This document shows positions 1 through 64,000 of a DNA stretch of 64,000 nt, piece after piece. Position 1 is the stretch's first letter; each line of letters starts with the position of its first letter. The notes below the pieces were generated by a model, which saw only the letters and a program-made list of their open reading frames with translations, had not been told where the DNA came from and ran no database searches. This DNA is from Closterium sp. NIES-65 (Eukaryota > Streptophyta > Zygnematophyceae > Desmidiales > Closteriaceae). The stretch lies in contig CANXME010002486.1 in NCBI GenBank assembly GCA_948144175.1, positions 2,728,001 through 2,792,000 of the forward strand. Direction: 5' to 3'. A program made the translations under genes and the position numbers.

Positions 1-200
1 TGTTGAGATGTGAACTTTATGAGAAGGCATTCGTGTACTTTGCAGGAGCCGACTACTAAGTACGAGGTCAAGGAGTCAGAAGAGTCGAAGTGACACCAGC
101 AGCTGTCAGATCAAGACCGACGGAGGCAGAAACATTTGAAGTGAAAAGAGCGGGAACAGGTTTGAAACAAGATGTAGAAACACGATATATGCATGCATTT
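1..200. other. Left flank of Copia A, no gene seen
   Basis: No open frame, RNA gene or known repeat is recognised here. The last five bases (CATTT, 196-200) are the target-site copy left by the insertion of the Copia element that begins at 201; the same five bases recur at 13585-13589. Confidence 0.6.
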
Positions 201-648
201 TGTTGGGCTGAAAATCCCCTTAGGATCTTTGGTAGGGTAAATCTCTAGTTAGAGTGATGTGGTAGTGGAAGCGTTTAATGATGAGACTTTGAACCACCTT
301 GCACTAGTATGTGAGAACAAAGTGAGTTGATTAAAGCAAACAAGTACAAAGGTTTATATAAGAGTACAAGGAATACGAAGAAATATGAATGATAACTGTT
401 TTACTGTTGGCTGTTGCGGTTCGATACAGTGCGACTCGGGCAACTGCTCAATATCGAGTCAGTTGTGTGTCCTTGCTGTCGCGCTGCTTCTGTCAGGTCA
501 AAGGTCGCTGACCTTTGACTTTCACGTAACCTCCAGCGGTTACTTCAACCTCCGAGAGTTGACTCGCTGGTGCCTCGGTATGCAGTACTTCGCTTGTGCC
601 TTAGTGTTTCGACACGACAGGAGCGCTTAACACTGTTTGTTTCCAACA
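201..648 (-). repeat. 3' LTR of Copia A
   Basis: A 448-bp repeat that starts TGTTGGGCTG and ends TTCCAACA on the plus strand. It is nearly identical to 13137-13584. A purine-rich tract (minus strand, 649-661) abuts its inner edge, as expected for second-strand priming. Confidence 0.95.
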
Positions 649-3600
649 CTCCCCTTCGCTTCTGGAGTGTCGCTGACGTGGCTCTGTCCAGTCAGCAGCA
701 TGCAATATTCGAACTTTTGCTTTACGAGTTTCTTGGTCAAGTAGTCAGTTGCCATCTCGGACGTGGGACAGTATGACAGGACGAGTCTTCCCTTCTCGAT
801 CTCGTCCTTCACGAAGAAGTATCGCAGGGCAATGTGTTTCGTCCTGTTCGCAAAACCATTCTTGTTGGCGATGCGAATTGCCGACTGGTTATCGCAGAAC
901 AGGGTAAAGTTGGGTAACTCGGCTAACTTCGCTTCTTCCAGCAGCTCGCGAAGATAGAGTCCTTCCTTGGTGGCTGAGCAGAGTGCAATATATTCTGCTT
1001 CAGCTGACAAGAGAGCAATTAGTTCCTGTTTGCTCGATTGCCAGGAGATAGGCCCGATAGGCTTGAGGCGATAGATGTAGCCGGTGCGCGATCGTCTGTT
1101 GTCGGAGTCGCCCCCGTGATCTGCGTTGACGTAACCGATTAGCTTAGGCGTTGTAGTTACGTTTTTTTGGTAGGTCAGACCGACCGTCGGGGTGCTGACG
1201 AGGTAGTGAAGAGCGCGGTCGAGTTCCGCCAGGTGTCCTGCTTCAGCCCTTTTGAGATAGGTAGCGAGCTGGCTTGCGGAGTATGAGAGGTCGGGACGAC
1301 AGGTAACGGCTGCGAAGAGAAGACATCCCAGCTTCTTCTATCGTTTCCTGCTGTGTACCGGTATGGCGTGGAGATGGCTGTTGGTGTGAGCGTGAAACGT
1401 TTGGCGATAGTGTCGGCATATTTTTCGGCGCTGAGGTAGATCGCGTCCTCCTCTTCGCGGATGTTGAGGCCGAGGTATTGAGTGACGGTAGATGAGACTG
1501 TGAGCGTGAGATCTCGCTTCAGCTCCCCTTCAAACCAGGTGGTGATGCCGTCAGTCGAGCCGATGTAGAGAAGATCGTCCAGGTAGACGATTAGCAGGAT
1601 GTAGTCTTCGTCTTTGGTGAGCCGGTACATGCCTTGATCGTGCGGTAGTTGCTTGAAGCCGATGCGGATGAGGCGAGCGTGCAGGTGCTGTTGCCACAGT
1701 CGCGGGGCCTGCTTGATGCCGTAGAGTGACTTGAGTAGCTGGCAGACTTGGTTGGATTCTCCGTGAGAGCTGTGCGGTAACTCAACGAAGATTTCAGCAT
1801 CAACAGGTGCGTAGAGAAATGTGTTAGCGACGTCGATTTGCCGCAATTTCTTCTTCTTCATGGCGGCGATCACGAGGAGAATTCGAAGTGAGGTATGCCG
1901 GCTAACCGGGGCGAATGTCTCGGTGAAGTCCCGTCCGTGCTCCTGATCGAATCCACGCACAACCCAGCGTGCTTTGAACTTCTCAATTGTGCTGTCTGCT
2001 TTTGTTTTAACGCGGAAGACCCATTTCCCGGTGAGAATGGTTTTGTTCCTTGCCACGCTGATTGGGACGACTTTCCAGGTGTTCCGTTCCTCCAGCGCCT
2101 TTAACTCTCTGTCCATGGCTTCACGCCATTCTTCCCTGTGTTCCCCCCTCAGAGCCTGCTGAACCGTCGCAGGCTCCTTAGGAAGAGTGTTGCCGTGGAC
2201 TGTGGTGACGAGGTCGAGTATCTGCAGTCCAGTTTGTGAGTAGCAGGGAAGAGTTGCGTCCTCGGGATAAGCTGCTTCATCTCCCGCTTCTAGATCAGGT
2301 ATGAAATTCGATCCTACTCGTTCTGCTTCGTTGGTGATGACTGTCGCAGGTGTTACGTAACCGTTGTCGGCGAAGTAGTAGAAGGTTTTGGCGTTGACAC
2401 TTTCGCGAGGGTTGTCTTCGTCCATGGGAACGTCGACGGAGCAGAACGGAAGAGGTCCGGCTTCTTCTGACGCGTTGTCCACATTCTGCTCGTCCCAATC
2501 AGCTTCGTCTTCTGCAGAGGCGAAGGCTCGGTCGCCACAAAAACCACCTGTGGGATCTTGGTCCTCTTGCAGGTTGGCAAGGTATGTCTGGAGTGTGAGT
2601 CGTTCGTAGAAGATGACATCGCGTGCTGCTACTGTTTCCTTGGAGTGGACGTCGAAGATTTTCCACGCGTTGTAATTCTTTTCGATGCCGAGGTGTAGTC
2701 CCCACTGTGCGCGTTGTGAAAATCGGCCCGCTCGTGCTGCTGGGGGTCGATACTGTACCATGCATCCGAACACTCGTAACATTTTTGTGCTGCCCTGTTT
2801 CCCTGTCCACAGCAATGCGGTGATGCGTTGTTCGGAAGCGATGATGACGACAGCAAGTTGTGCAGCATGACAGCGTGGTCCATTGCTGCAGGCCACTGGT
2901 GGTTGGGAAGCCGCATGCCACGTAACAGTTTGCGCATGCTGTTCTGCAGAGTCTTGTTCATTCTTTCTGCTACACCTTGCTGCTGATGGGCGTAGGGAAG
3001 AGAGAGGAGCTGCTTGATTCCCCTTTCTGCCAGATACTGCTTGAATCTCTGAGAGGTGTATTCTCCTCCCCCGTCTGACTGGAAGCTTTTCAATTTTACG
3101 CCCGACTCTCTCTCTGCTACTGGAACCCAAGCAGCGAATGCTGCGAGGACCATGTCGCGGCTGGGTGGGTTTAGATGCCAGACGTAACGAGTGGCGGCGT
3201 CGATGAAGGTGATTGTGTAGTTATAGATTACTTGTCCTGGTTCCCGATTGTACAGGATGTCGCTATACACCTTTTCGAGTGGTGAGTACGCGGGTGTGCT
3301 CGGGTTGTGATGAGGAGTGAACGGCCGATGTGGTAAGTCGGCTTCAGGGCAGGTAAGACATGTTCCTCGTTCCCGTTGAAGTTCTCTGCCGTCGAGTAGT
3401 AGTAACGAGTCCTTGTCAAGGACTCCTGCTCTTATTGTGTTGTTTAACACGGTGTTGCTTGGGTGTCCCATGCGTGCGTGCCAGATGTCTTCGGAGGCGC
3501 GGTGTCCGGGTGAGCGTCGATACGCGTCGGAGTTGGAGTAGAAGCCGGCGGTGAAGTTTGCGCTTCTATGGACTTCCCGTTGGGCCGGATTTAGCTGCTG

Positions 3601-4849
3601 TGCGGGTGTTGGTGGTGCTTCGTCGACGAGGACTGGTGTCGTTGTTGCTGCTACTGTTGTTGTTCCTGCTATTGCCGATGACGTCTCTGCTGCTGCCGAA
3701 GTTGTCTTTGCTGCTGCCGATGTTGTTTATGCTGCTGCCGAAGTTGTCTCTGCTGCTGCCGAATGTTGTATTGTTACTAACGCGCGTGTTCGTTCTGCTT
3801 CAGGAATGGTATAGGAATACCAAAAACCTTCCGGATTGAAGTCTGGATCAAGATCTGGAGGGTGTGTCCAGTCGGCGAAGTTGACGATGGCGTCGCTGTC
3901 GGCGGTGCCAAGATCAGGGACAAAGACGAGGACAAAGACATTGTTCTTGAGGACCGCCTTGCCAATGTAGAGACCTCTCCCGTGATACAGTTTGAATTCT
4001 TGGGTGGTGCTGTCTGCTTCGAGGTGTATGCCTTTCGCCATCAGCTGACTGACGTTCAGTAAGTTGTAGCCGAGTCCCTCCGCGATTAGTACTTTTGACA
4101 TCTGTAGTATAACATTTGTCTCTCGTGACTGAAGTTGCACAATCCCTTGTCGTCGTGTGCGCAGGTTCTGGTTATTGGCGACTGTGATGACGACCTCTCG
4201 TTGAAGTCGGTGCTCGCGTTGAACGAAGCGTCCCGAGGAGCACATGTGTTGTCCGCAGCAACTTTCCAAGAACCACGTGTCCTTCCCGGACGGTTCGCTT
4301 TGAGCGATGGCGGCGTACGTCGGGTTCGGCTGAAGTGACTCGTGGTGAGACGTGCTGTTGTCGAGTTGTTCTTCTGGTGAGTAATATGGTGGTGATTCAG
4401 TTACGCAGGAGTCACTCAGTCTTGTCATGCAGCTGATGATGTTTCTTATTTCTTTTGCAGGTTGTCCTGTCGGTGTTGTTGACACTTGTGCTGAAGTTGT
4501 CGGATTTGCTTGCGTTGAAGCGACTTGACTGCTTGAAGGGCGAAGTTGGCGTTGCGGCGATGTTGACTATTGTCGATTTGGGCAGTGCGTACGAGGATGC
4601 CTTGAAGTCTTGCAGAGGTGGCAGAACGGAGGTATTGGCTTCGGTTGTTGCTGCCGGTTATTGTTGTTGTAGTTGTAGTGTCGCTGAGTGTGGAACGCGA
4701 ATTCCGGTGCTGATACCTTTCTATTGTGTCGTTCTTCTTGCAGGTCCATGTCTTGCTGCTCAGCATGGATTTCGGCGCAGAGTGCTGCTTCGGATATTCT
4801 CCCGTGTGCTCTTAGTATGGCGCGAGTGGAGCGCCAGTGAGGACCAAGA
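649..4849 (-). pseudogene. Copia A: end of gag, protease, integrase, RT and RNase H (fossil)
   Basis: Read on the minus strand. A CCHC zinc knuckle (C-X2-C-X4-H-X4-C) lies near 4575-4620, followed by a protease region near 3730-4485, an integrase core near 2750-3470 (the DGGGEYTS and GVAER segments are visible), a Copia-type reverse transcriptase near 1400-2200 with the YLDD motif, and an RNase H tail near 650-1150. Domain order and motifs are typical of Ty1/Copia. Several breaks make it non-functional as it stands. The gag start lies on the other side of the nested Copia B. Confidence 0.9.
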
Positions 4850-4984
4850 TGTCGGAACATTATATAGCTTATACATTTGTGTAGGCTGTAGTGGGGTATC
4901 CCATAGGGGGTACAACCTAATTAGGGTTAGTACTTGTACCCACTTCTTTCATAGTTCATTCATCCTCTCGTTTCAGTTTTCTCA
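4850..4984 (+). repeat. 5' LTR of Copia B
   Basis: A 135-bp LTR starting TGTCGGAACATT and followed at once by the primer site TGGTATCGAGCAGG (4985-4998). It matches 12038-12172 with about two differences. It is short for a Copia LTR. Confidence 0.93.
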
Positions 4985-5039
4985 TGGTATCGAGCAGGTT
5001 CCCTTGTGGGAACTGTTCCTAGGGCCCACCAACTCGAAA

Positions 5040-6045
5040 AAAAAAAATCCTGCCCGTAGCGCGCTCAACCCTAGCCCGAGTCGCGCTCCCCTTCCTCCAC
5101 CCAGTCGCGCCACCCTAGCGGCCCCGGTGCCTACCTCGTGGCCCTCACGCCGCCTTGCGGCCTCATCGCCCGCCCTACGGCCCGCGCGCCGCCCTTTTAC
5201 GGCCCGCGCGCCGCCCTTCCTGGCCCGCGCGCTGCCCTTCCTGGCCCCGATCTGCCGCCCTGCGGCCTCGCCGCCTACCTCGCGGCCCGCGCACCGCCCT
5301 CTTCTGGTCCCGATCCGCCGCCCTCCGGCTTTGGCGCCTACCCTGCGGCCCAGCCGCCTACCTGCGGTCCCGCCGCCCTTACGTGCGGCCCCGCCTACTA
5401 CCTGCGGCCCCGCCCTTACGTGCGGCCCCGTCGCCTGCCTGCGGCCCCGCCATTACCTGCGGTCCCACCACCTACCGGCGGCCCCGCCCTTACCTGCGGC
5501 CCCGCCGCCCTCAACTGCGGCCCCGTCGCCCTTACGTGCGGCCCCGCCGCCCTCACCTGTGGCCCCGCCGCCCATACCTGCAGCCCCGCCGCCCTCACTT
5601 ACGGCCCCGCCACCCTTTCCTGCGGCCCCACCACCCTCACTTGCGGCTCCGCCGCCCTTACCTGCGGCCCCGTCGCCTGCTGCAGCGCCGCCCGCCACCC
5701 GAGCCGCCCGAGCCGCCTCACCCAGCCGAGCAGCCGACCGCCGCGCCGCCCTGCAGCAGCACAGCCGAGCTGCCCAGCAGCCGAGCAGTCGAGCAGCCGA
5801 GCCGCCGAGCCGCCCTGCAACCGAGCCGCCCAGCAGCCAAGCCGCCGTACAGCCGAGCCGCCGGGCCGCCGAGCCGCACTGCAGCCGAGCCGCCCAACCG
5901 CCCAGCAGCCGAGCCGCCGTGCAGCCGAGCCGCCGAGCCGCCGAGCCGCCCTACCACCGAGCAGCCCGAGTAGCCCCGTCCAGTAAGCATAGTGCCTCTA
6001 TCACTGCACTGCCCCTACCGTACTGTTTGCGCTGCTAGTCTACTG
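5040..6045 (+). repeat. GC-rich low-complexity leader of Copia B
   Basis: About 1 kb of GCCGCCC/CCGAGCCGCC-type degenerate repeats lies between the primer site and gag. Because the repeats rarely produce stop codons, several frames on both strands stay open over hundreds of bases. This is a composition effect and not evidence of a protein. The relative D has a comparable but differently worded GC-rich block in the same place (45880-46640), so the leader is a family trait. Confidence 0.85.
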
Positions 6046-6050
6046 TTGTC

Positions 6051-7250
6051 ATGGCTACCCCTAGTGTCCTCGCTTTTGACGCCGAGGGTCGAGCCATTGA
6101 CTTTGACATTTGGGTAGATGACATGCAGCTGTTCTTACAGTGCGATAGGGCAGACGGTCTCTCTCTCTTTGACCTCACTTCTAGCGCCTCTCCTGCCCCT
6201 GCTGCTGATGCTGACGCCACTGTTCGCTCCCAGTGGGCCACGCGCGACACTGCTGCACGTCTTGCTGTGCGTCGCCACCTGCCTACCTCTGAGCGTGCGC
6301 ACTTTAGTCAGTACAAGAGTGCTCAGACCTTGTACGACGCTGTAGCTGCACGCTACTCCTCCCCTGTCACTGCTCCACTGAGCCGTCTCATGCTACCGTA
6401 CCTCTTCCCTGACCTTACTGCCTTTCCCACAGTCGCTGACCTCATTACACACCTCTGCACTAATGACACTCGCTACCGCACTGCGCTTCCTGCTGACTTC
6501 TGCGCCAAGAACCCCCCCCCCATGTACACCACCCTCTACTACAAAGTCACCCGACTCCCTGACTCCCTACGCGTAGTCAGGGACCACTTCCTCGCAGTGT
6601 GCCCCACCACTCTCACCGTTGACCTCCTGGAGAAGGCCCTCCTAGCGGCGGAGAAGAGCATAGTCGCTGTAGGAGCCTCACGTGGTGACCCCCGCACCCC
6701 TGTCTTTGAGGGGTGTTCTCCCTCCCCCCTCTTGCCCTCTGTTGCTTCTGCTGCTGCGGCCGACCTTGTTGGTTTTGAGTCGGTCGGTGCTGCGTCTGCC
6801 CCTTCGGGGAAGCGCCGCACAGGCAAGGGCAAGGGGGGCAAGGGAGCTGGATGAGCTAGTGGGGGCGGTGGAGGCGGCAGTGGAGGCGGGGGAGGCGGCG
6901 GAGGTGGCGGTGGAGCTGGTCGCGGGTCTACGCAGAGGAGTGGCTCTGGTGGTGGTCCGCGCCAGCAGCAGCAGCGTGGTCGTGAGACCCTGTCCCCTCA
7001 GCAGCTCCGTGAGTGGTACACTACACGCCAGCGGGGTGGGGGTTTTGGTCCGTGCACCTACGTCCTGCGCACCGGCGACCGTGCGCGTGAGCAGTGTGCG
7101 GGTGCGCACTCCACCCAGCGCTGCTTTGGCCGCCTGACGGACGCGTGGCGTCACCCGTTCCCTGAGGCCACAGAGATCCCTCGCTGGGGCGAGCTGTCTA
7201 GGGCGGGAGTTGCCATCTTTGATCTTGATTTTGATGCTATTCTCTCTTCC
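6051..7250 (+). pseudogene. Copia B gag region (fossil)
   Basis: It opens with MATPSVLAFDAEGR at 6051 and shows a Copia gag fold region over about 250 codons. A Gly/Lys-rich stretch and a long glycine-rich run follow (6820-6950). The usual CCHC knuckle is not seen. Instead a Cys/His group with wide spacing sits near 7045-7130 (C-X13-C-X2-H-X4-C). The same start and domain layout occur in element D. At least one break separates the gag start from the later part. Confidence 0.85.
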
Positions 7251-10200
7251 ATGTATGCTGTGACTAGTAGTGATGAGGGTGACTGTTACCAGTGTTTCCC
7301 GCCCGATCCGGGCATTGAGACTGCTGCTCTAGGTACTGGTGAGGCTGCTGCCCTAGGTGCTTGCGAGGCTGCTGCTCTAGGTGCCAGTGCGTCTGCGTCC
7401 TCAGGTACTGGTGAGTCTGCTCTCTCAGGTACTGCGTTGGCTTCGGCCTCCCTCACCTTCACCCTTGACTCGGGGGCTTCTCGCTCCTTCTTTCGGGACC
7501 GCACCACACTCACGCCGCTTGGTCGGCCAGTTGCACTGTCTCTGGCTGACCCCTCTGGGGGTCCTGTCCTGTCTCACTTCTCCACAGTCCTCCCGTGTCC
7601 GGCGGCTCCCTCTGGCACCCTGTCTGGTCTTTACCTCCCCTCGTTCTCTACGAACTTGGTGAGTGGTGCTGACCTACAGGATGGGGGAGTGCACCAGTTC
7701 ACTCCTGCGAGTCAGCGGGTGATGCACTGCACTGAGGCTCGGACAGGCCGACACTTGGCTACGTTTACACGTCAACTGGGGTCGAGCCTATACACACTGA
7801 CCACTGCGTCTCCCCCAGTCACTGAGTCTGGTCGGGTAGCTGCGTCGAGTCAGGTGTTTGCTGCAGCGTCCATGTCTGGTCTTGAGTCTGCCCTCTGTTC
7901 GTGTCGGCTCCTGTCCCACGAGACTCTCCTCTGGCACCACCGCCTTGGTCACCCCTCTCTGCTTCGTCTTAGAGGCATGGCCTCCTGTCTTCTTGTTTCT
8001 GGTCTTCCCCGGTCCCTCCCTCCCCTTCCTCAGGGGCCTGGCCCTACCTGTGTTCCCTGTGTCGAGGGGCGCCAGCGGGCTGCCCCTCACTCCTCCCAGT
8101 TTCCTCCGACAGAGGCCCCGCTGCAGACGCTCCACATGGACGTGTGGGGCCCAGCCCGCGTCCGTGGACAGGGTCACGAGCGCTACGTCCTCCTTGTTGT
8201 TGACAGCTACTCGCGTTACACCACAGTCTTCCCCTTGCGCAGCAAGGGTGATGTCACTAAGGTGCTGATCGACTAGATCCGCACAGCTTGTCTCCAGCTC
8301 AGGCAGAGCTTCGGCTCGGACTTTCCTATTCTGCGTTTGCACTCAGACAGAGGCGGAGAGTTCTCCTCTGGCCTTTTGAGAGCCTACTGTCGCGCACGAG
8401 GCATCCGTCAGACCTTCACGCTTCCGGACTCTCCACAGCAAAATGGGATTGCTGAGCGCCGCATTGGCATGGTCATGGACGTCGCTCGTACGTCTATGAT
8501 GCATGCGGCTGCCCCCCATTTTCTGTGGCCGTTAGCGGTGCGGTACGCGGCGCATCAGATCAATCTTCACCCCAGGGTCTCCAGGCCGGAGACCTCCCCG
8601 GCCTTGCTGTGGACGGGGAAGGTTGGCGATGCATCTGCGTTCCATGTCTCGGGATCTCGAGCGTTTATCCGCGACTTGTCTGCGGACAAGCTATCCCCTC
8701 GTGCTGCTCCTTGCGTCTTCCTGGGGTTCCCCCTTGACGCGCCTGGGTGGCAGTTCTACCACCCCACCTCTCGCCGTGTTCTGTCCTCCCAGGACGTCAC
8801 GTTTGACGAGTCGGTCCCCTACTACCGCCTCTTCCCCTACCGCACTACGTCCCTCCCCCTGCCCCCGCTCTTCTTTGTACCTGGTCCCCCACCGATAGAC
8901 CCCCTCCCCCCTCAGGGTCCTGCCCCTTCAGGTGTGTCCTAGGTAGACGCAGTCGAGCCTGTCGAGGTTACTGGTGACTCTGGTGTTGCTGGGGGTACTG
9001 AGCCTAGGGGTGCTGAGCGTGCGGGTACTACTCCTGGGGGTGCTGAGCCTTGGGGTGCTGAGCCTGGAGGTGCTAAGACTGGGGGTGCTGAGCCAAGGGG
9101 TGTTGAGCCTGGTGGTGTTCAGCCTGGGGGTGCTGAGCCTGGGGGTGCTGTGCCTGGGGGTGCTGAGCCTGGGGGTGCTACACCTGGGGGTGCTAAGCCT
9201 GGAGGAGCTGAGCTTGGAGGTTCTACGCCTGGAGGTTCTCTGGGTGCTTCGTCTCGGCGCGAGCCACTCTCTCCACAGGAGCTGCGCGAGTGGTTTGCCC
9301 GGCACTGGAGCCGTGCTGCTGGAGCTGGAGGTTCTTCGGCTACTGAGGGTGCTGGTGTCGCGGGTCCCGGAGGTGCTCGTACTGGGAGTACTGTAGCTGC
9401 TGGCCCTGCGGGTACGACTGGAGCTGGAGCTACTAAGGGTGTTGGCGCTGAGGCTACTGCTAGCGGTCCTGCCGAGGGTGCTACTGGTGCTGCTGGAGCT
9501 GGAGGTGCTGTTGGCGCTGGTGCTCCTGCTGGGGGTTCTGGTGCTGTCCCTGCTGTGTCTGGAGTCGCCGCGCGGCCTCGACCGTACGTCGTTCCGCTCC
9601 TGCAGCAGGTTCTTGGTCTTCCCTCTTCTACTGGTCCTTCTCCTCCCTTCGAGTGTCCACAGCCTGTCCAGTCGCGGTCACAATTACAGCCCGCCTCCCC
9701 CCTACCTGCTCCTTCTCCCTACACTGGTCCTAGTGGAGGTCTTGCTGAGCGTCGTGAGCCTGCGTCTCGACCTGCGTCGCCTGTCCGTCCTACTCGCACT
9801 AGTGGTCGTGGTTCGCGTCAGCGTCCTCATCCTGTCCCTGGCACACACTGGATGTCTCTGTGTCCGTCCACTGCTCCTCTGCGTGCCCCTTTGCCTTCTC
9901 CTCCTGAGCCCTCTCTTCCTTCTCTTGCCGACCCGGAGTCGAACTCTCTTCGTGCTGATAGTCCTACTGTTACGCGTCTCCTTGCTACTGTCATCACTGA
10001 CCCTTCTTTCGAGTCCACTGCTGCGTCTGCCCTAGTTGCTGAGCTCGTCGACTTTGCTGCTCGCTGTCGCCTAGACTACGCTGCTAGTCTTGTCGCTGAG
10101 TCTGAGTCTGTCTGTCCTCCGTCCGTCGGGGGTGAGTGTGTCCTTGGCACGGACGTCCTTGAGGACAGGCAGGAGGAGTTCCAGTGTCTGGCAGCTGCTT

Positions 10201-11837
10201 CACCTCATCTCGTGTCCGTACTGCTTACCCCTGAGGGAGACCCGGATGCACTTGACATACCGACTCTGCTCTCTTACGCGGAGGCGATAGAGGGTCCCTA
10301 CTCTTCTCAGTGGCAGGCAGCTATGGACACAGAGATGGCTTCCTGGAAGTCCACAGGCACCTACGTTGACGAGGTTCCCCCGCCTGGGGCGAACATCGTC
10401 AGTGGCATGTGGATCTTCAGGGTGAAGCGGCCGCCAGGTTCTCCGCCTGTCATCAAGGCACGGTACGTGGCTCGTGGCTTCAGTCAGCGGCAGGGAGTTG
10501 ACTACTTTCAGACCTTCTCTCCCACCCCGAAGATGACCACTCTTCGGGTACTGCTGCACGTTGCTGCTCACCGTGACTACGAGCTGCACTCTCTTGACTT
10601 CAGCACAGCTTTCTTGAAGGGCAGCCTGCACGAGGAGATCTGGCTGCGCCTCCCACCTGGCTTCACTGGGTCGTTCCCTCCTGGTACCCAGTGGAGTCTC
10701 CGGCGTTTAGTCTACGGTCTCCGCCAGGCGCCCCGTGAGTGGCACGACACACTGAGGACTACACTTGCGGCTCTTGGGTTTGCTCCTTCTACTGCCGAAC
10801 TGTCGCTGTTTCTGCGCACCGACACCTCTCTGCCGCCGTTCTACATCCTCGTGTACGTCGACGACTTGGTCTTTGCCACAGCGGACACTGCTGGACTCGC
10901 CTACGTGAAGTCCGAGCTGCAGAAGAGACACACATGCACCGACCTGGGTGAACTGCGCAGCTACCTTGGCTTGCAGATCACCCGGGACAGAGCACGCCGC
11001 ACCATTACCCCGACTCAGTCACACATGGTGCAGCAGGTCCTTCAGCGTTTCGGCTTCACGTACTCCTCGCCTCAGGCCACTCCTCTGCCTACTCGCCACT
11101 CACTCTCAGCTCTGCCTTCGGATGAGTCCGTAGAGTCGAGTAGCTCGTATCAAGAGCTTGTTGGCTGCCTCATGTACCTGATGACCTGCACACGACCTGA
11201 CCTAGCATACCCTCTTAGCATTCTCGCACGCTATGTTGCTCCTTGGAGACACCGACCAGAGCACATGGCTGCAGCGAAGAGGGTGTTGCGCTACTTGTGT
11301 AGTACGTCGGGCATGGGGCTAGTGCTTGGAGGGCGGAGTCCAGTGGTCCTCACTGGGCATGCAGACGCTTCTTGGGCTGACGACCAGGCTACGCAGCGGT
11401 CGTCATAGGGTTACACCTTCAGCCTTGGTTCCGGCTCTGTTTCGTGGCGGGCTACTTGCTCGTCTTCTGTTCTCGGCTCCAGTTGTGAGGCCGAGATCTA
11501 CGCAGGGGCCATGGCTGCACAGGAGCTTCGCTGGCTCACCTACCTACTGACTGACCTCGGAGAGCCGCCTCGTTCTCCTCCACTTCTGTACGTAGACAAC
11601 AAGGCCATGCTGGCCTTGTGTCGAGAGCAGAGACTGGAGCACAGAACCAAGCACATTGCTCTCCGCTACTTCCTTACTCGTGAGCTACAGCAGCGTCGTC
11701 AGTTGCGGCTTGCTTACATGGCCTCTGAGGCCAACACTCCTGATGTGTTCACCAAGGCACTTGCACCTTGTGATCATCAACGCTTCTGCACTCAGCTGGG
11801 TCTTGTGCCTGTCTTGCCTCACTTGCTCACATCCTGA
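7251..11837 (+). pseudogene. Copia B pol: protease, integrase, RT, RNase H (fossil)
   Basis: The protease has the LDSGASRSFF active-site region near 7465. The integrase lies at about 7900-8900 with an HHRLGHP zinc segment and the SDRGGEF core. A repeated Glu-Pro-Gly-Gly-Ala-type linker is at about 8985-9245. The reverse transcriptase lies at about 10260-11050 with a YVDD motif, and an RNase H tail ends at 11837 (the DNKAML region near 11600). This is the Copia order. About three breaks interrupt it. Confidence 0.9.
8985..9245 (+). repeat. 15-bp minisatellite coding a Pro-Gly-Gly-Ala linker in Copia B
   Basis: A run of about 17 degenerate 15-bp units close to GGTGCTGAGCCTGGG lies between integrase and reverse transcriptase. 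In the pol frame it reads as repeated EPGGA. Element D has the same repeat at 42475-42680 on the minus strand, so the linker belongs to the family. Confidence 0.85.
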
Positions 11838-12037
11838 CCTTGCTTGTACTGTCACATATATATATACCTAGTCTTGCTTGTCTAGCTTTATATATATGTG
11901 TACTCTTGCATATGAACTGGCCTTGTGGCCTTGACCTTGTGCTCGAACTGTGTGGTGACTTTGAGATCAACCATGAGCTTGCTTTGCTTGACTGGTCTTG
12001 TTACCCCTTGTTCTTCCCCACTTTGCCTATGGGGGTG

Positions 12038-12172
12038 TGTCGGAACATTATATAGCTTATACATTTGTGTAGGTTGTAGTGGGGTATCCCATAGGGGGTA
12101 CAACCTAATTAGGGTTAGTACTTGTACCCACTTCTTTCATAGTTCATTCATCCTCTCGTTTCAGTTTTCTCC
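12038..12172 (+). repeat. 3' LTR of Copia B
   Basis: A 135-bp copy of the LTR at 4850-4984. It is preceded by a short G-rich tract (12031-12037) in the polypurine position. A TA-rich stretch (11850-11900) precedes it. Confidence 0.93.
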
Positions 12173-13079
12173 CGAGACCGCCGATGACAACCGTGACGAA
12201 GCCGTCTTCTGAAATCGATCCCCCACATCGAAGAAGCTTGTCGCGCAGCTCGCGGCAGCGACTCATATACGCCATTCCCTTCTCGCCTGGTTTCATTTCG
12301 ATTGTTGTCAGCTGCGCCATTAACCGACTTTGGTTTACGCTGTCCGTTGCTTGATACAGGTTCTTCAGGTGATTGTACGCGAGCTCCGCGGAGTTGCCAT
12401 ATCCTCTGTAAGTCCTTATGTTTAGCTGTTGAGTCGGGGTGATGTTCCTCAGTAGTATCGTGTACGCCATCATTGATTGATAGGTGTACTGTTGCTTCTC
12501 ATACTGTGTGCCGTTTATTGGGTATGGCAGGGACCCGTCGAAGAAGCCAAGGATTTGCGCTCCTTCCATCATCAGCTCAAATTCGAACAACCAGGTAAAG
12601 AAGTCCTTCCCGTCGAAAGGTTTTGTCGTTTGCAGTTTTAAAACGTGCGCGAACTGCGACTGAACTTGTAGTGCGTCTAGCGTTCTTTCTTGTCCCGGTG
12701 CAGGTTGTGGTTGCGGCATGAAGCTGACGGAGCCGCGCTGGGGCTCATACGGAGCGAAGGTAGGTTGTTGTTGTTGATTCCCGTGTGCGTAGGATGAGCC
12801 ATCGAGACTCATGGGCGTCGCGTTGTTGTTGTTGTTGCTGCTGTTGTTTGATTGCGCAGGTACTCCTTGCTGATGCTGCTCGTAGAAGGACATGAAGGAG
12901 AAGAACTTCTCCATCATGCTTGGATCGAAGCCCGCGCCTTGGTTTGCGGGTGTTTCGGTAGACCCTGCTGCCGGTCTCGTTGTTGTGCTTTCCTCTGTCT
13001 GTAGGCCAGAGGTAGGAGGTGGAGTAGGAGTAGTACCAGGAGTGCCATTGGAGGAGCTCCTCTCCTTTCTGGTAGACAT
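12173..13079 (-). pseudogene. Copia A gag, N-terminal part (fossil)
   Basis: A minus-strand frame starting at 13079. A Gln/Asn-rich N-terminal third precedes a Copia gag (UBN2-like) region. It stops at the Copia B insertion and its continuation lies at 4446-4849. The distance from the primer site (13122-13136) to the start codon is short, as usual for gag. Confidence 0.85.
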
Positions 13080-13121
13080 GTCTCTTGGTGTAATTGAAGG
13101 AGAAAATAGATTTTACCCTAA

Positions 13122-13136
13122 CCAGCTCTCATACCA
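13122..13136 (-). other. Primer binding site of Copia A
   Basis: On the minus strand this reads TGGTATGAGAGCTGG, directly after the LTR end. It resembles the initiator tRNA-Met complement (TGGTATCAGAGC...) used by most plant Copia elements. Confidence 0.8.
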
Positions 13137-13584
13137 TGTTGGGCTGAAAAGCCCCTTAGGATCTTTAATAGGGTAAATCTCTGGTTAGAGTGATGTGGTA
13201 GCGGAAGCGTTTAATGATGAGACTTTGAACCACCTTGCATTAGTATGTGAGAACAAAATGAGTTGATTATAGCAAACAAGTACAAAGGTTTATATAAGAG
13301 TAGAAGGAATACGAAGAGATATGAATGATAACTGTTTTACTGTTGGCTGTTGCGGTTCGATACAGTGCGACTCGGGCAACTGCTCAATATCGAGTCAGTT
13401 GTGTGTCCTTGCTGTCGCGCTGCTTCTGTCAGGTCAAAGGTCGCTGACCTTTGACTTTCGCGTAACCTCCAGCGGTTACTTCAACCTCCGAGAGTTGACT
13501 CGCTGGTGCCTCGGTATGGAGTACTTCGCTTGTGCCTTAGTGTTTCGACACGACAGGAGCGCTTAACACTGTTTGTTTCCAACA
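13137..13584 (-). repeat. 5' LTR of Copia A
   Basis: A 448-bp LTR, the partner of 201-648. It is bounded on the right by the CATTT target copy (13585-13589). Confidence 0.95.
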
Positions 13585-14967
13585 CATTTATCATCTCAGT
13601 CATTTACATTCACCTTGACCTGAGGTCAACACTTCCGTTGCAACATTACCTGCGAACAACCTTAAGCCGATCCCTGGCTAAGTCTTGTTTAGGATTGTAA
13701 CATAGACAAATATCGAGAATGCGATTTACAAAATGTCGATGCAACGAAAGTGACAAAATTTAGTAAGGGCGAATCCCAGCCAGGCGGGGACGTCAGTTGA
13801 AGATGGCTCGGAAATGTGGCGATTGGTGCGGGGGCGACTCTGGAGTGGTGTGGTGTGGGATTGTAGGCCGAACAAAACTGATGCATTGGCCCTTGTTCGC
13901 CATCGCTAAGAACCGATTCCTGTAATAATTACTTATACTGATGCTATAGTGAGTGCTCTATTTTTAATTATTCTTCATGAAGTCTGAAATTGTTTTGGAA
14001 GGGACAAATCTTGGTCTTTATGGTATGGTTTAAGAATAATCGAATGATAGTATGATAATGAGCGGTCATATCTATGCATTTTGGCAGTTTTAGCTACTGA
14101 TTTGCACTCGTGGTGATTTGGAAAGATTTAATTGTCATTTTGTGCGATGCACATATCCTTTTGGATAAGTTTACAAAGGGTTGTTTGAACAAAGTAGTTA
14201 TATATTCTGAGAACAAAAAGGAGCGTATTAAGTGGTTCACAAACCATGGGACGCTTACAGGTGTTCTAAGGTGTAATTTCGACCATTTACGGAGGCTTTT
14301 TTCAGCGCGTATTCTTCGAGGGGCTCGCTTCGCTTCAGATGACGTTCACAGCAAGTTCCCCCAACAGCCTCGTTAATCTTCCATTCAGTAGTCTTCGGTA
14401 ACATTCGGTAGTTTCAAATCGAGTGCATTTCAGTCCCGCGCACTCATAACTTGTGTTTGATTTCAGATCCCACACATGCTTGTTCACAAGGTCCTCCCGC
14501 CTTTTTCCTCTTGAAATATCTTCTCTTGGCTTCATGCCGGTCGCACCGCCATCCATTCTGGCGCCTATCCGGACCTAGCAGCTGCCGTAGTGGCCGGCGC
14601 GCGCCATACAGTGCGCGCTGCAGCACTCCTCCACGCTGCTCGCCGCGCCACCTCACGCGCCATCCTGCTACCCCCGCGCCCTTCGCCAACCGCTCACACA
14701 AACGGGCGGCGTCGCCGCAAGCGGTAGATCTGGCGCACCTGCCAATCTGGTGCGCTCGCTCGGCTCACGCGCTCATTTTTCGGGCTGCACAACGTGACCG
14801 CTCCGCCGCACTCGTCTCTTCCTCGCTCGACGGACGACAAGCGACAGACGACGGAAGGGCGACCCGTGCAGCGATAGGGAGAGGGAGAGAGGAGAGAGTG
14901 AGGAGGGTGTGACCGGGGGGAAGAAGGGGGACTGCGGGGAGAGAGAGTGGGCAGCAGCGGCGGCGGC
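13585..14967. promoter_or_regulatory. Upstream region of the transporter gene
   Basis: 1.4 kb between Copia A and the transporter start codon. The first 850 bp are AT-rich with no gene seen. The last 500 bp rise sharply in GC, and a GA-rich stretch (14873-14905) lies just before the start codon, which fits a plant 5' leader. No TATA box was clear. The promoter role is inferred from position only. Confidence 0.4.
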
Positions 14968-17900
14968 ATGGAGGTGTTTTTCTGGGCGGTGTTCGGCGCG
15001 CTGGTGGTGCTGTGCGCGGGGCTGGAGGGCAGCAAGGGGCAGCGCGACAAGCTGCAGACGTCGCCCGCCTTCGAGTCCTTCAAGAACAACTACCTCCTCG
15101 TCTACTCGCTCATGATGGGTACGGGTTATAACGAGCATCATTATGATGCCTAGGGCTATAACGAGTGTTCGTGATGATGGCGTGGATGAAATGAGGCATA
15201 TTTGTGTGTTCTGAACAATTCTGCCCCTATCTCTTCGTCGACCTCTCTTCGTCGACCTCTCTTCGTCGCCCCTATCTCTTCGTCGCCCCTATCTCTTCGT
15301 CGACCTCTCTTCGTCGACCTCTCTTCGTCGACCTCTCCTCGCATTGCCTTGCTTCCAATCCATTGGCCGTTCTTGCATTGCCATCGCCTTCTTGCATCCA
15401 TCCGTCAAGGCTGCTCTCGCCATCCTCCTTCCACCATGCACCCTGCTGCCGTGGCAGCGGGCGACTGGTTGCAGGGGCCGTACGTGTACGCGCTGTATCA
15501 GCACTACGGGTACGACAAGGGCGACATCGGCCGCCTCTTCATCGCGGGCTTCGGCTCCTCCATGGTCTTCGGCACCATCGTCGGCTCGCTGGCCGATAAG
15601 CAGTGAGCATGCTGCATTTGGCAGGCGTTACCGAGCGAGCCTGTGCAAAGGTCATGTGTCACATCACTAGACTGTACTTGCGGGGTTGTGCCTTGCACTC
15701 TCACTGCCCCTCCCTCTTCCCTCTTGCTCCCTCGAACGGTCCTTGTATTCATTATAGGATATTACAAGGTAGATGCAAACACATGCAAGACAAACATACC
15801 ACCTTCTACCCACCCCAGCATCAACTACCCCCCCCCCACCCCCCCCCCCCCCCGCCCCCTCTTGCTCCCTCTCTCTCTGACGTTCTCACTCGCACACGCG
15901 CACACAATCACATGCCCTCCCCCTCCCCCTCCCCTCCCCCGCACGTGCATGGCTGGCCGGTGGGCAGTGGGCGGCGGCGCGCATCACTGACATACTGTGG
16001 GGTGTACGTGCTGTCGTGCCTCACCAAGCACTCGCCCGACTACCGCCTGCTCATGCTGGGCCGCGTGCTGGGCGGCATCGCCACCTCGCTGCTCTTCTCC
16101 GCCTTCGAGAGCTGGCTCGTGGCGGAGCACTTCAAGGTACAGCAAGTCGGGTTTTGGTCTTGTGCTCTTTTCGGTCCGCCACATGCAAGCCTGGCTGCAC
16201 CACCCACCCGTTCTGCCACTCTGTACAGCCCATTTCGTGTCTCTTCTCCGTCCCCTCCCATGCGCCCTTCCTCCCCGTCCCTCCCAGCGCGGCTTTGAGG
16301 CGCAGTGGCTGTCGGTGACGTTTTCGTCGGCCATCTGGCTGGGCAACGGGCTCATCGCCATCCTCTCAGGGCTGCTCGCCAACTCGCTCGTCACGTCGCT
16401 GGCGCTGGGCCCCGTGGCCCCCTTTGACGCCGCTGCGCTCGTGCTGCTGCTGGGCGGCGCCATCATCACAGCCACATGGCCGGAGAACTACGGCGACAGC
16501 ACCGACTCCAAGGGGCTGCTCGCCCAGTTCCACGCCGCCGCCTCCGCCATCGCCTCAGGTGGGCTGCCATCGCCTCAGGTGGGCTGCCATCGCCTCAGGT
16601 GGGCTGCCATCGCCTCAGGTGGGCTGCCATCGCCTCAGGTGGGCTGCCATCGCCTCAGGTGGGCTGCCATCGCCTCAGGTGGGCTGCCATCGCCTCAGGT
16701 GGGCTGCCATCGCCCCAGGGGGGATGGGGAGGGGGTAAGGACGACGTAGCTACTCAATGGAACAGCGAGCATACGTGCGAGCGAGATGGTGGAGAAAGGT
16801 GAAGATGCGGCCTCGAGACATGGAGCTTGCAGGATGTGGCTGAGAGGAGAGGGGAGGATGAAGAGAAAGTCGTTGGTGTGGGAAATTGAGGTAGAGCATA
16901 TAGAGCTCACGGTTCTTTCATGAAATCACTTGTGAGTTGAGCAGGTCAGGATGGGCTGGAAGTTGAAGGCCATTCTCAATACGATTGGTTGGAGGTTTGG
17001 GAGTCTGGTCAGAATGTTTGGGATAGTGTTGTAACATCCAACCCACCAAAACTAGAACAAGCTAAACTATAAAAGTACGATCCCTTTTCACGCACACGGC
17101 GATGCAAACTCCAAGGCCGCCATGGCGGTCACCAGGAGCTTTACACGTGCCAATGTCCCTCGATTTCTTATCAGTTCTTAAATCTGAGTCTAGATTCGTA
17201 CTCCTTAAGACAATAGGAAGCCGATGGTACACTTTTAATGTTCAAAACACGAACATTGATCATTTGGCCTTATTGTCAGGCACTCTCCAGGCTCTTTTTG
17301 ACAATGGTATCTCAAGGGAACGCGATGGCACCAAGGTTGCTACGGTGGCTATTTCCAAGGTTTTTTCCTCTATGGCACATCGCAAGGCTTCACATTACTA
17401 CTTATTCAAGCACTGGTGGTGGGACAAACACAAGTTTTGGCGGAGGTTGCTGGTTCACTACCCTCACTATCTGTCATCCTCGGCTGGTTTTCTTTCCGTC
17501 TCACGCTTTATCATCATGGCTCCGCCAGAAGGCTCTTCTGCGATCATTGCTCCGGGTGCTGGTCCTCAGGGGAGGAAGCCTGCGGAGGTTCGTCCTGAAC
17601 CTGTCACCCCCAAGACTCTTTTCAATGGCGCGACAGCTCCGCGTGGTGCCGATGAGATCAACGCTTTGTCTGAGCGCACGTCGGCGTTGCGCATTAATGA
17701 CCTGCCAGTCGAAGGCGGGGTCAACGGCGCTGAGGTCAACAAGCCAGTGGCGAACACGTCGGACAAGGGAAACGCAAAGATCCAGGATTTGGAGGATGAC
17801 GGTGGCTACCTCAGCGATGACCCGGATGAGTGTCAAGATCCGGTGGTACTTAACGAGATCGCGGCACAAGCGGGGGTCGCCATCACCCTGCTTGTCCCCT

Positions 17901-20900
17901 TTGCTTGGAGCAAGGAGATCCCGCGCATCATTGTCACCGTCAACCATCTGCTGTCACTGTGGGGCAAGCACATGTCGGGGAACGTTTGCAAGACAACGAG
18001 GTGTCAGAAGCTCACGCCAACATTCCTCTCCAAGCAGCACTTCGGGCGTGTTGAGGTGGTTTTCCTGCAAGAGGCCGATGCGGTTTTCATGAGGAGCAGA
18101 GAGATCGAACACTACACGACGAACGACAAGAAGCTCGTCCTGGGGTGGCAATACCCGGAAAACAAGGAATACCTGAGAGAACGCGCGTCTCACCCGGAGG
18201 CGATTGAAGTGCTGCTTAAGGGGGTGCCGGCGGTGATCTCACCGGCAATGATCATGAAGAATCTGGTGACTGCGATGCTGGTGAAGCAGGGTCGTACGGC
18301 ATTCCTTGACGGTTCTGCTTTCCACCGCGTACTGGATCCGGCGTCAGGATCGGACACAGACATGATAAAAGGGCTTGTTTTCAGGCACCTGGGGTATAAG
18401 TACAAATGGTGGCACAAGGTCACTGACCGTGTTCATGGTATCGAGCTGCTGGTGTCGTTCCCTGCGCTCACATGCGGTTTCTGCAGCGGAATGCACATGT
18501 CGTGTTTTCATCACAATTATGTTACAGAGAGGCAAAACAACATTGGGAACTGGAGTCTGACGCTGCTTCGCGCCCATGAGTTCAATGGTAATCACCCCCG
18601 CTTTCACCTTGTTTTCAGGCGGTCGCAGCAACGGGCCTCCACGCTTACTTCTGTGTCATCCTCCCCCCGAGCAGCTGCCTCTTTGAAGATTACGCCGGCG
18701 GTGAAGACCCTGTTGGCGGATCCGGCAATGGCATTTACTTCTACGGGTGGAGTCTGGGAGGAGTGGGTGTGTGCTCAAGAGGAGTGTGGGAAGGCCCATG
18801 GTACCAGCTTCGAGACGGCAGTGGAGCACGTCCAGACGATTCGTCACGGCACCGGGTTGCTCAAGGCAGGAGCGGCAACGCGTGTGAGCATGGGGAAGCA
18901 GAACGTGGCTCAGGTCTGGAAGGAGTTTGGGCTGTGATTGGTCGGTCGGGAGGGTGGCTGCTTCGGAGATTATCAGCGCCAGGAACGTTAACACGGAAAG
19001 AGGAGGGGAGGTTGTCTTTCTCAGCCACGTTACGAGGGGTGGCAGTTGCAATACCGGTCGTAGCTCTCATGTGCTGTACTGTGACTAGTAAAGCCCGTGG
19101 ATGCGAGGGGCTCCCCAGCAAGGGGTTTAATGAGTAACATACCGAATCTCACCATCTGCGGGGTCAATGTGAACGGCCTTGGCAGCAGCGGCAAACGAAC
19201 TAAGAACCGGCGATGGCTGCGAACAACAGCAGACATAATGGTGCTTTCCGACAGAAGGATTAAGGGGGATCATAATTTCTGGAGCGAGATCAAACCGAAA
19301 GTGTGGGCTGCGGTCGGTCCGAGTCAAGCGGCAGGCGGAGTGGCAATCGTGTCGTGTAGAAGGAATATTCGCTTCACAGAAGTCACCCCGGACCCCTCTG
19401 GAAGGGTGTTGGGTGTGACGGTGGAAGGAGGGGAGGGACCTTTCAGGCTGGTCGCGGCTTATCTCCCTGCACAGGCGTGTAACAGGGCGAAGTTTTACAG
19501 GGAACAGCTCGAGCCTTTCATTCAGCTTCAGCCGCAGTCATCGCACCTGGTGGTAGTGGGCGATCTCAACATGATCGCTGACCCGGATTTGGACAAGTCG
19601 CCTGGAGCGGGTTCGGGGAGGGAGAACCAGCGCTTCATTGAGATGTGGCAAGGGCATGACCTTCGTGACGCTATCCGTGTGCTGCACCCCACGGACAAGG
19701 AGTATACCTTCAGGGTGGCTGCCACACTGTCAAAGTCGCGCATTGACAGGGCACTGATGTCGGCGTCGCTGCTAGGTAACCTCGAGGAGGCCCGACATGT
19801 AGAGGTTCCGCGCAAACTTTCCGACCACTGGTTCGCGATCAAGTTACGGCTGAAGTTCGCCTCAGCACGCATATGGCCCGGGGCTCTGGAGGTTCCACGC
19901 AACAAGGAGGAAAAAGAAGGGGGTGAGGAAAACCATTAAGGGGGTTGTGGACTCGCTAGACAAGGCAGGAAGGGAGCCGCTGGAGCGCTTGTTATCCAGA
20001 CTGACGGCGGCTCTAAGGGCGCATGACAAAGAGGAACGAAAGAGGGTGACGGCAACGCAGTTGCACTTGACGGAGGAGGTGGAGAGGATGCGGCACCTGG
20101 TCATGGGGGGGCCGACAGACGATCAGACTTTGGCGCGGTTGCTGACCAAGGAAGAACAGTTAGAAGCCTACCGGGAAAATGAGCGGGAGTTCTTCGCGGG
20201 GCTTACGACGGAGCTGCAGGGGGAAATCTCATCGCCGTACCTGTCGGCGAAGGTGAAGATGCGAAAAGAGCGGACTCTGATAGAAGAGGTGGTTTTCAAC
20301 GGTGAAAGGCACAGAGGCTCACAGGCGGTGCTCAAGGCGGCGTCGTTGTACTTCGAGGAGGCTTTCAGGGAGGTGCAGATGGAACCTCAGCTGGCATGCA
20401 CGGATTTCGCGGTGGACAGAGTTTTACCAGCGGCGGCGGAAGCGGTGGTCAGGCTCGGGGCCCCGTGGGCAGAGCCGGAGGTCAAAGCAGCACTCAAGGG
20501 TTTACCGAGAGGGAAGTCACCGGGGCAGGATGAACTCCCCGCGGAACTTTTCGTGTCTCACTGGGACCTGTTAGGAGGGTGTTTCATGGAGTTCGTAAGG
20601 AATTTCGAGAAGACGGGCTTGCTGCAGGAATCACTGACGACAGCGGTGACGGTTTTGTTGCACAAGAAGGGGGATAAAGACCGGCTAACAAATTACAGAC
20701 CAATTCTCCTCACCACAGTCTACAAGGTGCTGGCGAAGGTTATGGTGAACAGGATCAAAAAGGAGCTACACCATGTCATCTCCAAGGAGCAGCACGGGTT
20801 CGTACCAGGGCGCAGTCTGGCGGATGCTGTGTCGGTGGTAGCAGACGCGATTGAAGCGGCAGACAATGATGGCGAGGACTGGTACCTCTTGCTCGTGGAC

Positions 20901-23900
20901 TTCCAGAAAGCCTACGACACGGTGTCGCGGCCTTTCCTCTTCCGTACGTTGGAGAAGCTCGGGCTGCCTGCAAATTTCATCAAGTGGGCGGAAGGTCTAC
21001 ACCGGGGGTCAGGGACGAGAATCGCGATTAACGGCTGGTGCGGGGAAAAAGTGGAGATGGAGCGGGTGGTGAGGCAGGGGTGCCCATTAGCTCCCTACCT
21101 TTTCCTCTGCGCTTTGGAGCCACTTTGTGCGGAGATCGCGAGGAGAGGCTTGGGGGTCGGGACAGATGGGGCGAGTCCGATCTCGTATGTGGGGTACGCG
21201 GACGACACTTCCCTAATCCTTCGGGGGGCCGATCAGATCCGCTCGGCGGCGGCAGCGCTGGAGTGGTTCGGCGAACTGTCTGGCCTGCGCATTAACCAAG
21301 ATAAGTCGATCATCATGCCGATGGGGAGGAACAAAGGCAAGACGTCATTGCCCGGGGTGACTTACAAGTGGGCGGAAGACGGGGTTCCTGAGCGGCTACT
21401 GGGGGTGTGGATAACACCAGACGGCAACGCAGCTCCGTCCTGGGAGAAAGCGTGGGAGAGGGGGAGGAAGGAATTAATCAAGTGGGAGAACCAGCATCTG
21501 CTGACGGCGGCAAGGGTGACAACAGCTATATCATGCCGATTCTCCTCTTCCAGGCTCAGATTTATCCGCCGCCAGAGGAGCTGTGGGCGAAAATCCGCAA
21601 AACATGCGATAACTACATTTCCAAAGGCCAGGCGACTGCGGAGAAAATTTTCGTTCTGTGGAGTGGGGAACTGGCCCGACTGCCGAAGAAGGAAGGCGGC
21701 TCATCGACCCGAAAGCCAGACTGGACAGCATGGCAATTCGCACGGTGGGGAAGTACCTGACAGAGCAGGACGCCACCAAGAGGTGGTTGACTGAGAAGGC
21801 GGCAGCAATGGCGCAAGGGGTGGCGACCCTTTTCGCTCACAAGTCGGCTGGCAACCACTGGGAGAAGGGGAACCAAAGGTGGAAGGCGATCGCAGTAATC
21901 TTCTGGGAGTCGCCCTTTGCGGAGCTCCCGGCGCCGACGAACGGTTGGGAGGTCGAATGGGAACTGCTCAGTTTCAACCGGCGCATCATGTTCCGAGGGG
22001 GGAGCCCTTTCGGGAACCGGAAAGGAGCGGCAGGTATTCTGAAAAGCAGGCTGGGGGATTTGCTACAGACCAAAGAGGATGGGAGCAGACCAAAGAGGAT
22101 GGGAGCAGACCAAAGAGGATGGGAGCAGACCAAAGAGGATGGGAGCAGAGAAGTCAAAGACATCGGGGCACTAAGGATACTTTTCGGTAGTGTGGCGACG
22201 GCAAGGTGGGCAAAGAAGGCGTCTGAGGCAATGCCGGCGGAGTGGAAGGAGATGTTGGCAACGCCGAAATCGGCGGAAGCAGTGACGGCAGCAGCGAAAG
22301 TGGTGAGAACAGTCCTGGCGCGCACGCAGGAATTTCTCTACTGGACGGTACGGGGCGTCAAGAACGGAGAGGTGGCGACAGACCATTTAGACTGCTCGGA
22401 CGGAATAAGCCTGGTGGCGCCACAGAGGCCGTACGCGGTCTCATTCCCCGTCAGGAGCGTGACGCCTGTGGCGGTTAAAGGGGGCAAGGTACTCGGGGCT
22501 ATGGGGGAGGCGAAGGTTAAGCTCTGCCAGACCGCACTGGTAGAAGATAGCCTGAGGCGGCTGCGCCGAAGGTAATCAGGAAGGCGCTCGTGGGGCCAAA
22601 AACAGAGTCAAGGAGGAGGCATGAGTGGGAAGAAGAGTGGGGGAAGAAAATAGATTGGAAGGCGGTGAGGGAGAGGAGGGACTCACTGGTGATCCCTTAC
22701 AGGGCGCGTGATGTGGTGCTGCGGATGCACAGTAAGAACCTGCAGGTGGGGGGGAGACTGGTTTTCCTGGGCCCCAGGGGCTGCTGCCCGCACTGCGGAG
22801 AGCCAGAAACCCTCGACCACTGCATGCTCACTTGCCCAGTTATACAGCCGGTGATTGGCGCGCTACTAAACTCACTGAGGATGATGGACCCCGCGGATCA
22901 GACACGCTCATTGGGGGACATGCTCTTTCGGGAAGGGGCCACGAAGTCCGGTTTTCCGGGGGCAACATTGACAGCAGTGACGATGCGAAGAATTCGGTTG
23001 GCCAGAGTGGATGGGGTGTACAGGAAGGAGAAATTCCAGCGGAGAAAGGTGGCGCGGGCGGCAATCTACGATTTCATGCGGCATGCAAGACTCTACAGAG
23101 CGGAAAAGCTGAGGAAGGCAGGGGGAGGCAATGGCCAGGGGGAGGCAATGGCCAGGGGGAGGCAATGGCCAGGGGGAGGCAATGGCCAGGGGCAGCCACG
23201 GGACCCTTGGGGCGGCCTGGCAGGGGACGAGCGTGCGGCGATAGCGAGGATATGTGAAGCAGGTGATCAAGCCACGTGGAAGATCGACTTCCTTTCCATC
23301 TGGCAAAACCCCAAGACTTTCCACCGCCCACCGTAGACATGTACAGGGGGGAGGCTCCCGGGTTTCGGCTAAGGGTCGCCATGTCCCTCCAGAATCCAGT
23401 TACGACTGTGAATGTATTTGCATTGTATAGTGCAGACTCATTCAAAAAAAAAAAAAAAAAAAAAAAAGTTTATAAAAGTACAATACAATCACTGTCATGC
23501 GAGATGGGATTGTATTTCCAAACGATTGGAGTGCTGGCAACGAGCCAGTGCTCAGCGGCAGAAAGTTATGGGCATGGCCCAGTGTATACGCATGAGCAAG
23601 GGTCGGGCCCAGCAGGATGTGAAGTACAGTTGAAGTGACCAGCAATGTATTCAAGTCGTGTTCCATACTCTTCTCGATGTGAAATATGAGTGCACGGCAG
23701 ACACGGCTTAGCTGAGCCGGCAGCATTCCGCGCTGGTCCGCGACTGAGGTGGCTTGTGCCTGGCTGGCTAGCCAGCGGGCAGCCCGCGGTGGGAAGACTC
23801 AACACGCTGTCGGGCTGGCCTCTGTCCTAACCTGGGCGCTGAGCATGACAGGATTGGGGGAGTTGGGATGGTAACAGGGAGGAGCGCACAGTGCGTCATA

Positions 23901-25873
23901 ATGGGGTGTAGGGCAGGGATCCCAAGGGCTCTCACACCTGCCACTGTCATGCCACCACTGCAGTACCACATGCACCACTGCAGTACCACATGCACCACTG
24001 CAGTACCACATGCACCACTGCAGTACCACATGCACCACTCCAGTACCACCTGCACCACTGTAGTACCACATGCAATTCCTCACTCCTATGCGTTACCCGT
24101 GCATGTCACGGGCCACGGCCCATGGCTATGTGTCATCCTTCCCACACAACCCACCATTCAATGCGGCCTGGCACGTGTCATCGCGGGTCGCTTCTTGAAT
24201 CACTCCGCCACTGTGCTGCTTGGCGTCATTCACTCCGCCACTGTGCTGCTTGGCGTCATTCACTCCGGGCCAAATGCACATTCTGGAAGCCGCATTATCT
24301 CTTGGCATGTGCATTTCTCAATTCTTCTTCTCTGCCGTGCGTCTGCCCTCGTTGCCACCCCCGTGTGCCACGTGTGAGGCAGACGAGAAGATAGCACTGC
24401 TGGGAGCCATCCAGTCGCTGTTTGAGGGCAGCATGTACACCTTTGTCTTCCTCTGGACGCCCGCCCTCGCCCCCTCGGACCAGCGCATCCCACACGGCTT
24501 CATCTTCGCCATCTTCATGCTCGCCTCCATGACCGGCTCCTCCCTCGCCGCCCGCCTCATGGCGCGCCCCGCCCTGCGAGTGGAGCTCTACATGCAGATC
24601 GTCTTCGCCGTCTCCTCCCTCTCCCTCCTCGTCCCTCTCTTCACCTTCGTCAGTGCTCCTCTGCGCCCCACCTGCTTCCCCCGTATCTCCCTCTCCTGCA
24701 CTCGATCTGCACTCGCTCTGTGTGATACACTGCACTCCCTCTGTGTGATACACGGCTCACTCATCGCCTTCACTTATTGTTGTTTATTTCTCGACTTTCC
24801 ATTGTCAAGGGGTTGTTCTATTCAGGTGCTCTCTCACCTAAAGTTCCCTATTCGTCTCCTCGTTGCACCACTACACATCCCCAACCCCTCCTTTCCGCCG
24901 CATCACCACTCCCTGCGCCTTTCCAGCCATCTGACTGTTGTGTCTCGTACTTAATTTGCCTTACTGCCCGTCCCTCCGCCCATCCCTCCGCCCATCGCGG
25001 CTACGCGGTATGCAGTTTGTGTTGGAGCCGGTGGCGCCGGACGGGGGAGGCATCACGCGCGGGGGGCGAATGCAGCTGGTGGGGTTCTGTGTGTTTGAGG
25101 TGTGTGTGGGCGTGTTCTGGCCGTCCATCATGAAGATGCGCTCGCAGTTCATCCCCGAGGAGGCGCGCGCCACCATCATGAACTTCTTCCGCATCCCCCT
25201 CAACTGCTTCGTCTGCATCGTGCTCTACAATGTATGTGTGCTCTACAATGTATGTGTGCTCTACAATGTATGTGTGCTTTACAATGTATGTGCGCTCTAC
25301 AATGTATGTGTGCTCTACACTGTATGTGTCATTCACACCCATCTCCCCCAATCCTCATTACATTCACCCCTCCTCTTCTCCCTCACCCCTCCCCGACCCT
25401 GCCACCCTCCCCCCTCTCCCCCCCTGGCGGCAGGTGAGTGCATTCCCCATCACAGCCATGTTCGGCATGTGCTCCATCTTCCTCGCCATGGCTGCTGTGC
25501 TGCAGCGCCGCCTCTTCGCCATCTCCTCCCCGAGCAAGCCCGGCACGCCCGCCTGCCACTGTGAGTCGTGGGATCATGCGTTACTCATTGCTTTTCTTTT
25601 GTGAAAGTGTGCCGCCATGTGTGTGTGCATGTGCAATTTGTGTGCATGTGTGTCATCCACATGCATGCCTACAGTTTGTACAATGTAACGAAGTTGGTGT
25701 GTATGTACAGTTCGTGTCACTCTTGTGACTATGACTCTGTTTTGTCTACGATGTTTTCTGCATCCGGTACCATGCTTTTTCCACTCTGCTTTCACTACAT
25801 GCCCATGTGCACTTGTGCAGCAAATGCCGATGAGAATAACATGCGGGAGACAGAGCAAGAACAACTGTTGTGA
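14968..25873 (+). CDS. MOT2: Molybdate-anion transporter, MFS superfamily (MFSD5/MOT2 type)
   Basis: Eight exons: 14968-15118, 15458-15602, 15968-16136, 16288-16558, 24383-24648, 25016-25231, 25434-25560, 25821-25873. All borders are GT-AG, phases agree, and the sum is 1398 nt, 465 residues plus stop, close to the recalled length of plant homologues. It is a polytopic membrane protein of the family that imports molybdate in Chlamydomonas (MOT2). Visible features are an N-terminal membrane helix (about residues 2-20), the conserved FKNNYL...GDWLQGPY block (41-58), MFS motif A GSLADKHGRRR (93-103), LLGAIQSLFEGSMYTFVFLW in exon 5, and FWPSIMKMRSQ in exon 6. Exon 8 is tiny and ends in EQEQLL, an acidic dileucine type of sorting signal. 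Intron 4 is 7.8 kb because of a LINE. The donors of introns 4 and 6 are tandemly duplicated. Identity is strong; exact splicing of exons 7-8 is less sure. Confidence 0.9.
15228..15342 (+). repeat. Short tandem repeat in transporter intron 1
   Basis: Irregular units of TCTCTTCGTCGACC and TCTCTTCGTCGCCCCTA repeat about seven times inside the 339-bp intron. They do not touch the splice sites. Confidence 0.8.
16546..16720 (+). repeat. 20-bp minisatellite spanning the exon 4 splice donor
   Basis: The exon 4 end GCCATCGCCTCAG and the intron start GTGGGCT form a 20-bp unit repeated head to tail. Eight perfect copies of TCAG|GTGGGC place GT donors at 16559, 16579, 16599, 16619, 16639, 16659, 16679 and 16699; a ninth copy is degraded. 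Each unit begins with GT and ends with AG. Using a later donor adds 20 nt per step and so shifts the frame except at every third unit. The first donor gives the phase needed for exon 5 (Ser-Asp-Glu-Lys). Confidence 0.95.
17102..18937 (+). CDS. LINE ORF1 protein
   Basis: One uninterrupted frame of 611 codons. The real start may be a later ATG at 17518 (MAPPEGSSA), since the first 140 residues look unlike a LINE ORF1 and the linker after it is typical. The middle (about residues 260-430) is a globular region that may be an RNA-binding fold, unassigned. Near the C-terminus (18763-18873) is a C2H2-type finger, C-X4-C-X13-H-X5-H, at CAQEEC...HVQTIRH. ORF1 proteins coat LINE RNA; nucleic-acid binding is inferred from the finger. 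ORF2 starts about 190 nt downstream. Confidence 0.75.
   Translation: MQTPRPPWRSPGALHVPMSLDFLSVLKSESRFVLLKTIGSRWYTFNVQNTNIDHLALLSGTLQALFDNGISRERDGTKVATVAISKVFSSMAHRKASHYYLFKHWWWDKHKFWRRLLVHYPHYLSSSAGFLSVSRFIIMAPPEGSSAIIAPGAGPQGRKPAEVRPEPVTPKTLFNGATAPRGADEINALSERTSALRINDLPVEGGVNGAEVNKPVANTSDKGNAKIQDLEDDGGYLSDDPDECQDPVVLNEIAAQAGVAITLLVPFAWSKEIPRIIVTVNHLLSLWGKHMSGNVCKTTRCQKLTPTFLSKQHFGRVEVVFLQEADAVFMRSREIEHYTTNDKKLVLGWQYPENKEYLRERASHPEAIEVLLKGVPAVISPAMIMKNLVTAMLVKQGRTAFLDGSAFHRVLDPASGSDTDMIKGLVFRHLGYKYKWWHKVTDRVHGIELLVSFPALTCGFCSGMHMSCFHHNYVTERQNNIGNWSLTLLRAHEFNGNHPRFHLVFRRSQQRASTLTSVSSSPRAAASLKITPAVKTLLADPAMAFTSTGGVWEEWVCAQEECGKAHGTSFETAVEHVQTIRHGTGLLKAGAATRVSMGKQNVAQVWKEFGL
22066..22145 (+). 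repeat. 20-bp tandem repeat inside LINE ORF2
   Basis: Four copies of a 20-bp unit (CAGACCAAAGAGGATGGGAG). The unit is not a multiple of three, so each copy changes frame. It lies between the reverse transcriptase and the zinc-binding tail. Confidence 0.93.
23124..23192 (+). repeat. 18-bp tandem repeat near the LINE ORF2 end
   Basis: Almost four copies of GGAGGCAATGGCCAGGGG. The unit keeps the frame and would code a Gly/Gln/Met-rich repeat just before the end of ORF2. Confidence 0.93.
23952..24072 (+). repeat. 20-bp minisatellite in intron 4, downstream of the LINE
   Basis: About six copies of CAGTACCACATGCACCACTG, the last ones slightly changed. It lies about 310 bp before exon 5 and does not touch the acceptor, although each unit contains CAG. 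Confidence 0.93.
24201..24260 (+). repeat. 30-bp tandem duplication in intron 4
   Basis: Two perfect copies of a 30-bp unit beginning CACTCCGCCACTGTGCTG, 120 bp upstream of the exon 5 acceptor. Confidence 0.9.
25223..25330 (+). repeat. 18-bp minisatellite spanning the exon 6 splice donor
   Basis: Six copies of CTCTACAAT|GTATGTGTG, where the bar marks the exon 6 end. GT donors fall at 25232, 25250, 25268, 25286, 25304 and 25322; the sixth copy has one change before its donor. The unit is 18 nt, so later donors would insert in-frame hexapeptides (VCVLYN) in a membrane helix. The first donor matches the conserved family sequence VLYNV. Confidence 0.95.
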
Positions 25874-26161
25874 ATCTCATGACTTGGGCAGTCTGAAAAG
25901 TTGCAACAATTTCATGTATCCCACCCCTCTTAGTTCTGCCTGTTGCGTAAGGTTGCAGCACTGCCACATAGACACTTAAGGTAGTTGGGAGGTGCAGTTG
26001 GAACTTGGAAGAGCAAGGGAAAGCAGCCTGTGCTGACACGAGTACCCTGAATTTGACGTCGGTCCTCATTTTACCGTAGTGATAGATGCATCTCTGTAAT
26101 TTTACTGGACCAAAGACCCTAAAACCAGTTTCAGGATATCAAGGTTATGGATTGGACCCTT
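25874..26161. other. 3' flank of the transporter gene
   Basis: 288 bp after the stop codon. No gene is seen; it probably holds the 3' UTR. No confident polyadenylation signal could be picked by eye. Confidence 0.4.
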
Positions 26162-26169
26162 ATGAGAAC

Positions 26170-27013
26170 CAGGCCCCTAGATTCGTTTTGAGGTAGTCTG
26201 ACGCCTCAGAGTACACCCCTCTTCCTAGTCTGGCCGTCAGAGTTACCTATTTGTTCTAGTCTGAAAATTCAGACAACACTACGTTTTTTACGCCGAACGT
26301 TCAGAGTTCAACACAATTTCTGTTTTGTCTTAAACTGAAACATAGAATAACGAGATTTACAGCTCTGACAAGGCGAATCTCTACTCTGACAAGGCGAATC
26401 TCTACCCTGACAAGGCAAATCCCTGCCTAGGCAGGGCGAATCTTCGCCCTGACAGTTAGAATCTTCACCCTGACAGGGCGAATTTTCGCACTTCGCTCTG
26501 TACAGGGCGAATCTCTTCGCTCTGTACAAGGCGAACCTTCGCACTTCACCCTAGGCAGGGCGAATCTCTTCCTTGACAGGGCGGATTTTTGCCCTGACAG
26601 GTTGACTCTTCGGTGTGATAGAGGGCAAAAGTGGTGTGACAAGGCAAGCGTGTGCCCGATGGGCCCATCTGACGCATCAGGGGGGTTCAAAACCTAGCGA
26701 GGACCCTGCTCGGGAGTTTGCGGTGCCGCGCTCGAGAAATTTTGGTTTCCCCCCCGTGATTGACGGTGAGTGCTACACGCCACCAGGCTGGCGGAAACCG
26801 CTGTATTACGGGTTTCAGGGGGCACCCCCGATACAAGTATGAGGCTCAGCCTACACTAATAAAATTAGGCTGAAATTTCAGACAACTCACAAAGCAAAAC
26901 TCTGAAAAATCAGACAAGGTACATAAAGATATTCTTAGACTTCAGACTAGGTACAAAAAAAAAGTCTGAACGGACTCTGAATCAGACTACAAAGTCTGAT
27001 ATCTAGGGCCCTG
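26170..27013. mobile_element. Non-autonomous hAT-like DNA transposon (844 bp)
   Basis: The 8-bp target duplication ATGAGAAC is at 26162-26169 and 27014-27021. The ends are imperfect inverted repeats starting CAGGCCCCTAGAT (left) and CAGGGCCCTAGAT (right, on the minus strand). An 8-bp TSD and CAGGG-like ends point to the hAT superfamily. Subterminal AGTCTGA/TCAGACT words recur near both ends, as is usual for transposase binding in hAT elements. No transposase is encoded. The centre (about 26363-26600) is a degenerate repeat of CTGACAAGGCGAATCTC units. Confidence 0.85.
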
Positions 27014-27085
27014 ATGAGAACAAGTTATATTGAGAAAGCTTCCTTACTCTTATTTGTTGGCATCGTTCTCATTACAACTGACTTA

Positions 27086-27589
27086 CAGTCACCCCCGGAT
27101 ATAAGCGCCACCCTGACATAAGTGCCAGGCGCTTGTAATTGGCATATGGCGCTTATATCCGCTCCTCGATTATAAGCGCACCCCCTGAAAAGACTTATTA
27201 TAAGCGCATGTAAACTATGAATTTTGAAATTGGTTCAAAACACTGTAATGATTCTTACTTCAGCAAACAGATGTGTTGCAAATTCGGTTCGCTTCACATT
27301 CGAACCCTGCACTGGATGCGAGTCCAGTCAGTAGGAGCTGTCAGGGGCACCTTGTGAGTTAGATCAAGTGTACCCCAGCGCCCGCAGGAATTTCACTGAC
27401 ACCATGTAACTTCGACCCGATTGGAAAGGCAAGAACGGGATCTACTGTTTGGTGTTAGAAAATATTAAATATATACATGTCATTTTATAAGCACTTGCGC
27501 TTATAAATTTGACTCAATTACAAGCCCACCCCCCTAAATAACCCTGTTTTATTATACCCCCCCATGGGGGCTTATCCAGGGGGTGACGG
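27086..27589. mobile_element. Inverted-repeat DNA element, MITE-like (504 bp)
   Basis: The ends are inverted: CAGTCACCCCCGGATA on the left and CCGTCACCCCCTGGATA on the right (minus strand). Words like GCGCTTATA and TATAAGCGC recur inside. TA flanks the left end only, so the target duplication is not certain. The end sequence is reminiscent of pogo/Tigger-type elements, but this is a weak assignment. No protein is encoded. Confidence 0.6.
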
Positions 27590-28125
27590 CATTACAACAT
27601 TTGCATCGAGATTGAACATAAGCTAGTGTATATCACTAGCTAAGATATATCTCCATCCAAGTGGCATTAGCAAGGCGTTTTACGCTGAGGTGGGTGGTGG
27701 GCATGATGAGTGAGCCGTTGAAAATGGAGAAACGTGGGTGCGGGGAAATGAACACCAACCCACGATTTTTGTAGTTGGAGAAGGTCGTTTAGCGCGCTTC
27801 GGCAATGCCAATTGTGCAGTACAAACAGCTTTGCTTTCACAATACACAACTACAAATAGGCGATGGGAATAGCGGTGGAGGGGGGCATTTCGGAGAGAGA
27901 GCTAAAACTGACGAGGTGAGCGATGGGGCAACGACTCCATCGAGGGTCACGTGAGGGTAGGGGAGAAAAAGAGGATGACATGAATGTTGTTTATGATCCG
28001 TCGCTTTGAGACCTTGCTATGAATTCAATTCTCAAGTAAACGCAAATAAAGTCGAAAACGTCTAGCAGCTGCATGACTAGAATGATGGAGAAAGTACAAG
28101 TATCAGGGCATAGAATAGTTGGAGT
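27590..28125. other. Unassigned DNA between the MITE and Copia C1
   Basis: About 540 bp with no long frame, repeat or recognisable domain. The join to Copia C1 near 28126 is abrupt, so C1 is truncated here. Confidence 0.5.
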
Positions 28126-28615
28126 TGGTGCCTCCTGTACTTTCTTTCCATTACCACCCTCTGCAGCTGCCTCTTCTCATTCCTCCCACACACTAGGAGT
28201 CAGGTCCAGCTGCATGGTGATCTGCTCCATTTGCTGGGACACCCTGGCCTCCGGCTGTTTCTCCCAGCTCCCATACATCATGCCCTAAACAAACTTCACA
28301 TCCCTGCTGTCAAACAACACACCCTTGGAAGGCTCCCACAGCAGCCATCCCTTGCTCTCAGCAGCCATCCCCAAATGCACTCACCAGATTGCACACGACC
28401 CCAACTAACTGGGGTAGGTCTTGGGGACGTGGGAGACTGCCATGCAACCGAACACCCTCAGCATGTCCACCGGCGGCTTCCTCCCAAGCCACCTTTCCAA
28501 CGGCACCCACGAGTCATCCCCAACCTTTGTGAGTACCCTGTTCCTAGCGATGGTAGCGTGCCGAACAGCATGGGGCCACATCAAGTTGCCCAACCCAGAT
28601 TCTATGAGCAGCGCC

Positions 28616-30802
28616 CTAGCTGTCTCCAGAATTGTCCGGTTCGCCCGTTCTGCTACACCCGTTGGACTGTGGGGTGTAAGCCGTGGTCAGCTCCCTCTGG
28701 ATGCCCTGCTTCTTGAGCCAGGCCGTCATCTCAGCTCCAAGGAACTCACCACCCCGATCTGTCCTAATCCGCTTCACCACACACTCCGCTTGCTTCTCCA
28801 CGAACGGCAGCCAATCGTCCCGAATCGTGGAGGCGGCGTGATCTTTCTGCTTCAGCGGATACGCCCATTTTATCCTGCTCCAGTCATCCACTATGGTTAG
28901 GAAGTACCGCTCCCCCTTGTGCCCTTGCACCGGCAGCGGCCCCACCAAGTCCATGTGGACCAGCTCTAACCGCTTTTTGCTCCTGCCAGCCACACTATGG
29001 AAGGGGAAACGGGTGAACTTTGAAAGGAGGCAAATTTCACAGTTATCATTGGGTGGTTGTCCGTTCAGCTTCAAGCCCTGAACGGCTCCATCCTTCTCCA
29101 GCTGCTTCAGTAAAGGCATTGCCACATGCCCCAAACGTCGGTGTGCCGTTGCCCAATCCGTCTCCCCAGATCTGGCCGACACTTTCACAACAACCCCTCC
29201 CACGACATTGCAACCCCCCTGGGATGCAGACCCCTCTCCAACCTGACCCCCACCGTGCCACGCCAGCGCCGGCAGCTGCCACATAGATCTGTACACGTCC
29301 TTGCTCTCGTGCAGATCCCAAAGCACCCGATTGCCCAGCTTCTCCTTATAAGTGCGAGCCCCATCCGTGTTGGTGTTCACCCCAGCCTTGCCAAGCTTAC
29401 GGAGGGAGATAAGGTTGGCCTTCAGGTCGGGGACGAGGAGAACGTCGTGTAGCACCACCGGCTTGCCATCCGCTCCCTTAAACGCAGCTCGTCCCGCACC
29501 AGCCACCTTCAACATGTGTCCAGAGGCAGAGCACACCTCGTTAATCGGTGCAGCGCGTACGTCGTCCACCAGATCCTTGCGCGGTGTCATTGTCCAAGCA
29601 GCGCCTGTGTCCAACACCCAATAGTCCAGGGGGTGCAGCTCTGCTCCAACCTTAGCAGATGCTTCTCCTTGCTCCCCCTTGTCTCCCACATGGAAGTATT
29701 GGCCCCCGGTGTGCTCCTTCTTCTTCTCCGCACCGCCGTTGCCCTTCGGGTTGTTGTCGGACGAATCAGCGACCATGTTGGCGCCGTTTTTCTGGTTCCT
29801 CTGCGCGCCGCCATCCTGGTGACGATTCTGGGGGGTCCATCCATCGAGTTTCTTATAGCACAAAAACCAAGGGTGCCCTTCCTTCTCACAATACCAGCAA
29901 CTCCCTTTCATTTTGCCACCAGCACCCAACTTGCCCCCACGTCCAGATTTCGCACCGCGACCACAACCGGTACCTCCTTGTTGGTCGTTGGAGTCGTCGT
30001 CTTTCTTTGCACCGCGTCCAGCACCACCGAAGCCACGTCCTTTGCCACGTCGGCTCCCTTGCATCCCGTAGCCGCTGCTGCCGTCGTATCCACCCCTCAG
30101 TTGGCGGCGACGGAAGTCCTCCTCTAGAATCTTCGTCCGCACCCTCTCGAGCGTCCACAAGCTCTGGTTCTGCGGTTGGCTCAATCCGCTCATGAATTGA
30201 AGCCACGATTTCGGCAGCAGCGAGAGCATCTTCAAGCACTTGGTCTGCCTCGGGTCGGTGATTCCCGCGATCGCCAGCTTCGCGTAGAGATCACGCATCT
30301 TGTCCTGGATGGGTTGCACCGGCTCTCCCTCGCTTAGGCGCAACGCGGACAGCTCCCTCTCCATCATGAGCGTCGCAGCGACGGATGTAGGGGCGTGCAT
30401 CTCCTTCAACACCGTCCACGCCTTCGGACCGCACTCAACCTCCGGCAGCAGGTGCATGACGTGGTGACGCTGGTTCAGCTCCAAACTTTGCGACATCAAG
30501 TAGTAGCCAGCCGAGGCGCGCTCTTCCCAATCTTCCTGAAGGGCGGGGTCGCTCGGTCTAGGCTCCTCCCTAATCATTAGTTTCAGCAAACCGATCTGAC
30601 GGAAATAAAGTTGCATTTTCTAGGCCCAATCATCATAGCCCTCACCATTGAACTTCTCGACGGTGAAGTTTTTCAGCACCTCCTTGATCAGCGAGCCCTG
30701 GCTTCTTCGCGCTCCCATTGGCGCAGAAACACCAGAATCATGGCTGCCGCTACGATCTTAGGTTGACGATTCACCAGCTTCCGCCGAGGTGTTGCCCGCC
30801 AT
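28616..30802 (-). pseudogene. Copia C1 gag, protease and integrase (fossil)
   Basis: On the minus strand: gag (start at 30802), a CCHC knuckle (CWYCEKEGHPWFLC, near 29860-29900), a protease region with LDTGAAWTM (near 29590), an HRRLGH zinc segment and integrase core with RTDRGGEFLGAE (near 28750). It is the best preserved stretch of C1. About two breaks are seen and the rest of pol is absent. Confidence 0.88.
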
Positions 30803-30848
30803 AGCTACCTATAACGAGGATCACTATAACGCAGCTCTGATACCAGCT

Positions 30849-31941
30849 TTTTGGTGTAAGGGCCTGATAAACTCAAGCTATTAAGACTTTATCAAACATA
30901 AAACCTCTCCTCGGGATCACCTCCAAGGATCCTTGGGTGCCTGGTACAAGACCAGCCCCTATCCTCGGGTCCGAGTTTGTAGAGAGAGGGATCAAGAGGG
31001 ACTTAGTCAAAACAGCAAGAGTACCTTGAACGTCGCGCAGCGTATCGTACAGACCGTTGATCGGATTAAGCTGAGAATTTATTGTATCGAAGCTCGCTCC
31101 AAGAGCTTTAAAATGAACCAAGTTGCCTCGCGAAAAGTTCTGCCATTACGAAGTTATGGCTCGGACAGCGCTTGCCTAGTGTTGGAGTGCTAGCATACTA
31201 GCGTTGACTCGGGTAGCGTTCCGCCGTCGCACCGCGTAGAAACTAAATTCCAGGAAGGGAGGAATTTGCTTGAATCAAATTGCCTATATTGAAGTACAAA
31301 CAGAGAAGGAATAAATAGTTCTAGCTAGCAAGGACCTTGGGAATCAACCTGGGAACAACCAGGGATGATCCCAAATAATTCCAAGCAACAGAACCAACCT
31401 GGCTGGACAAAACAGCAGGTGGTAGGTTGGAAAACAAACTCTGGTTCTGTTTTTCCAACCTGGGAAAACAACAACCAGATTCAGGTTCTAAAAACAGAAC
31501 CTGTTTTGTCTTTGCCCAACCAGCCAAATGCTGGTTCCGCTGGTTTCCCCTGGCCTTGTAGCATGCAGATACAGACAAACAACATCCAACCTTCACCTAA
31601 ATTGTACCCCTATAGTGCCTTCCCTGCTACACTATAGTTAACCAAACAAAACAGTACAATTACAAGTTGGATAGAACTGAATCTGCGCAATCAATTAAAC
31701 CGGACTGCAAAGCTTCCATCTTGGGTTCCTTTGCGAGCTCGTCCTTTCTGCTTGCACTGGTCATAGTGCGTACAATGTTGTGCCGAAGCGCACATTATGC
31801 AAGTACCTGCAAATGCTTCAAGCGAAAATTACGAAAGCAAATAAACACACGAACATACCATTCACACGCAAATGCATTCGCACACGCATACTCGTACAAA
31901 CAGACGGCAGGATGTCGCGCAATGTGAATTTGCACTCAACA
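30849..31941 (-). repeat. 5' LTR of Copia C1 (about 1.09 kb)
   Basis: The LTR ends with TTGGTGTAAGGGCC on the left and TGCACTCAACA on the right (plus strand). The same LTR appears in whole or part at 36874-37696, 37697-38893, 50190-51514, 53726-54046, 55123-56181 and 59542-60635. Confidence 0.9.
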
Positions 31942-32274
31942 GCCATACTGTTGATCGGAGGCCTCGGGGCTGGGCGCGCTGCGCAAGCATCTATCAGCGC
32001 TGATAGACGAAGGCCGTGCAAACGTAAGCCATAGACGCGCGAAGCGCTGCTTTCAAGCGATGGTTTTTCTTCTCTTTGCGGCGTTCCTCGCCTCGAGCCT
32101 CCCTGTGCACACTGAGCAACCCGTTGCATGGATAGACGTGATACAACGTGACTCGATAGTGGGAGGGGGTAAGAAAACGGTGAGATGAAAAAAAGGCAAG
32201 ACTGGAAGCGGAGGCGTAAGAGGGTGCCGTGGCGTTGCAGATTGCTTGAAAACTTTGCACGAGGCGGTCATGTC

Positions 32275-32690
32275 GAAAGGATGGAATGTGAGGAAAGGAT
32301 GGATGGGATGAAAAGGATGGGATGGAATGGATGGGATGGAACGGATGGGATGGGGACGGGAATAGTAGGATAGGATGGAAAGGATGGAGTGGGACGGAAA
32401 GGATGGGGATGGAATGGAACAGATGGTATGGAATGGAAACAATCTGACAGGATGGAAAGTTTGTGAGATGGAATGGAAAGGATCGGATGGGATGCAAGAT
32501 GGATGATAGAAAGGATGGGCTGGGAGGGATGAGATAGATGCAAAGGTTGGAATCATGGGAATGGAACGGTTGGGATGCGATGCGAAAAATGGGAGAATTC
32601 GAAAGGATGGGATGGGACGGAGAGGATGGGGATGGATAGGATCGGATGGAAAGAGATTTCGATGATGGAATGGATGCGATTGGATGGGAC
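32275..32690 (+). repeat. GGATG/GGAAT-type simple satellite
   Basis: Degenerate 5-bp units (GGATG, GGAAT, GGAAA) run for about 400 bp. The copy at about 51845-52170 is shorter, as expected for slippage-prone DNA. Confidence 0.85.
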
Positions 32691-33400
32691 ATCGCAAAAT
32701 CTCTTGTGGGCACAAAATGTACACGGTAGCTTTTCTTGCGGAAAAGCCGAGGAAAACCTTCGGAAAAACACCCAGTGTGAAAGTTGCGAGAATGTCACCT
32801 GTATGGCGCAACAAAATAGCTACAGAAATGTCACTTTCACCCCTCAAATGTGCACACCCACTTGTGTCTCGCGTGTTAAAGAGCGTTACATTGCGGTTTA
32901 GGGAGTTAAGGTCAGCGGCAATTTCGCACAGCCGACGAAATGTTACATGTGTGACTGAAATTTCTCCGATCTGAAATCGAAACGACCAATCAACAAGCAG
33001 CGCGAATGTTACACGCCAACTGTGTTTCCCGAATTTCGTGGTAACGTCGCCAACCAAAACCCTGCTGATTCCACATCTTATGGTTCTGAACCATTCGATG
33101 TGAGAAACAAACCTAAGCCCACCAATCAGCATGATTCCTTATCTCCACGTCAGCTCTGAACCTAGAACCTCTCGAATGTGCTCCAAACCAACCCTTCTTC
33201 TACCTCCTCCTAGCTTTGTGTCTCATTTTCTGCTCTTGTTCTTCTCAAATCTTTGCGTTTTTTTTCTAATTACTAGGCGCGCTGCTCTTCTTTGCATCAA
33301 TCTTTTCTGCCACGATCAGATCTATCTTCCCTAAGTATTCTCGTTTTCTCCTAAAGTCTTATTGCGTCGTTTTTTTCTTTTTCCTTGTGCCATTGTCCAG

Positions 33401-33486
33401 GTTGAATTCCAAATTAAACTGGAGGTCGGGAGCCGTTTTACAACCGTACAACGGGTGTTCGGAGTCACTAAGACGGTCCTTTATCG
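33401..33486 (+). pseudogene. Possible exon with helix-turn-helix, unassigned
   Basis: A pyrimidine tract and CAG precede 33401 and a GTACGT donor follows 33486. The 86-nt exon reads with GSRFTTVQRVFGVTKTVLYR, which resembles the helix-turn-helix of pipsqueak/pogo-type transposases and other homeodomain-like proteins. A second clean GT-AG intron may lie at 33746-33810. The poly-T run sits between them. The same exon is in the second copy (about 52880-52965). It may be a transposase remnant; low certainty. Confidence 0.35.
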
Positions 33487-34098
33487 GTACGTCGACATCT
33501 TGTTTTTTTTTTTTTTTTTTTTTTGCCTAACTCATGACGTACCGTGCTGTGCACGGAATGGAGGGCAACGCTGGGAGTGCGTTCTGTCTTGGTCGGATTA
33601 TGTCGCTTTGTGTGCAGATGTGTATTTTCTTAACGTCGTGTGATGTGCACCTCATTTGCGCGACATTGTATTTATGTCGATGTATTTCGTAAACATGTTG
33701 ACTTATCAAAAGGCACAAGTATTCGTAGTCCACTGCGGCAGACAGGTAAGTGGCCGCAGGTATGTCTACTACTAAATTTGTACTCGCCTGGCTAACATCA
33801 GTTTTTGCAGGTACTACTCCCTGTCTTCGTTGGATTGTGTTTCTGATTTTACGTGTGTTTCAGAACTCCAGGCTCAAGTGGTTGAAAGGGCGTAAATGTT
33901 TTGACTTTGTTGAAGTACCTACAGTTAGATTACTTAGTTGTGCCAGATCATGTTGATTATGGTGTTAGGGCGTTTTGTCAGGTCTGTTGTATAAAAATGT
34001 ACGTATACTAATATAAATTTCTAGATGTACATGCTTAACTCAACTGTCTGCACAAATTATATTGTATGCGCCAATATGCGTCCCAAAATCTGATTGGT

Positions 34099-34162
34099 CC
34101 ACGTGGCATTTGTTTGTCCACTATTCACCTTCACATACGTGGCGTTCAAGCGTCCACGTGGC
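34099..34162 (+). promoter_or_regulatory. Cluster of three ACGT-core (G-box/ABRE-like) sites
   Basis: CCACGTGGC at 34099-34107 and 34154-34162, with TACGTGGC between (34137-34144). In plants such boxes bind bZIP factors. They lie about 350 bp before the LRR gene start. The trio is also in the duplicated copy (about 53578-53641), which has no LRR gene beside it, so function is uncertain. Confidence 0.45.
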
Positions 34163-34674
34163 AAAGGGGTGGCAAAAGGGACTGAAAGCTCGGAGCAGTA
34201 CTGCGCACAGGGTATCTCCATGCATCCATCCATTCGCACGTTATGCATGCCATGCATCCATGCTCGCATCATGAACACCCTGATTCTCCATCCCATGCTA
34301 AGCGGCTGCTCTCTTTCCATGATAATCAGCTGACCTCCTGCCATGCTAAGCAACTGCTCTCCTCCCAAGTCTCCCGCTGTTCTGCTATTCCTATATCCCA
34401 GCCCTCGCTGAGGAGCCAAAAATTGACCGCTCGTGATCACCTCCCTTGCGGTCTGGGCTGGGGCGTTGCTTATCTTCCCCTCCGCTCCTGGTCCAACGCC
34501 CACTCATGTCGCCCTGTACGCTGCGCCTCCCTTCATCCCTCTCTTCCCTTCTTGCTTGTCTTCCAACAGCACCAGCTCTGGCGGCGAGCGCGGGGGCACG
34601 GGGAGTGGCGCCCGCAGGCTGGAGTGGAGGTGGGGACAGCAGCCAAGTGCAAGGGGTGACTTGGGACAGCAATG

Positions 34675-34775
34675 GTTCGGTGGTTGCAATGTGAGGCATG
34701 GTGGTGGCAATGTGAGGCACGGCGGTGGCAATGTGAGGCACGGTGGTGGCAATGTGAGGCACGGTGGTGGCAACT
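34675..34775 (+). repeat. 21-bp minisatellite spanning the LRR exon 1 splice donor
   Basis: Units near GGTGGTGGCAAT|GTGAGGCAC repeat about 4.5 times. The exon ends at 34690, and GT donors follow at 34691, 34712, 34733 and 34754. The first donor gives phase 2, matching the next exon (AT + T = Ile, then DLSN). The unit is a multiple of three, but the first intron bases would bring a TGA stop into frame. Confidence 0.85.
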
Positions 34776-35131
34776 ACGGTAGTAGTGACATGGTGACTTG
34801 CCGTGGTCTGCTGCGGGGTTCCATCTGCGGCTTTCTGGACCCCATCGCTATGCGCACGGAACGGAGGACATGCGTGGTCATGTTTTCCTGTTAGCGTTTG
34901 TCATGTTGTGTTCACCATGCTTCACTAAAGAACGCTTTCTTGTTTGTTCATTGACACACAATACATGTGATGTTTGATGTTATGTCGTATGGGCTTGGCA
35001 TGTGTGGCATGGCTTCTCATGCCATGCCTTACCGTGGTATGCCATATCTTGGGCATGTATCTCTAAGCAGTGACCTGAGCAACACACCGTTGAGTGGCAA
35101 CATTCCCAGAGAGATTGGAAACCTCACCTCT

Positions 35132-35183
35132 CTCACTCTCCTATAAGCCTCACCACCCTCACTCTCCTGTAAGCCTCACCACC
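35132..35183 (+). repeat. 26-bp duplication spanning the LRR exon 2 splice donor
   Basis: Two copies of a 26-bp unit that begins CTCACTCTCCT and continues (A/G)TAAGCC. The first copy ends the 72-nt exon at 35142 but has AT where GT is expected; the second has GT at 35169. Using the second donor would add 26 nt and an immediate TAA stop. Confidence 0.85.
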
Positions 35184-36873
35184 AGCACTCTCTGCACTCT
35201 TATGTGGACCTATCGCCCCTCCTTTATAATGACCGCTCATCTGCTGTCTAAAGTTTCAAAGCTGTTGCGGCCTGCACCCCTTCCACTCTCGTTTTATCCT
35301 CCCTTGGTCCCCTTCCCCTCTATGCGCTGTGTTTCATCCCAAAACAGCAACCTCGCGAACTGCTCTCTATGTGGCTCCATTCCAATCACATTCAGTGCCC
35401 TCACCTCCCTCTCTTCTGTAAGACCCCACTCCCTCCCTCCTTCCATCAGCTCCCTACATTTCTTTCTCCTGCCTTCCTCCCTCCCCTTCCGCCGTCCTCT
35501 GATTCATAGCCTCCCTGCTCCCATCTACCCGTCCCCCTCCCTCCCAGCCTTCCCGCTTCTCCTCCTGCTCTCCGTACCCCATACACTCCATCTCCATCCA
35601 TCCACCTCCCACACCGCCCCCCTCTCTTTCTCTGCCCTCTTTCTCTCACTGTCTCATCCTTTCCTCTTCCGCGCTCCTCTCCCCTCCTCTCTCCATGGAT
35701 CTGCGCCAGAACAGCCTATGGGGCACAACGCCGTTGTTTCTCAGCCTGCTGACGCAGCTCAGGCGCCTGTGAGTGGGCAGTTTGGGAAGCTTGAGAGTTG
35801 CAAGCGTGAGAGACATGAGAGGCTCGGGAGTTGGAAGCATAATAAGTCTATAAAGCGCTCTTCCTTCAGGCACTGCCAGGGACCTGAGGGACAGCTCTCT
35901 CTCATGAATCCATTCCAAAAAGACCTTCAAGTCAACTCAAAGCCCATCTCACTCTCCCCTCTCCATGCCTCCCTGTCTTGGTGCCTTGCCCACTTCTTTG
36001 CGCCCTGCCCATCCGTGCCGTGCCTGCCAGAGACCTGAGCAAACAGCACCTTGCACGGATCCATCCCAGGCGACCTTTGGGTGCTCCCCGAGCTGCGATA
36101 CCAGTGAGACTCAAAATGCGCATGCTTGTGAGGCAGGGTCCCTATTCTGAGACGCCTAAAATATATGAGGCGGATCAAATCCCAGCGGCCTTTGGATGAT
36201 TCTCGTACTGAGTCACCTCTGGGACTAAAAATGCCCATGTTCGTGACACAGATTCCTGGCCGATTCTTGAGTCACTTACAAGAGCCTAGCCTTGGGTTTG
36301 AAGAGTCCTTTTTTCTTACCTGCATCCCTAGTGACAAGGGATGGAGGGGGTTTGTTCATAGCCTAGCCTCCCTCTTCAGCTTTCCTCTCCCTTGCCTCTT
36401 TTACTCTTCCTCTCTTTTCTTTTCTGATAGAGACCTCTCATCCAACCTCATCAACTCGACCGTCCCAGCCTCTTTGGGCGGACTCAAGTCGCTCACCGCC
36501 CTGTAAGCCGCCACTCTCACTCCCATTTCCCTCTGAAAGGCATTGTACTCTCACACACTCCCAAAATGAGCTGCTATGCCCACACGACTAGGAGGGTTGA
36601 TCGGATGGCGTTGAAGGTTCTTGTTCTTGATTGCCTGCAGTGACTTCCACTTCAACAGCATGAACTGCACACTCACTAAACTCATGTGGCTGTAAGTCTG
36701 GCATAATCCATACAACTCTGACACGTGCATGTGACAAATGGTGGCGACTACTTATCAAATACTAGCACAACGCTGAAGGTGCACTTTTCTTGCATCAAGC
36801 TCTAACTGCCTCTACCTTTGTACAAGGTATAGACATTCAGCGTGAGTAGTTTTTCCGGTTATTGAGACGCTTT

Positions 36874-39441
36874 TGTTGGTGTAAGGGCCTAATAAATTCA
36901 CGCTATTAAGACTTTATCAAACTTAAAAGCTCTCCTCGGGGTCACCTCCAAGGGTCCTTGGGTGCCTGGTAGAAGACCAGCCCCTATCCTCGGGTCCGAG
37001 TTTGTAGAGAGACGGATCAAGAGGGACTTAGTCAAAACAACAAGAGTACTTTGAACGTTGCGCAGCGTATCGTGCAGACCGTTGATCGGATTAAGCTGAG
37101 AATTTCCTACATCGAAGCTCGCTCCAAGAGCTTTAAAATGGACCAAGTTGCCTCGTGAAAAGTTCTGCAATTACGAAGTTATGGCTCGGACAGCATTTGC
37201 CTAGTGTTGGAGTGCTAGCGTACTATCGTTGACTCGGATAGCATTCCGCCGTCGCACCGCATAGAAACAAAATTCCAGCAAGGAAGGAATTCGCTTGAAT
37301 CAATTTCACTATTTTCAGGTACAAAGAGAGAAGGAATAAATAGCTATAAGGACATTGGGAGTCAACCTGGGAACAACCAGGGATGATCCCAAATAATTCC
37401 AAGCAGCAGAACCAACCTGGCTGAACAACACAGCAGGTGGTAGGTTGGTAAACAACCTCTGGTTCTGTTTTTCCAACATGGAAAAACAACAACCAGGTTC
37501 AGGTCCTAAAAACAGAACCTGTTTTGTCTTTGCCCAACCAGCCAAATGCTAGTTCTGCTGGTTTCCCCTGGCCCTGTAGCATGCAGATCCAAACAAACAA
37601 CATCCAACCTTCAACTAAAATTGTACCTCTATAGTGCCTGCCCTGCTACACTATAGTTAACCATACAAAACAGTACAATTTCGAGTTGGATAACACTGCC
37701 GTTTGTTTGTATGAATATGCGTGTGCGAATGCATTTGGGTGCGAATGGAATGTTCGTGTGTTTGTTTGCTTTCGCAATTTTCGCTTGAAGCATTTGCAGG
37801 TACTCGCGTATTATGCGCTTCGGCACAACATTGTACGCGCTATGAACAGTACAAGCAGAAACGACGAGCTCGCAAAGGAACCCAAGATGGAAGCTTTGCG
37901 GTTCGGTTGAAATGGTTGTGCAGATTCAGTTCTATCCAACTCAAAATTGTACTGTTTTGTTTGGTTGACTATAGTGTAGCAGGGCAGGCACTATAGGGGT
38001 ACAATTTAGGTGAAGGTTGGATGTTGTTGTCTGTATCTGTTTGCTACAGGGCCAGGGGATACCAGTGGAACCAGCATTTGGCTGGTTGGGCAAAGACAAA
38101 TCAGGTTCTGTTTTTTAGGACCTGAACATGGTTGTTGTTTTCCCAGGTCGGAAAAACAGAACCAGAGGTTCTTTACCAACCTACCACGTGCTGTTTTGTC
38201 CAGCCAGGCTGGTTCTGTTGCTTGGAATTATTTGGGATCATCCCTGGTTGTTCCAACGTTGATTCCCAAGGTCCTTGCAAGCTAGAACTATTTATTCCTT
38301 CTCTGTTTGTAACTGGATATATTCAATTTAATTGAAGTGAATTCCTCCCTTCCGGGAACTTCGTTTCTACGCGGTGCGACAGCGGAATGCTACCCGAGTC
38401 ACTGCTAGTACGCTAGCACTTCAACACTAGGCAAACTCTGTCCGAGCCATAACTTCGTAATGGCAGAACTTTTCACGAGTCAACTTAGCTCAGTTTAAAG
38501 CTCTAGGAGTGAGCTTCGATGTAGCAAATTTTCAGCTTAATCCGATCGGCGGTCTGCATGATACGCTGCGCAACGTCAAAGGTATTCTTGCTGTTTTGAC
38601 TAAGTCCCTCTTGATCCCTCTCTCTACAAACTCAGACCCGAGGATAGGGGCTGGTCTTGTACCAGGCACCTAAGGATCCTTGGCGGTCTGCATGATACGC
38701 TGCGCAACGTTAAAGGTATTCTTGCTGTTTTGACTAAGTCCCTCTTGATCCCTCTCTCTACAAACTCGGACCCGAGGATAGGGGCTGGTCTTGTACCAGG
38801 CACCCAAGGATCCTTGGAGGTGATCCCGAGGAGAGATTTTAAGTTTGATAAAGTCTTAATAGCTTGAGTTTATTAGGCCCTTACAAAAACAAGTTGGTAT
38901 CAGAGCTGCGTTATAGTGATCCTCGTTAAAGGTAGCTATGGCGGGCAACACCTCGACGGGAGCTGGTGAATCTTCAACCCAAGATCGTAGCGGCAGCCAT
39001 GATTCTGCTGTGTCTGCGCCAAGGGGAGCGCGAACAAACCAGGGCTCGCTAGTAAAAGAGGTGCTGAAGAACTTCACCGTCGAGAAGTTCAATGGTGAGG
39101 GCTATGATGGTTGGGCCTAGAAAATGCAATTGTATTTCCGTCAGATCGGTTTGCTGAAATTAATGATTGGGGAGGAGCCTAGACCGAGTGACCCCACGCT
39201 GCAGGAAGATTGGGACGAGTGCTCCTCGACTGGCTATTACTTGATGTCGCAGAGTTTGGAGCTGAACCAGCGTCACCACGTCATGCACCTGCTGCAGGAG
39301 GTTGAGTGCTGTCCGAAGGCGTGGACCGTGTTCAAGGAGCTGCACGCCCCGACCTCCGTTGTTGCAACGCTGATGCTGGAGAGGGAGCTGTCCGCGTTGC
39401 GCCTGAGCGAGGGAGAGCCGGTGCAACCTGTCCTGGACACC
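36874..39441. mobile_element. Copia C2: inverted LTR pair with gag fragment
   Basis: 36874-37696 is a family C LTR in minus orientation, starting TGTTGGTGTAAGG next to the LRR gene intron. From 37697 an LTR of the opposite orientation runs to about 38893, followed by the initiator tRNA-Met primer site and the start of gag on the plus strand (38938-39441). The gag then joins a minus-strand pol fragment of another C copy. The two LTR arms can pair over about 0.75 kb with a loop of about 240 nt. The structure is a rearrangement product, not a single insertion. Confidence 0.85.
38550..38817 (+). repeat. 134-bp tandem duplication inside the C2 LTR
   Basis: 38550-38683 is repeated at 38684-38817 with three or four differences. 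Other family C LTRs in the window carry this part once. Confidence 0.9.
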
Positions 39442-39477
39442 AACAAATTGCTGCTGCTCCTCAGCTTCAACCCCTTT

Positions 39478-39609
39478 TGAGAAGAAGTGAACGAGAATGA
39501 GATGACTATGAACGAAGTGAGTACAAATATGAAACCCTAATTGGGTTGTACCCCCTATGGGATACCCGACTATAGCCTACACAAGCAAGTAAGCTATAAT
39601 GTTCTGACA
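39478..39609 (-). repeat. 3' LTR of Copia D
   Basis: 132 bp, starting TGAGAAGAAGTG and ending GTTCTGACA on the plus strand. A TA microsatellite (39754-39778) lies nearby inside the element, as in Copia B. Confidence 0.93.
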
Positions 39610-42474
39610 CACCCCCATAGGCAAAGCGGGGGAGAACAAGGGGTCACAAGACCAGTCAAGCAAAGCAAAGCAAAGCTCAGGGTGGATCACAAAGTCACCA
39701 CACAATCCGAGCACAAGTTCAAAGGCCAAAAGGCCAGTTCACATGCAAGATCACATATATATATATATATATATATAGACAAGAGGCTAAGCAAGCAAGA
39801 GCAGGAGTATACATATGTGACAAAACAAGCAAGATCAAGAAGTGAGCAAGTGAGGCAAGACAGGCACAAGACCCAGCTGAGTGCAGAAGCGCTGATGATC
39901 ACAAGGCGCAAGTGCCTTGGTGAAGACACCAGCATTGTTGGCCTCAGAGGCCACGTACGCAAGCCGCAACTGTCCACGCTGCTGTAGCTCACGAGCAAGA
40001 AAGTAGCGGAGAGCAATGTGCTTTGTCCTGTGCTCCAGTCGCTGCTCTCGACACAAGGCCAGCATGGCCTTGTTGTCTACGTACAGGACTGGAGGAGAAC
40101 GAGGCGGCTCTCCAAGGTCGGTCAGCAGGTAGGTGAGCCAGCGAAGCTCCTGGGCAGCCATAGCCCCGGCGTAGATCTCAGCCTCACAACTGGAGCCGAG
40201 AACAGAAGACGAGCGGGTAGCCCGCCACGAAACAGAGCCGGAACCAAGACTGAAAGTGTAACCTTGTGACGACCGCTGCGTAGCCTGGTCGTCAGCCCAA
40301 GAAGCGTCTGCGTGCCCGGTGAGGACCACTGGACTGCGCCCTCCAAGCACTAGCCCCATGCCTCACGTACTGCACAAGTAGCGCAACACCCTCTTCGCTG
40401 CAGCCATGTGCTCTGGTCGGTGTCTCCCAGGAGCAACATAGCGCGCAAGAATGCTAAGAGGGTATGCAAGGTCAGGTCGAGTGCAGGTCATCAGGTACAT
40501 GAGGCAGCCAACAAGCTCTGGATACGGGCCACTCGACTCTACGGACTCATCCAAAGGCAGAGCTGAGAGCGAGTGGCGAGTAGGCAGAGGAGTGGCCTGA
40601 GGCGAGGAGTACGTGAAGCCGAAGCGCTGAAGGACCTGCTGCACCATGTGTGACTGAGTCAGGGTGATGGTGCGGCGTGCTCTGTCCCGGGTGATCTGCA
40701 AGCCAAGGTAGCTGCGCAGTTCACCCAGATCAGTGCACGTGTGTCTCTTCTGCAGCTCGGACTTCACGTAGGCGAGTCCAGTAGTGTCAGCTGTGGCAAA
40801 GACCAAGTCGTCGACGTACACGAGGATGTAGAACGGCGGCAGAGAGGTGTCGGTGCGCAGAAACAGCGACGGGTCTGCTGTGGAAGGAGCAAACCCAAGT
40901 GCCGCCAGTGTAGTCCTTAGTGTGTCGTGCCACTCATGCGGCGCCTGGCGGAGACCGTAGACTGGACGCCGGAGACTCCACTGGGTACCAGGAGGGAAAG
41001 ACCCAGTGAAGCCAGGTGGACGGCGCAGCCAGATCTCCTCGTGCAGGCTGCCCTGCAAGAAAGCAGTGCTGAAGTCGAGAGAGTGCAGCTCGTAGTCACG
41101 GTGAGCAGCAACGTGCAGCAGTACCCGAAGAGTGGTCATCTTCGGGGTCGGGGAGAAGGTCTGGAAGAAGTCAATTCCCTGCCGCTAACTGAAGCCACGA
41201 GCCACGTAACGCGCCTTGAAGACAGGCGGAGAACCCGGCGGCCGCTTCACCCTGAAGATCCACATGCCACTGACGATGTTCGCCACAGGAGGGGGGACAG
41301 CGTCAACGTAGGTGCCTGTGGACTTCCAGGAAGCCATCTCTGCATCCATAGCTGCTTGCCACTGAGAGGAGTAGGGACCCTCTATCGCCTCCGCGTAAGA
41401 GCGCGGAGTCGGGATGTCAAGTGCATCCGGGTCTCCCTGAAGGGTGAGCAGTACAGACACGAGATGAGGTGAAGCGGCGGCCAGACACTAGAACTCCTCC
41501 TGCCTGTCCTCAAGGACGTCCGTGCCAAGGACACACTCACCCCCGACGGACGGAGGACAGACAGACTCAGACTCAGCAACAAGACTAGCAGCGTAGTCTA
41601 GACGACAGCGAGCAGCAAAGTCGACGAGCTCAGCAACTAGGGCAGACGCAGCAGTGGACACAAAAGAAGGGTCAGTGACGACAGTAGCAAGAAGACGCGT
41701 GACAGTAGGACTGGCAGCACGAAGAGAGTCCGACTCCGGGTCGGCAAGAGCAGGAAGAGAGGACGCAGGAGGAGAAGGCAAAGGGGCACGCAGAGGAGCA
41801 GTGGACGGACGCAGAGACATCTGGTGCGTGTCAGGGACAGGAGGAGGACGCTGACGCGAACCGCGACCACTAGCGCGCGCAGGACGAACAGGCGACGCAG
41901 GACAAGACGCAGGCTCACGACGCTCAGTAAGCCCTCCAGTAGGACCAGCGTAGGGAGAAGGAGCAGGCAAAGGGGAGGCAGGCTGTAGCTGTAACTATGA
42001 CTGGACAGGCTGGGGACCCTCTAAGGGAGGAGGAGGAGGACCAGGAGAAGGTGTAAGACCAAGAACCTGCTGCAGGAGAGGAATGTAGTACGGTCGAGGC
42101 CGCGTGGCGACGCCAGAAACAGCAGGGACAGCACCAGTGCCTCCAGCAGGAGTACCCGCTCCAGCAGTACCTCCAGCAGCACCTCCAGTAGCTCCAGACC
42201 CCCCAGCAGCACCTCCAGCAGTCCCAGAACCGCCAGGCGGACCGCCAGTAGTAATCTCAGCGCCAACACCCTCAGCAGCACCAGCTCTAGTCGAACCCGC
42301 AGGCCCAGCAGCTCAAGTACCCCCAGTACGAGCACCTCCGGGACCCGCAGCAGCAGCACCCTCAGCAGCCGAAGAACCTCCAGCACCAGGAGCACGCCTC
42401 CAGCGCCGGGCAAACCATTCACGCAGCTCCCGTGGGGAGAGTGGCTCTCGGCGAGACGAAGCACCCGGAGAACC

Positions 42475-42680
42475 TCCAGGCTCAGCACCCCCAGGCAAAG
42501 CACCTCCAGGCTCAGCTCCCCCAGGCAAAGCACCCCCAGGCTCAGCACCCCCAGGCTCAGCATCCCCAGGCTCAACACCCCCAGGCTCAACACCCTCAAG
42601 CCCAGCATCCCCAGGCTCAGCACCCCCAGGCTCCGCACCCCCAGGCTCCGCACCCCCAGGCTCAGCACCCCTAGACCCAG
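42475..42680 (-). repeat. 15-bp minisatellite linker in Copia D
   Basis: Degenerate 15-bp units near CCCCCAGGCTCAGCA (plus strand) code repeated EPGGA on the minus strand, between integrase and RT. It is the counterpart of 8985-9245 in Copia B but the unit number and wording differ. Confidence 0.88.
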
Positions 42681-44719
42681 CACCCACAGCAGCACCAGAG
42701 TCACCAGTGACCTCGACAGGCTCGACCGCGTCTACCTGGGACACACCTGAAGGGGCAGGACCCTGAGGGGGGAGGGGGTCAACCGGGGGGGGACCTGGTA
42801 CCAAGAAGAGTGGGGGTGGGGGGAGGGACGGAGTGCGGTAGGGGAAGAGGCGGTAGTAGGGTACCGACTCGTCGAACGTGACGTCCTGGGAGGACAGAAC
42901 ACGGCGAGAGGTGGGGTGGTAGAACTGCCACCCAGGGGCGTCAGGGGGGAACCCCAGGAAGACGCAGGGAGCAGCGCGAGGGGACAGCTTGTCTGCAGAC
43001 AAGTCGCGGACAAACGCCCGAGATCCCCAGACCCGGAACGCCGACGCATCGCCAACCTTCCCCGTCCACAGCAGGGCTGGGGAGGTCTCCGGCCTGGAGA
43101 CCCTTGGGTGGAGGTTGATCTGATGCGCCGCGTACCTGACCGCAAACGGCCACAGAAAATGGGGGGCTGCCGCATGCATCATAGACTTACGAGCGACGTC
43201 CATGACCATGCCAATGCGGCGCTCTGCAATCCCATTTTGCTGTGGTGAGTCTGGAAGCGTGAAGGTCTGACGGATGCCTCGCGCACGACAGTAGGCACGC
43301 AGAAGGCCAGAGGAGAACTCACCGCCTCTGTCCGAGTGCAGACGCAAAACAGGAAAGTCCGAGCCAAAGCTCTGCATGAGCTGAAGACGAGCTGCGCGGA
43401 TCCAGTCGATCAGCACCTCAGTGACATCACCCTTGCTGCGCAAGGGGAAGACTGTGGTGTAACGCGAGTAGTCGTCAACAATGAGCAGGAAGTAGCGCTC
43501 GTGACCCTGTCCACGGACGCGGGCTGGGCCCCACACGTCCATGTGAAGCGTCTGCAATGGGGCCTCTGTCGGAGGAAACTGGGAGGAGTGAGGGGCAGCA
43601 CGCTGGCGCCCCTCGACACTGGGGACATAGGCAGGGCCAGGGCCCTGAGGAAGGGGAGGGAGGGACCGGGGGAGACCAGACACAAGAAGACGGGAGGCTA
43701 TGCCTCTGAGCCGAAGCAGAGAGGGGTGGCCAAGGCGGTGGTGCCAGAGGAGGGTCTCGTGAGACAGACGGCGACACGAACAGGGGGCAGACTCAGGACC
43801 AGACCTGGACGCTGCAGCAAACACCTGACCAGACGAAGGGACCCTACCAGACTGAGCACCTGGAGGAGAAGCAGTGGTCAATGTGTACAGGCTCGACCCT
43901 GGCTGACGTGTACACGTAGCCAGGTGGCGACCTGTGCTAGCCTTTGTGCAGTGTGTCACCCGCTGACGAGCAGGAGTGAAGTGGTGGACACCCGCATCCT
44001 ATAGGTCAGCACCACTCACCAGGTTCGTAGAGAACGAGGGGAGGTAGAGACCAGACAGGGTGCCAGAGGGAGCCGCCGGACACGGGAGGACTGTGGAGAA
44101 ACGAGACAGGACAGCTTCCCCAGAGGGGTCAGCGAGGGACACCGCAACCAGTCGACTAAGTGGCGTGAGAGTGGTGCGATCCCGAAAGAAGGAGCGAGAC
44201 GCCCCAGAGTCCAGAGTGAAGGTGTGAGAGGCCGAAGCTGACACAGTACCTGAGAGGGCAGACTCACCAGTACCTGAGAGTACAGACGCACTGGCACCTA
44301 GAGCAGCAGCCTCACTGGCACCTAGAGCAGCAGTACCAATGCCCGGGTCGGGCGGGAAACACTGGTAACAATCGCCCTCATCACTAACAGTCACAGCATA
44401 CATGGCAGCAAGGATAGCATCAAAGTCAAGATAAAAAATAGCTACACCAGCCCTAGACAGCTCTCCCCAGCGGGGGATCTCAGAGGCCTCCGGAAACTGC
44501 TGGCGCCAGGCGTCTGTCAAGCGGCTAAAGCAGCGGCGGGCGGTGTGGGTGCCCCCACTCTGCTCACCCGCGCGGTCGCCGGTGCGAAGGACGTAGGTGC
44601 AGGGACCAAACGCCCCACCACGCTGACGCTGCAAGTACCACTCACGGAGCTGCTGAGGGGCGGGGACGTTGCGAGAGCGCTGCTGCTGCTGCTGCTGCTG
44701 CTGGCGCTGACCACCCCCA

Positions 44720-44980
44720 GTGCTGCTCCGCTGGGACGGGCCACTCCGACCACCTCCACCACCGCCACCCCCGCCTGCGCCGCCACCGCCGCCACCGCCA
44801 CCATCGCCCCCGCCGCTCCCACCGCCACCTCCGCCACCACCTCCGCCGCCACCTCCGCCTCCACTGCCGCCACTAGTACCTCCACTCCCGCTACCACCCC
44901 CACCGCCACCCCCACTCCCCCCGCCGCCCCCACCTCCTCCGCCACCGCTCCCGCTAGCTCCACCCGCTCCCTTGCCCCCC
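44720..44980 (-). repeat. CCG/CCA-rich trinucleotide tract coding poly-Gly in Copia D
   Basis: About 260 bp of CCNCCN triplets read as nearly uninterrupted glycine with a few serines on the minus strand, inside the gag region. Copia B has a shorter version at about 6855-6950. Confidence 0.88.
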
Positions 44981-45879
44981 TTGCCCCTGCCAGAGCGGCG
45001 CCTACCGCTGGGGGCAGACGCCGCACCGACCGACTCTAAACCTACGAGGTCGGCCGCAGCAGCAGAGGCGACAGAGGGTAGCAGGGGGGAAGGAGAACAC
45101 CCCTCAAAGATGGGGGTGCGAGGGTCACCACGAGAGGCCCCTAGAGCGACTATGCTCTTCTCAGCCGCTAGCAGGGACTTCTCGAGGAGGTCGACGGTGA
45201 GGGAGGTGGGACAGACAGTGAGAAACTGGTCCCTAACTACACGAAGGGACTCAAGGAGACGGGTGACTAGAAAGTAGAGGGTGATGTACATGGGAGGTGG
45301 GTTCGTGGCTAGGAAGTCAGCAGGAAGCGCAGCTCGGTAGCGAGTGTCACTAGCGCGGAGGTGGGTAAAGAGGTCAGCGACTGTGGGAAAGGCAGCAAGG
45401 TCAGGGAAGAGGTACGGTAGCATGAGGCGGCTCAGTGTAGCAGAGGAAGGGGAGGAGTAGCGCGCAACTACAGCGTCGTACAAGGCCTAAGCGGTCTTGC
45501 ACTGACTAAAGTGTGCACGCTCGGAGGAAAGGAGGTGGCAACGCACAGCAAGACGTGCAACAGCATCGCGTGTGGCCCACTTGTAGCGAACAGCGGGGTC
45601 ACCACCAGCAGGAGGGGCAGGGACAGCGCCAGAGACAAAGTCAAAGAGAGAAACCTCATCTATCGCATCGCATAGTAAGTACAGCTGTAGGTCCTCAACC
45701 CAGACTGCAAAGTCAATGGCGCGACCCTCAGCGTCAAAAGCCAGGACACTGGGGGTGGCCATTATAGCAGCTGACAGTCTCACCGGGCAGGAAGAGTCGG
45801 GTAGCTCAGCGGCACAGCAACACGGCAGTACAACAGCTGTGCCGGCCCAAAAGCAGCAGCAGCCCCACAGGAGCAGGAG

Positions 45880-46406
45880 CTCGGCTCCTCGGGCGGCTCG
45901 GGCGGCTCGGGCGGCTCGGGCGGCTCGGGCGGCTCGGGCGGCGCGGGCTCCTCGCGGGCGGCTCGCGGGCGGCTCGGGCGGCTGGGGCGGCTCGCGGGCG
46001 GCTGCACGGGCGGCTGGGGCGGCTCGCGGGCGGTTCACGGGCGGCTGCATGGGCGGCTGGGGCGGCGAGCAGGCGACTCACGGGCGGCTGCACGGGCGGC
46101 CGGGGCGGCTCACGGGCGACTAGGGCGGCTGCACGGGCGGCTGGGGCGGCTCGCATGCTGCTCACGTGCGGCTGCACTGGCGGCCGCACGGGTAGGTGCA
46201 CGGGTGGGTGCACGGGCGGCCGCACAGGTAGGTGTACGGGCGGGTTCACGGGCGGGTACACGGGCGGGTGCACGGGCGGGTACACGGGCGGGTGCACGGG
46301 CGGGTACACGGGCGGCTGCACGGGCGGTCACACGGGCGGCTGCACGGGCTGCTCGTCGGGCGGCGCTAGGGCGGCGCGTGGGCGGCGCGTCGGGCAGCGC
46401 TGTGGG

Positions 46407-46442
<36 letters not shown>

Positions 46443-46640
46443 CGGCGCTAGGGCGGCGCGTCAGGCGGCGCTAGGGCGGCGCTAGGGCGGTGCTGTGGGC
46501 GGCGCGTCGGGCGGCTAGCGCTAGGGGCGGCGCTCAGTCGTGGGGCTCGGGCGCGCTAGGGCGGGCAGCGGACGAGCGCTAGGGCGCTAGGGGCGGCGCT
46601 CAGGCTCGAGGGCAGGCGGCGCGCTAGCGGCTAGGGCAGA
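45880..46640 (-). repeat. GC-rich repetitive leader of Copia D
   Basis: About 760 bp of GGCGGCTCGGGC, GGCTGCACGGGC and GGCGCGTCGGGC repeats lie between the primer site (46692-46705) and gag. Open frames here come from base composition. It occupies the same position as 5040-6045 in Copia B. Confidence 0.85.
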
Positions 46641-46705
46641 AAAAAAAACTTTTCGAGGTGGTGGGCCCTAAGCACAGGTCCCACAGGGGAACCTGCTCAA
46701 TACCA

Positions 46706-46837
46706 TGAGAAGAAGTGAACGAGAATGAGATGACTATGAACGAAGTGAGTACAAATAGGCAACCCTAATTGGGTTGTACCCCCTATGGGATACCCCACTA
46801 TAGCCTACACAAGCAAGTAAGCTATAATGTTCTGACA
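46706..46837 (-). repeat. 5' LTR of Copia D
   Basis: 132 bp, the partner of 39478-39609. The initiator tRNA-Met primer site abuts its left edge (46692-46705, minus strand). Confidence 0.93.
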
Positions 46838-47800
46838 CCTTTATCCTGTGCAGCCTTTATAAGCTTGAATTCTTCTGCCAGGGGAGTTGAAACCTTGCGC
46901 TCATTCTCAATCCCATACTTCTCCCCCAGCTCCTTGATGAACTTCTCCTTGTGCAGTTTCAACCATCCCGAGGTAGTATTTTACCTCCCCAAGGTTCTTG
47001 CACTTGAAGTTCTCCATTAGCTGCTGCTGCACTTTCTGGATCTCCTTCATGCTGCGTCTGAAGAGAAGAATGTCGTCCACGTAGACCAGAAACAACACCA
47101 GCTTCTCCCCCCCCCCCTAGAAGAAGAGGCTCTCATCACAGCTGCTGGTCCTGAATCCCATCTCCTCTAAAACAGCTGCCAGCTTCTGGTACCAGCAGCG
47201 TGGCGCATGCTTCAAGCCGTAGATGGACCTTTTCAGCTTGCACACCCTGCCCCTACCATCCTCATACCCAGGCGGCTGCGTCATGAACACCTCCTCCTCT
47301 AAAATTCCGTTGAGGAATGCCGTTGATATGTCCATCTGGATAATGAACTTCCCACTAACGGCTGCATCTGCCAACAAGACACGAAAGGAAGGGGGTTTGG
47401 CAGTGGGAGCAAAGATCTCATTGAAGTCCCGTTCTCCTTCTGCATATACCCCTTAGCCACCAACCTACTCGTGTAGTTGGTGACCTGCCCCTTGTCGTCA
47501 GTCTTGATCCTTAATACCCACTTGCATTGTACCACATTCTTTCCCTCAGGCAGCACCACTAGTTCCCAAGTCCCATTCTTTGGTAGGCTCTGGTATTCAG
47601 CATCCCTAGAAACCAGCCACTTCTCCCTATCTGGTCCAGCTAATGCCTCCTCCATGCTAGCTGGTTCCTCTGGTGCAGGGGCAAGAAAACAGTATGCAGG
47701 CTCATCCTCCTCATCCGGGTCATAGCCCTGCGGTAGAATCAGCAATGCCTCCTCGGTCCCAATCTGCTGCTCCGCTACATCAGCTCCTGCAGTCAGCTTC

Positions 47801-50143
47801 TTAATAGCCATACAGGTACGTCCTGGCCTGGAGACGGGTGTCTCCCATCATAACGACACCCTTCGGCTTCTTGGTTTTCCCCTGCTGCTGCTCTCCCCCC
47901 TCATATCCAGCACCTCCACTAGTGCTAGTCTCCACATCATTTTCTCCACCAGCAGGTGCCTTCTGTACTTTCTTTCCATCACCACCTTCTGCAGCTGCCT
48001 CTTCTCCCTCCTCCCACACACTAGGAGTCAGGTCCAGCTGCATGGTGATATGCTCCATTTGCTGGGACACCCTGGCCTCCGGCTGTTTCTCCCAGCTCCC
48101 ATACATCATGCCCTCAACAAACTTCATATCCCTGCTGTCAAACAACACACCCCTGGAAGGTTCCCACAGCAGCCATCCCTTGCTCTCAGCAGCCATCCCC
48201 AAATGCACACACCAGATTGCACTCGCCCCCAACTTACTGCGGTAGGTCTTGGGGACGTGGGCGACTGCCATGCAACCAAACACCCTCAGCATGTCCACCG
48301 GAGGCTTCCTCCCAAGCCACCTCTCCAACGGCACCCACAAGTCATCCCCAACCTTTGTGAGTACCGTGTTCCTAGCGACGGTAGCGTGCCGAACAGCATG
48401 GGGCCACATCAAGTTGCCCAGCCCAGATTCTATGAGCAGCGCCCTAGCTGTCTCCAGAATTGTCCGGTTCGCCCGTTCTGCTATACCATTAGACTGTGGG
48501 GTGTAAGCCGTGGTCAGCTCCCTCCGGATGCCCTGCTTCTTGAGCCAGGCCGTCATCTCAGCTCCAAGGAACTCACCACCCCGATCTGTCCTAATCCGCT
48601 TCACCACACACTCCGCTTGCTTCTCCACGAACGGCAGCCAATTGTCTCGAATTGTGCCCCCCTCCCCCTTGTGCCCTTGCACCGGCAGTGGCCCCTCCAT
48701 GTCCATGTGGACCAGCTCCAACGGCTTTTTGCTCCTGCCAGCCACACTATGGAAGGGGAAACGGGTGAACTTTGAAAGGAGGCAGATTTCACAGTTATCA
48801 TCAGGTGGTTGTCCGTTCAGCTTCAAGCCCTTAACGTGTGTCCAGAGGCAGAGCATGTGTCTAGAGGCAGAGCACACCTCGTTAATCGGTGCAGCGCGTA
48901 CGTCGTCCAGCAGGTCCTTGCGCGGAGTCATTGTCCAAGCAGCGCCTATGTCCAACACCCAATAGTCCAGGGGGTGCAGCTCTGCTCCAACCTTAGCAGA
49001 TGCGTCTCCTTGCTCCCCCTTGTCTCCCACATGGAAGAATTGGCCCACGGTGCGCTCCTTCTTCTTCTCCGCACCGCCGTTGCCCTTCGGGTTGTTGTCG
49101 GACGAATCAGCGACCATTTTGGCGCCGTTTTTCTGGTTCCTCCGCGCGCCGCCATCCTGGTGACGATTCTTGGGGGTCCATCCATCGGGTTTCTTATAGC
49201 ACAAAAACCAGGGGTGCCCTTCCTTCTCACAATACCAGCAACTCCCTTTCATTTTGCCACCAGCACCCGACTTGCCCCCACGTCCAGATTTCGCACCGCG
49301 ACCCCAACCGGTACCTCCTTGTTGGTCGTTGGAGTCGTCGTCTTTCTTTGCACCGCGTCCAGCACCACCGAAGCCACGTCCTTTGCCACGTCGGCTCCCT
49401 TGCATCCCGTAGCCGCTGCTGCCGTCGTCTCCACCCCTCAGTTGGCGGCCACAGAAGTCCTCCTCCAGAATCTTCGTCCGCACCCACTCGAGTGTCCACA
49501 AGCTCTGGTTCTGCGGCAGGCTCAATCCGCTCGTGAATTGAAGCCACGATTCCGGCAGCAGCGAAAGCATCTTCAGGCACTTGGTCTGCTCCGGGTAGGT
49601 GATTCCCGCGATCACCAGCTTCGCGTAGAGATCACGCATCTTGTCCAGGATGGGTTGCACCGGCTCTCCCTCGCTTAGGCGCAACGCGGACAGCTCCCTC
49701 TCCATCATGAGCGTCGCAGCGACGGAGGTAGGGGCGTGCAGCTTCTTCAACACCATCCACGCCTTCAGACTGCACTCAACCTCCGGCAGCAGGTGCATGA
49801 CGTGATGACGCTGGTTCAGCTCCAAACTCTGCGACATCAAATAGTAGCCAGCCGAGGCGCGCTCGTCCCAATCTTCATGAAGGGCGGGGTCACTCGGTGT
49901 AGGCTGCTCCCTAATCATTAGTTTCAGCAAACCGATCTGACGGAAATAAAGTTGCATTTTCCAGGCCCAATCATCATAGCCCTCACCATTGAACTTCTCG
50001 ACGGCGAAGTTTTTCAGCACCTCCTTGATCAGCGAGCCCTGGCTTGTTCGCGCTCCCCTCGGCGCAGAAACACCAGAATCATGGCTGCCGCTACGATCTT
50101 GGGCTGACGATTTACCAGCTTCCGCCGAAGTTTTGCCCGCCAT
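47801..50143 (-). pseudogene. Copia C3 gag, protease and integrase (fossil)
   Basis: One long minus-strand frame: gag from 50143, CCHC knuckle near 49210-49250, a protease start and part of the integrase core (RTDRGGEFLGAE near 48560). Parts of the protease and integrase N-terminal regions present in the C6 copy are missing. The rest of pol continues at 46843-47810 with breaks. Confidence 0.87.
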
Positions 50144-50189
50144 AGCTACCTATAACGAGGATCACTATAACGCAGCTCTGATACCAGCT

Positions 50190-51514
50190 TGTTGGTGTAA
50201 GGGCCTGATAAATTCTAGCTATTAAGACTTCATCAAACTTAAAACCTCTCCTCGGGGTCACCTCCAAGGGTCCTTGGGTGCCTGGTACAAGACCAGCCCC
50301 TATCCTCGGGTCCGAGTTTGTAGAGAGAGGGATCAAGAGGGACTTAGTCAAAAACAGCAAGAGTACCTTGAACGTCTTGCAGCGTATCGTACAGACCGTT
50401 GATCGGATTAAGCTGAGAATTTACTATATCGAAGCTCGCTCCAAGAGCTTTAAAATGAACCATGTTGCCTCGCGAAAAGTTCTGCCATTACGAAGTTATG
50501 GCCCGGACAGCGTTTGCCTAGTGTTGGAGTACTAGCGTACTAGCGTTGACTCGGGTAGCATTCCGCCGTCGCACCACGTAGAAACGAAATTCCAGGAAGG
50601 GAGGAATTCGCTTGAATCAAATTGACTATATTCAGGTACAAACAGAGAAGGAATAAATAGCTCTAGCTAGCAAGGACCTTGGGAATCAACTGTGAGAACT
50701 TGAGCTAGGCTAAGGAGCCATAGCTAGTTGAGTTCGAGTGAGTTAAGTTAGAGTCGAGAAAGTTGAAAAGAGAAGAAGGGTTTTCACTATAGAGCGAGCA
50801 GTACATATAGGCAAAATGAAAGGTGCACCACCAAAACAGAACATTATATAACTACACTAGTCTACACTACAGGCAGTTACAAAAACAATATATAGAAATA
50901 TATATTATTCTTGACATCAACCTGGGAACAACCAGGGATACTCCCAAATAATTCGAAACAACAGAACCAACCTGGCTGGACAAAACAGCAAGTGGTGGGT
51001 TGGAAAACAACCTCTAGTTCTATTTTTCCAACCTGGGAAAACAACAACCAGACTCAGGTTCTAGAAACAGAACCTGTTTTGTCTTTGCCCAACCAGGCAA
51101 ATGCTGGTTCCGCTGGTTTCCCCTGGCCTTGTAGCATGCAGATACAGACAAACAACATCCAACCTTCACCTAAATTGTACCCCTATAGTGCCTGCCCTGC
51201 TACACTATAGTTAACCAAACAAAACAGTACAATTACAAGTTGGATAGAACTGAATTTGCGCAATCAATTCAACCGGACTGCAAAGCTTCCATCTTGGGTT
51301 CTTTTGCGAGCTCGTCCTTTCTGCTTGCACTGTTCATAGCGCGTACAATGTTGTGCTGAAGCGCACATTGTGCAAGTACCTGCAAATGCTTCAAGCGAAA
51401 ATTGCGAAAGCAAACAAACACACGAACATACCATTCACACGCAAATGCATTCGCACATGCATACTCGTACAAACACACGGCAGGATGTCGTGCAATGTGA
51501 ATTTGCACCCAACA
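50190..51514 (-). repeat. 5' LTR of Copia C3, with a solo LTR inserted
   Basis: Without the 226-bp insertion and its 5-bp target copy this LTR is about 1.09 kb, equal to the C1 LTR. It is followed by the same flank as C1 (from 51515). Confidence 0.9.
50691..50916. repeat. Solo LTR of an unrelated small family
   Basis: 226 bp, starting TGTGAGAACTTG and ending TTCTTGACA, flanked by a perfect 5-bp duplication TCAAC (50686-50690 and 50917-50921). TG...CA ends and a 5-bp TSD without any internal part indicate a solo LTR left by recombination. It is absent from the C1 LTR, so it arrived after the duplication or was lost from C1. Confidence 0.8.
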
Positions 51515-53686
51515 GCCATACGGTTGATCGGAGGCCTCGGGGCTCGGCGCGCTGCGCAAGCATCTATCAGCGCTGATAGACGAAGGCCGTGCAAACGGAA
51601 GCCGTAGACGCGCAAAGCGCTGCTTTCAAGGGATGTTTTTTCTTCTCTTTGCGGCGTTCCTCGCATCGAGCCTCCCCGTGCACACTGCGCAACCCGTTGC
51701 ATGGGTAGACGTGATACAACGTGACTCGATAGTGGGAGGGGGTAAGAAAACGGTGAGAAAAAAAAGGCGAGACTGGAAGCGGAGGCGTAAGGGGGTGCCG
51801 TGGCGTCGCAGATTGCTTGAAAACTTTGCACGAGGCGGTCATGTCGAAAGGACGGAATGCGAGGAAAGGATGGATGGGATGAAAACTAAGGGATGGAACA
51901 AATGGGATGGAATGGAAACAATCTGATAGGATGGAAAGTTTGTGAGATGGAATGGAAAGGATCGGATGGGATGCAAGATGGATGATAGAAAGGATGGGCT
52001 GGGAGGGATGAGATAGATGCAAAGGTTGGAATCATGGGAATGGAACGGTTGGGATGCGATGCGAAAAATGGGAGAATTCGAAAGGACGGGATGGGATAGA
52101 GAGGATGGGGATGGATAGGATCGGATGGAAAGAGATTTCGATGATGGAATGGATGCGATTGGATGGAACATCGCAAAATCTCTTGTGGGCACAAAATGTA
52201 CACGGTAGCTTTTCTTGCGGAAAAGCCGAGGAAAACCTTCGGAAAAACACCCAGTGTGAAAGTTGCGAGAATGTCACCTGTATGGTGCAACAAAATAGCT
52301 ACGGAAATGTCACTTTCACCCCTCAAATGTGCACACCCACTTGTGCCTCGCGTGTTAAAGAGCGTTACATTGCGGTGTAGGGAGTTAAGGTCAGCGGCAA
52401 TTTCGCACAGCCGACGAAATGTTACATGTGCGACCGAAATTTCTCCGATCTGAAATTGAAACGACCAATCAACAAGCAGCGCGAATATTACACGCCAACT
52501 GTGTTTCCCGAATTTCGTGGTAACGTCGCCAACCAAAACCCTGCTGATTCCACATCTTATGGTTCTGAACCATTCGATGTGAGAAACAAACCTAAGCCCA
52601 CCAATCAGCATGATTCCTTATCTCCACGTCAGCTCTGAACCTAGAACCTCTCGAATGTGCTCCAAACCAACCCTTCTTCTACCTCCTCCTAGCTTTGTGT
52701 CTCATTTTCTGCTCTTGTTCTTCTCAAATCTTTGCGTTTTTTTTCTAATTACAAGGCGCGCTGCTCTTCTTTGCATCAATCTTTTCTGCCACGATCAGAT
52801 CTATCTTCCCTAAGTATTCTCGTTTTCTCCTAAAGTCTTATTGCGTCGTTTTTTTCTTTTTCCTTGTGCCATTGTCCAGGTTGAATTCCAAATTAAACTG
52901 GAGGTCGGGAGCCGTTTTACAACCGTACAACGGGTGTTCGGAGTCACTAAGACGGTCCTTTATCGGTACGTCGACATCTTGTTTTTTTTTTTTTTTTTTT
53001 GTTGCCTAACTCATGACGTACCGTGCTGTGCACGGAATGGAGGGCAACGCTGGGAGTGCGTTCTGTCTTGGTCGGATTATGTCGCTTTGTATACAGATGT
53101 GTATTTTCTTAACGTCGTATGGTGTGCACCTCATTTGCGCGACATTGTATTTATGTCGATGTATTTCGTAAACATGTTGACTTATCAAACGGCACAAGTA
53201 TTCGTAGTCCACTGCGGCAGACAGGTAAGTGGCCGCAGGTATGTCTACTACTAAATTTGTACTCGCCTGGCTAACATCAGTTTTTGCAGGTACTACTCCC
53301 TGTCTTCGTTGGATTGTGTTTCTGATTTTACGTGTATTTCAGAACTCCAGGCTCAAGTGGTTGAAAGGGCGTAAATGTTTTGATTTTGTTGAAGTACCTA
53401 CAGTTAGATTACTTAGTTGTGCCACATCATGTTGATTATGGTGTTAGGGCGTTTTGTCAGGTCTGTTGTATAAAAATGTACGTATACTAATATAAATTTC
53501 TAGATGTACATGCTTGACTCAACTGTCTGCACAAATTATATTGTATGCGCAAATATGCGTCCCGAAATCTGATTGGTCCACGTGGCATTTGTTTGTCCAC
53601 TATTCACCTTCACAAACGTGGCGTTCAACCGTCCACGTGGCAAAGGGGTGGCAAAAGGGTCTGAAAGCTCGGAGCAGTACTGCGCA
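51515..53686. repeat. Duplicated segment, copy 2
   Basis: The counterpart of 31942-34207. The copies part company at TGCGCA; here the next 41 bp (53687-53727) repeat a stretch from within the unit (about 52625-52667), and then a family C LTR fragment starts. This looks like a repair junction. Confidence 0.9.
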
Positions 53687-53725
53687 TGTCAGCTCTGAAA
53701 CTAGAACCTCTCGAATGTGCTCCAA

Positions 53726-54046
53726 AAGACTTTATCAAACTTCAAACCTCTCCTCGGGGTCACCTCCAAGGGTCCTTGGGTGCCTGGTACAAGACCAGCC
53801 CCTATCCTCGGGTCCGAGTTTGTAGAGAGAGGGATCAAGAGGGACTTAGTCAAAACAGCAAGAGTACCTTGAACGTCGCGCAGCGTATCGTGAAGACCGT
53901 TGATCGGATTAAGCTGACAACTTACTATATCGAAGCTTGCTCCAAGAGCTTTAAAATGAACCAAGTTGCCTCGCGAAAAGTTCTGCCATTACGATGTTAT
54001 GGCTCGGACAGCGTTTGCCTAGCGTTGGAGTGCTAGCGTACTAGCG
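53726..54046 (-). repeat. Family C LTR fragment
   Basis: About 320 bp of LTR from AAGACTTTATC to CTAGCGTTGA, ending inside the LTR and joined directly to family C RNase H sequence. It is probably what remains of the 3' LTR of Copia C5 after a deletion. Confidence 0.8.
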
Positions 54047-57000
54047 TTGAAGCACATGAAGCACAGCGTTCCTGGCCATCCTAAGATCCCCCTTGCTATC
54101 ACAAAACAGCGGCGTAGCAAACTTCTGCTCCTGACCAATGTCCTCTAACAGTCTCCTCAGCCAAATCACCTCCTTCACCCCGTGGAACATTGCCATGTAC
54201 TCTGATTCCATGGAAGAGAGTGCTGTCTCCGTCTGCTTCCGGGACCTCCAACTAACAGGTCCTCCCCCTACTACGCATATGTATCCTCCCACAGATGAAG
54301 AATCTTCCTTCTAAGAAGCCCAAGTTGCATCGGTAAAGCAAGTGAGAAAGAGCTTGCCTTCTCCAAGCCTCTCCCCCTTCTCTTTCAGCACGTCAACCCC
54401 TTTCTGCTTCACCTGTGCAGATGCGGAGTATTGAACTCCAATGCTTATGTGGGAGTTCAGATACTTCACAACACGCTCAGCTGCATCCACCTGCTCCTCT
54501 GATGGATTCTGCACCACCCTAGCCAGCTGCCCAACCGAGAAAGAGATGTCAGGCCTCGTGTGAACAGCTGCATACAAGAGCCTGCCCACCAAGGACTGGA
54601 ATTGCTGCTGCTCCTCAGCTTCAACCCCTTCATCCTCTGCAGCCTTTACAAGCTTGGATTCTGCTGGCAGGGGAGTTGCAACCTTGCGCTCATTCACAAT
54701 CCCATACTTCTCCCCCAGCTCCTTGATGAACTTCTCCTGGTGCAGTTTCAACCACCTGTGATCTGGATCCCTCTCTACGTGCATCCCGAGGTAGTATTTT
54801 ACCTCCCCAAGGTTCATGCACTTGAAGTTCTCCATTAGCTGCTGCTGCACTTTCTGGATCTCCTTTATGCTACTGCTGAAGAGAAGAATGTCGTCCACGT
54901 AGACCAGAAACAACACCAGCTTCTCCCCCTCCCCCTTGAGAAAGAGGCTCTCATCACAGCTGCTGGTCCTGAATCCCATCTCCTCTAAAACAGCTGCCAG
55001 CTTCTGGTACCAACAGCGTGGCGCCTGCTTCAAGCCGTAGATGGACCTTTTCAGCTTGCTCTCCCTGCCTGTACCATCCTCATACCCAGGCGGCTGCGTC
55101 ATGAACACCTCCTCCTCTAAAATGTTCGTGTAAGGGCCTAATAAACTCAAGCCATTAAGACTTTATCAAACTTAAAACCTCTCCTCGGGGTCACCTCCAA
55201 GGGTTCTTGGGTGCCTGGTACAAGACCAGCTCCTATCCTCGGGTCCGAGTTTGTAGAGAGAGGGATCAAGAGAGACTCAGTCAAAACAGCAAGAGTACCT
55301 TGAACGCCGCGCAACGTATCGTGCAGACCGTCGATCGGATTAAGCAGAGAATTTACTATATCGAAGCTCTCTCCAAGAGCTTTAAAATGAACCAAGTTGT
55401 CTCGCGAAAAGTTCTGCCATTACGAAGTTATGGCTCGGACAGCGTTTGCCTAGCGTTGGAGTGCTAGCGTACTAGCGTTGACTCAGGTAGCATTCCGCCG
55501 TCGCACCGCGTAGAAAGGAAATTCTAGGAAGGATGGAATTCGCTAGAATCAATTTCACTATATTCAGGTACAAACAGAGAAGGAATAAATAGTTCTAGCT
55601 AGCAAGGACATTGGGAATGAACCTGGGAATAACCAGGGATGATCCCAAATAATTCCAAGCAACAGAACCAACCTAGCTGGACAAAACAGCAGGTGGTAGG
55701 TTGGTAAACAACCTCTGGTTCTGTTTTTCCAACCTGGAAAACAACAACCAGGTTCAGGTCCTAAAAACAGAACCTGTTTCGTCTTTGCCCAACCAGCCAA
55801 AAGCTGGTTCCGCTGGTTTCCCCTGGCCCTGTAGCATGCAGATACAGACAAACAACATCCAACCTTCACCTAAATCGTACCCCTATAGTGCCTGCCCTGC
55901 TACACTATAGTCAACCAAACAAAACAGTACAATTTCGAGTTGGATAGAACTGAATCTGCGCAATCAAGTAAGCCGAACCGCAAAGCATCCATCTTGGGTT
56001 CCTTTGCGAGCTCGTCCTTTCTGCTTGTACTGTTCATACGAGTACCTGCAAATGCTTCAAGCAAAAATTGCGAAAGCAAACAAACACACCGAACATTCCA
56101 TTCACACCTAAATGCATTCGCACACGCATACTCATACAAACAGACGGCAGGATGTCGTGCAATGTGAATTTGCACCCAACACAAAATCCCGTTGAGGAAT
56201 GCCGTTGATATGTCCATCTGGATAATGAACTTCCCATGAACTTCTGCATCTGCCAAAAAGACACGAAGGGTAGGGGTTTTGGCAGTGGGAGCAAAGATCT
56301 CATTGAAGTCCCGCTTCTCCTTCTGCATAAACCTCTTAGCCACCAACCTACTCTTGTAGATGGTGACCTGCCCCTTGTCGTCAGGCTTGATCCTTAGCAC
56401 CCACTTGCATTGTACCGCTTTCTTCCCCTCAGGCAGCACCACAAGTTCCCAAGTCCCATTCTCCAGCAGGCTCTGGTACTCAGCATCCCTAGAAGCCAGC
56501 CATTTGTCCCTATCTGGTCCAGCTAATGCCTCCTCCATGCTAGCTGGTTCCTCTGGTGCAGGGGCAAGAAAACAGTACGCAGGCTCATCCTCCTCATCCG
56601 GGTCATAGCCATGCGGTAGAATCAGCAATGCCTCCTCAGTCCCAAGCTGCTGCTCCACTACATCAGCTCCTGCAGTCAGCTTCTTAGTAGCCATATGGGT
56701 ACGTCCTGGCCTGGAGACGGGTGTCTCCCATCCCCTCATAACAACACCCTTCGGCTTCTTAGTTTTCCCCTGCTGCTGCTCTCCTCCCTCGGATCCAGCA
56801 GCTCCACTAGTGCTAGTCTCCACATCATTTTCTCCACCAGCAGGTGCCTCCTGTACTTTCTTTCCAGCACCACCTTCTGCAGCTGCCTCCTCTCCCTCCT
56901 CCCACACACTAGGAGTCAGGTCCAGCTGCATGGTGATCTGCTCCATCTGTTGGGACACCCTGGCCTCCGGCTGTTTCTCCCAGCTCCCATACATCATGCC

Positions 57001-59500
57001 CTCAACAAACTTCACATCCCTGCTGTCAAACAACACACCATTGGAAGGCTCCCACAGCAGCCATCCCTTGCTCTCAGCAGCCAGCCCCAAATGCACACAC
57101 CAGATTGCACTCGCCCCCGACTTACTGCGGTAGGTCTTGGAGATGTGGGCGACTGCCATGCAACCGAACACCCTCAGCATGTCCACCGGCGGCTTCCTCC
57201 CAAGCCACCTCTCCAACGGCAACCACGAGTCATCCCCAACCTTTGTGAGTACCCTGTTCCTAACGACGGTAGCGTGCCGAACAGCATGGGGCCACATCAA
57301 GTTGCCTAGCCCAGATTCTATGAGCAGCGCCCTAGCTGTCTCCAGAATTGTCCGGTTCGCCCGTTCTGCTACACCGTTGGACTGTGGGGTGTAAGCCGTT
57401 GTCAGCTCCCTCTGGATGCCCTGCTTCTTGAGCCAGGCCGTCATCTCAGCTCCAAGGAACTCACCACCCCGATCTGTCCTAATCCGCTTCACCACACACT
57501 CCGCTTGCTTCTCCACAAACGGCAGCCAATCGTCCCGAATCGTGGAGGCGGCGTGATCTTTCTGCTTCAGCGGATACGCCCACATTAGCCTGCTCCAGTC
57601 ATCCACTATCGTTAGGAAGTACCGCTCCCCCTTGTGCCCTTGCACCGGCAGCGGCCCCACCAAGTCCATGTGGACCAGCTCCAACCGCTTTTTGCTCCTG
57701 CCAGCCACACTATGGAAGGGGAAACGGGTGAACTTTGAAAGGAGGCAAATTTCACAGTTATCATCGGGTGGTTGTCCGTTCAGCTTCAAGCCCTTAACGG
57801 CTCCATCCTTCTCCAGCTGCTTCAGCAAAGGCATTGCCACATGCCCCAAACGTCGGTATGCAGTTGCCCAATCCGTCTCCCCAGATCTGGCCGACACTTT
57901 CACACCAACCCCTCCAACGGCGTTGCACTCCCCCTGGGATGCAGACCCCTCTCCAGCCTGCCCCCTACTGTGCCACGCCAGGGCCGGCAGCTGCCACATA
58001 GATCTGTATACGTCCGTACTCTCGTGCAGATCCCAAAGCACCTGATTGCCCAGCTTCCCCTTGTAAGTGCGTGCCCCATCCGTACTAGTTCAGACTTGCC
58101 AAGCTTACGGAGGGAGATGGGGTTGGCCTTGAGTTCAGGAACGAGGAGAACGTCGTGCAGCACCACCGGCTTGCCATCCGCTCCCTTAAACGCAGCTCGT
58201 CCCGCACCAGCCACCTTCACTGCGTGTCCAGAGGCGGAGCACACCTCGTTGATCGGTGCAGCTTGTACGTGGTCCAGCAGGTCCTTGCGCGGCGTCATCG
58301 TCCAAGCAGCGCCCGTGTCCAACACCCAATAATCCAGGGGGTGCAGCTCTGCTCCAACCTTAGCAGATGCGTCTCCTTGCTCCCTCTTGTCTCCCACATG
58401 GAAGAATTGGCCCGCGGTGCGCTCCTTCTTCTTCTCCGCACCGCCGTTACCCTTCGGGTTGTTGTCGGACGAATCAGCGACCATGTTGGCGCCGTTTTTC
58501 TGGTTCCTCCGCGCGCCGCCATCCTGGTGACGATTTTGGGGGGTCCATCCATCGGGTTTCTTATAGCACAAAAACCAGGGGTGCCCTTCCTTCTCACAAT
58601 ACCAGCAACTCCCTTTCATTTTGCCACCAGCACCCGACTTGCCCCCACGTCCAGATTTCGCACCACGACCCCAACCGGTACATCCTTGTTGGTCGTTGGA
58701 GTCGTCGTCCTTCTTTGCACCGCGTCCAGCACCACCGAAGCCACGTCCTTTGCCACGTCCGCTCCCTTGCATCCCGTAGCCGCTGCTGCCGTCGTTTCCA
58801 CCCCTCAGTTGGCGGCGACGGAAGTCCTCCTCCAGAATCTTCGTCCGCACCCACTCGAGCGTCCACAAGCTCTGGTTCTGCGGCAGGCTCAACCCGCTCG
58901 TGAATTGAAGCCACGATTCCGGTAGCAGTGAGAGCATCTTCATGCACTTGGTCTGCTCTGGGTAGGTGATTCCCGCAATCGCCAGCTTCGCGTAGAGATC
59001 ACGCATCTTGTCCAGGATGGGTTGCACCGGCTCTCCCTCGCTTAGGCGCAACGCGGACAGCTCCCTCTCCATCATGAGCGTCGCTGCGATGGAGGTAGGG
59101 GCGTGCAGCTCCTTCAACACCGTCCACGCCTTCGGACCGCACTCAACCTCCGGCAGCAGGTACATGACGTGGTGACGCTGGTTCAGCTCCAAACTCTGCG
59201 ACATCAAGTAGTAGCAAGCAGAGGCGAGCTCGTCCCAATCTTCCTGAAGGGCGGGGTCACTCGCTCTAGGCTCCTCCCCAATCATTAGTTTCAGCAAACC
59301 GATCCGACAGAAATAAAGTTGCATTTTCCAGGCCCAATCATCATAGCCCTCACCATTGAACTTCTCGACGGTGAAGTTTTTCAGCACCTCCTTGATCAGC
59401 GAGAACTGGCTTGTTCGCGCTCCCTTTGGCGCAGAAACACCAAAATCATGGCTGCCGCCACGATTCACCAGCTACCGCCGAGGTGTTGCCCGTCATAGCT
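54047..59500 (-). pseudogene. Copia C5 gag-pol (fossil)
   Basis: Minus strand. Gag occupies about 58100-59500 with the CCHC knuckle near 58580-58620, protease with LDTGAAWTM near 58300, integrase at about 57380-57850 (RTDRGGEFLGAE near 57450), then RT split by the solo LTR (QMDISTAFLNG on the right side; YVDDILLF near 54900 on the left) and RNase H to 54047. Confidence 0.88.
55123..56181 (-). repeat. Solo family C LTR inside the RT of Copia C5
   Basis: 1059 bp from TGTTCGTGTAAGG to CACCCAACA. The flanks are TAAAA (55118-55122) and CAAAA (56182-56186). The RT sequence on either side matches the uninterrupted copy near 61870-61900. It shows that family C kept moving after C5 landed. Confidence 0.9.
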
Positions 59501-59541
59501 ACCTTTAACGAGGAATAATCAACGCACTTCTGATACCAGCT

Positions 59542-60635
59542 TGTTGGTGTAAGGGCCGAATAATCTCAAGCTATTAAGACTTTATCAAACATAAAACCTC
59601 TTCTTGGGATCACCTCCAAGGATATTGGGTGCCTGGTACAAGACCAGCCCCTGTCTTCGGGTCCGAGTCTGTAGAGAGAGGGATCGAGAGGGACTTAGTC
59701 AAAACAGCGAGAGTACCTTGAACGTCGCGCAGCGTATCGTGCAGACCATTGATCGGATTAACCTGACAATTTACTATATCGAAGCTCGCTCCAAGAGCTT
59801 TAAAATGAACCAAGTTGCCTCGCGAAAAGTTCTGCCATTACGAAGTTATGGCTCAGACAGCGTTTGCCTAGTGTTGGAATGCTAGCGTACTAGCGTTGAC
59901 TCGGGTAGCATTACGCCGTTGAACCGCGTAGAAACGAAATTCCAGGAAGGGAGGAATTCGCTTGAATCAAATTTGACTATATTCAGGTACAAACAGAGAA
60001 GAAATAAATAGCTCTAGCTAGCAAGGACCTTGGGAATCAACCTGGGAACAACCAGGGATCATCCCAAATAATTCCAAGCAACAGAACCAACCTGGCTGGA
60101 CAAAATAGCAGGTGGTAGGTTGGAAAACAACCTCTGGTTCTGTTTTTCCAACCTGGGAAAACAACAACCAGATTCAGGTTCTAAAAACAGAACCTGTTTT
60201 GTCTTTGCCCAACCAGTCAAATGCTGGTTCCGCTGGTTTCCCCTGGCCTTGTAGCATGTAGATACAGACAAACAACATCCAACCTTCACCGAAATTGTAC
60301 CCCTATAGTGCCTGCCCTGCTACACTATAGTTAACCAAACAAAACAGTACAATTACAAGTTGGATAGAACTGAATCTGCGCAATCAATTCGACCGAACTG
60401 CAAAGCTTCCATCTTGGGTTCCTTTGCGAGCTTGTCCTTTCTGCTTGCACTGTTCATAGTGCGTACAATGTTGTGCCAAAGCGCACATTTTGCGAGTACC
60501 TGCAAATGCTTCAAGCAAAAATTGCGAAAGCAAACAAACACACGAACATACTATTCACACGCAAATGCATTCGCACACACATACTCGTACAAACAGACGG
60601 CAGGATGTCGTGCAATGTGAATTTGCACCCAAGAC
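59542..60635 (-). repeat. LTR shared by Copia C5 and Copia C6
   Basis: The left edge abuts the C5 primer site (CTGATACCAGC, plus strand) and the right edge abuts a purine-tract region of C6 (CTCCCCCTCAGCC, plus strand). It is therefore both the 5' LTR of C5 and the 3' LTR of C6, the mark of a tandem LTR-internal-LTR-internal array. Confidence 0.88.
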
Positions 60636-63600
60636 ACTCCCCCTCAGCCTGCCGGCTGCATTTCCATCATTCCATGCTAGTTCATGCTCATTCCACTCAT
60701 GCGCACACAACGCCAATAAGGCTCATCCGCAAGCCTCATTGTGAGAAAGTCTGCTGGCTGGTGGTGATTCTTGATGTAGATCGGATTCACCGTCCCTCTT
60801 TTCACTTCCTTACGCAACCAGTGCCACTTGATACACATGTGCTTGTTGAGCCCATGAAGCACAGCGTTCCTGGCCATCCCAAGAACCCCCTTGCTATTAC
60901 AAAACAGCGGCGTAGCAACCTTCTGCTTCTGACCAATCTCCTCAGCCAAATCACCTCCACCGCGTGGAACATTGCCATGTACTCTGATTCCACGGAAGAG
61001 AGTGCTGTCTCCGTCTGCTTCTAGGACCTCCAACTAGCAGGTCCTCCCCCTACTACGCAGATGTATCCTCCCACAGATGAAGAATCCCAAGTTGCATCGG
61101 TAAAGCAAGTGAGAAAGAGCTTGCCTTCTCCAAGCCTCTCCCCCTTCTCTTTCAGCACCTCAACCCCTTTCTGCTTCACCTGTGCAGATGCGGAGTATTG
61201 AACTCCAATTCTTGGGTGGGAGTTCAGATATTTCACAACACGCTCAGCTGCATCCACCTGCTCCTCTGATGGATTCTGCACCACCCTAGCCAGCTGCCCA
61301 ACCGAGAAAGAGATGCCAGGCCTCGTGTGAACAGCTGCATACAAGAGCCTGCCCACCAAGGACTGGAATTGCTGCTGCTCCTCAGCTTCAACCCCTTTAT
61401 CCTCTTCAGCCTTTACAAGCTTGAATTCTGCTGGCAGGGGAGTTGCAACCTTGCGCTCATTCTCAATCCCATACTTCTCCCCCAGCTCCTTGATGAACTT
61501 CTCCTGGTGCAGTTTCAACCACCTGTGATCTGGATCCCTCTCTACGTGCATCCCGAGGTAGTATTTTACCTCCCCAAGGTTCTTGCACTTGAAGTTCTTC
61601 AGTAGCTGCTGCTGCACTTTTTGGATCTCCTTCATGCTGCTGCTAAAGAGAAGAATGTCATCCACATAGACCAGAAACAGAACCAGCTTCTCCCCCTCCC
61701 CCTTGAGAAAGAGGCTCTCATCACAGCTGCTGGTCCTGAATCCCATCTCCTCTAAAACAGCTGCCAACTTCTGGTACCAGCAGCGTGGCGCCTGCTTCAA
61801 GCCGTAGATGGACTTTTTCAGCTTGCACACTCTGACCGTACCATCCTCATACCCAGGTGGCTGCGTCATGTACACATCCTCCTCTAAAATCCCATTGAGG
61901 AATGCCGTTGATATATCCATTTGAATGATGAATTTCCCACTAACAGTTGCATTTGCCAACAAGATACGGAGGGTAGGGGGTTTGGCAGTGGGAGCAAAGA
62001 TCTCATTGAAGTCCCGCTTCTCCTTCTGCATAAACCCCTTAGCCACCAGCCTACTCTTGTAGATGGTGACCTGTCCCTTGTTATCGGTCTTGATCCTTAG
62101 CACCCACTTTCACTATACGGCTTTCTTCCCCTCAGGCAGCACCACCAGCTCCCATGTTCCATTCTCTAGCAGGCTCTGGTACTCGGCATCCCTGGAAACC
62201 AGCCACTTCTCCCTATCTGGTCCAGCTAATGTCTCCTCCATACTAGCTGGTTCCTCTGGTGCAGGGGCAAGAAAACAGTAGGCAGGCTGATCCTCCTCAT
62301 CCGGGTCATAGCCATGCGGTAGAATCAGCAATGCCTCCTCAGTCCCAAGCTGCTGCTCCGCTACATCAGCTCCTGCAGTCAGCTTCTGAGTAGCCATACG
62401 GGTACGTCCTGGCCTGGAGACGGGTGTCTCCCATCCCCTCATAACAACACCCTTCGGCTTCTTAGTTTTTCCCTGCTGCTGCTCTCCTCCCTCGGATCCA
62501 GCAGCTCCACTAGTGCTACCGCTAGTCTCCACACCATCACCACCCTCTGCAGCTGCCTCCTCTCCCTCCTCCCACACACTAGGAGTCAGGTCCAGCTGCA
62601 TGGTGATCTGCTCCATCTGCTGGGACACCTTGGCCTCCGGCTGTTTCTCCCAGCTCCCATACATCATGCCTTCAACAAACTTCACATCCCTGATGTCAAA
62701 CAACACACCCTTGGAAGGCTCCCACAGCAGCCATCCCTTGCTCTCAACAGCCAGCCCCAAATTCACACACCAGATTGCCCTCGCCCCCAACTTACTGCGG
62801 TAGGTCTTGGGGACGTGGGCGACTGCCATGCAACCGAACACCCTCAGCATGTCCATCGGCGGCTTCCTCCAAAGCCACCTCTCCAACGGCACCCACGAGT
62901 CATCCCCAACCTTTGTGAGTACCCTGTTCCTAGCGACGGTAGCGTGCCGAACAGCATGGTGCCACATCAAGTTGCCCAGCCCAGATTCTATGAGCAGCGC
63001 CCTAGCTGTCTCCAGAATTGTCCGGTTCGCCCGTTCTGCTAAACTGTTTGACTGTGCAGTGTAAGCCGTGGTCAGCTCCCTCTGGATGCCCTGCTTCTTG
63101 AGCCAGGCCGTCATCTCAGCTCCAAAGAACTCACCACCCCGATCTGTCCTAATCCGCTTCACCACACACTCCGCTTGCTTCTCCACGAACGGCAGCCAAT
63201 CGTCCCGAATCGTGGAGGCGGCGTGATCTTTCTGCTTTAGCGGATACGCCCACATTAGCCTGCTCCAGTCATCCACTATGGTTAGGAAGTACCGCTCCCC
63301 CTTGTGCCCTTGCACCGGCAGCGGCCCCAACAAGTCCATGTGGACCATCTCCAACCGCTTTTTTCTCCTGCCAGCCACACTATGGAAGGGGAAACGGGTG
63401 AACTTTGAAAGGAGGCAAATCTCACAGTTATCATCGGGTGGTTGTCCGTTCAGCTTCAAGCCCTTAACGGCTCCATCCTTCTCCAGCTGCTTCAGCAAAG
63501 GCATTGCCACATGCCCCAAACGTCGGTGTGCAGTTGCCCAACCCGTCTCCCCAGATCTGGCCGACACTTTCACACCAACCCCTCCAACGGCGTTGCACTC

Positions 63601-64000
63601 CCCCTGGGATGCAGACCCCTCTCCAGCCTGCCCCCCACCGTGCCACGCCAGGGCCGGCAGCTGCCACATAGATCTGTACACGTCCTTGCTCTCGTGCAGA
63701 TCCCAAAGCACCCGATTGCCCAGCTTCCCCTTATAAGTGCGTGCCCCATCCGTACTAGTGCTCATCCCAGACCTGCCAAGCTTATGGAGGGAGATGAGGT
63801 TGGCCTTGAGTTCAGAAACGAGGAGAACGTCGTGCAGCACCACCGGCTTGCCATCCGCTCCCTTAAACGCAGCTCGTCCTGCACCAGCCACCTTCAGCAT
63901 GTGTCTAGAGGCAGAGCACACCTCGTTAATCGGTGCCGCGCGTATGTCGTCCAGCAGATCCTTGCGCGGAAACATTGTCCAAGCAGCGCCTGTGTCCAAC
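60636..64000 (-). mobile_element. Copia C6, family C element running off the window
   Basis: The minus-strand 3' part of an element: RNase H at about 60680-61020, RT at about 61020-62100 (YVDDILLF near 61660, QMDISTAFLNG near 61900), integrase at about 63050-63550 (RTDRGGEFFGAE near 63130) and the protease start near 64000. Gag and the 5' LTR lie beyond the right edge. Only about two breaks are seen in this part, so it is the best preserved C copy. Confidence 0.9.

What the first reader, a model, noticed from the sequence alone, without database searches (positions are those of the whole stretch)
14968..36691. Recurrent tandem duplication anchored on splice donors across two genes
Of about 14 donors readable in the window, four lie inside 18-26-bp tandem repeats, while none of the acceptors does. 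Other short tandem repeats exist (LINE ORF2, introns), so a general duplication bias is part of the cause, but exact overlap with four donors looks more than chance. Possible causes are nicks or R-loops at the start of transcribed introns, or selection for extra donors. I know of no named mechanism for this pattern.
Basis: inference. Interest (0 to 1): 0.88.

Follow-up and report, generated by a model that had tools for sequence, protein, structure and literature searches.

The report
Tandem duplications spanning exon edges
In what looks like a green alga related to land plants, short stretches of DNA around exon ends have been copied side by side again and again, at both ends of exons rather than only at intron starts, leaving half-exon relics inside introns in the three housekeeping gene families examined.

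Summary
The four arrays exist, but the fourth donor has decayed (AT, not GT), and a donor-specific mechanism is not supported. In an unselected set from the same 874-Mb genome (15 chaperonin and MCM loci), short arrays overlap 3 of 49 donors (3.9 expected by random placement) and 0 of 52 acceptors (4.1 expected, P = 0.014). Something larger appeared. Of 47 exons, 29 have a copy of their 3' part in the next intron and 34 a copy of their 5' part in the previous intron; reverse complements give 0/47 twice, introns of other genes 0/141 twice. Copies begin or end near the exon centre, reach about 70 bp into the intron, have a unit near 150 bp and mostly keep the splice dinucleotide. A third family agrees. 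Best reading: a high rate of local tandem duplication, filtered by splicing. Copies across an exon edge are tolerated because the outermost original site still gives normal mRNA; short units fail at acceptors because branch point and pyrimidine tract must be copied too. The filter is inferred; centred breakpoints and partly coding-like divergence of the relics are unexplained.

The parts
14968..15118 (+). MFS gene exon 1 (from ATG); donor 15119 without array
   Evidence: frame read by eye; boundaries; no repeated edge
15458..15602 (+). MFS exon 2; no repeated edge
15968..16136 (+). MFS exon 3; no repeated edge
16288..16558 (+). MFS exon 4 (Pfam PF05631 MFS_5, E 1.7e-31); ends CTCAG|GTGGGC inside the 20-bp array
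16546..16723 (+). 20-bp x 8.9 array spanning the exon-4 donor; at least 13 copies in three near-identical duplicates (C687, C2396, C1459); single copy in paralogues C2293 and C1155
17102..23470 (+). LINE-like element in the intron after exon 4 (limits approximate): long ORFs 17102-18937, 19097-19939, 19923-21794 (reverse-transcriptase-like by eye, motif recalled), 21658-22575; poly-A 23444-23467; own short arrays at 22066-22149 and 23119-23192
   Evidence: no family search was run on it
24383..24648 (+). MFS exon 5 (PF05631, E 4.5e-35); no repeated edge
25016..25231 (+). MFS exon 6; ends TACAAT|GTATGT inside the 18-bp array (searches used an acceptor one base too early)
25220..25329 (+). 18-bp x 6.1 array spanning the exon-6 donor; 6 GTATGT units here, 7 in three duplicates; in-frame unit VCVLYN (by eye); single copy in paralogue C2293
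25434..25560 (+). MFS exon 7; no repeated edge (searches used an acceptor one base too early)
34678..34773 (+). 21-bp x 4.6 array spanning the first donor of the LRR gene (GTTGCAAT|GTGAGG at 34691); copy number differs among related loci
35122..35192 (+). 26-bp x 2.7 array over the second LRR donor; first copy AT, second GT. The exon before it matches Pfam LRR_1 only below the cut-off (15.8 against 20.6 bits)

Best explanation
The arrays are young minisatellites in a genome with a high rate of local tandem duplication. Duplications arise both as short units (about 10-35 bp, often many copies) and as units near 150 bp. In genes, what survives is set largely by splicing. A duplication that spans an exon edge leaves the mRNA unchanged if the first donor, or the last acceptor with its complete signal, is still used; the extra copy, half an exon plus a splice site, then lies inside the intron and decays. 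Short units are viable at donors because the donor signal is short. They are rarely viable at acceptors because branch point and pyrimidine tract (tens of bases) must be copied too; long units are viable at both ends. Shown: arrays, half-exon copies, both-ended distribution, unit size, centred breakpoints, copy-number variation, residual similarity of intron flanks. Inferred: the splicing filter, use of the outermost sites, and the molecular cause (repair of nearby nicks or breaks, or nucleosome-sized units).
For: 47 exons from 15 chaperonin and MCM loci: 29 donor-side and 34 acceptor-side copies at score >=50, 28 and 31 of them reaching within 15 nt of the exon edge. Same test, controls: reverse complement 0/47 and 0/47, introns of other genes 0/141 and 0/141. 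With 60-nt probes at score >=40: 20/32 donors and 25/35 acceptors; reverse complement 1/32 and 0/35, other genes 0/96 and 0/105; exon end against the upstream intron 1/26, exon start against the downstream intron 2/26. Third family: 2/2 donors and 2/3 acceptors at score >=50, third acceptor 47. Unit: donor median 155.5 bp, acceptor 149 bp; 64 of 128 exon-related repeat offsets fall in 120-179. Intron flanks were copied and then decayed: 8 of 24 i5 pairs and 9 of 25 i3 pairs beat every control pair, about 1 expected each. Short arrays: acceptors 0/52, 4.1 expected, P = 0.014. Clean young tandem repeats show the same geometry (173 x 2.6, 142 x 1.8, 178 x 1.8, 124 x 11.5, 245 bp x 2.5). Single-copy donors in paralogue C2293 and copy-number differences among duplicates show that the MFS arrays are recent.
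Against: The filter is weaker than the duplications. The intron part of acceptor-side units is 52 bp or more in 30 of 31 cases, as the filter wants, but donor-side units show nearly the same floor (45 bp or more in 26 of 28) although a donor needs no such length (copies closer than 15 bp were not sought). Short arrays at donors against acceptors directly: 3/49 against 0/52, p = 0.11. Copies diverge in a partly coding-like way: 252 synonymous and 140 nonsynonymous differences in 1285 codons of 45 chaperonin relics, nonsynonymous fraction 0.357 against 0.47-0.55 expected for copies dead from birth. Similarity often stops within a few bases of the splice site even when the exon part is about 95% identical; 16 of 24 and 16 of 25 flank pairs do not beat all controls. 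Breakpoints gather at the exon centre more than random lengths predict. One MFS paralogue (C2293) has none of these copies at 7 exons. No RNA data were available, so splice-site use is not shown.
Confidence: 0.6

Rival explanations
1. Donor-specific mutation: nicks or R-loops at the start of transcribed introns seed short tandem repeats at donors.
For: 4 of 14 donors and 0 of 12 acceptors in the window, P 0.007-0.026; 3/49 against 0/52 in the sample, Fisher p = 0.11.
Against: Donors in the sample carry short arrays as often as random placement predicts (3 against 3.9); duplications with long units hit acceptor sides as often (34/47 against 29/47).
Confidence: 0.06
2. Two-sided hot-spot: duplications initiate at the exon centre (for example at a nucleosome dyad, an Okazaki-fragment junction or a preferred break site) and extend about one nucleosome length to either side, so that exon edges are duplicated by mutation bias and not only by survival.
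For: Copies end or begin near the exon centre on both sides (mean |z/L - 0.5| 0.102 for 31 and 0.121 for 28 copies against 0.21-0.22 under two nulls, no shuffle of 20,000 as low). In 18 exons with both copies the halves are complementary (median gap 10 nt; shuffled 34 and 22, p < 0.0002 and 0.007). Unit near 150 bp. A length floor at donors as well as acceptors suits this better than the filter.
Against: Part of the centring could come from the detection limit for short copies plus selection against near-complete extra exons. No chromatin data. The two halves of one exon do not share divergence (Spearman -0.37, p = 0.13, n = 18), so they are probably not one event. The link of Okazaki ends to nucleosome dyads is recalled.
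Confidence: 0.23
3. Tandem genomic duplication as intron gain: duplication of an AGGT-bearing exonic stretch created these introns.
For: The 20-bp unit contains CAG|GT; the mechanism is described in PMC3443670 (passages read).
Against: The exon-4 intron exists with a single-copy donor in paralogues C2293 and C1155, the exon-6 intron with a single-copy donor in C2293, so the arrays came after the introns.
Confidence: 0.02
4. Assembly artefact or chimaera of two diverged gene copies.
For: Partly coding-like divergence of the relics and centred junctions would suit stitched homologues; strains of this complex carry many duplicated genes and one, NIES-4550, is a hybrid (PMC10407611, sections 7 and 8 read).
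Against: The one CCT2 exon tested occurs with both relics at 100% identity in two contigs, and that search found no separate diverged copy (only its best candidates are scored). Identity of the 36 relics ranges from about 82% to 100%. Clean multi-copy arrays of the same geometry exist (124 bp x 11.5). If the host is NIES-65, Pilon was used for indel errors only (PMC10407611, section 19).
Confidence: 0.06

Closest known systems
Short tandem duplications from break repair (fill-in by CST and Pol alpha-primase at breaks with 3' overhangs, then end joining; PMC8355091, abstract and introduction read)
   Same: Local direct duplications in eukaryotic genomes; a plausible source of both unit classes.
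   Different: What I read does not address exon edges, a unit near 150 bp or exon-centred breakpoints.
Tandem genomic duplication model of intron gain (PMC3443670, passages read; PMC2891723, abstract read)
   Same: Exonic sequence with a splice-site motif is duplicated and splicing hides the extra copy.
   Different: Here the introns are older than the two MFS arrays, and the copies lie next to existing splice sites at both ends.
[quoted passage not shown]
   Same: Exon fragments found in introns of the same gene; reported in more genes than full-exon duplications.
   Different: Here 29 and 34 of 47 examined exons have them, as part-exons on either side, mostly with the splice dinucleotide.
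Intronic VNTR that affects splicing of ABCA7 (PMC5954066, only the start of the abstract in a search listing seen)
   Same: A repeat array in an intron that bears on splicing.
   Different: Human single-locus case; whether an exon part is copied there I did not see.

Membership tests
Short tandem repeat (minisatellite) array | Head-to-tail units with high identity | tested here: met
   98% matches for the 20-bp, 94% for the 18-bp, 93% for the 21-bp and 88% for the 26-bp array
Short tandem repeat (minisatellite) array | Copy number varies between near-identical copies of the locus | tested here: met
   20-bp array 8.9 copies in the window, at least 13 in three duplicates; 18-bp array 6 against 7; LRR array differs among related loci; 26-bp array not compared
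Donor-anchored duplication (finding as given) | Excess at donors over background and over acceptors | tested here: not met
   3/49 donors, 3.9 expected; long units on 29/47 donor sides and 34/47 acceptor sides
Intron gain by tandem genomic duplication | Intron absent before the duplication | tested here: not met
   MFS introns present with single-copy donors in C2293 and, at exon 4, C1155; LRR introns not tested
Exon-edge-spanning tandem duplication | Copy contains exon part, splice site and intron part in the original order | tested here: met
   Boundary alignments; intron-flank similarity above all controls in 8/24 and 9/25 pairs, so the intron part is shown for a minority
Exon-edge-spanning tandem duplication | Extra copy is spliced out with the intron | not testable with these tools
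   No RNA data; inferred
Full tandem exon duplication (mutually exclusive exons) | Complete extra exon with both splice sites | tested here: not met
   Relics are parts of exons. In 11 exons printed, no 5' part is followed by GT; in 2 of 11 (L049 exon 2103, L053 exon 2326) the 3' part happens to be preceded by AG

The most novel reading that the evidence does not exclude
In this lineage, exons are duplicated from their centre outward in nucleosome-sized steps by a chromatin- or replication-guided process, on both sides and repeatedly, so that most housekeeping exons carry half-exon copies in the adjoining introns; at least some of these copies are kept for a time by selection, for example as spare splice sites or as templates for gene conversion of the exon.
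Probability: 0.15. Interest if true: 0.92.

Novelty: new variant of a known kind. Interest (0 to 1): 0.7.

Why it matters
If it holds genome-wide, introns in this lineage grow in good part from copies of their own exons, and the record of duplications around exons becomes a readable experiment on two open questions: what makes short tandem duplications in plant-like genomes, and which duplications the splicing machinery can hide. It would also warn annotators that part-exon copies with intact splice sites sit next to many real exons.

Tried and rejected
A general donor excess: not borne out by the unselected sample. Intron gain by duplication: rejected for the MFS arrays by paralogues. A single event making both halves: the halves are complementary, but their divergence is not positively correlated, so two events with a shared breakpoint zone fit better. 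Spliced alternative use of the halves: in 11 exons printed no 5' part is followed by GT; AG precedes the 3' part in 2. A separate diverged gene copy as source: not found for one CCT2 exon. Mutation bias alone as the reason for many synonymous differences: with strong GC-to-AT bias the expected nonsynonymous fraction is still 0.47, observed 0.357. A spliced-looking relic in an MCM intron may be chance and was not pursued.

Limits of the counts. Exon boundaries were placed by hand. include three sites that belong to relic copies (donor 887 of L047, acceptors 1831 of L049 and 2104 of L053). For one search, 19 MCM exons were hand-placed out of 41 hits, 2 were dropped because a boundary string was not found, leaving 17; one chaperonin entry was removed, leaving 30; several MCM boundaries are 1-2 bases off. 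One search failed on one such string and was redone. In the window, two MFS acceptors were one base early. Recurrence of the exact boundary at 12-60 bp gave 1/49 donors and 0/52 acceptors against 9.6% of control positions. The 10.7% array coverage of the loci includes introns far from exons, so the placement null is the fairer one. Exon edges are compared with intron sequence only indirectly: the intron's first 60 nt recur in 5/32, its last 60 nt in 1/35, interior windows in 68/197, the last probably mostly short arrays; copies of conserved exons are easier to detect than copies of introns. Splice dinucleotides in relics (18 of 19 GT, 21 of 24 AG) were counted by eye; three copies whose alignment does not reach the edge were left out.
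Full report
What was checked. The window lies at G000:C2188:2728001-2792000 of an 874-Mb genome in 2400 contigs. It holds a multi-exon transporter gene (two exons match Pfam PF05631 MFS_5 at 1.7e-31 and 4.5e-35), a LINE-like element in one of its introns (by eye and by ORFs), and an LRR gene that looks degraded (by eye; one exon matches LRR_1 below the cut-off and another matches nothing).

The observation. Four arrays lie over donors, but the fourth donor reads AT in the first copy. Random placement gives P = 0.007 (region) or 0.026 (genic parts) for four or more of 14 donors; zero of 12 acceptors is expected in 23-43% of placements. The MFS arrays are young: the 20-bp array has 8.9 copies here and at least 13 in three near-identical duplicates, the 18-bp array 6 against 7, and the related gene on contig C2293 has single-copy donors at both places. 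The introns therefore predate these two arrays.

An unselected test. To avoid the window's own bias, exons of chaperonins (Pfam PF00118; 8 loci) and MCM proteins (PF00493; 7 loci) were taken from the same genome without regard to repeats. TRF arrays with period 12-60 bp and score of 50 or more cover 10.7% of these 70,015 bases and include 3 of 49 donors and 0 of 52 acceptors. Placing the 70 array blocks at random, mostly outside the known exons, gives 3.9 donors and 4.1 acceptors on average: no donor excess (P(>=3) = 0.77) and a shortage at acceptors (P = 0.014). Donors against acceptors directly give p = 0.11.

What else is there. The same genes show a stronger pattern. The last 60 nt of an exon recur in the next 400 nt of its intron for 20 of 32 donors, and the first 60 nt in the preceding 400 nt for 25 of 35 acceptors, at a score where reverse complements give 1/32 and 0/35 and introns of other genes 0/96 and 0/105. 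Exon ends against the upstream intron and starts against the downstream intron give 1/26 and 2/26. Whole exons against 700 bp at a stricter score give 29 donor-side and 34 acceptor-side copies in 47 exons, MCM alone 8 and 10 of 17; reverse complements give 0 and 0 of 47, other genes 0 and 0 of 141. Of the copies, 28 and 31 reach within 15 nt of the exon edge. A tRNA-synthetase locus (family PF00133; ValRS-like, subfamily guessed) gives 2/2 donors and 2/3 acceptors, the third at score 47. The MFS family is more modest: window gene 2 of 7 donors and no acceptor, C2293 none at 7 exons, C1155 4 donors and 1 acceptor.

Anatomy. A relic starts or ends near the exon centre, usually contains the splice site, and is separated from the exon by about 70 bp of intron (medians 72 and 73 bp). 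Periods have medians 155.5 (donor) and 149 bp (acceptor); 64 of 128 exon-related repeat offsets fall between 120 and 179. In the boundary alignments I count 18 of 19 donor relics with GT and 21 of 24 acceptor relics with AG (by eye; three copies that do not reach the edge left out). The intron flanks keep similarity above every control pair in 8 of 24 and 9 of 25 cases, about 1 expected each, so at least these are boundary-spanning tandem duplications whose intron parts have decayed; the other pairs do not stand out. Eighteen exons have both relics and their inner ends are complementary: median gap 10 nt, against 34 or 22 when shuffled. Centring on the exon midpoint is significant on both sides. 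In 11 exons printed, no 5' part is followed by GT and two 3' parts are preceded by AG. Divergence of the two halves is not positively correlated (rho -0.37, p = 0.13), so they are probably separate events that share a breakpoint zone.

How it most likely works. Local tandem duplication is frequent here: arrays occur in the LINE-like element, in introns and at exon edges. Inside an exon such a change usually harms the protein. Across an edge it need not, if the first donor or the last acceptor is still used. A donor signal is short, so even an 18-bp unit carries a complete copy. An acceptor needs branch point and pyrimidine tract; the intron part of acceptor-side units is 52 bp or more in 30 of 31 cases. 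This would explain why short arrays are seen at donors and not at acceptors without any donor-specific mutation. Against it, donor-side units show nearly the same floor (45 bp or more in 26 of 28), which the filter does not require and a hot-spot at a fixed distance would give. The filter is inferred; no RNA was available. The cause of the duplications is open: fill-in repair at breaks with 3' overhangs is reported for short tandem duplications (PMC8355091, abstract and introduction read), and a unit near 150 bp with breakpoints at exon centres invites a nucleosome or Okazaki-fragment explanation (recalled, untested).

What does not fit. The 45 chaperonin relics differ from their exons by 252 synonymous and 140 nonsynonymous changes in 1285 codons, with 19 frameshifting gaps and 5 stops. 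Relics dead from birth should show a nonsynonymous fraction of 0.47-0.55, from a mutation spectrum of 239 differences between duplicates; the observed value is 0.357. Either some relics were constrained for a time, or exon and relic exchange sequence, or the spectrum used is wrong. Similarity often ends sharply after the splice site although the exon part is well kept. The C2293 MFS gene has no relics.

Artefact? The CCT2 exon tested occurs with both relics at 100% identity in two contigs, and that search found no separate diverged copy, though it scores only its best candidates. Identity of the 36 relics ranges from about 82% to 100%, and young cases are clean arrays such as 124 bp x 11.5. 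An assembly error is unlikely but was not excluded with reads.

Literature. Nine searches, with listings capped at 10-15 papers, showed work on tandem-duplication repair, intron gain by duplication and partial exon duplication, and no title or abstract start describing part-exon copies at both ends of most exons. In PMC10407611 I read the abstract, sections 7, 8 and 19 and 12 passages for exon, intron, tandem, partial and haploid; none of these mentions it. Subscription papers and supplements were not searched.

Noticed in passing
22066-22149 and 23119-23192: Two perfect short arrays (20 bp x 4.2 and 17 bp x 4.4) inside the LINE-like element, so short arrays also arise in mobile-element sequence.
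   Followed up: no
L048:4463-4643: A 25-bp x 7.2 array in a CCT2 intron that begins inside a copy of the preceding exon's end, so the minisatellite seems to have grown from an exon copy.
   Followed up: partly
L022:1783-2698: In MFS paralogue C2288 a 19-bp x 48 array resembles internal exon-6 sequence and is followed by a second copy of the exon end and donor; the exon start with acceptor is also duplicated.
   Followed up: partly
L053:3348-3601: A 19-bp x 13.4 array whose unit GGCATTGAGCAGGTGAGAG resembles the exon end plus donor of CCT3, about 50 bp inside the intron.
   Followed up: no
L055 (reverse strand) 1770-1951: An MCM intron holds a copy of one exon's end followed after 11 nt by a copy of the next exon from its 12th base: it looks spliced but may be coincidence.
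   Followed up: partly
38548-38821: Two tandem copies of a 134-bp unit, 97% alike. Separately, 30851-32056 and 36875-37692 match the same stretch of the duplicate contigs.
   Followed up: no
window 12615-34635 against C687, C2396 and C1459: Long near-identical duplicates of most of the region (about 97-99%), in line with the copy-number variation published for Closterium strains; C1459 shows many more gaps than the others, as in a poorly polished contig.
   Followed up: partly
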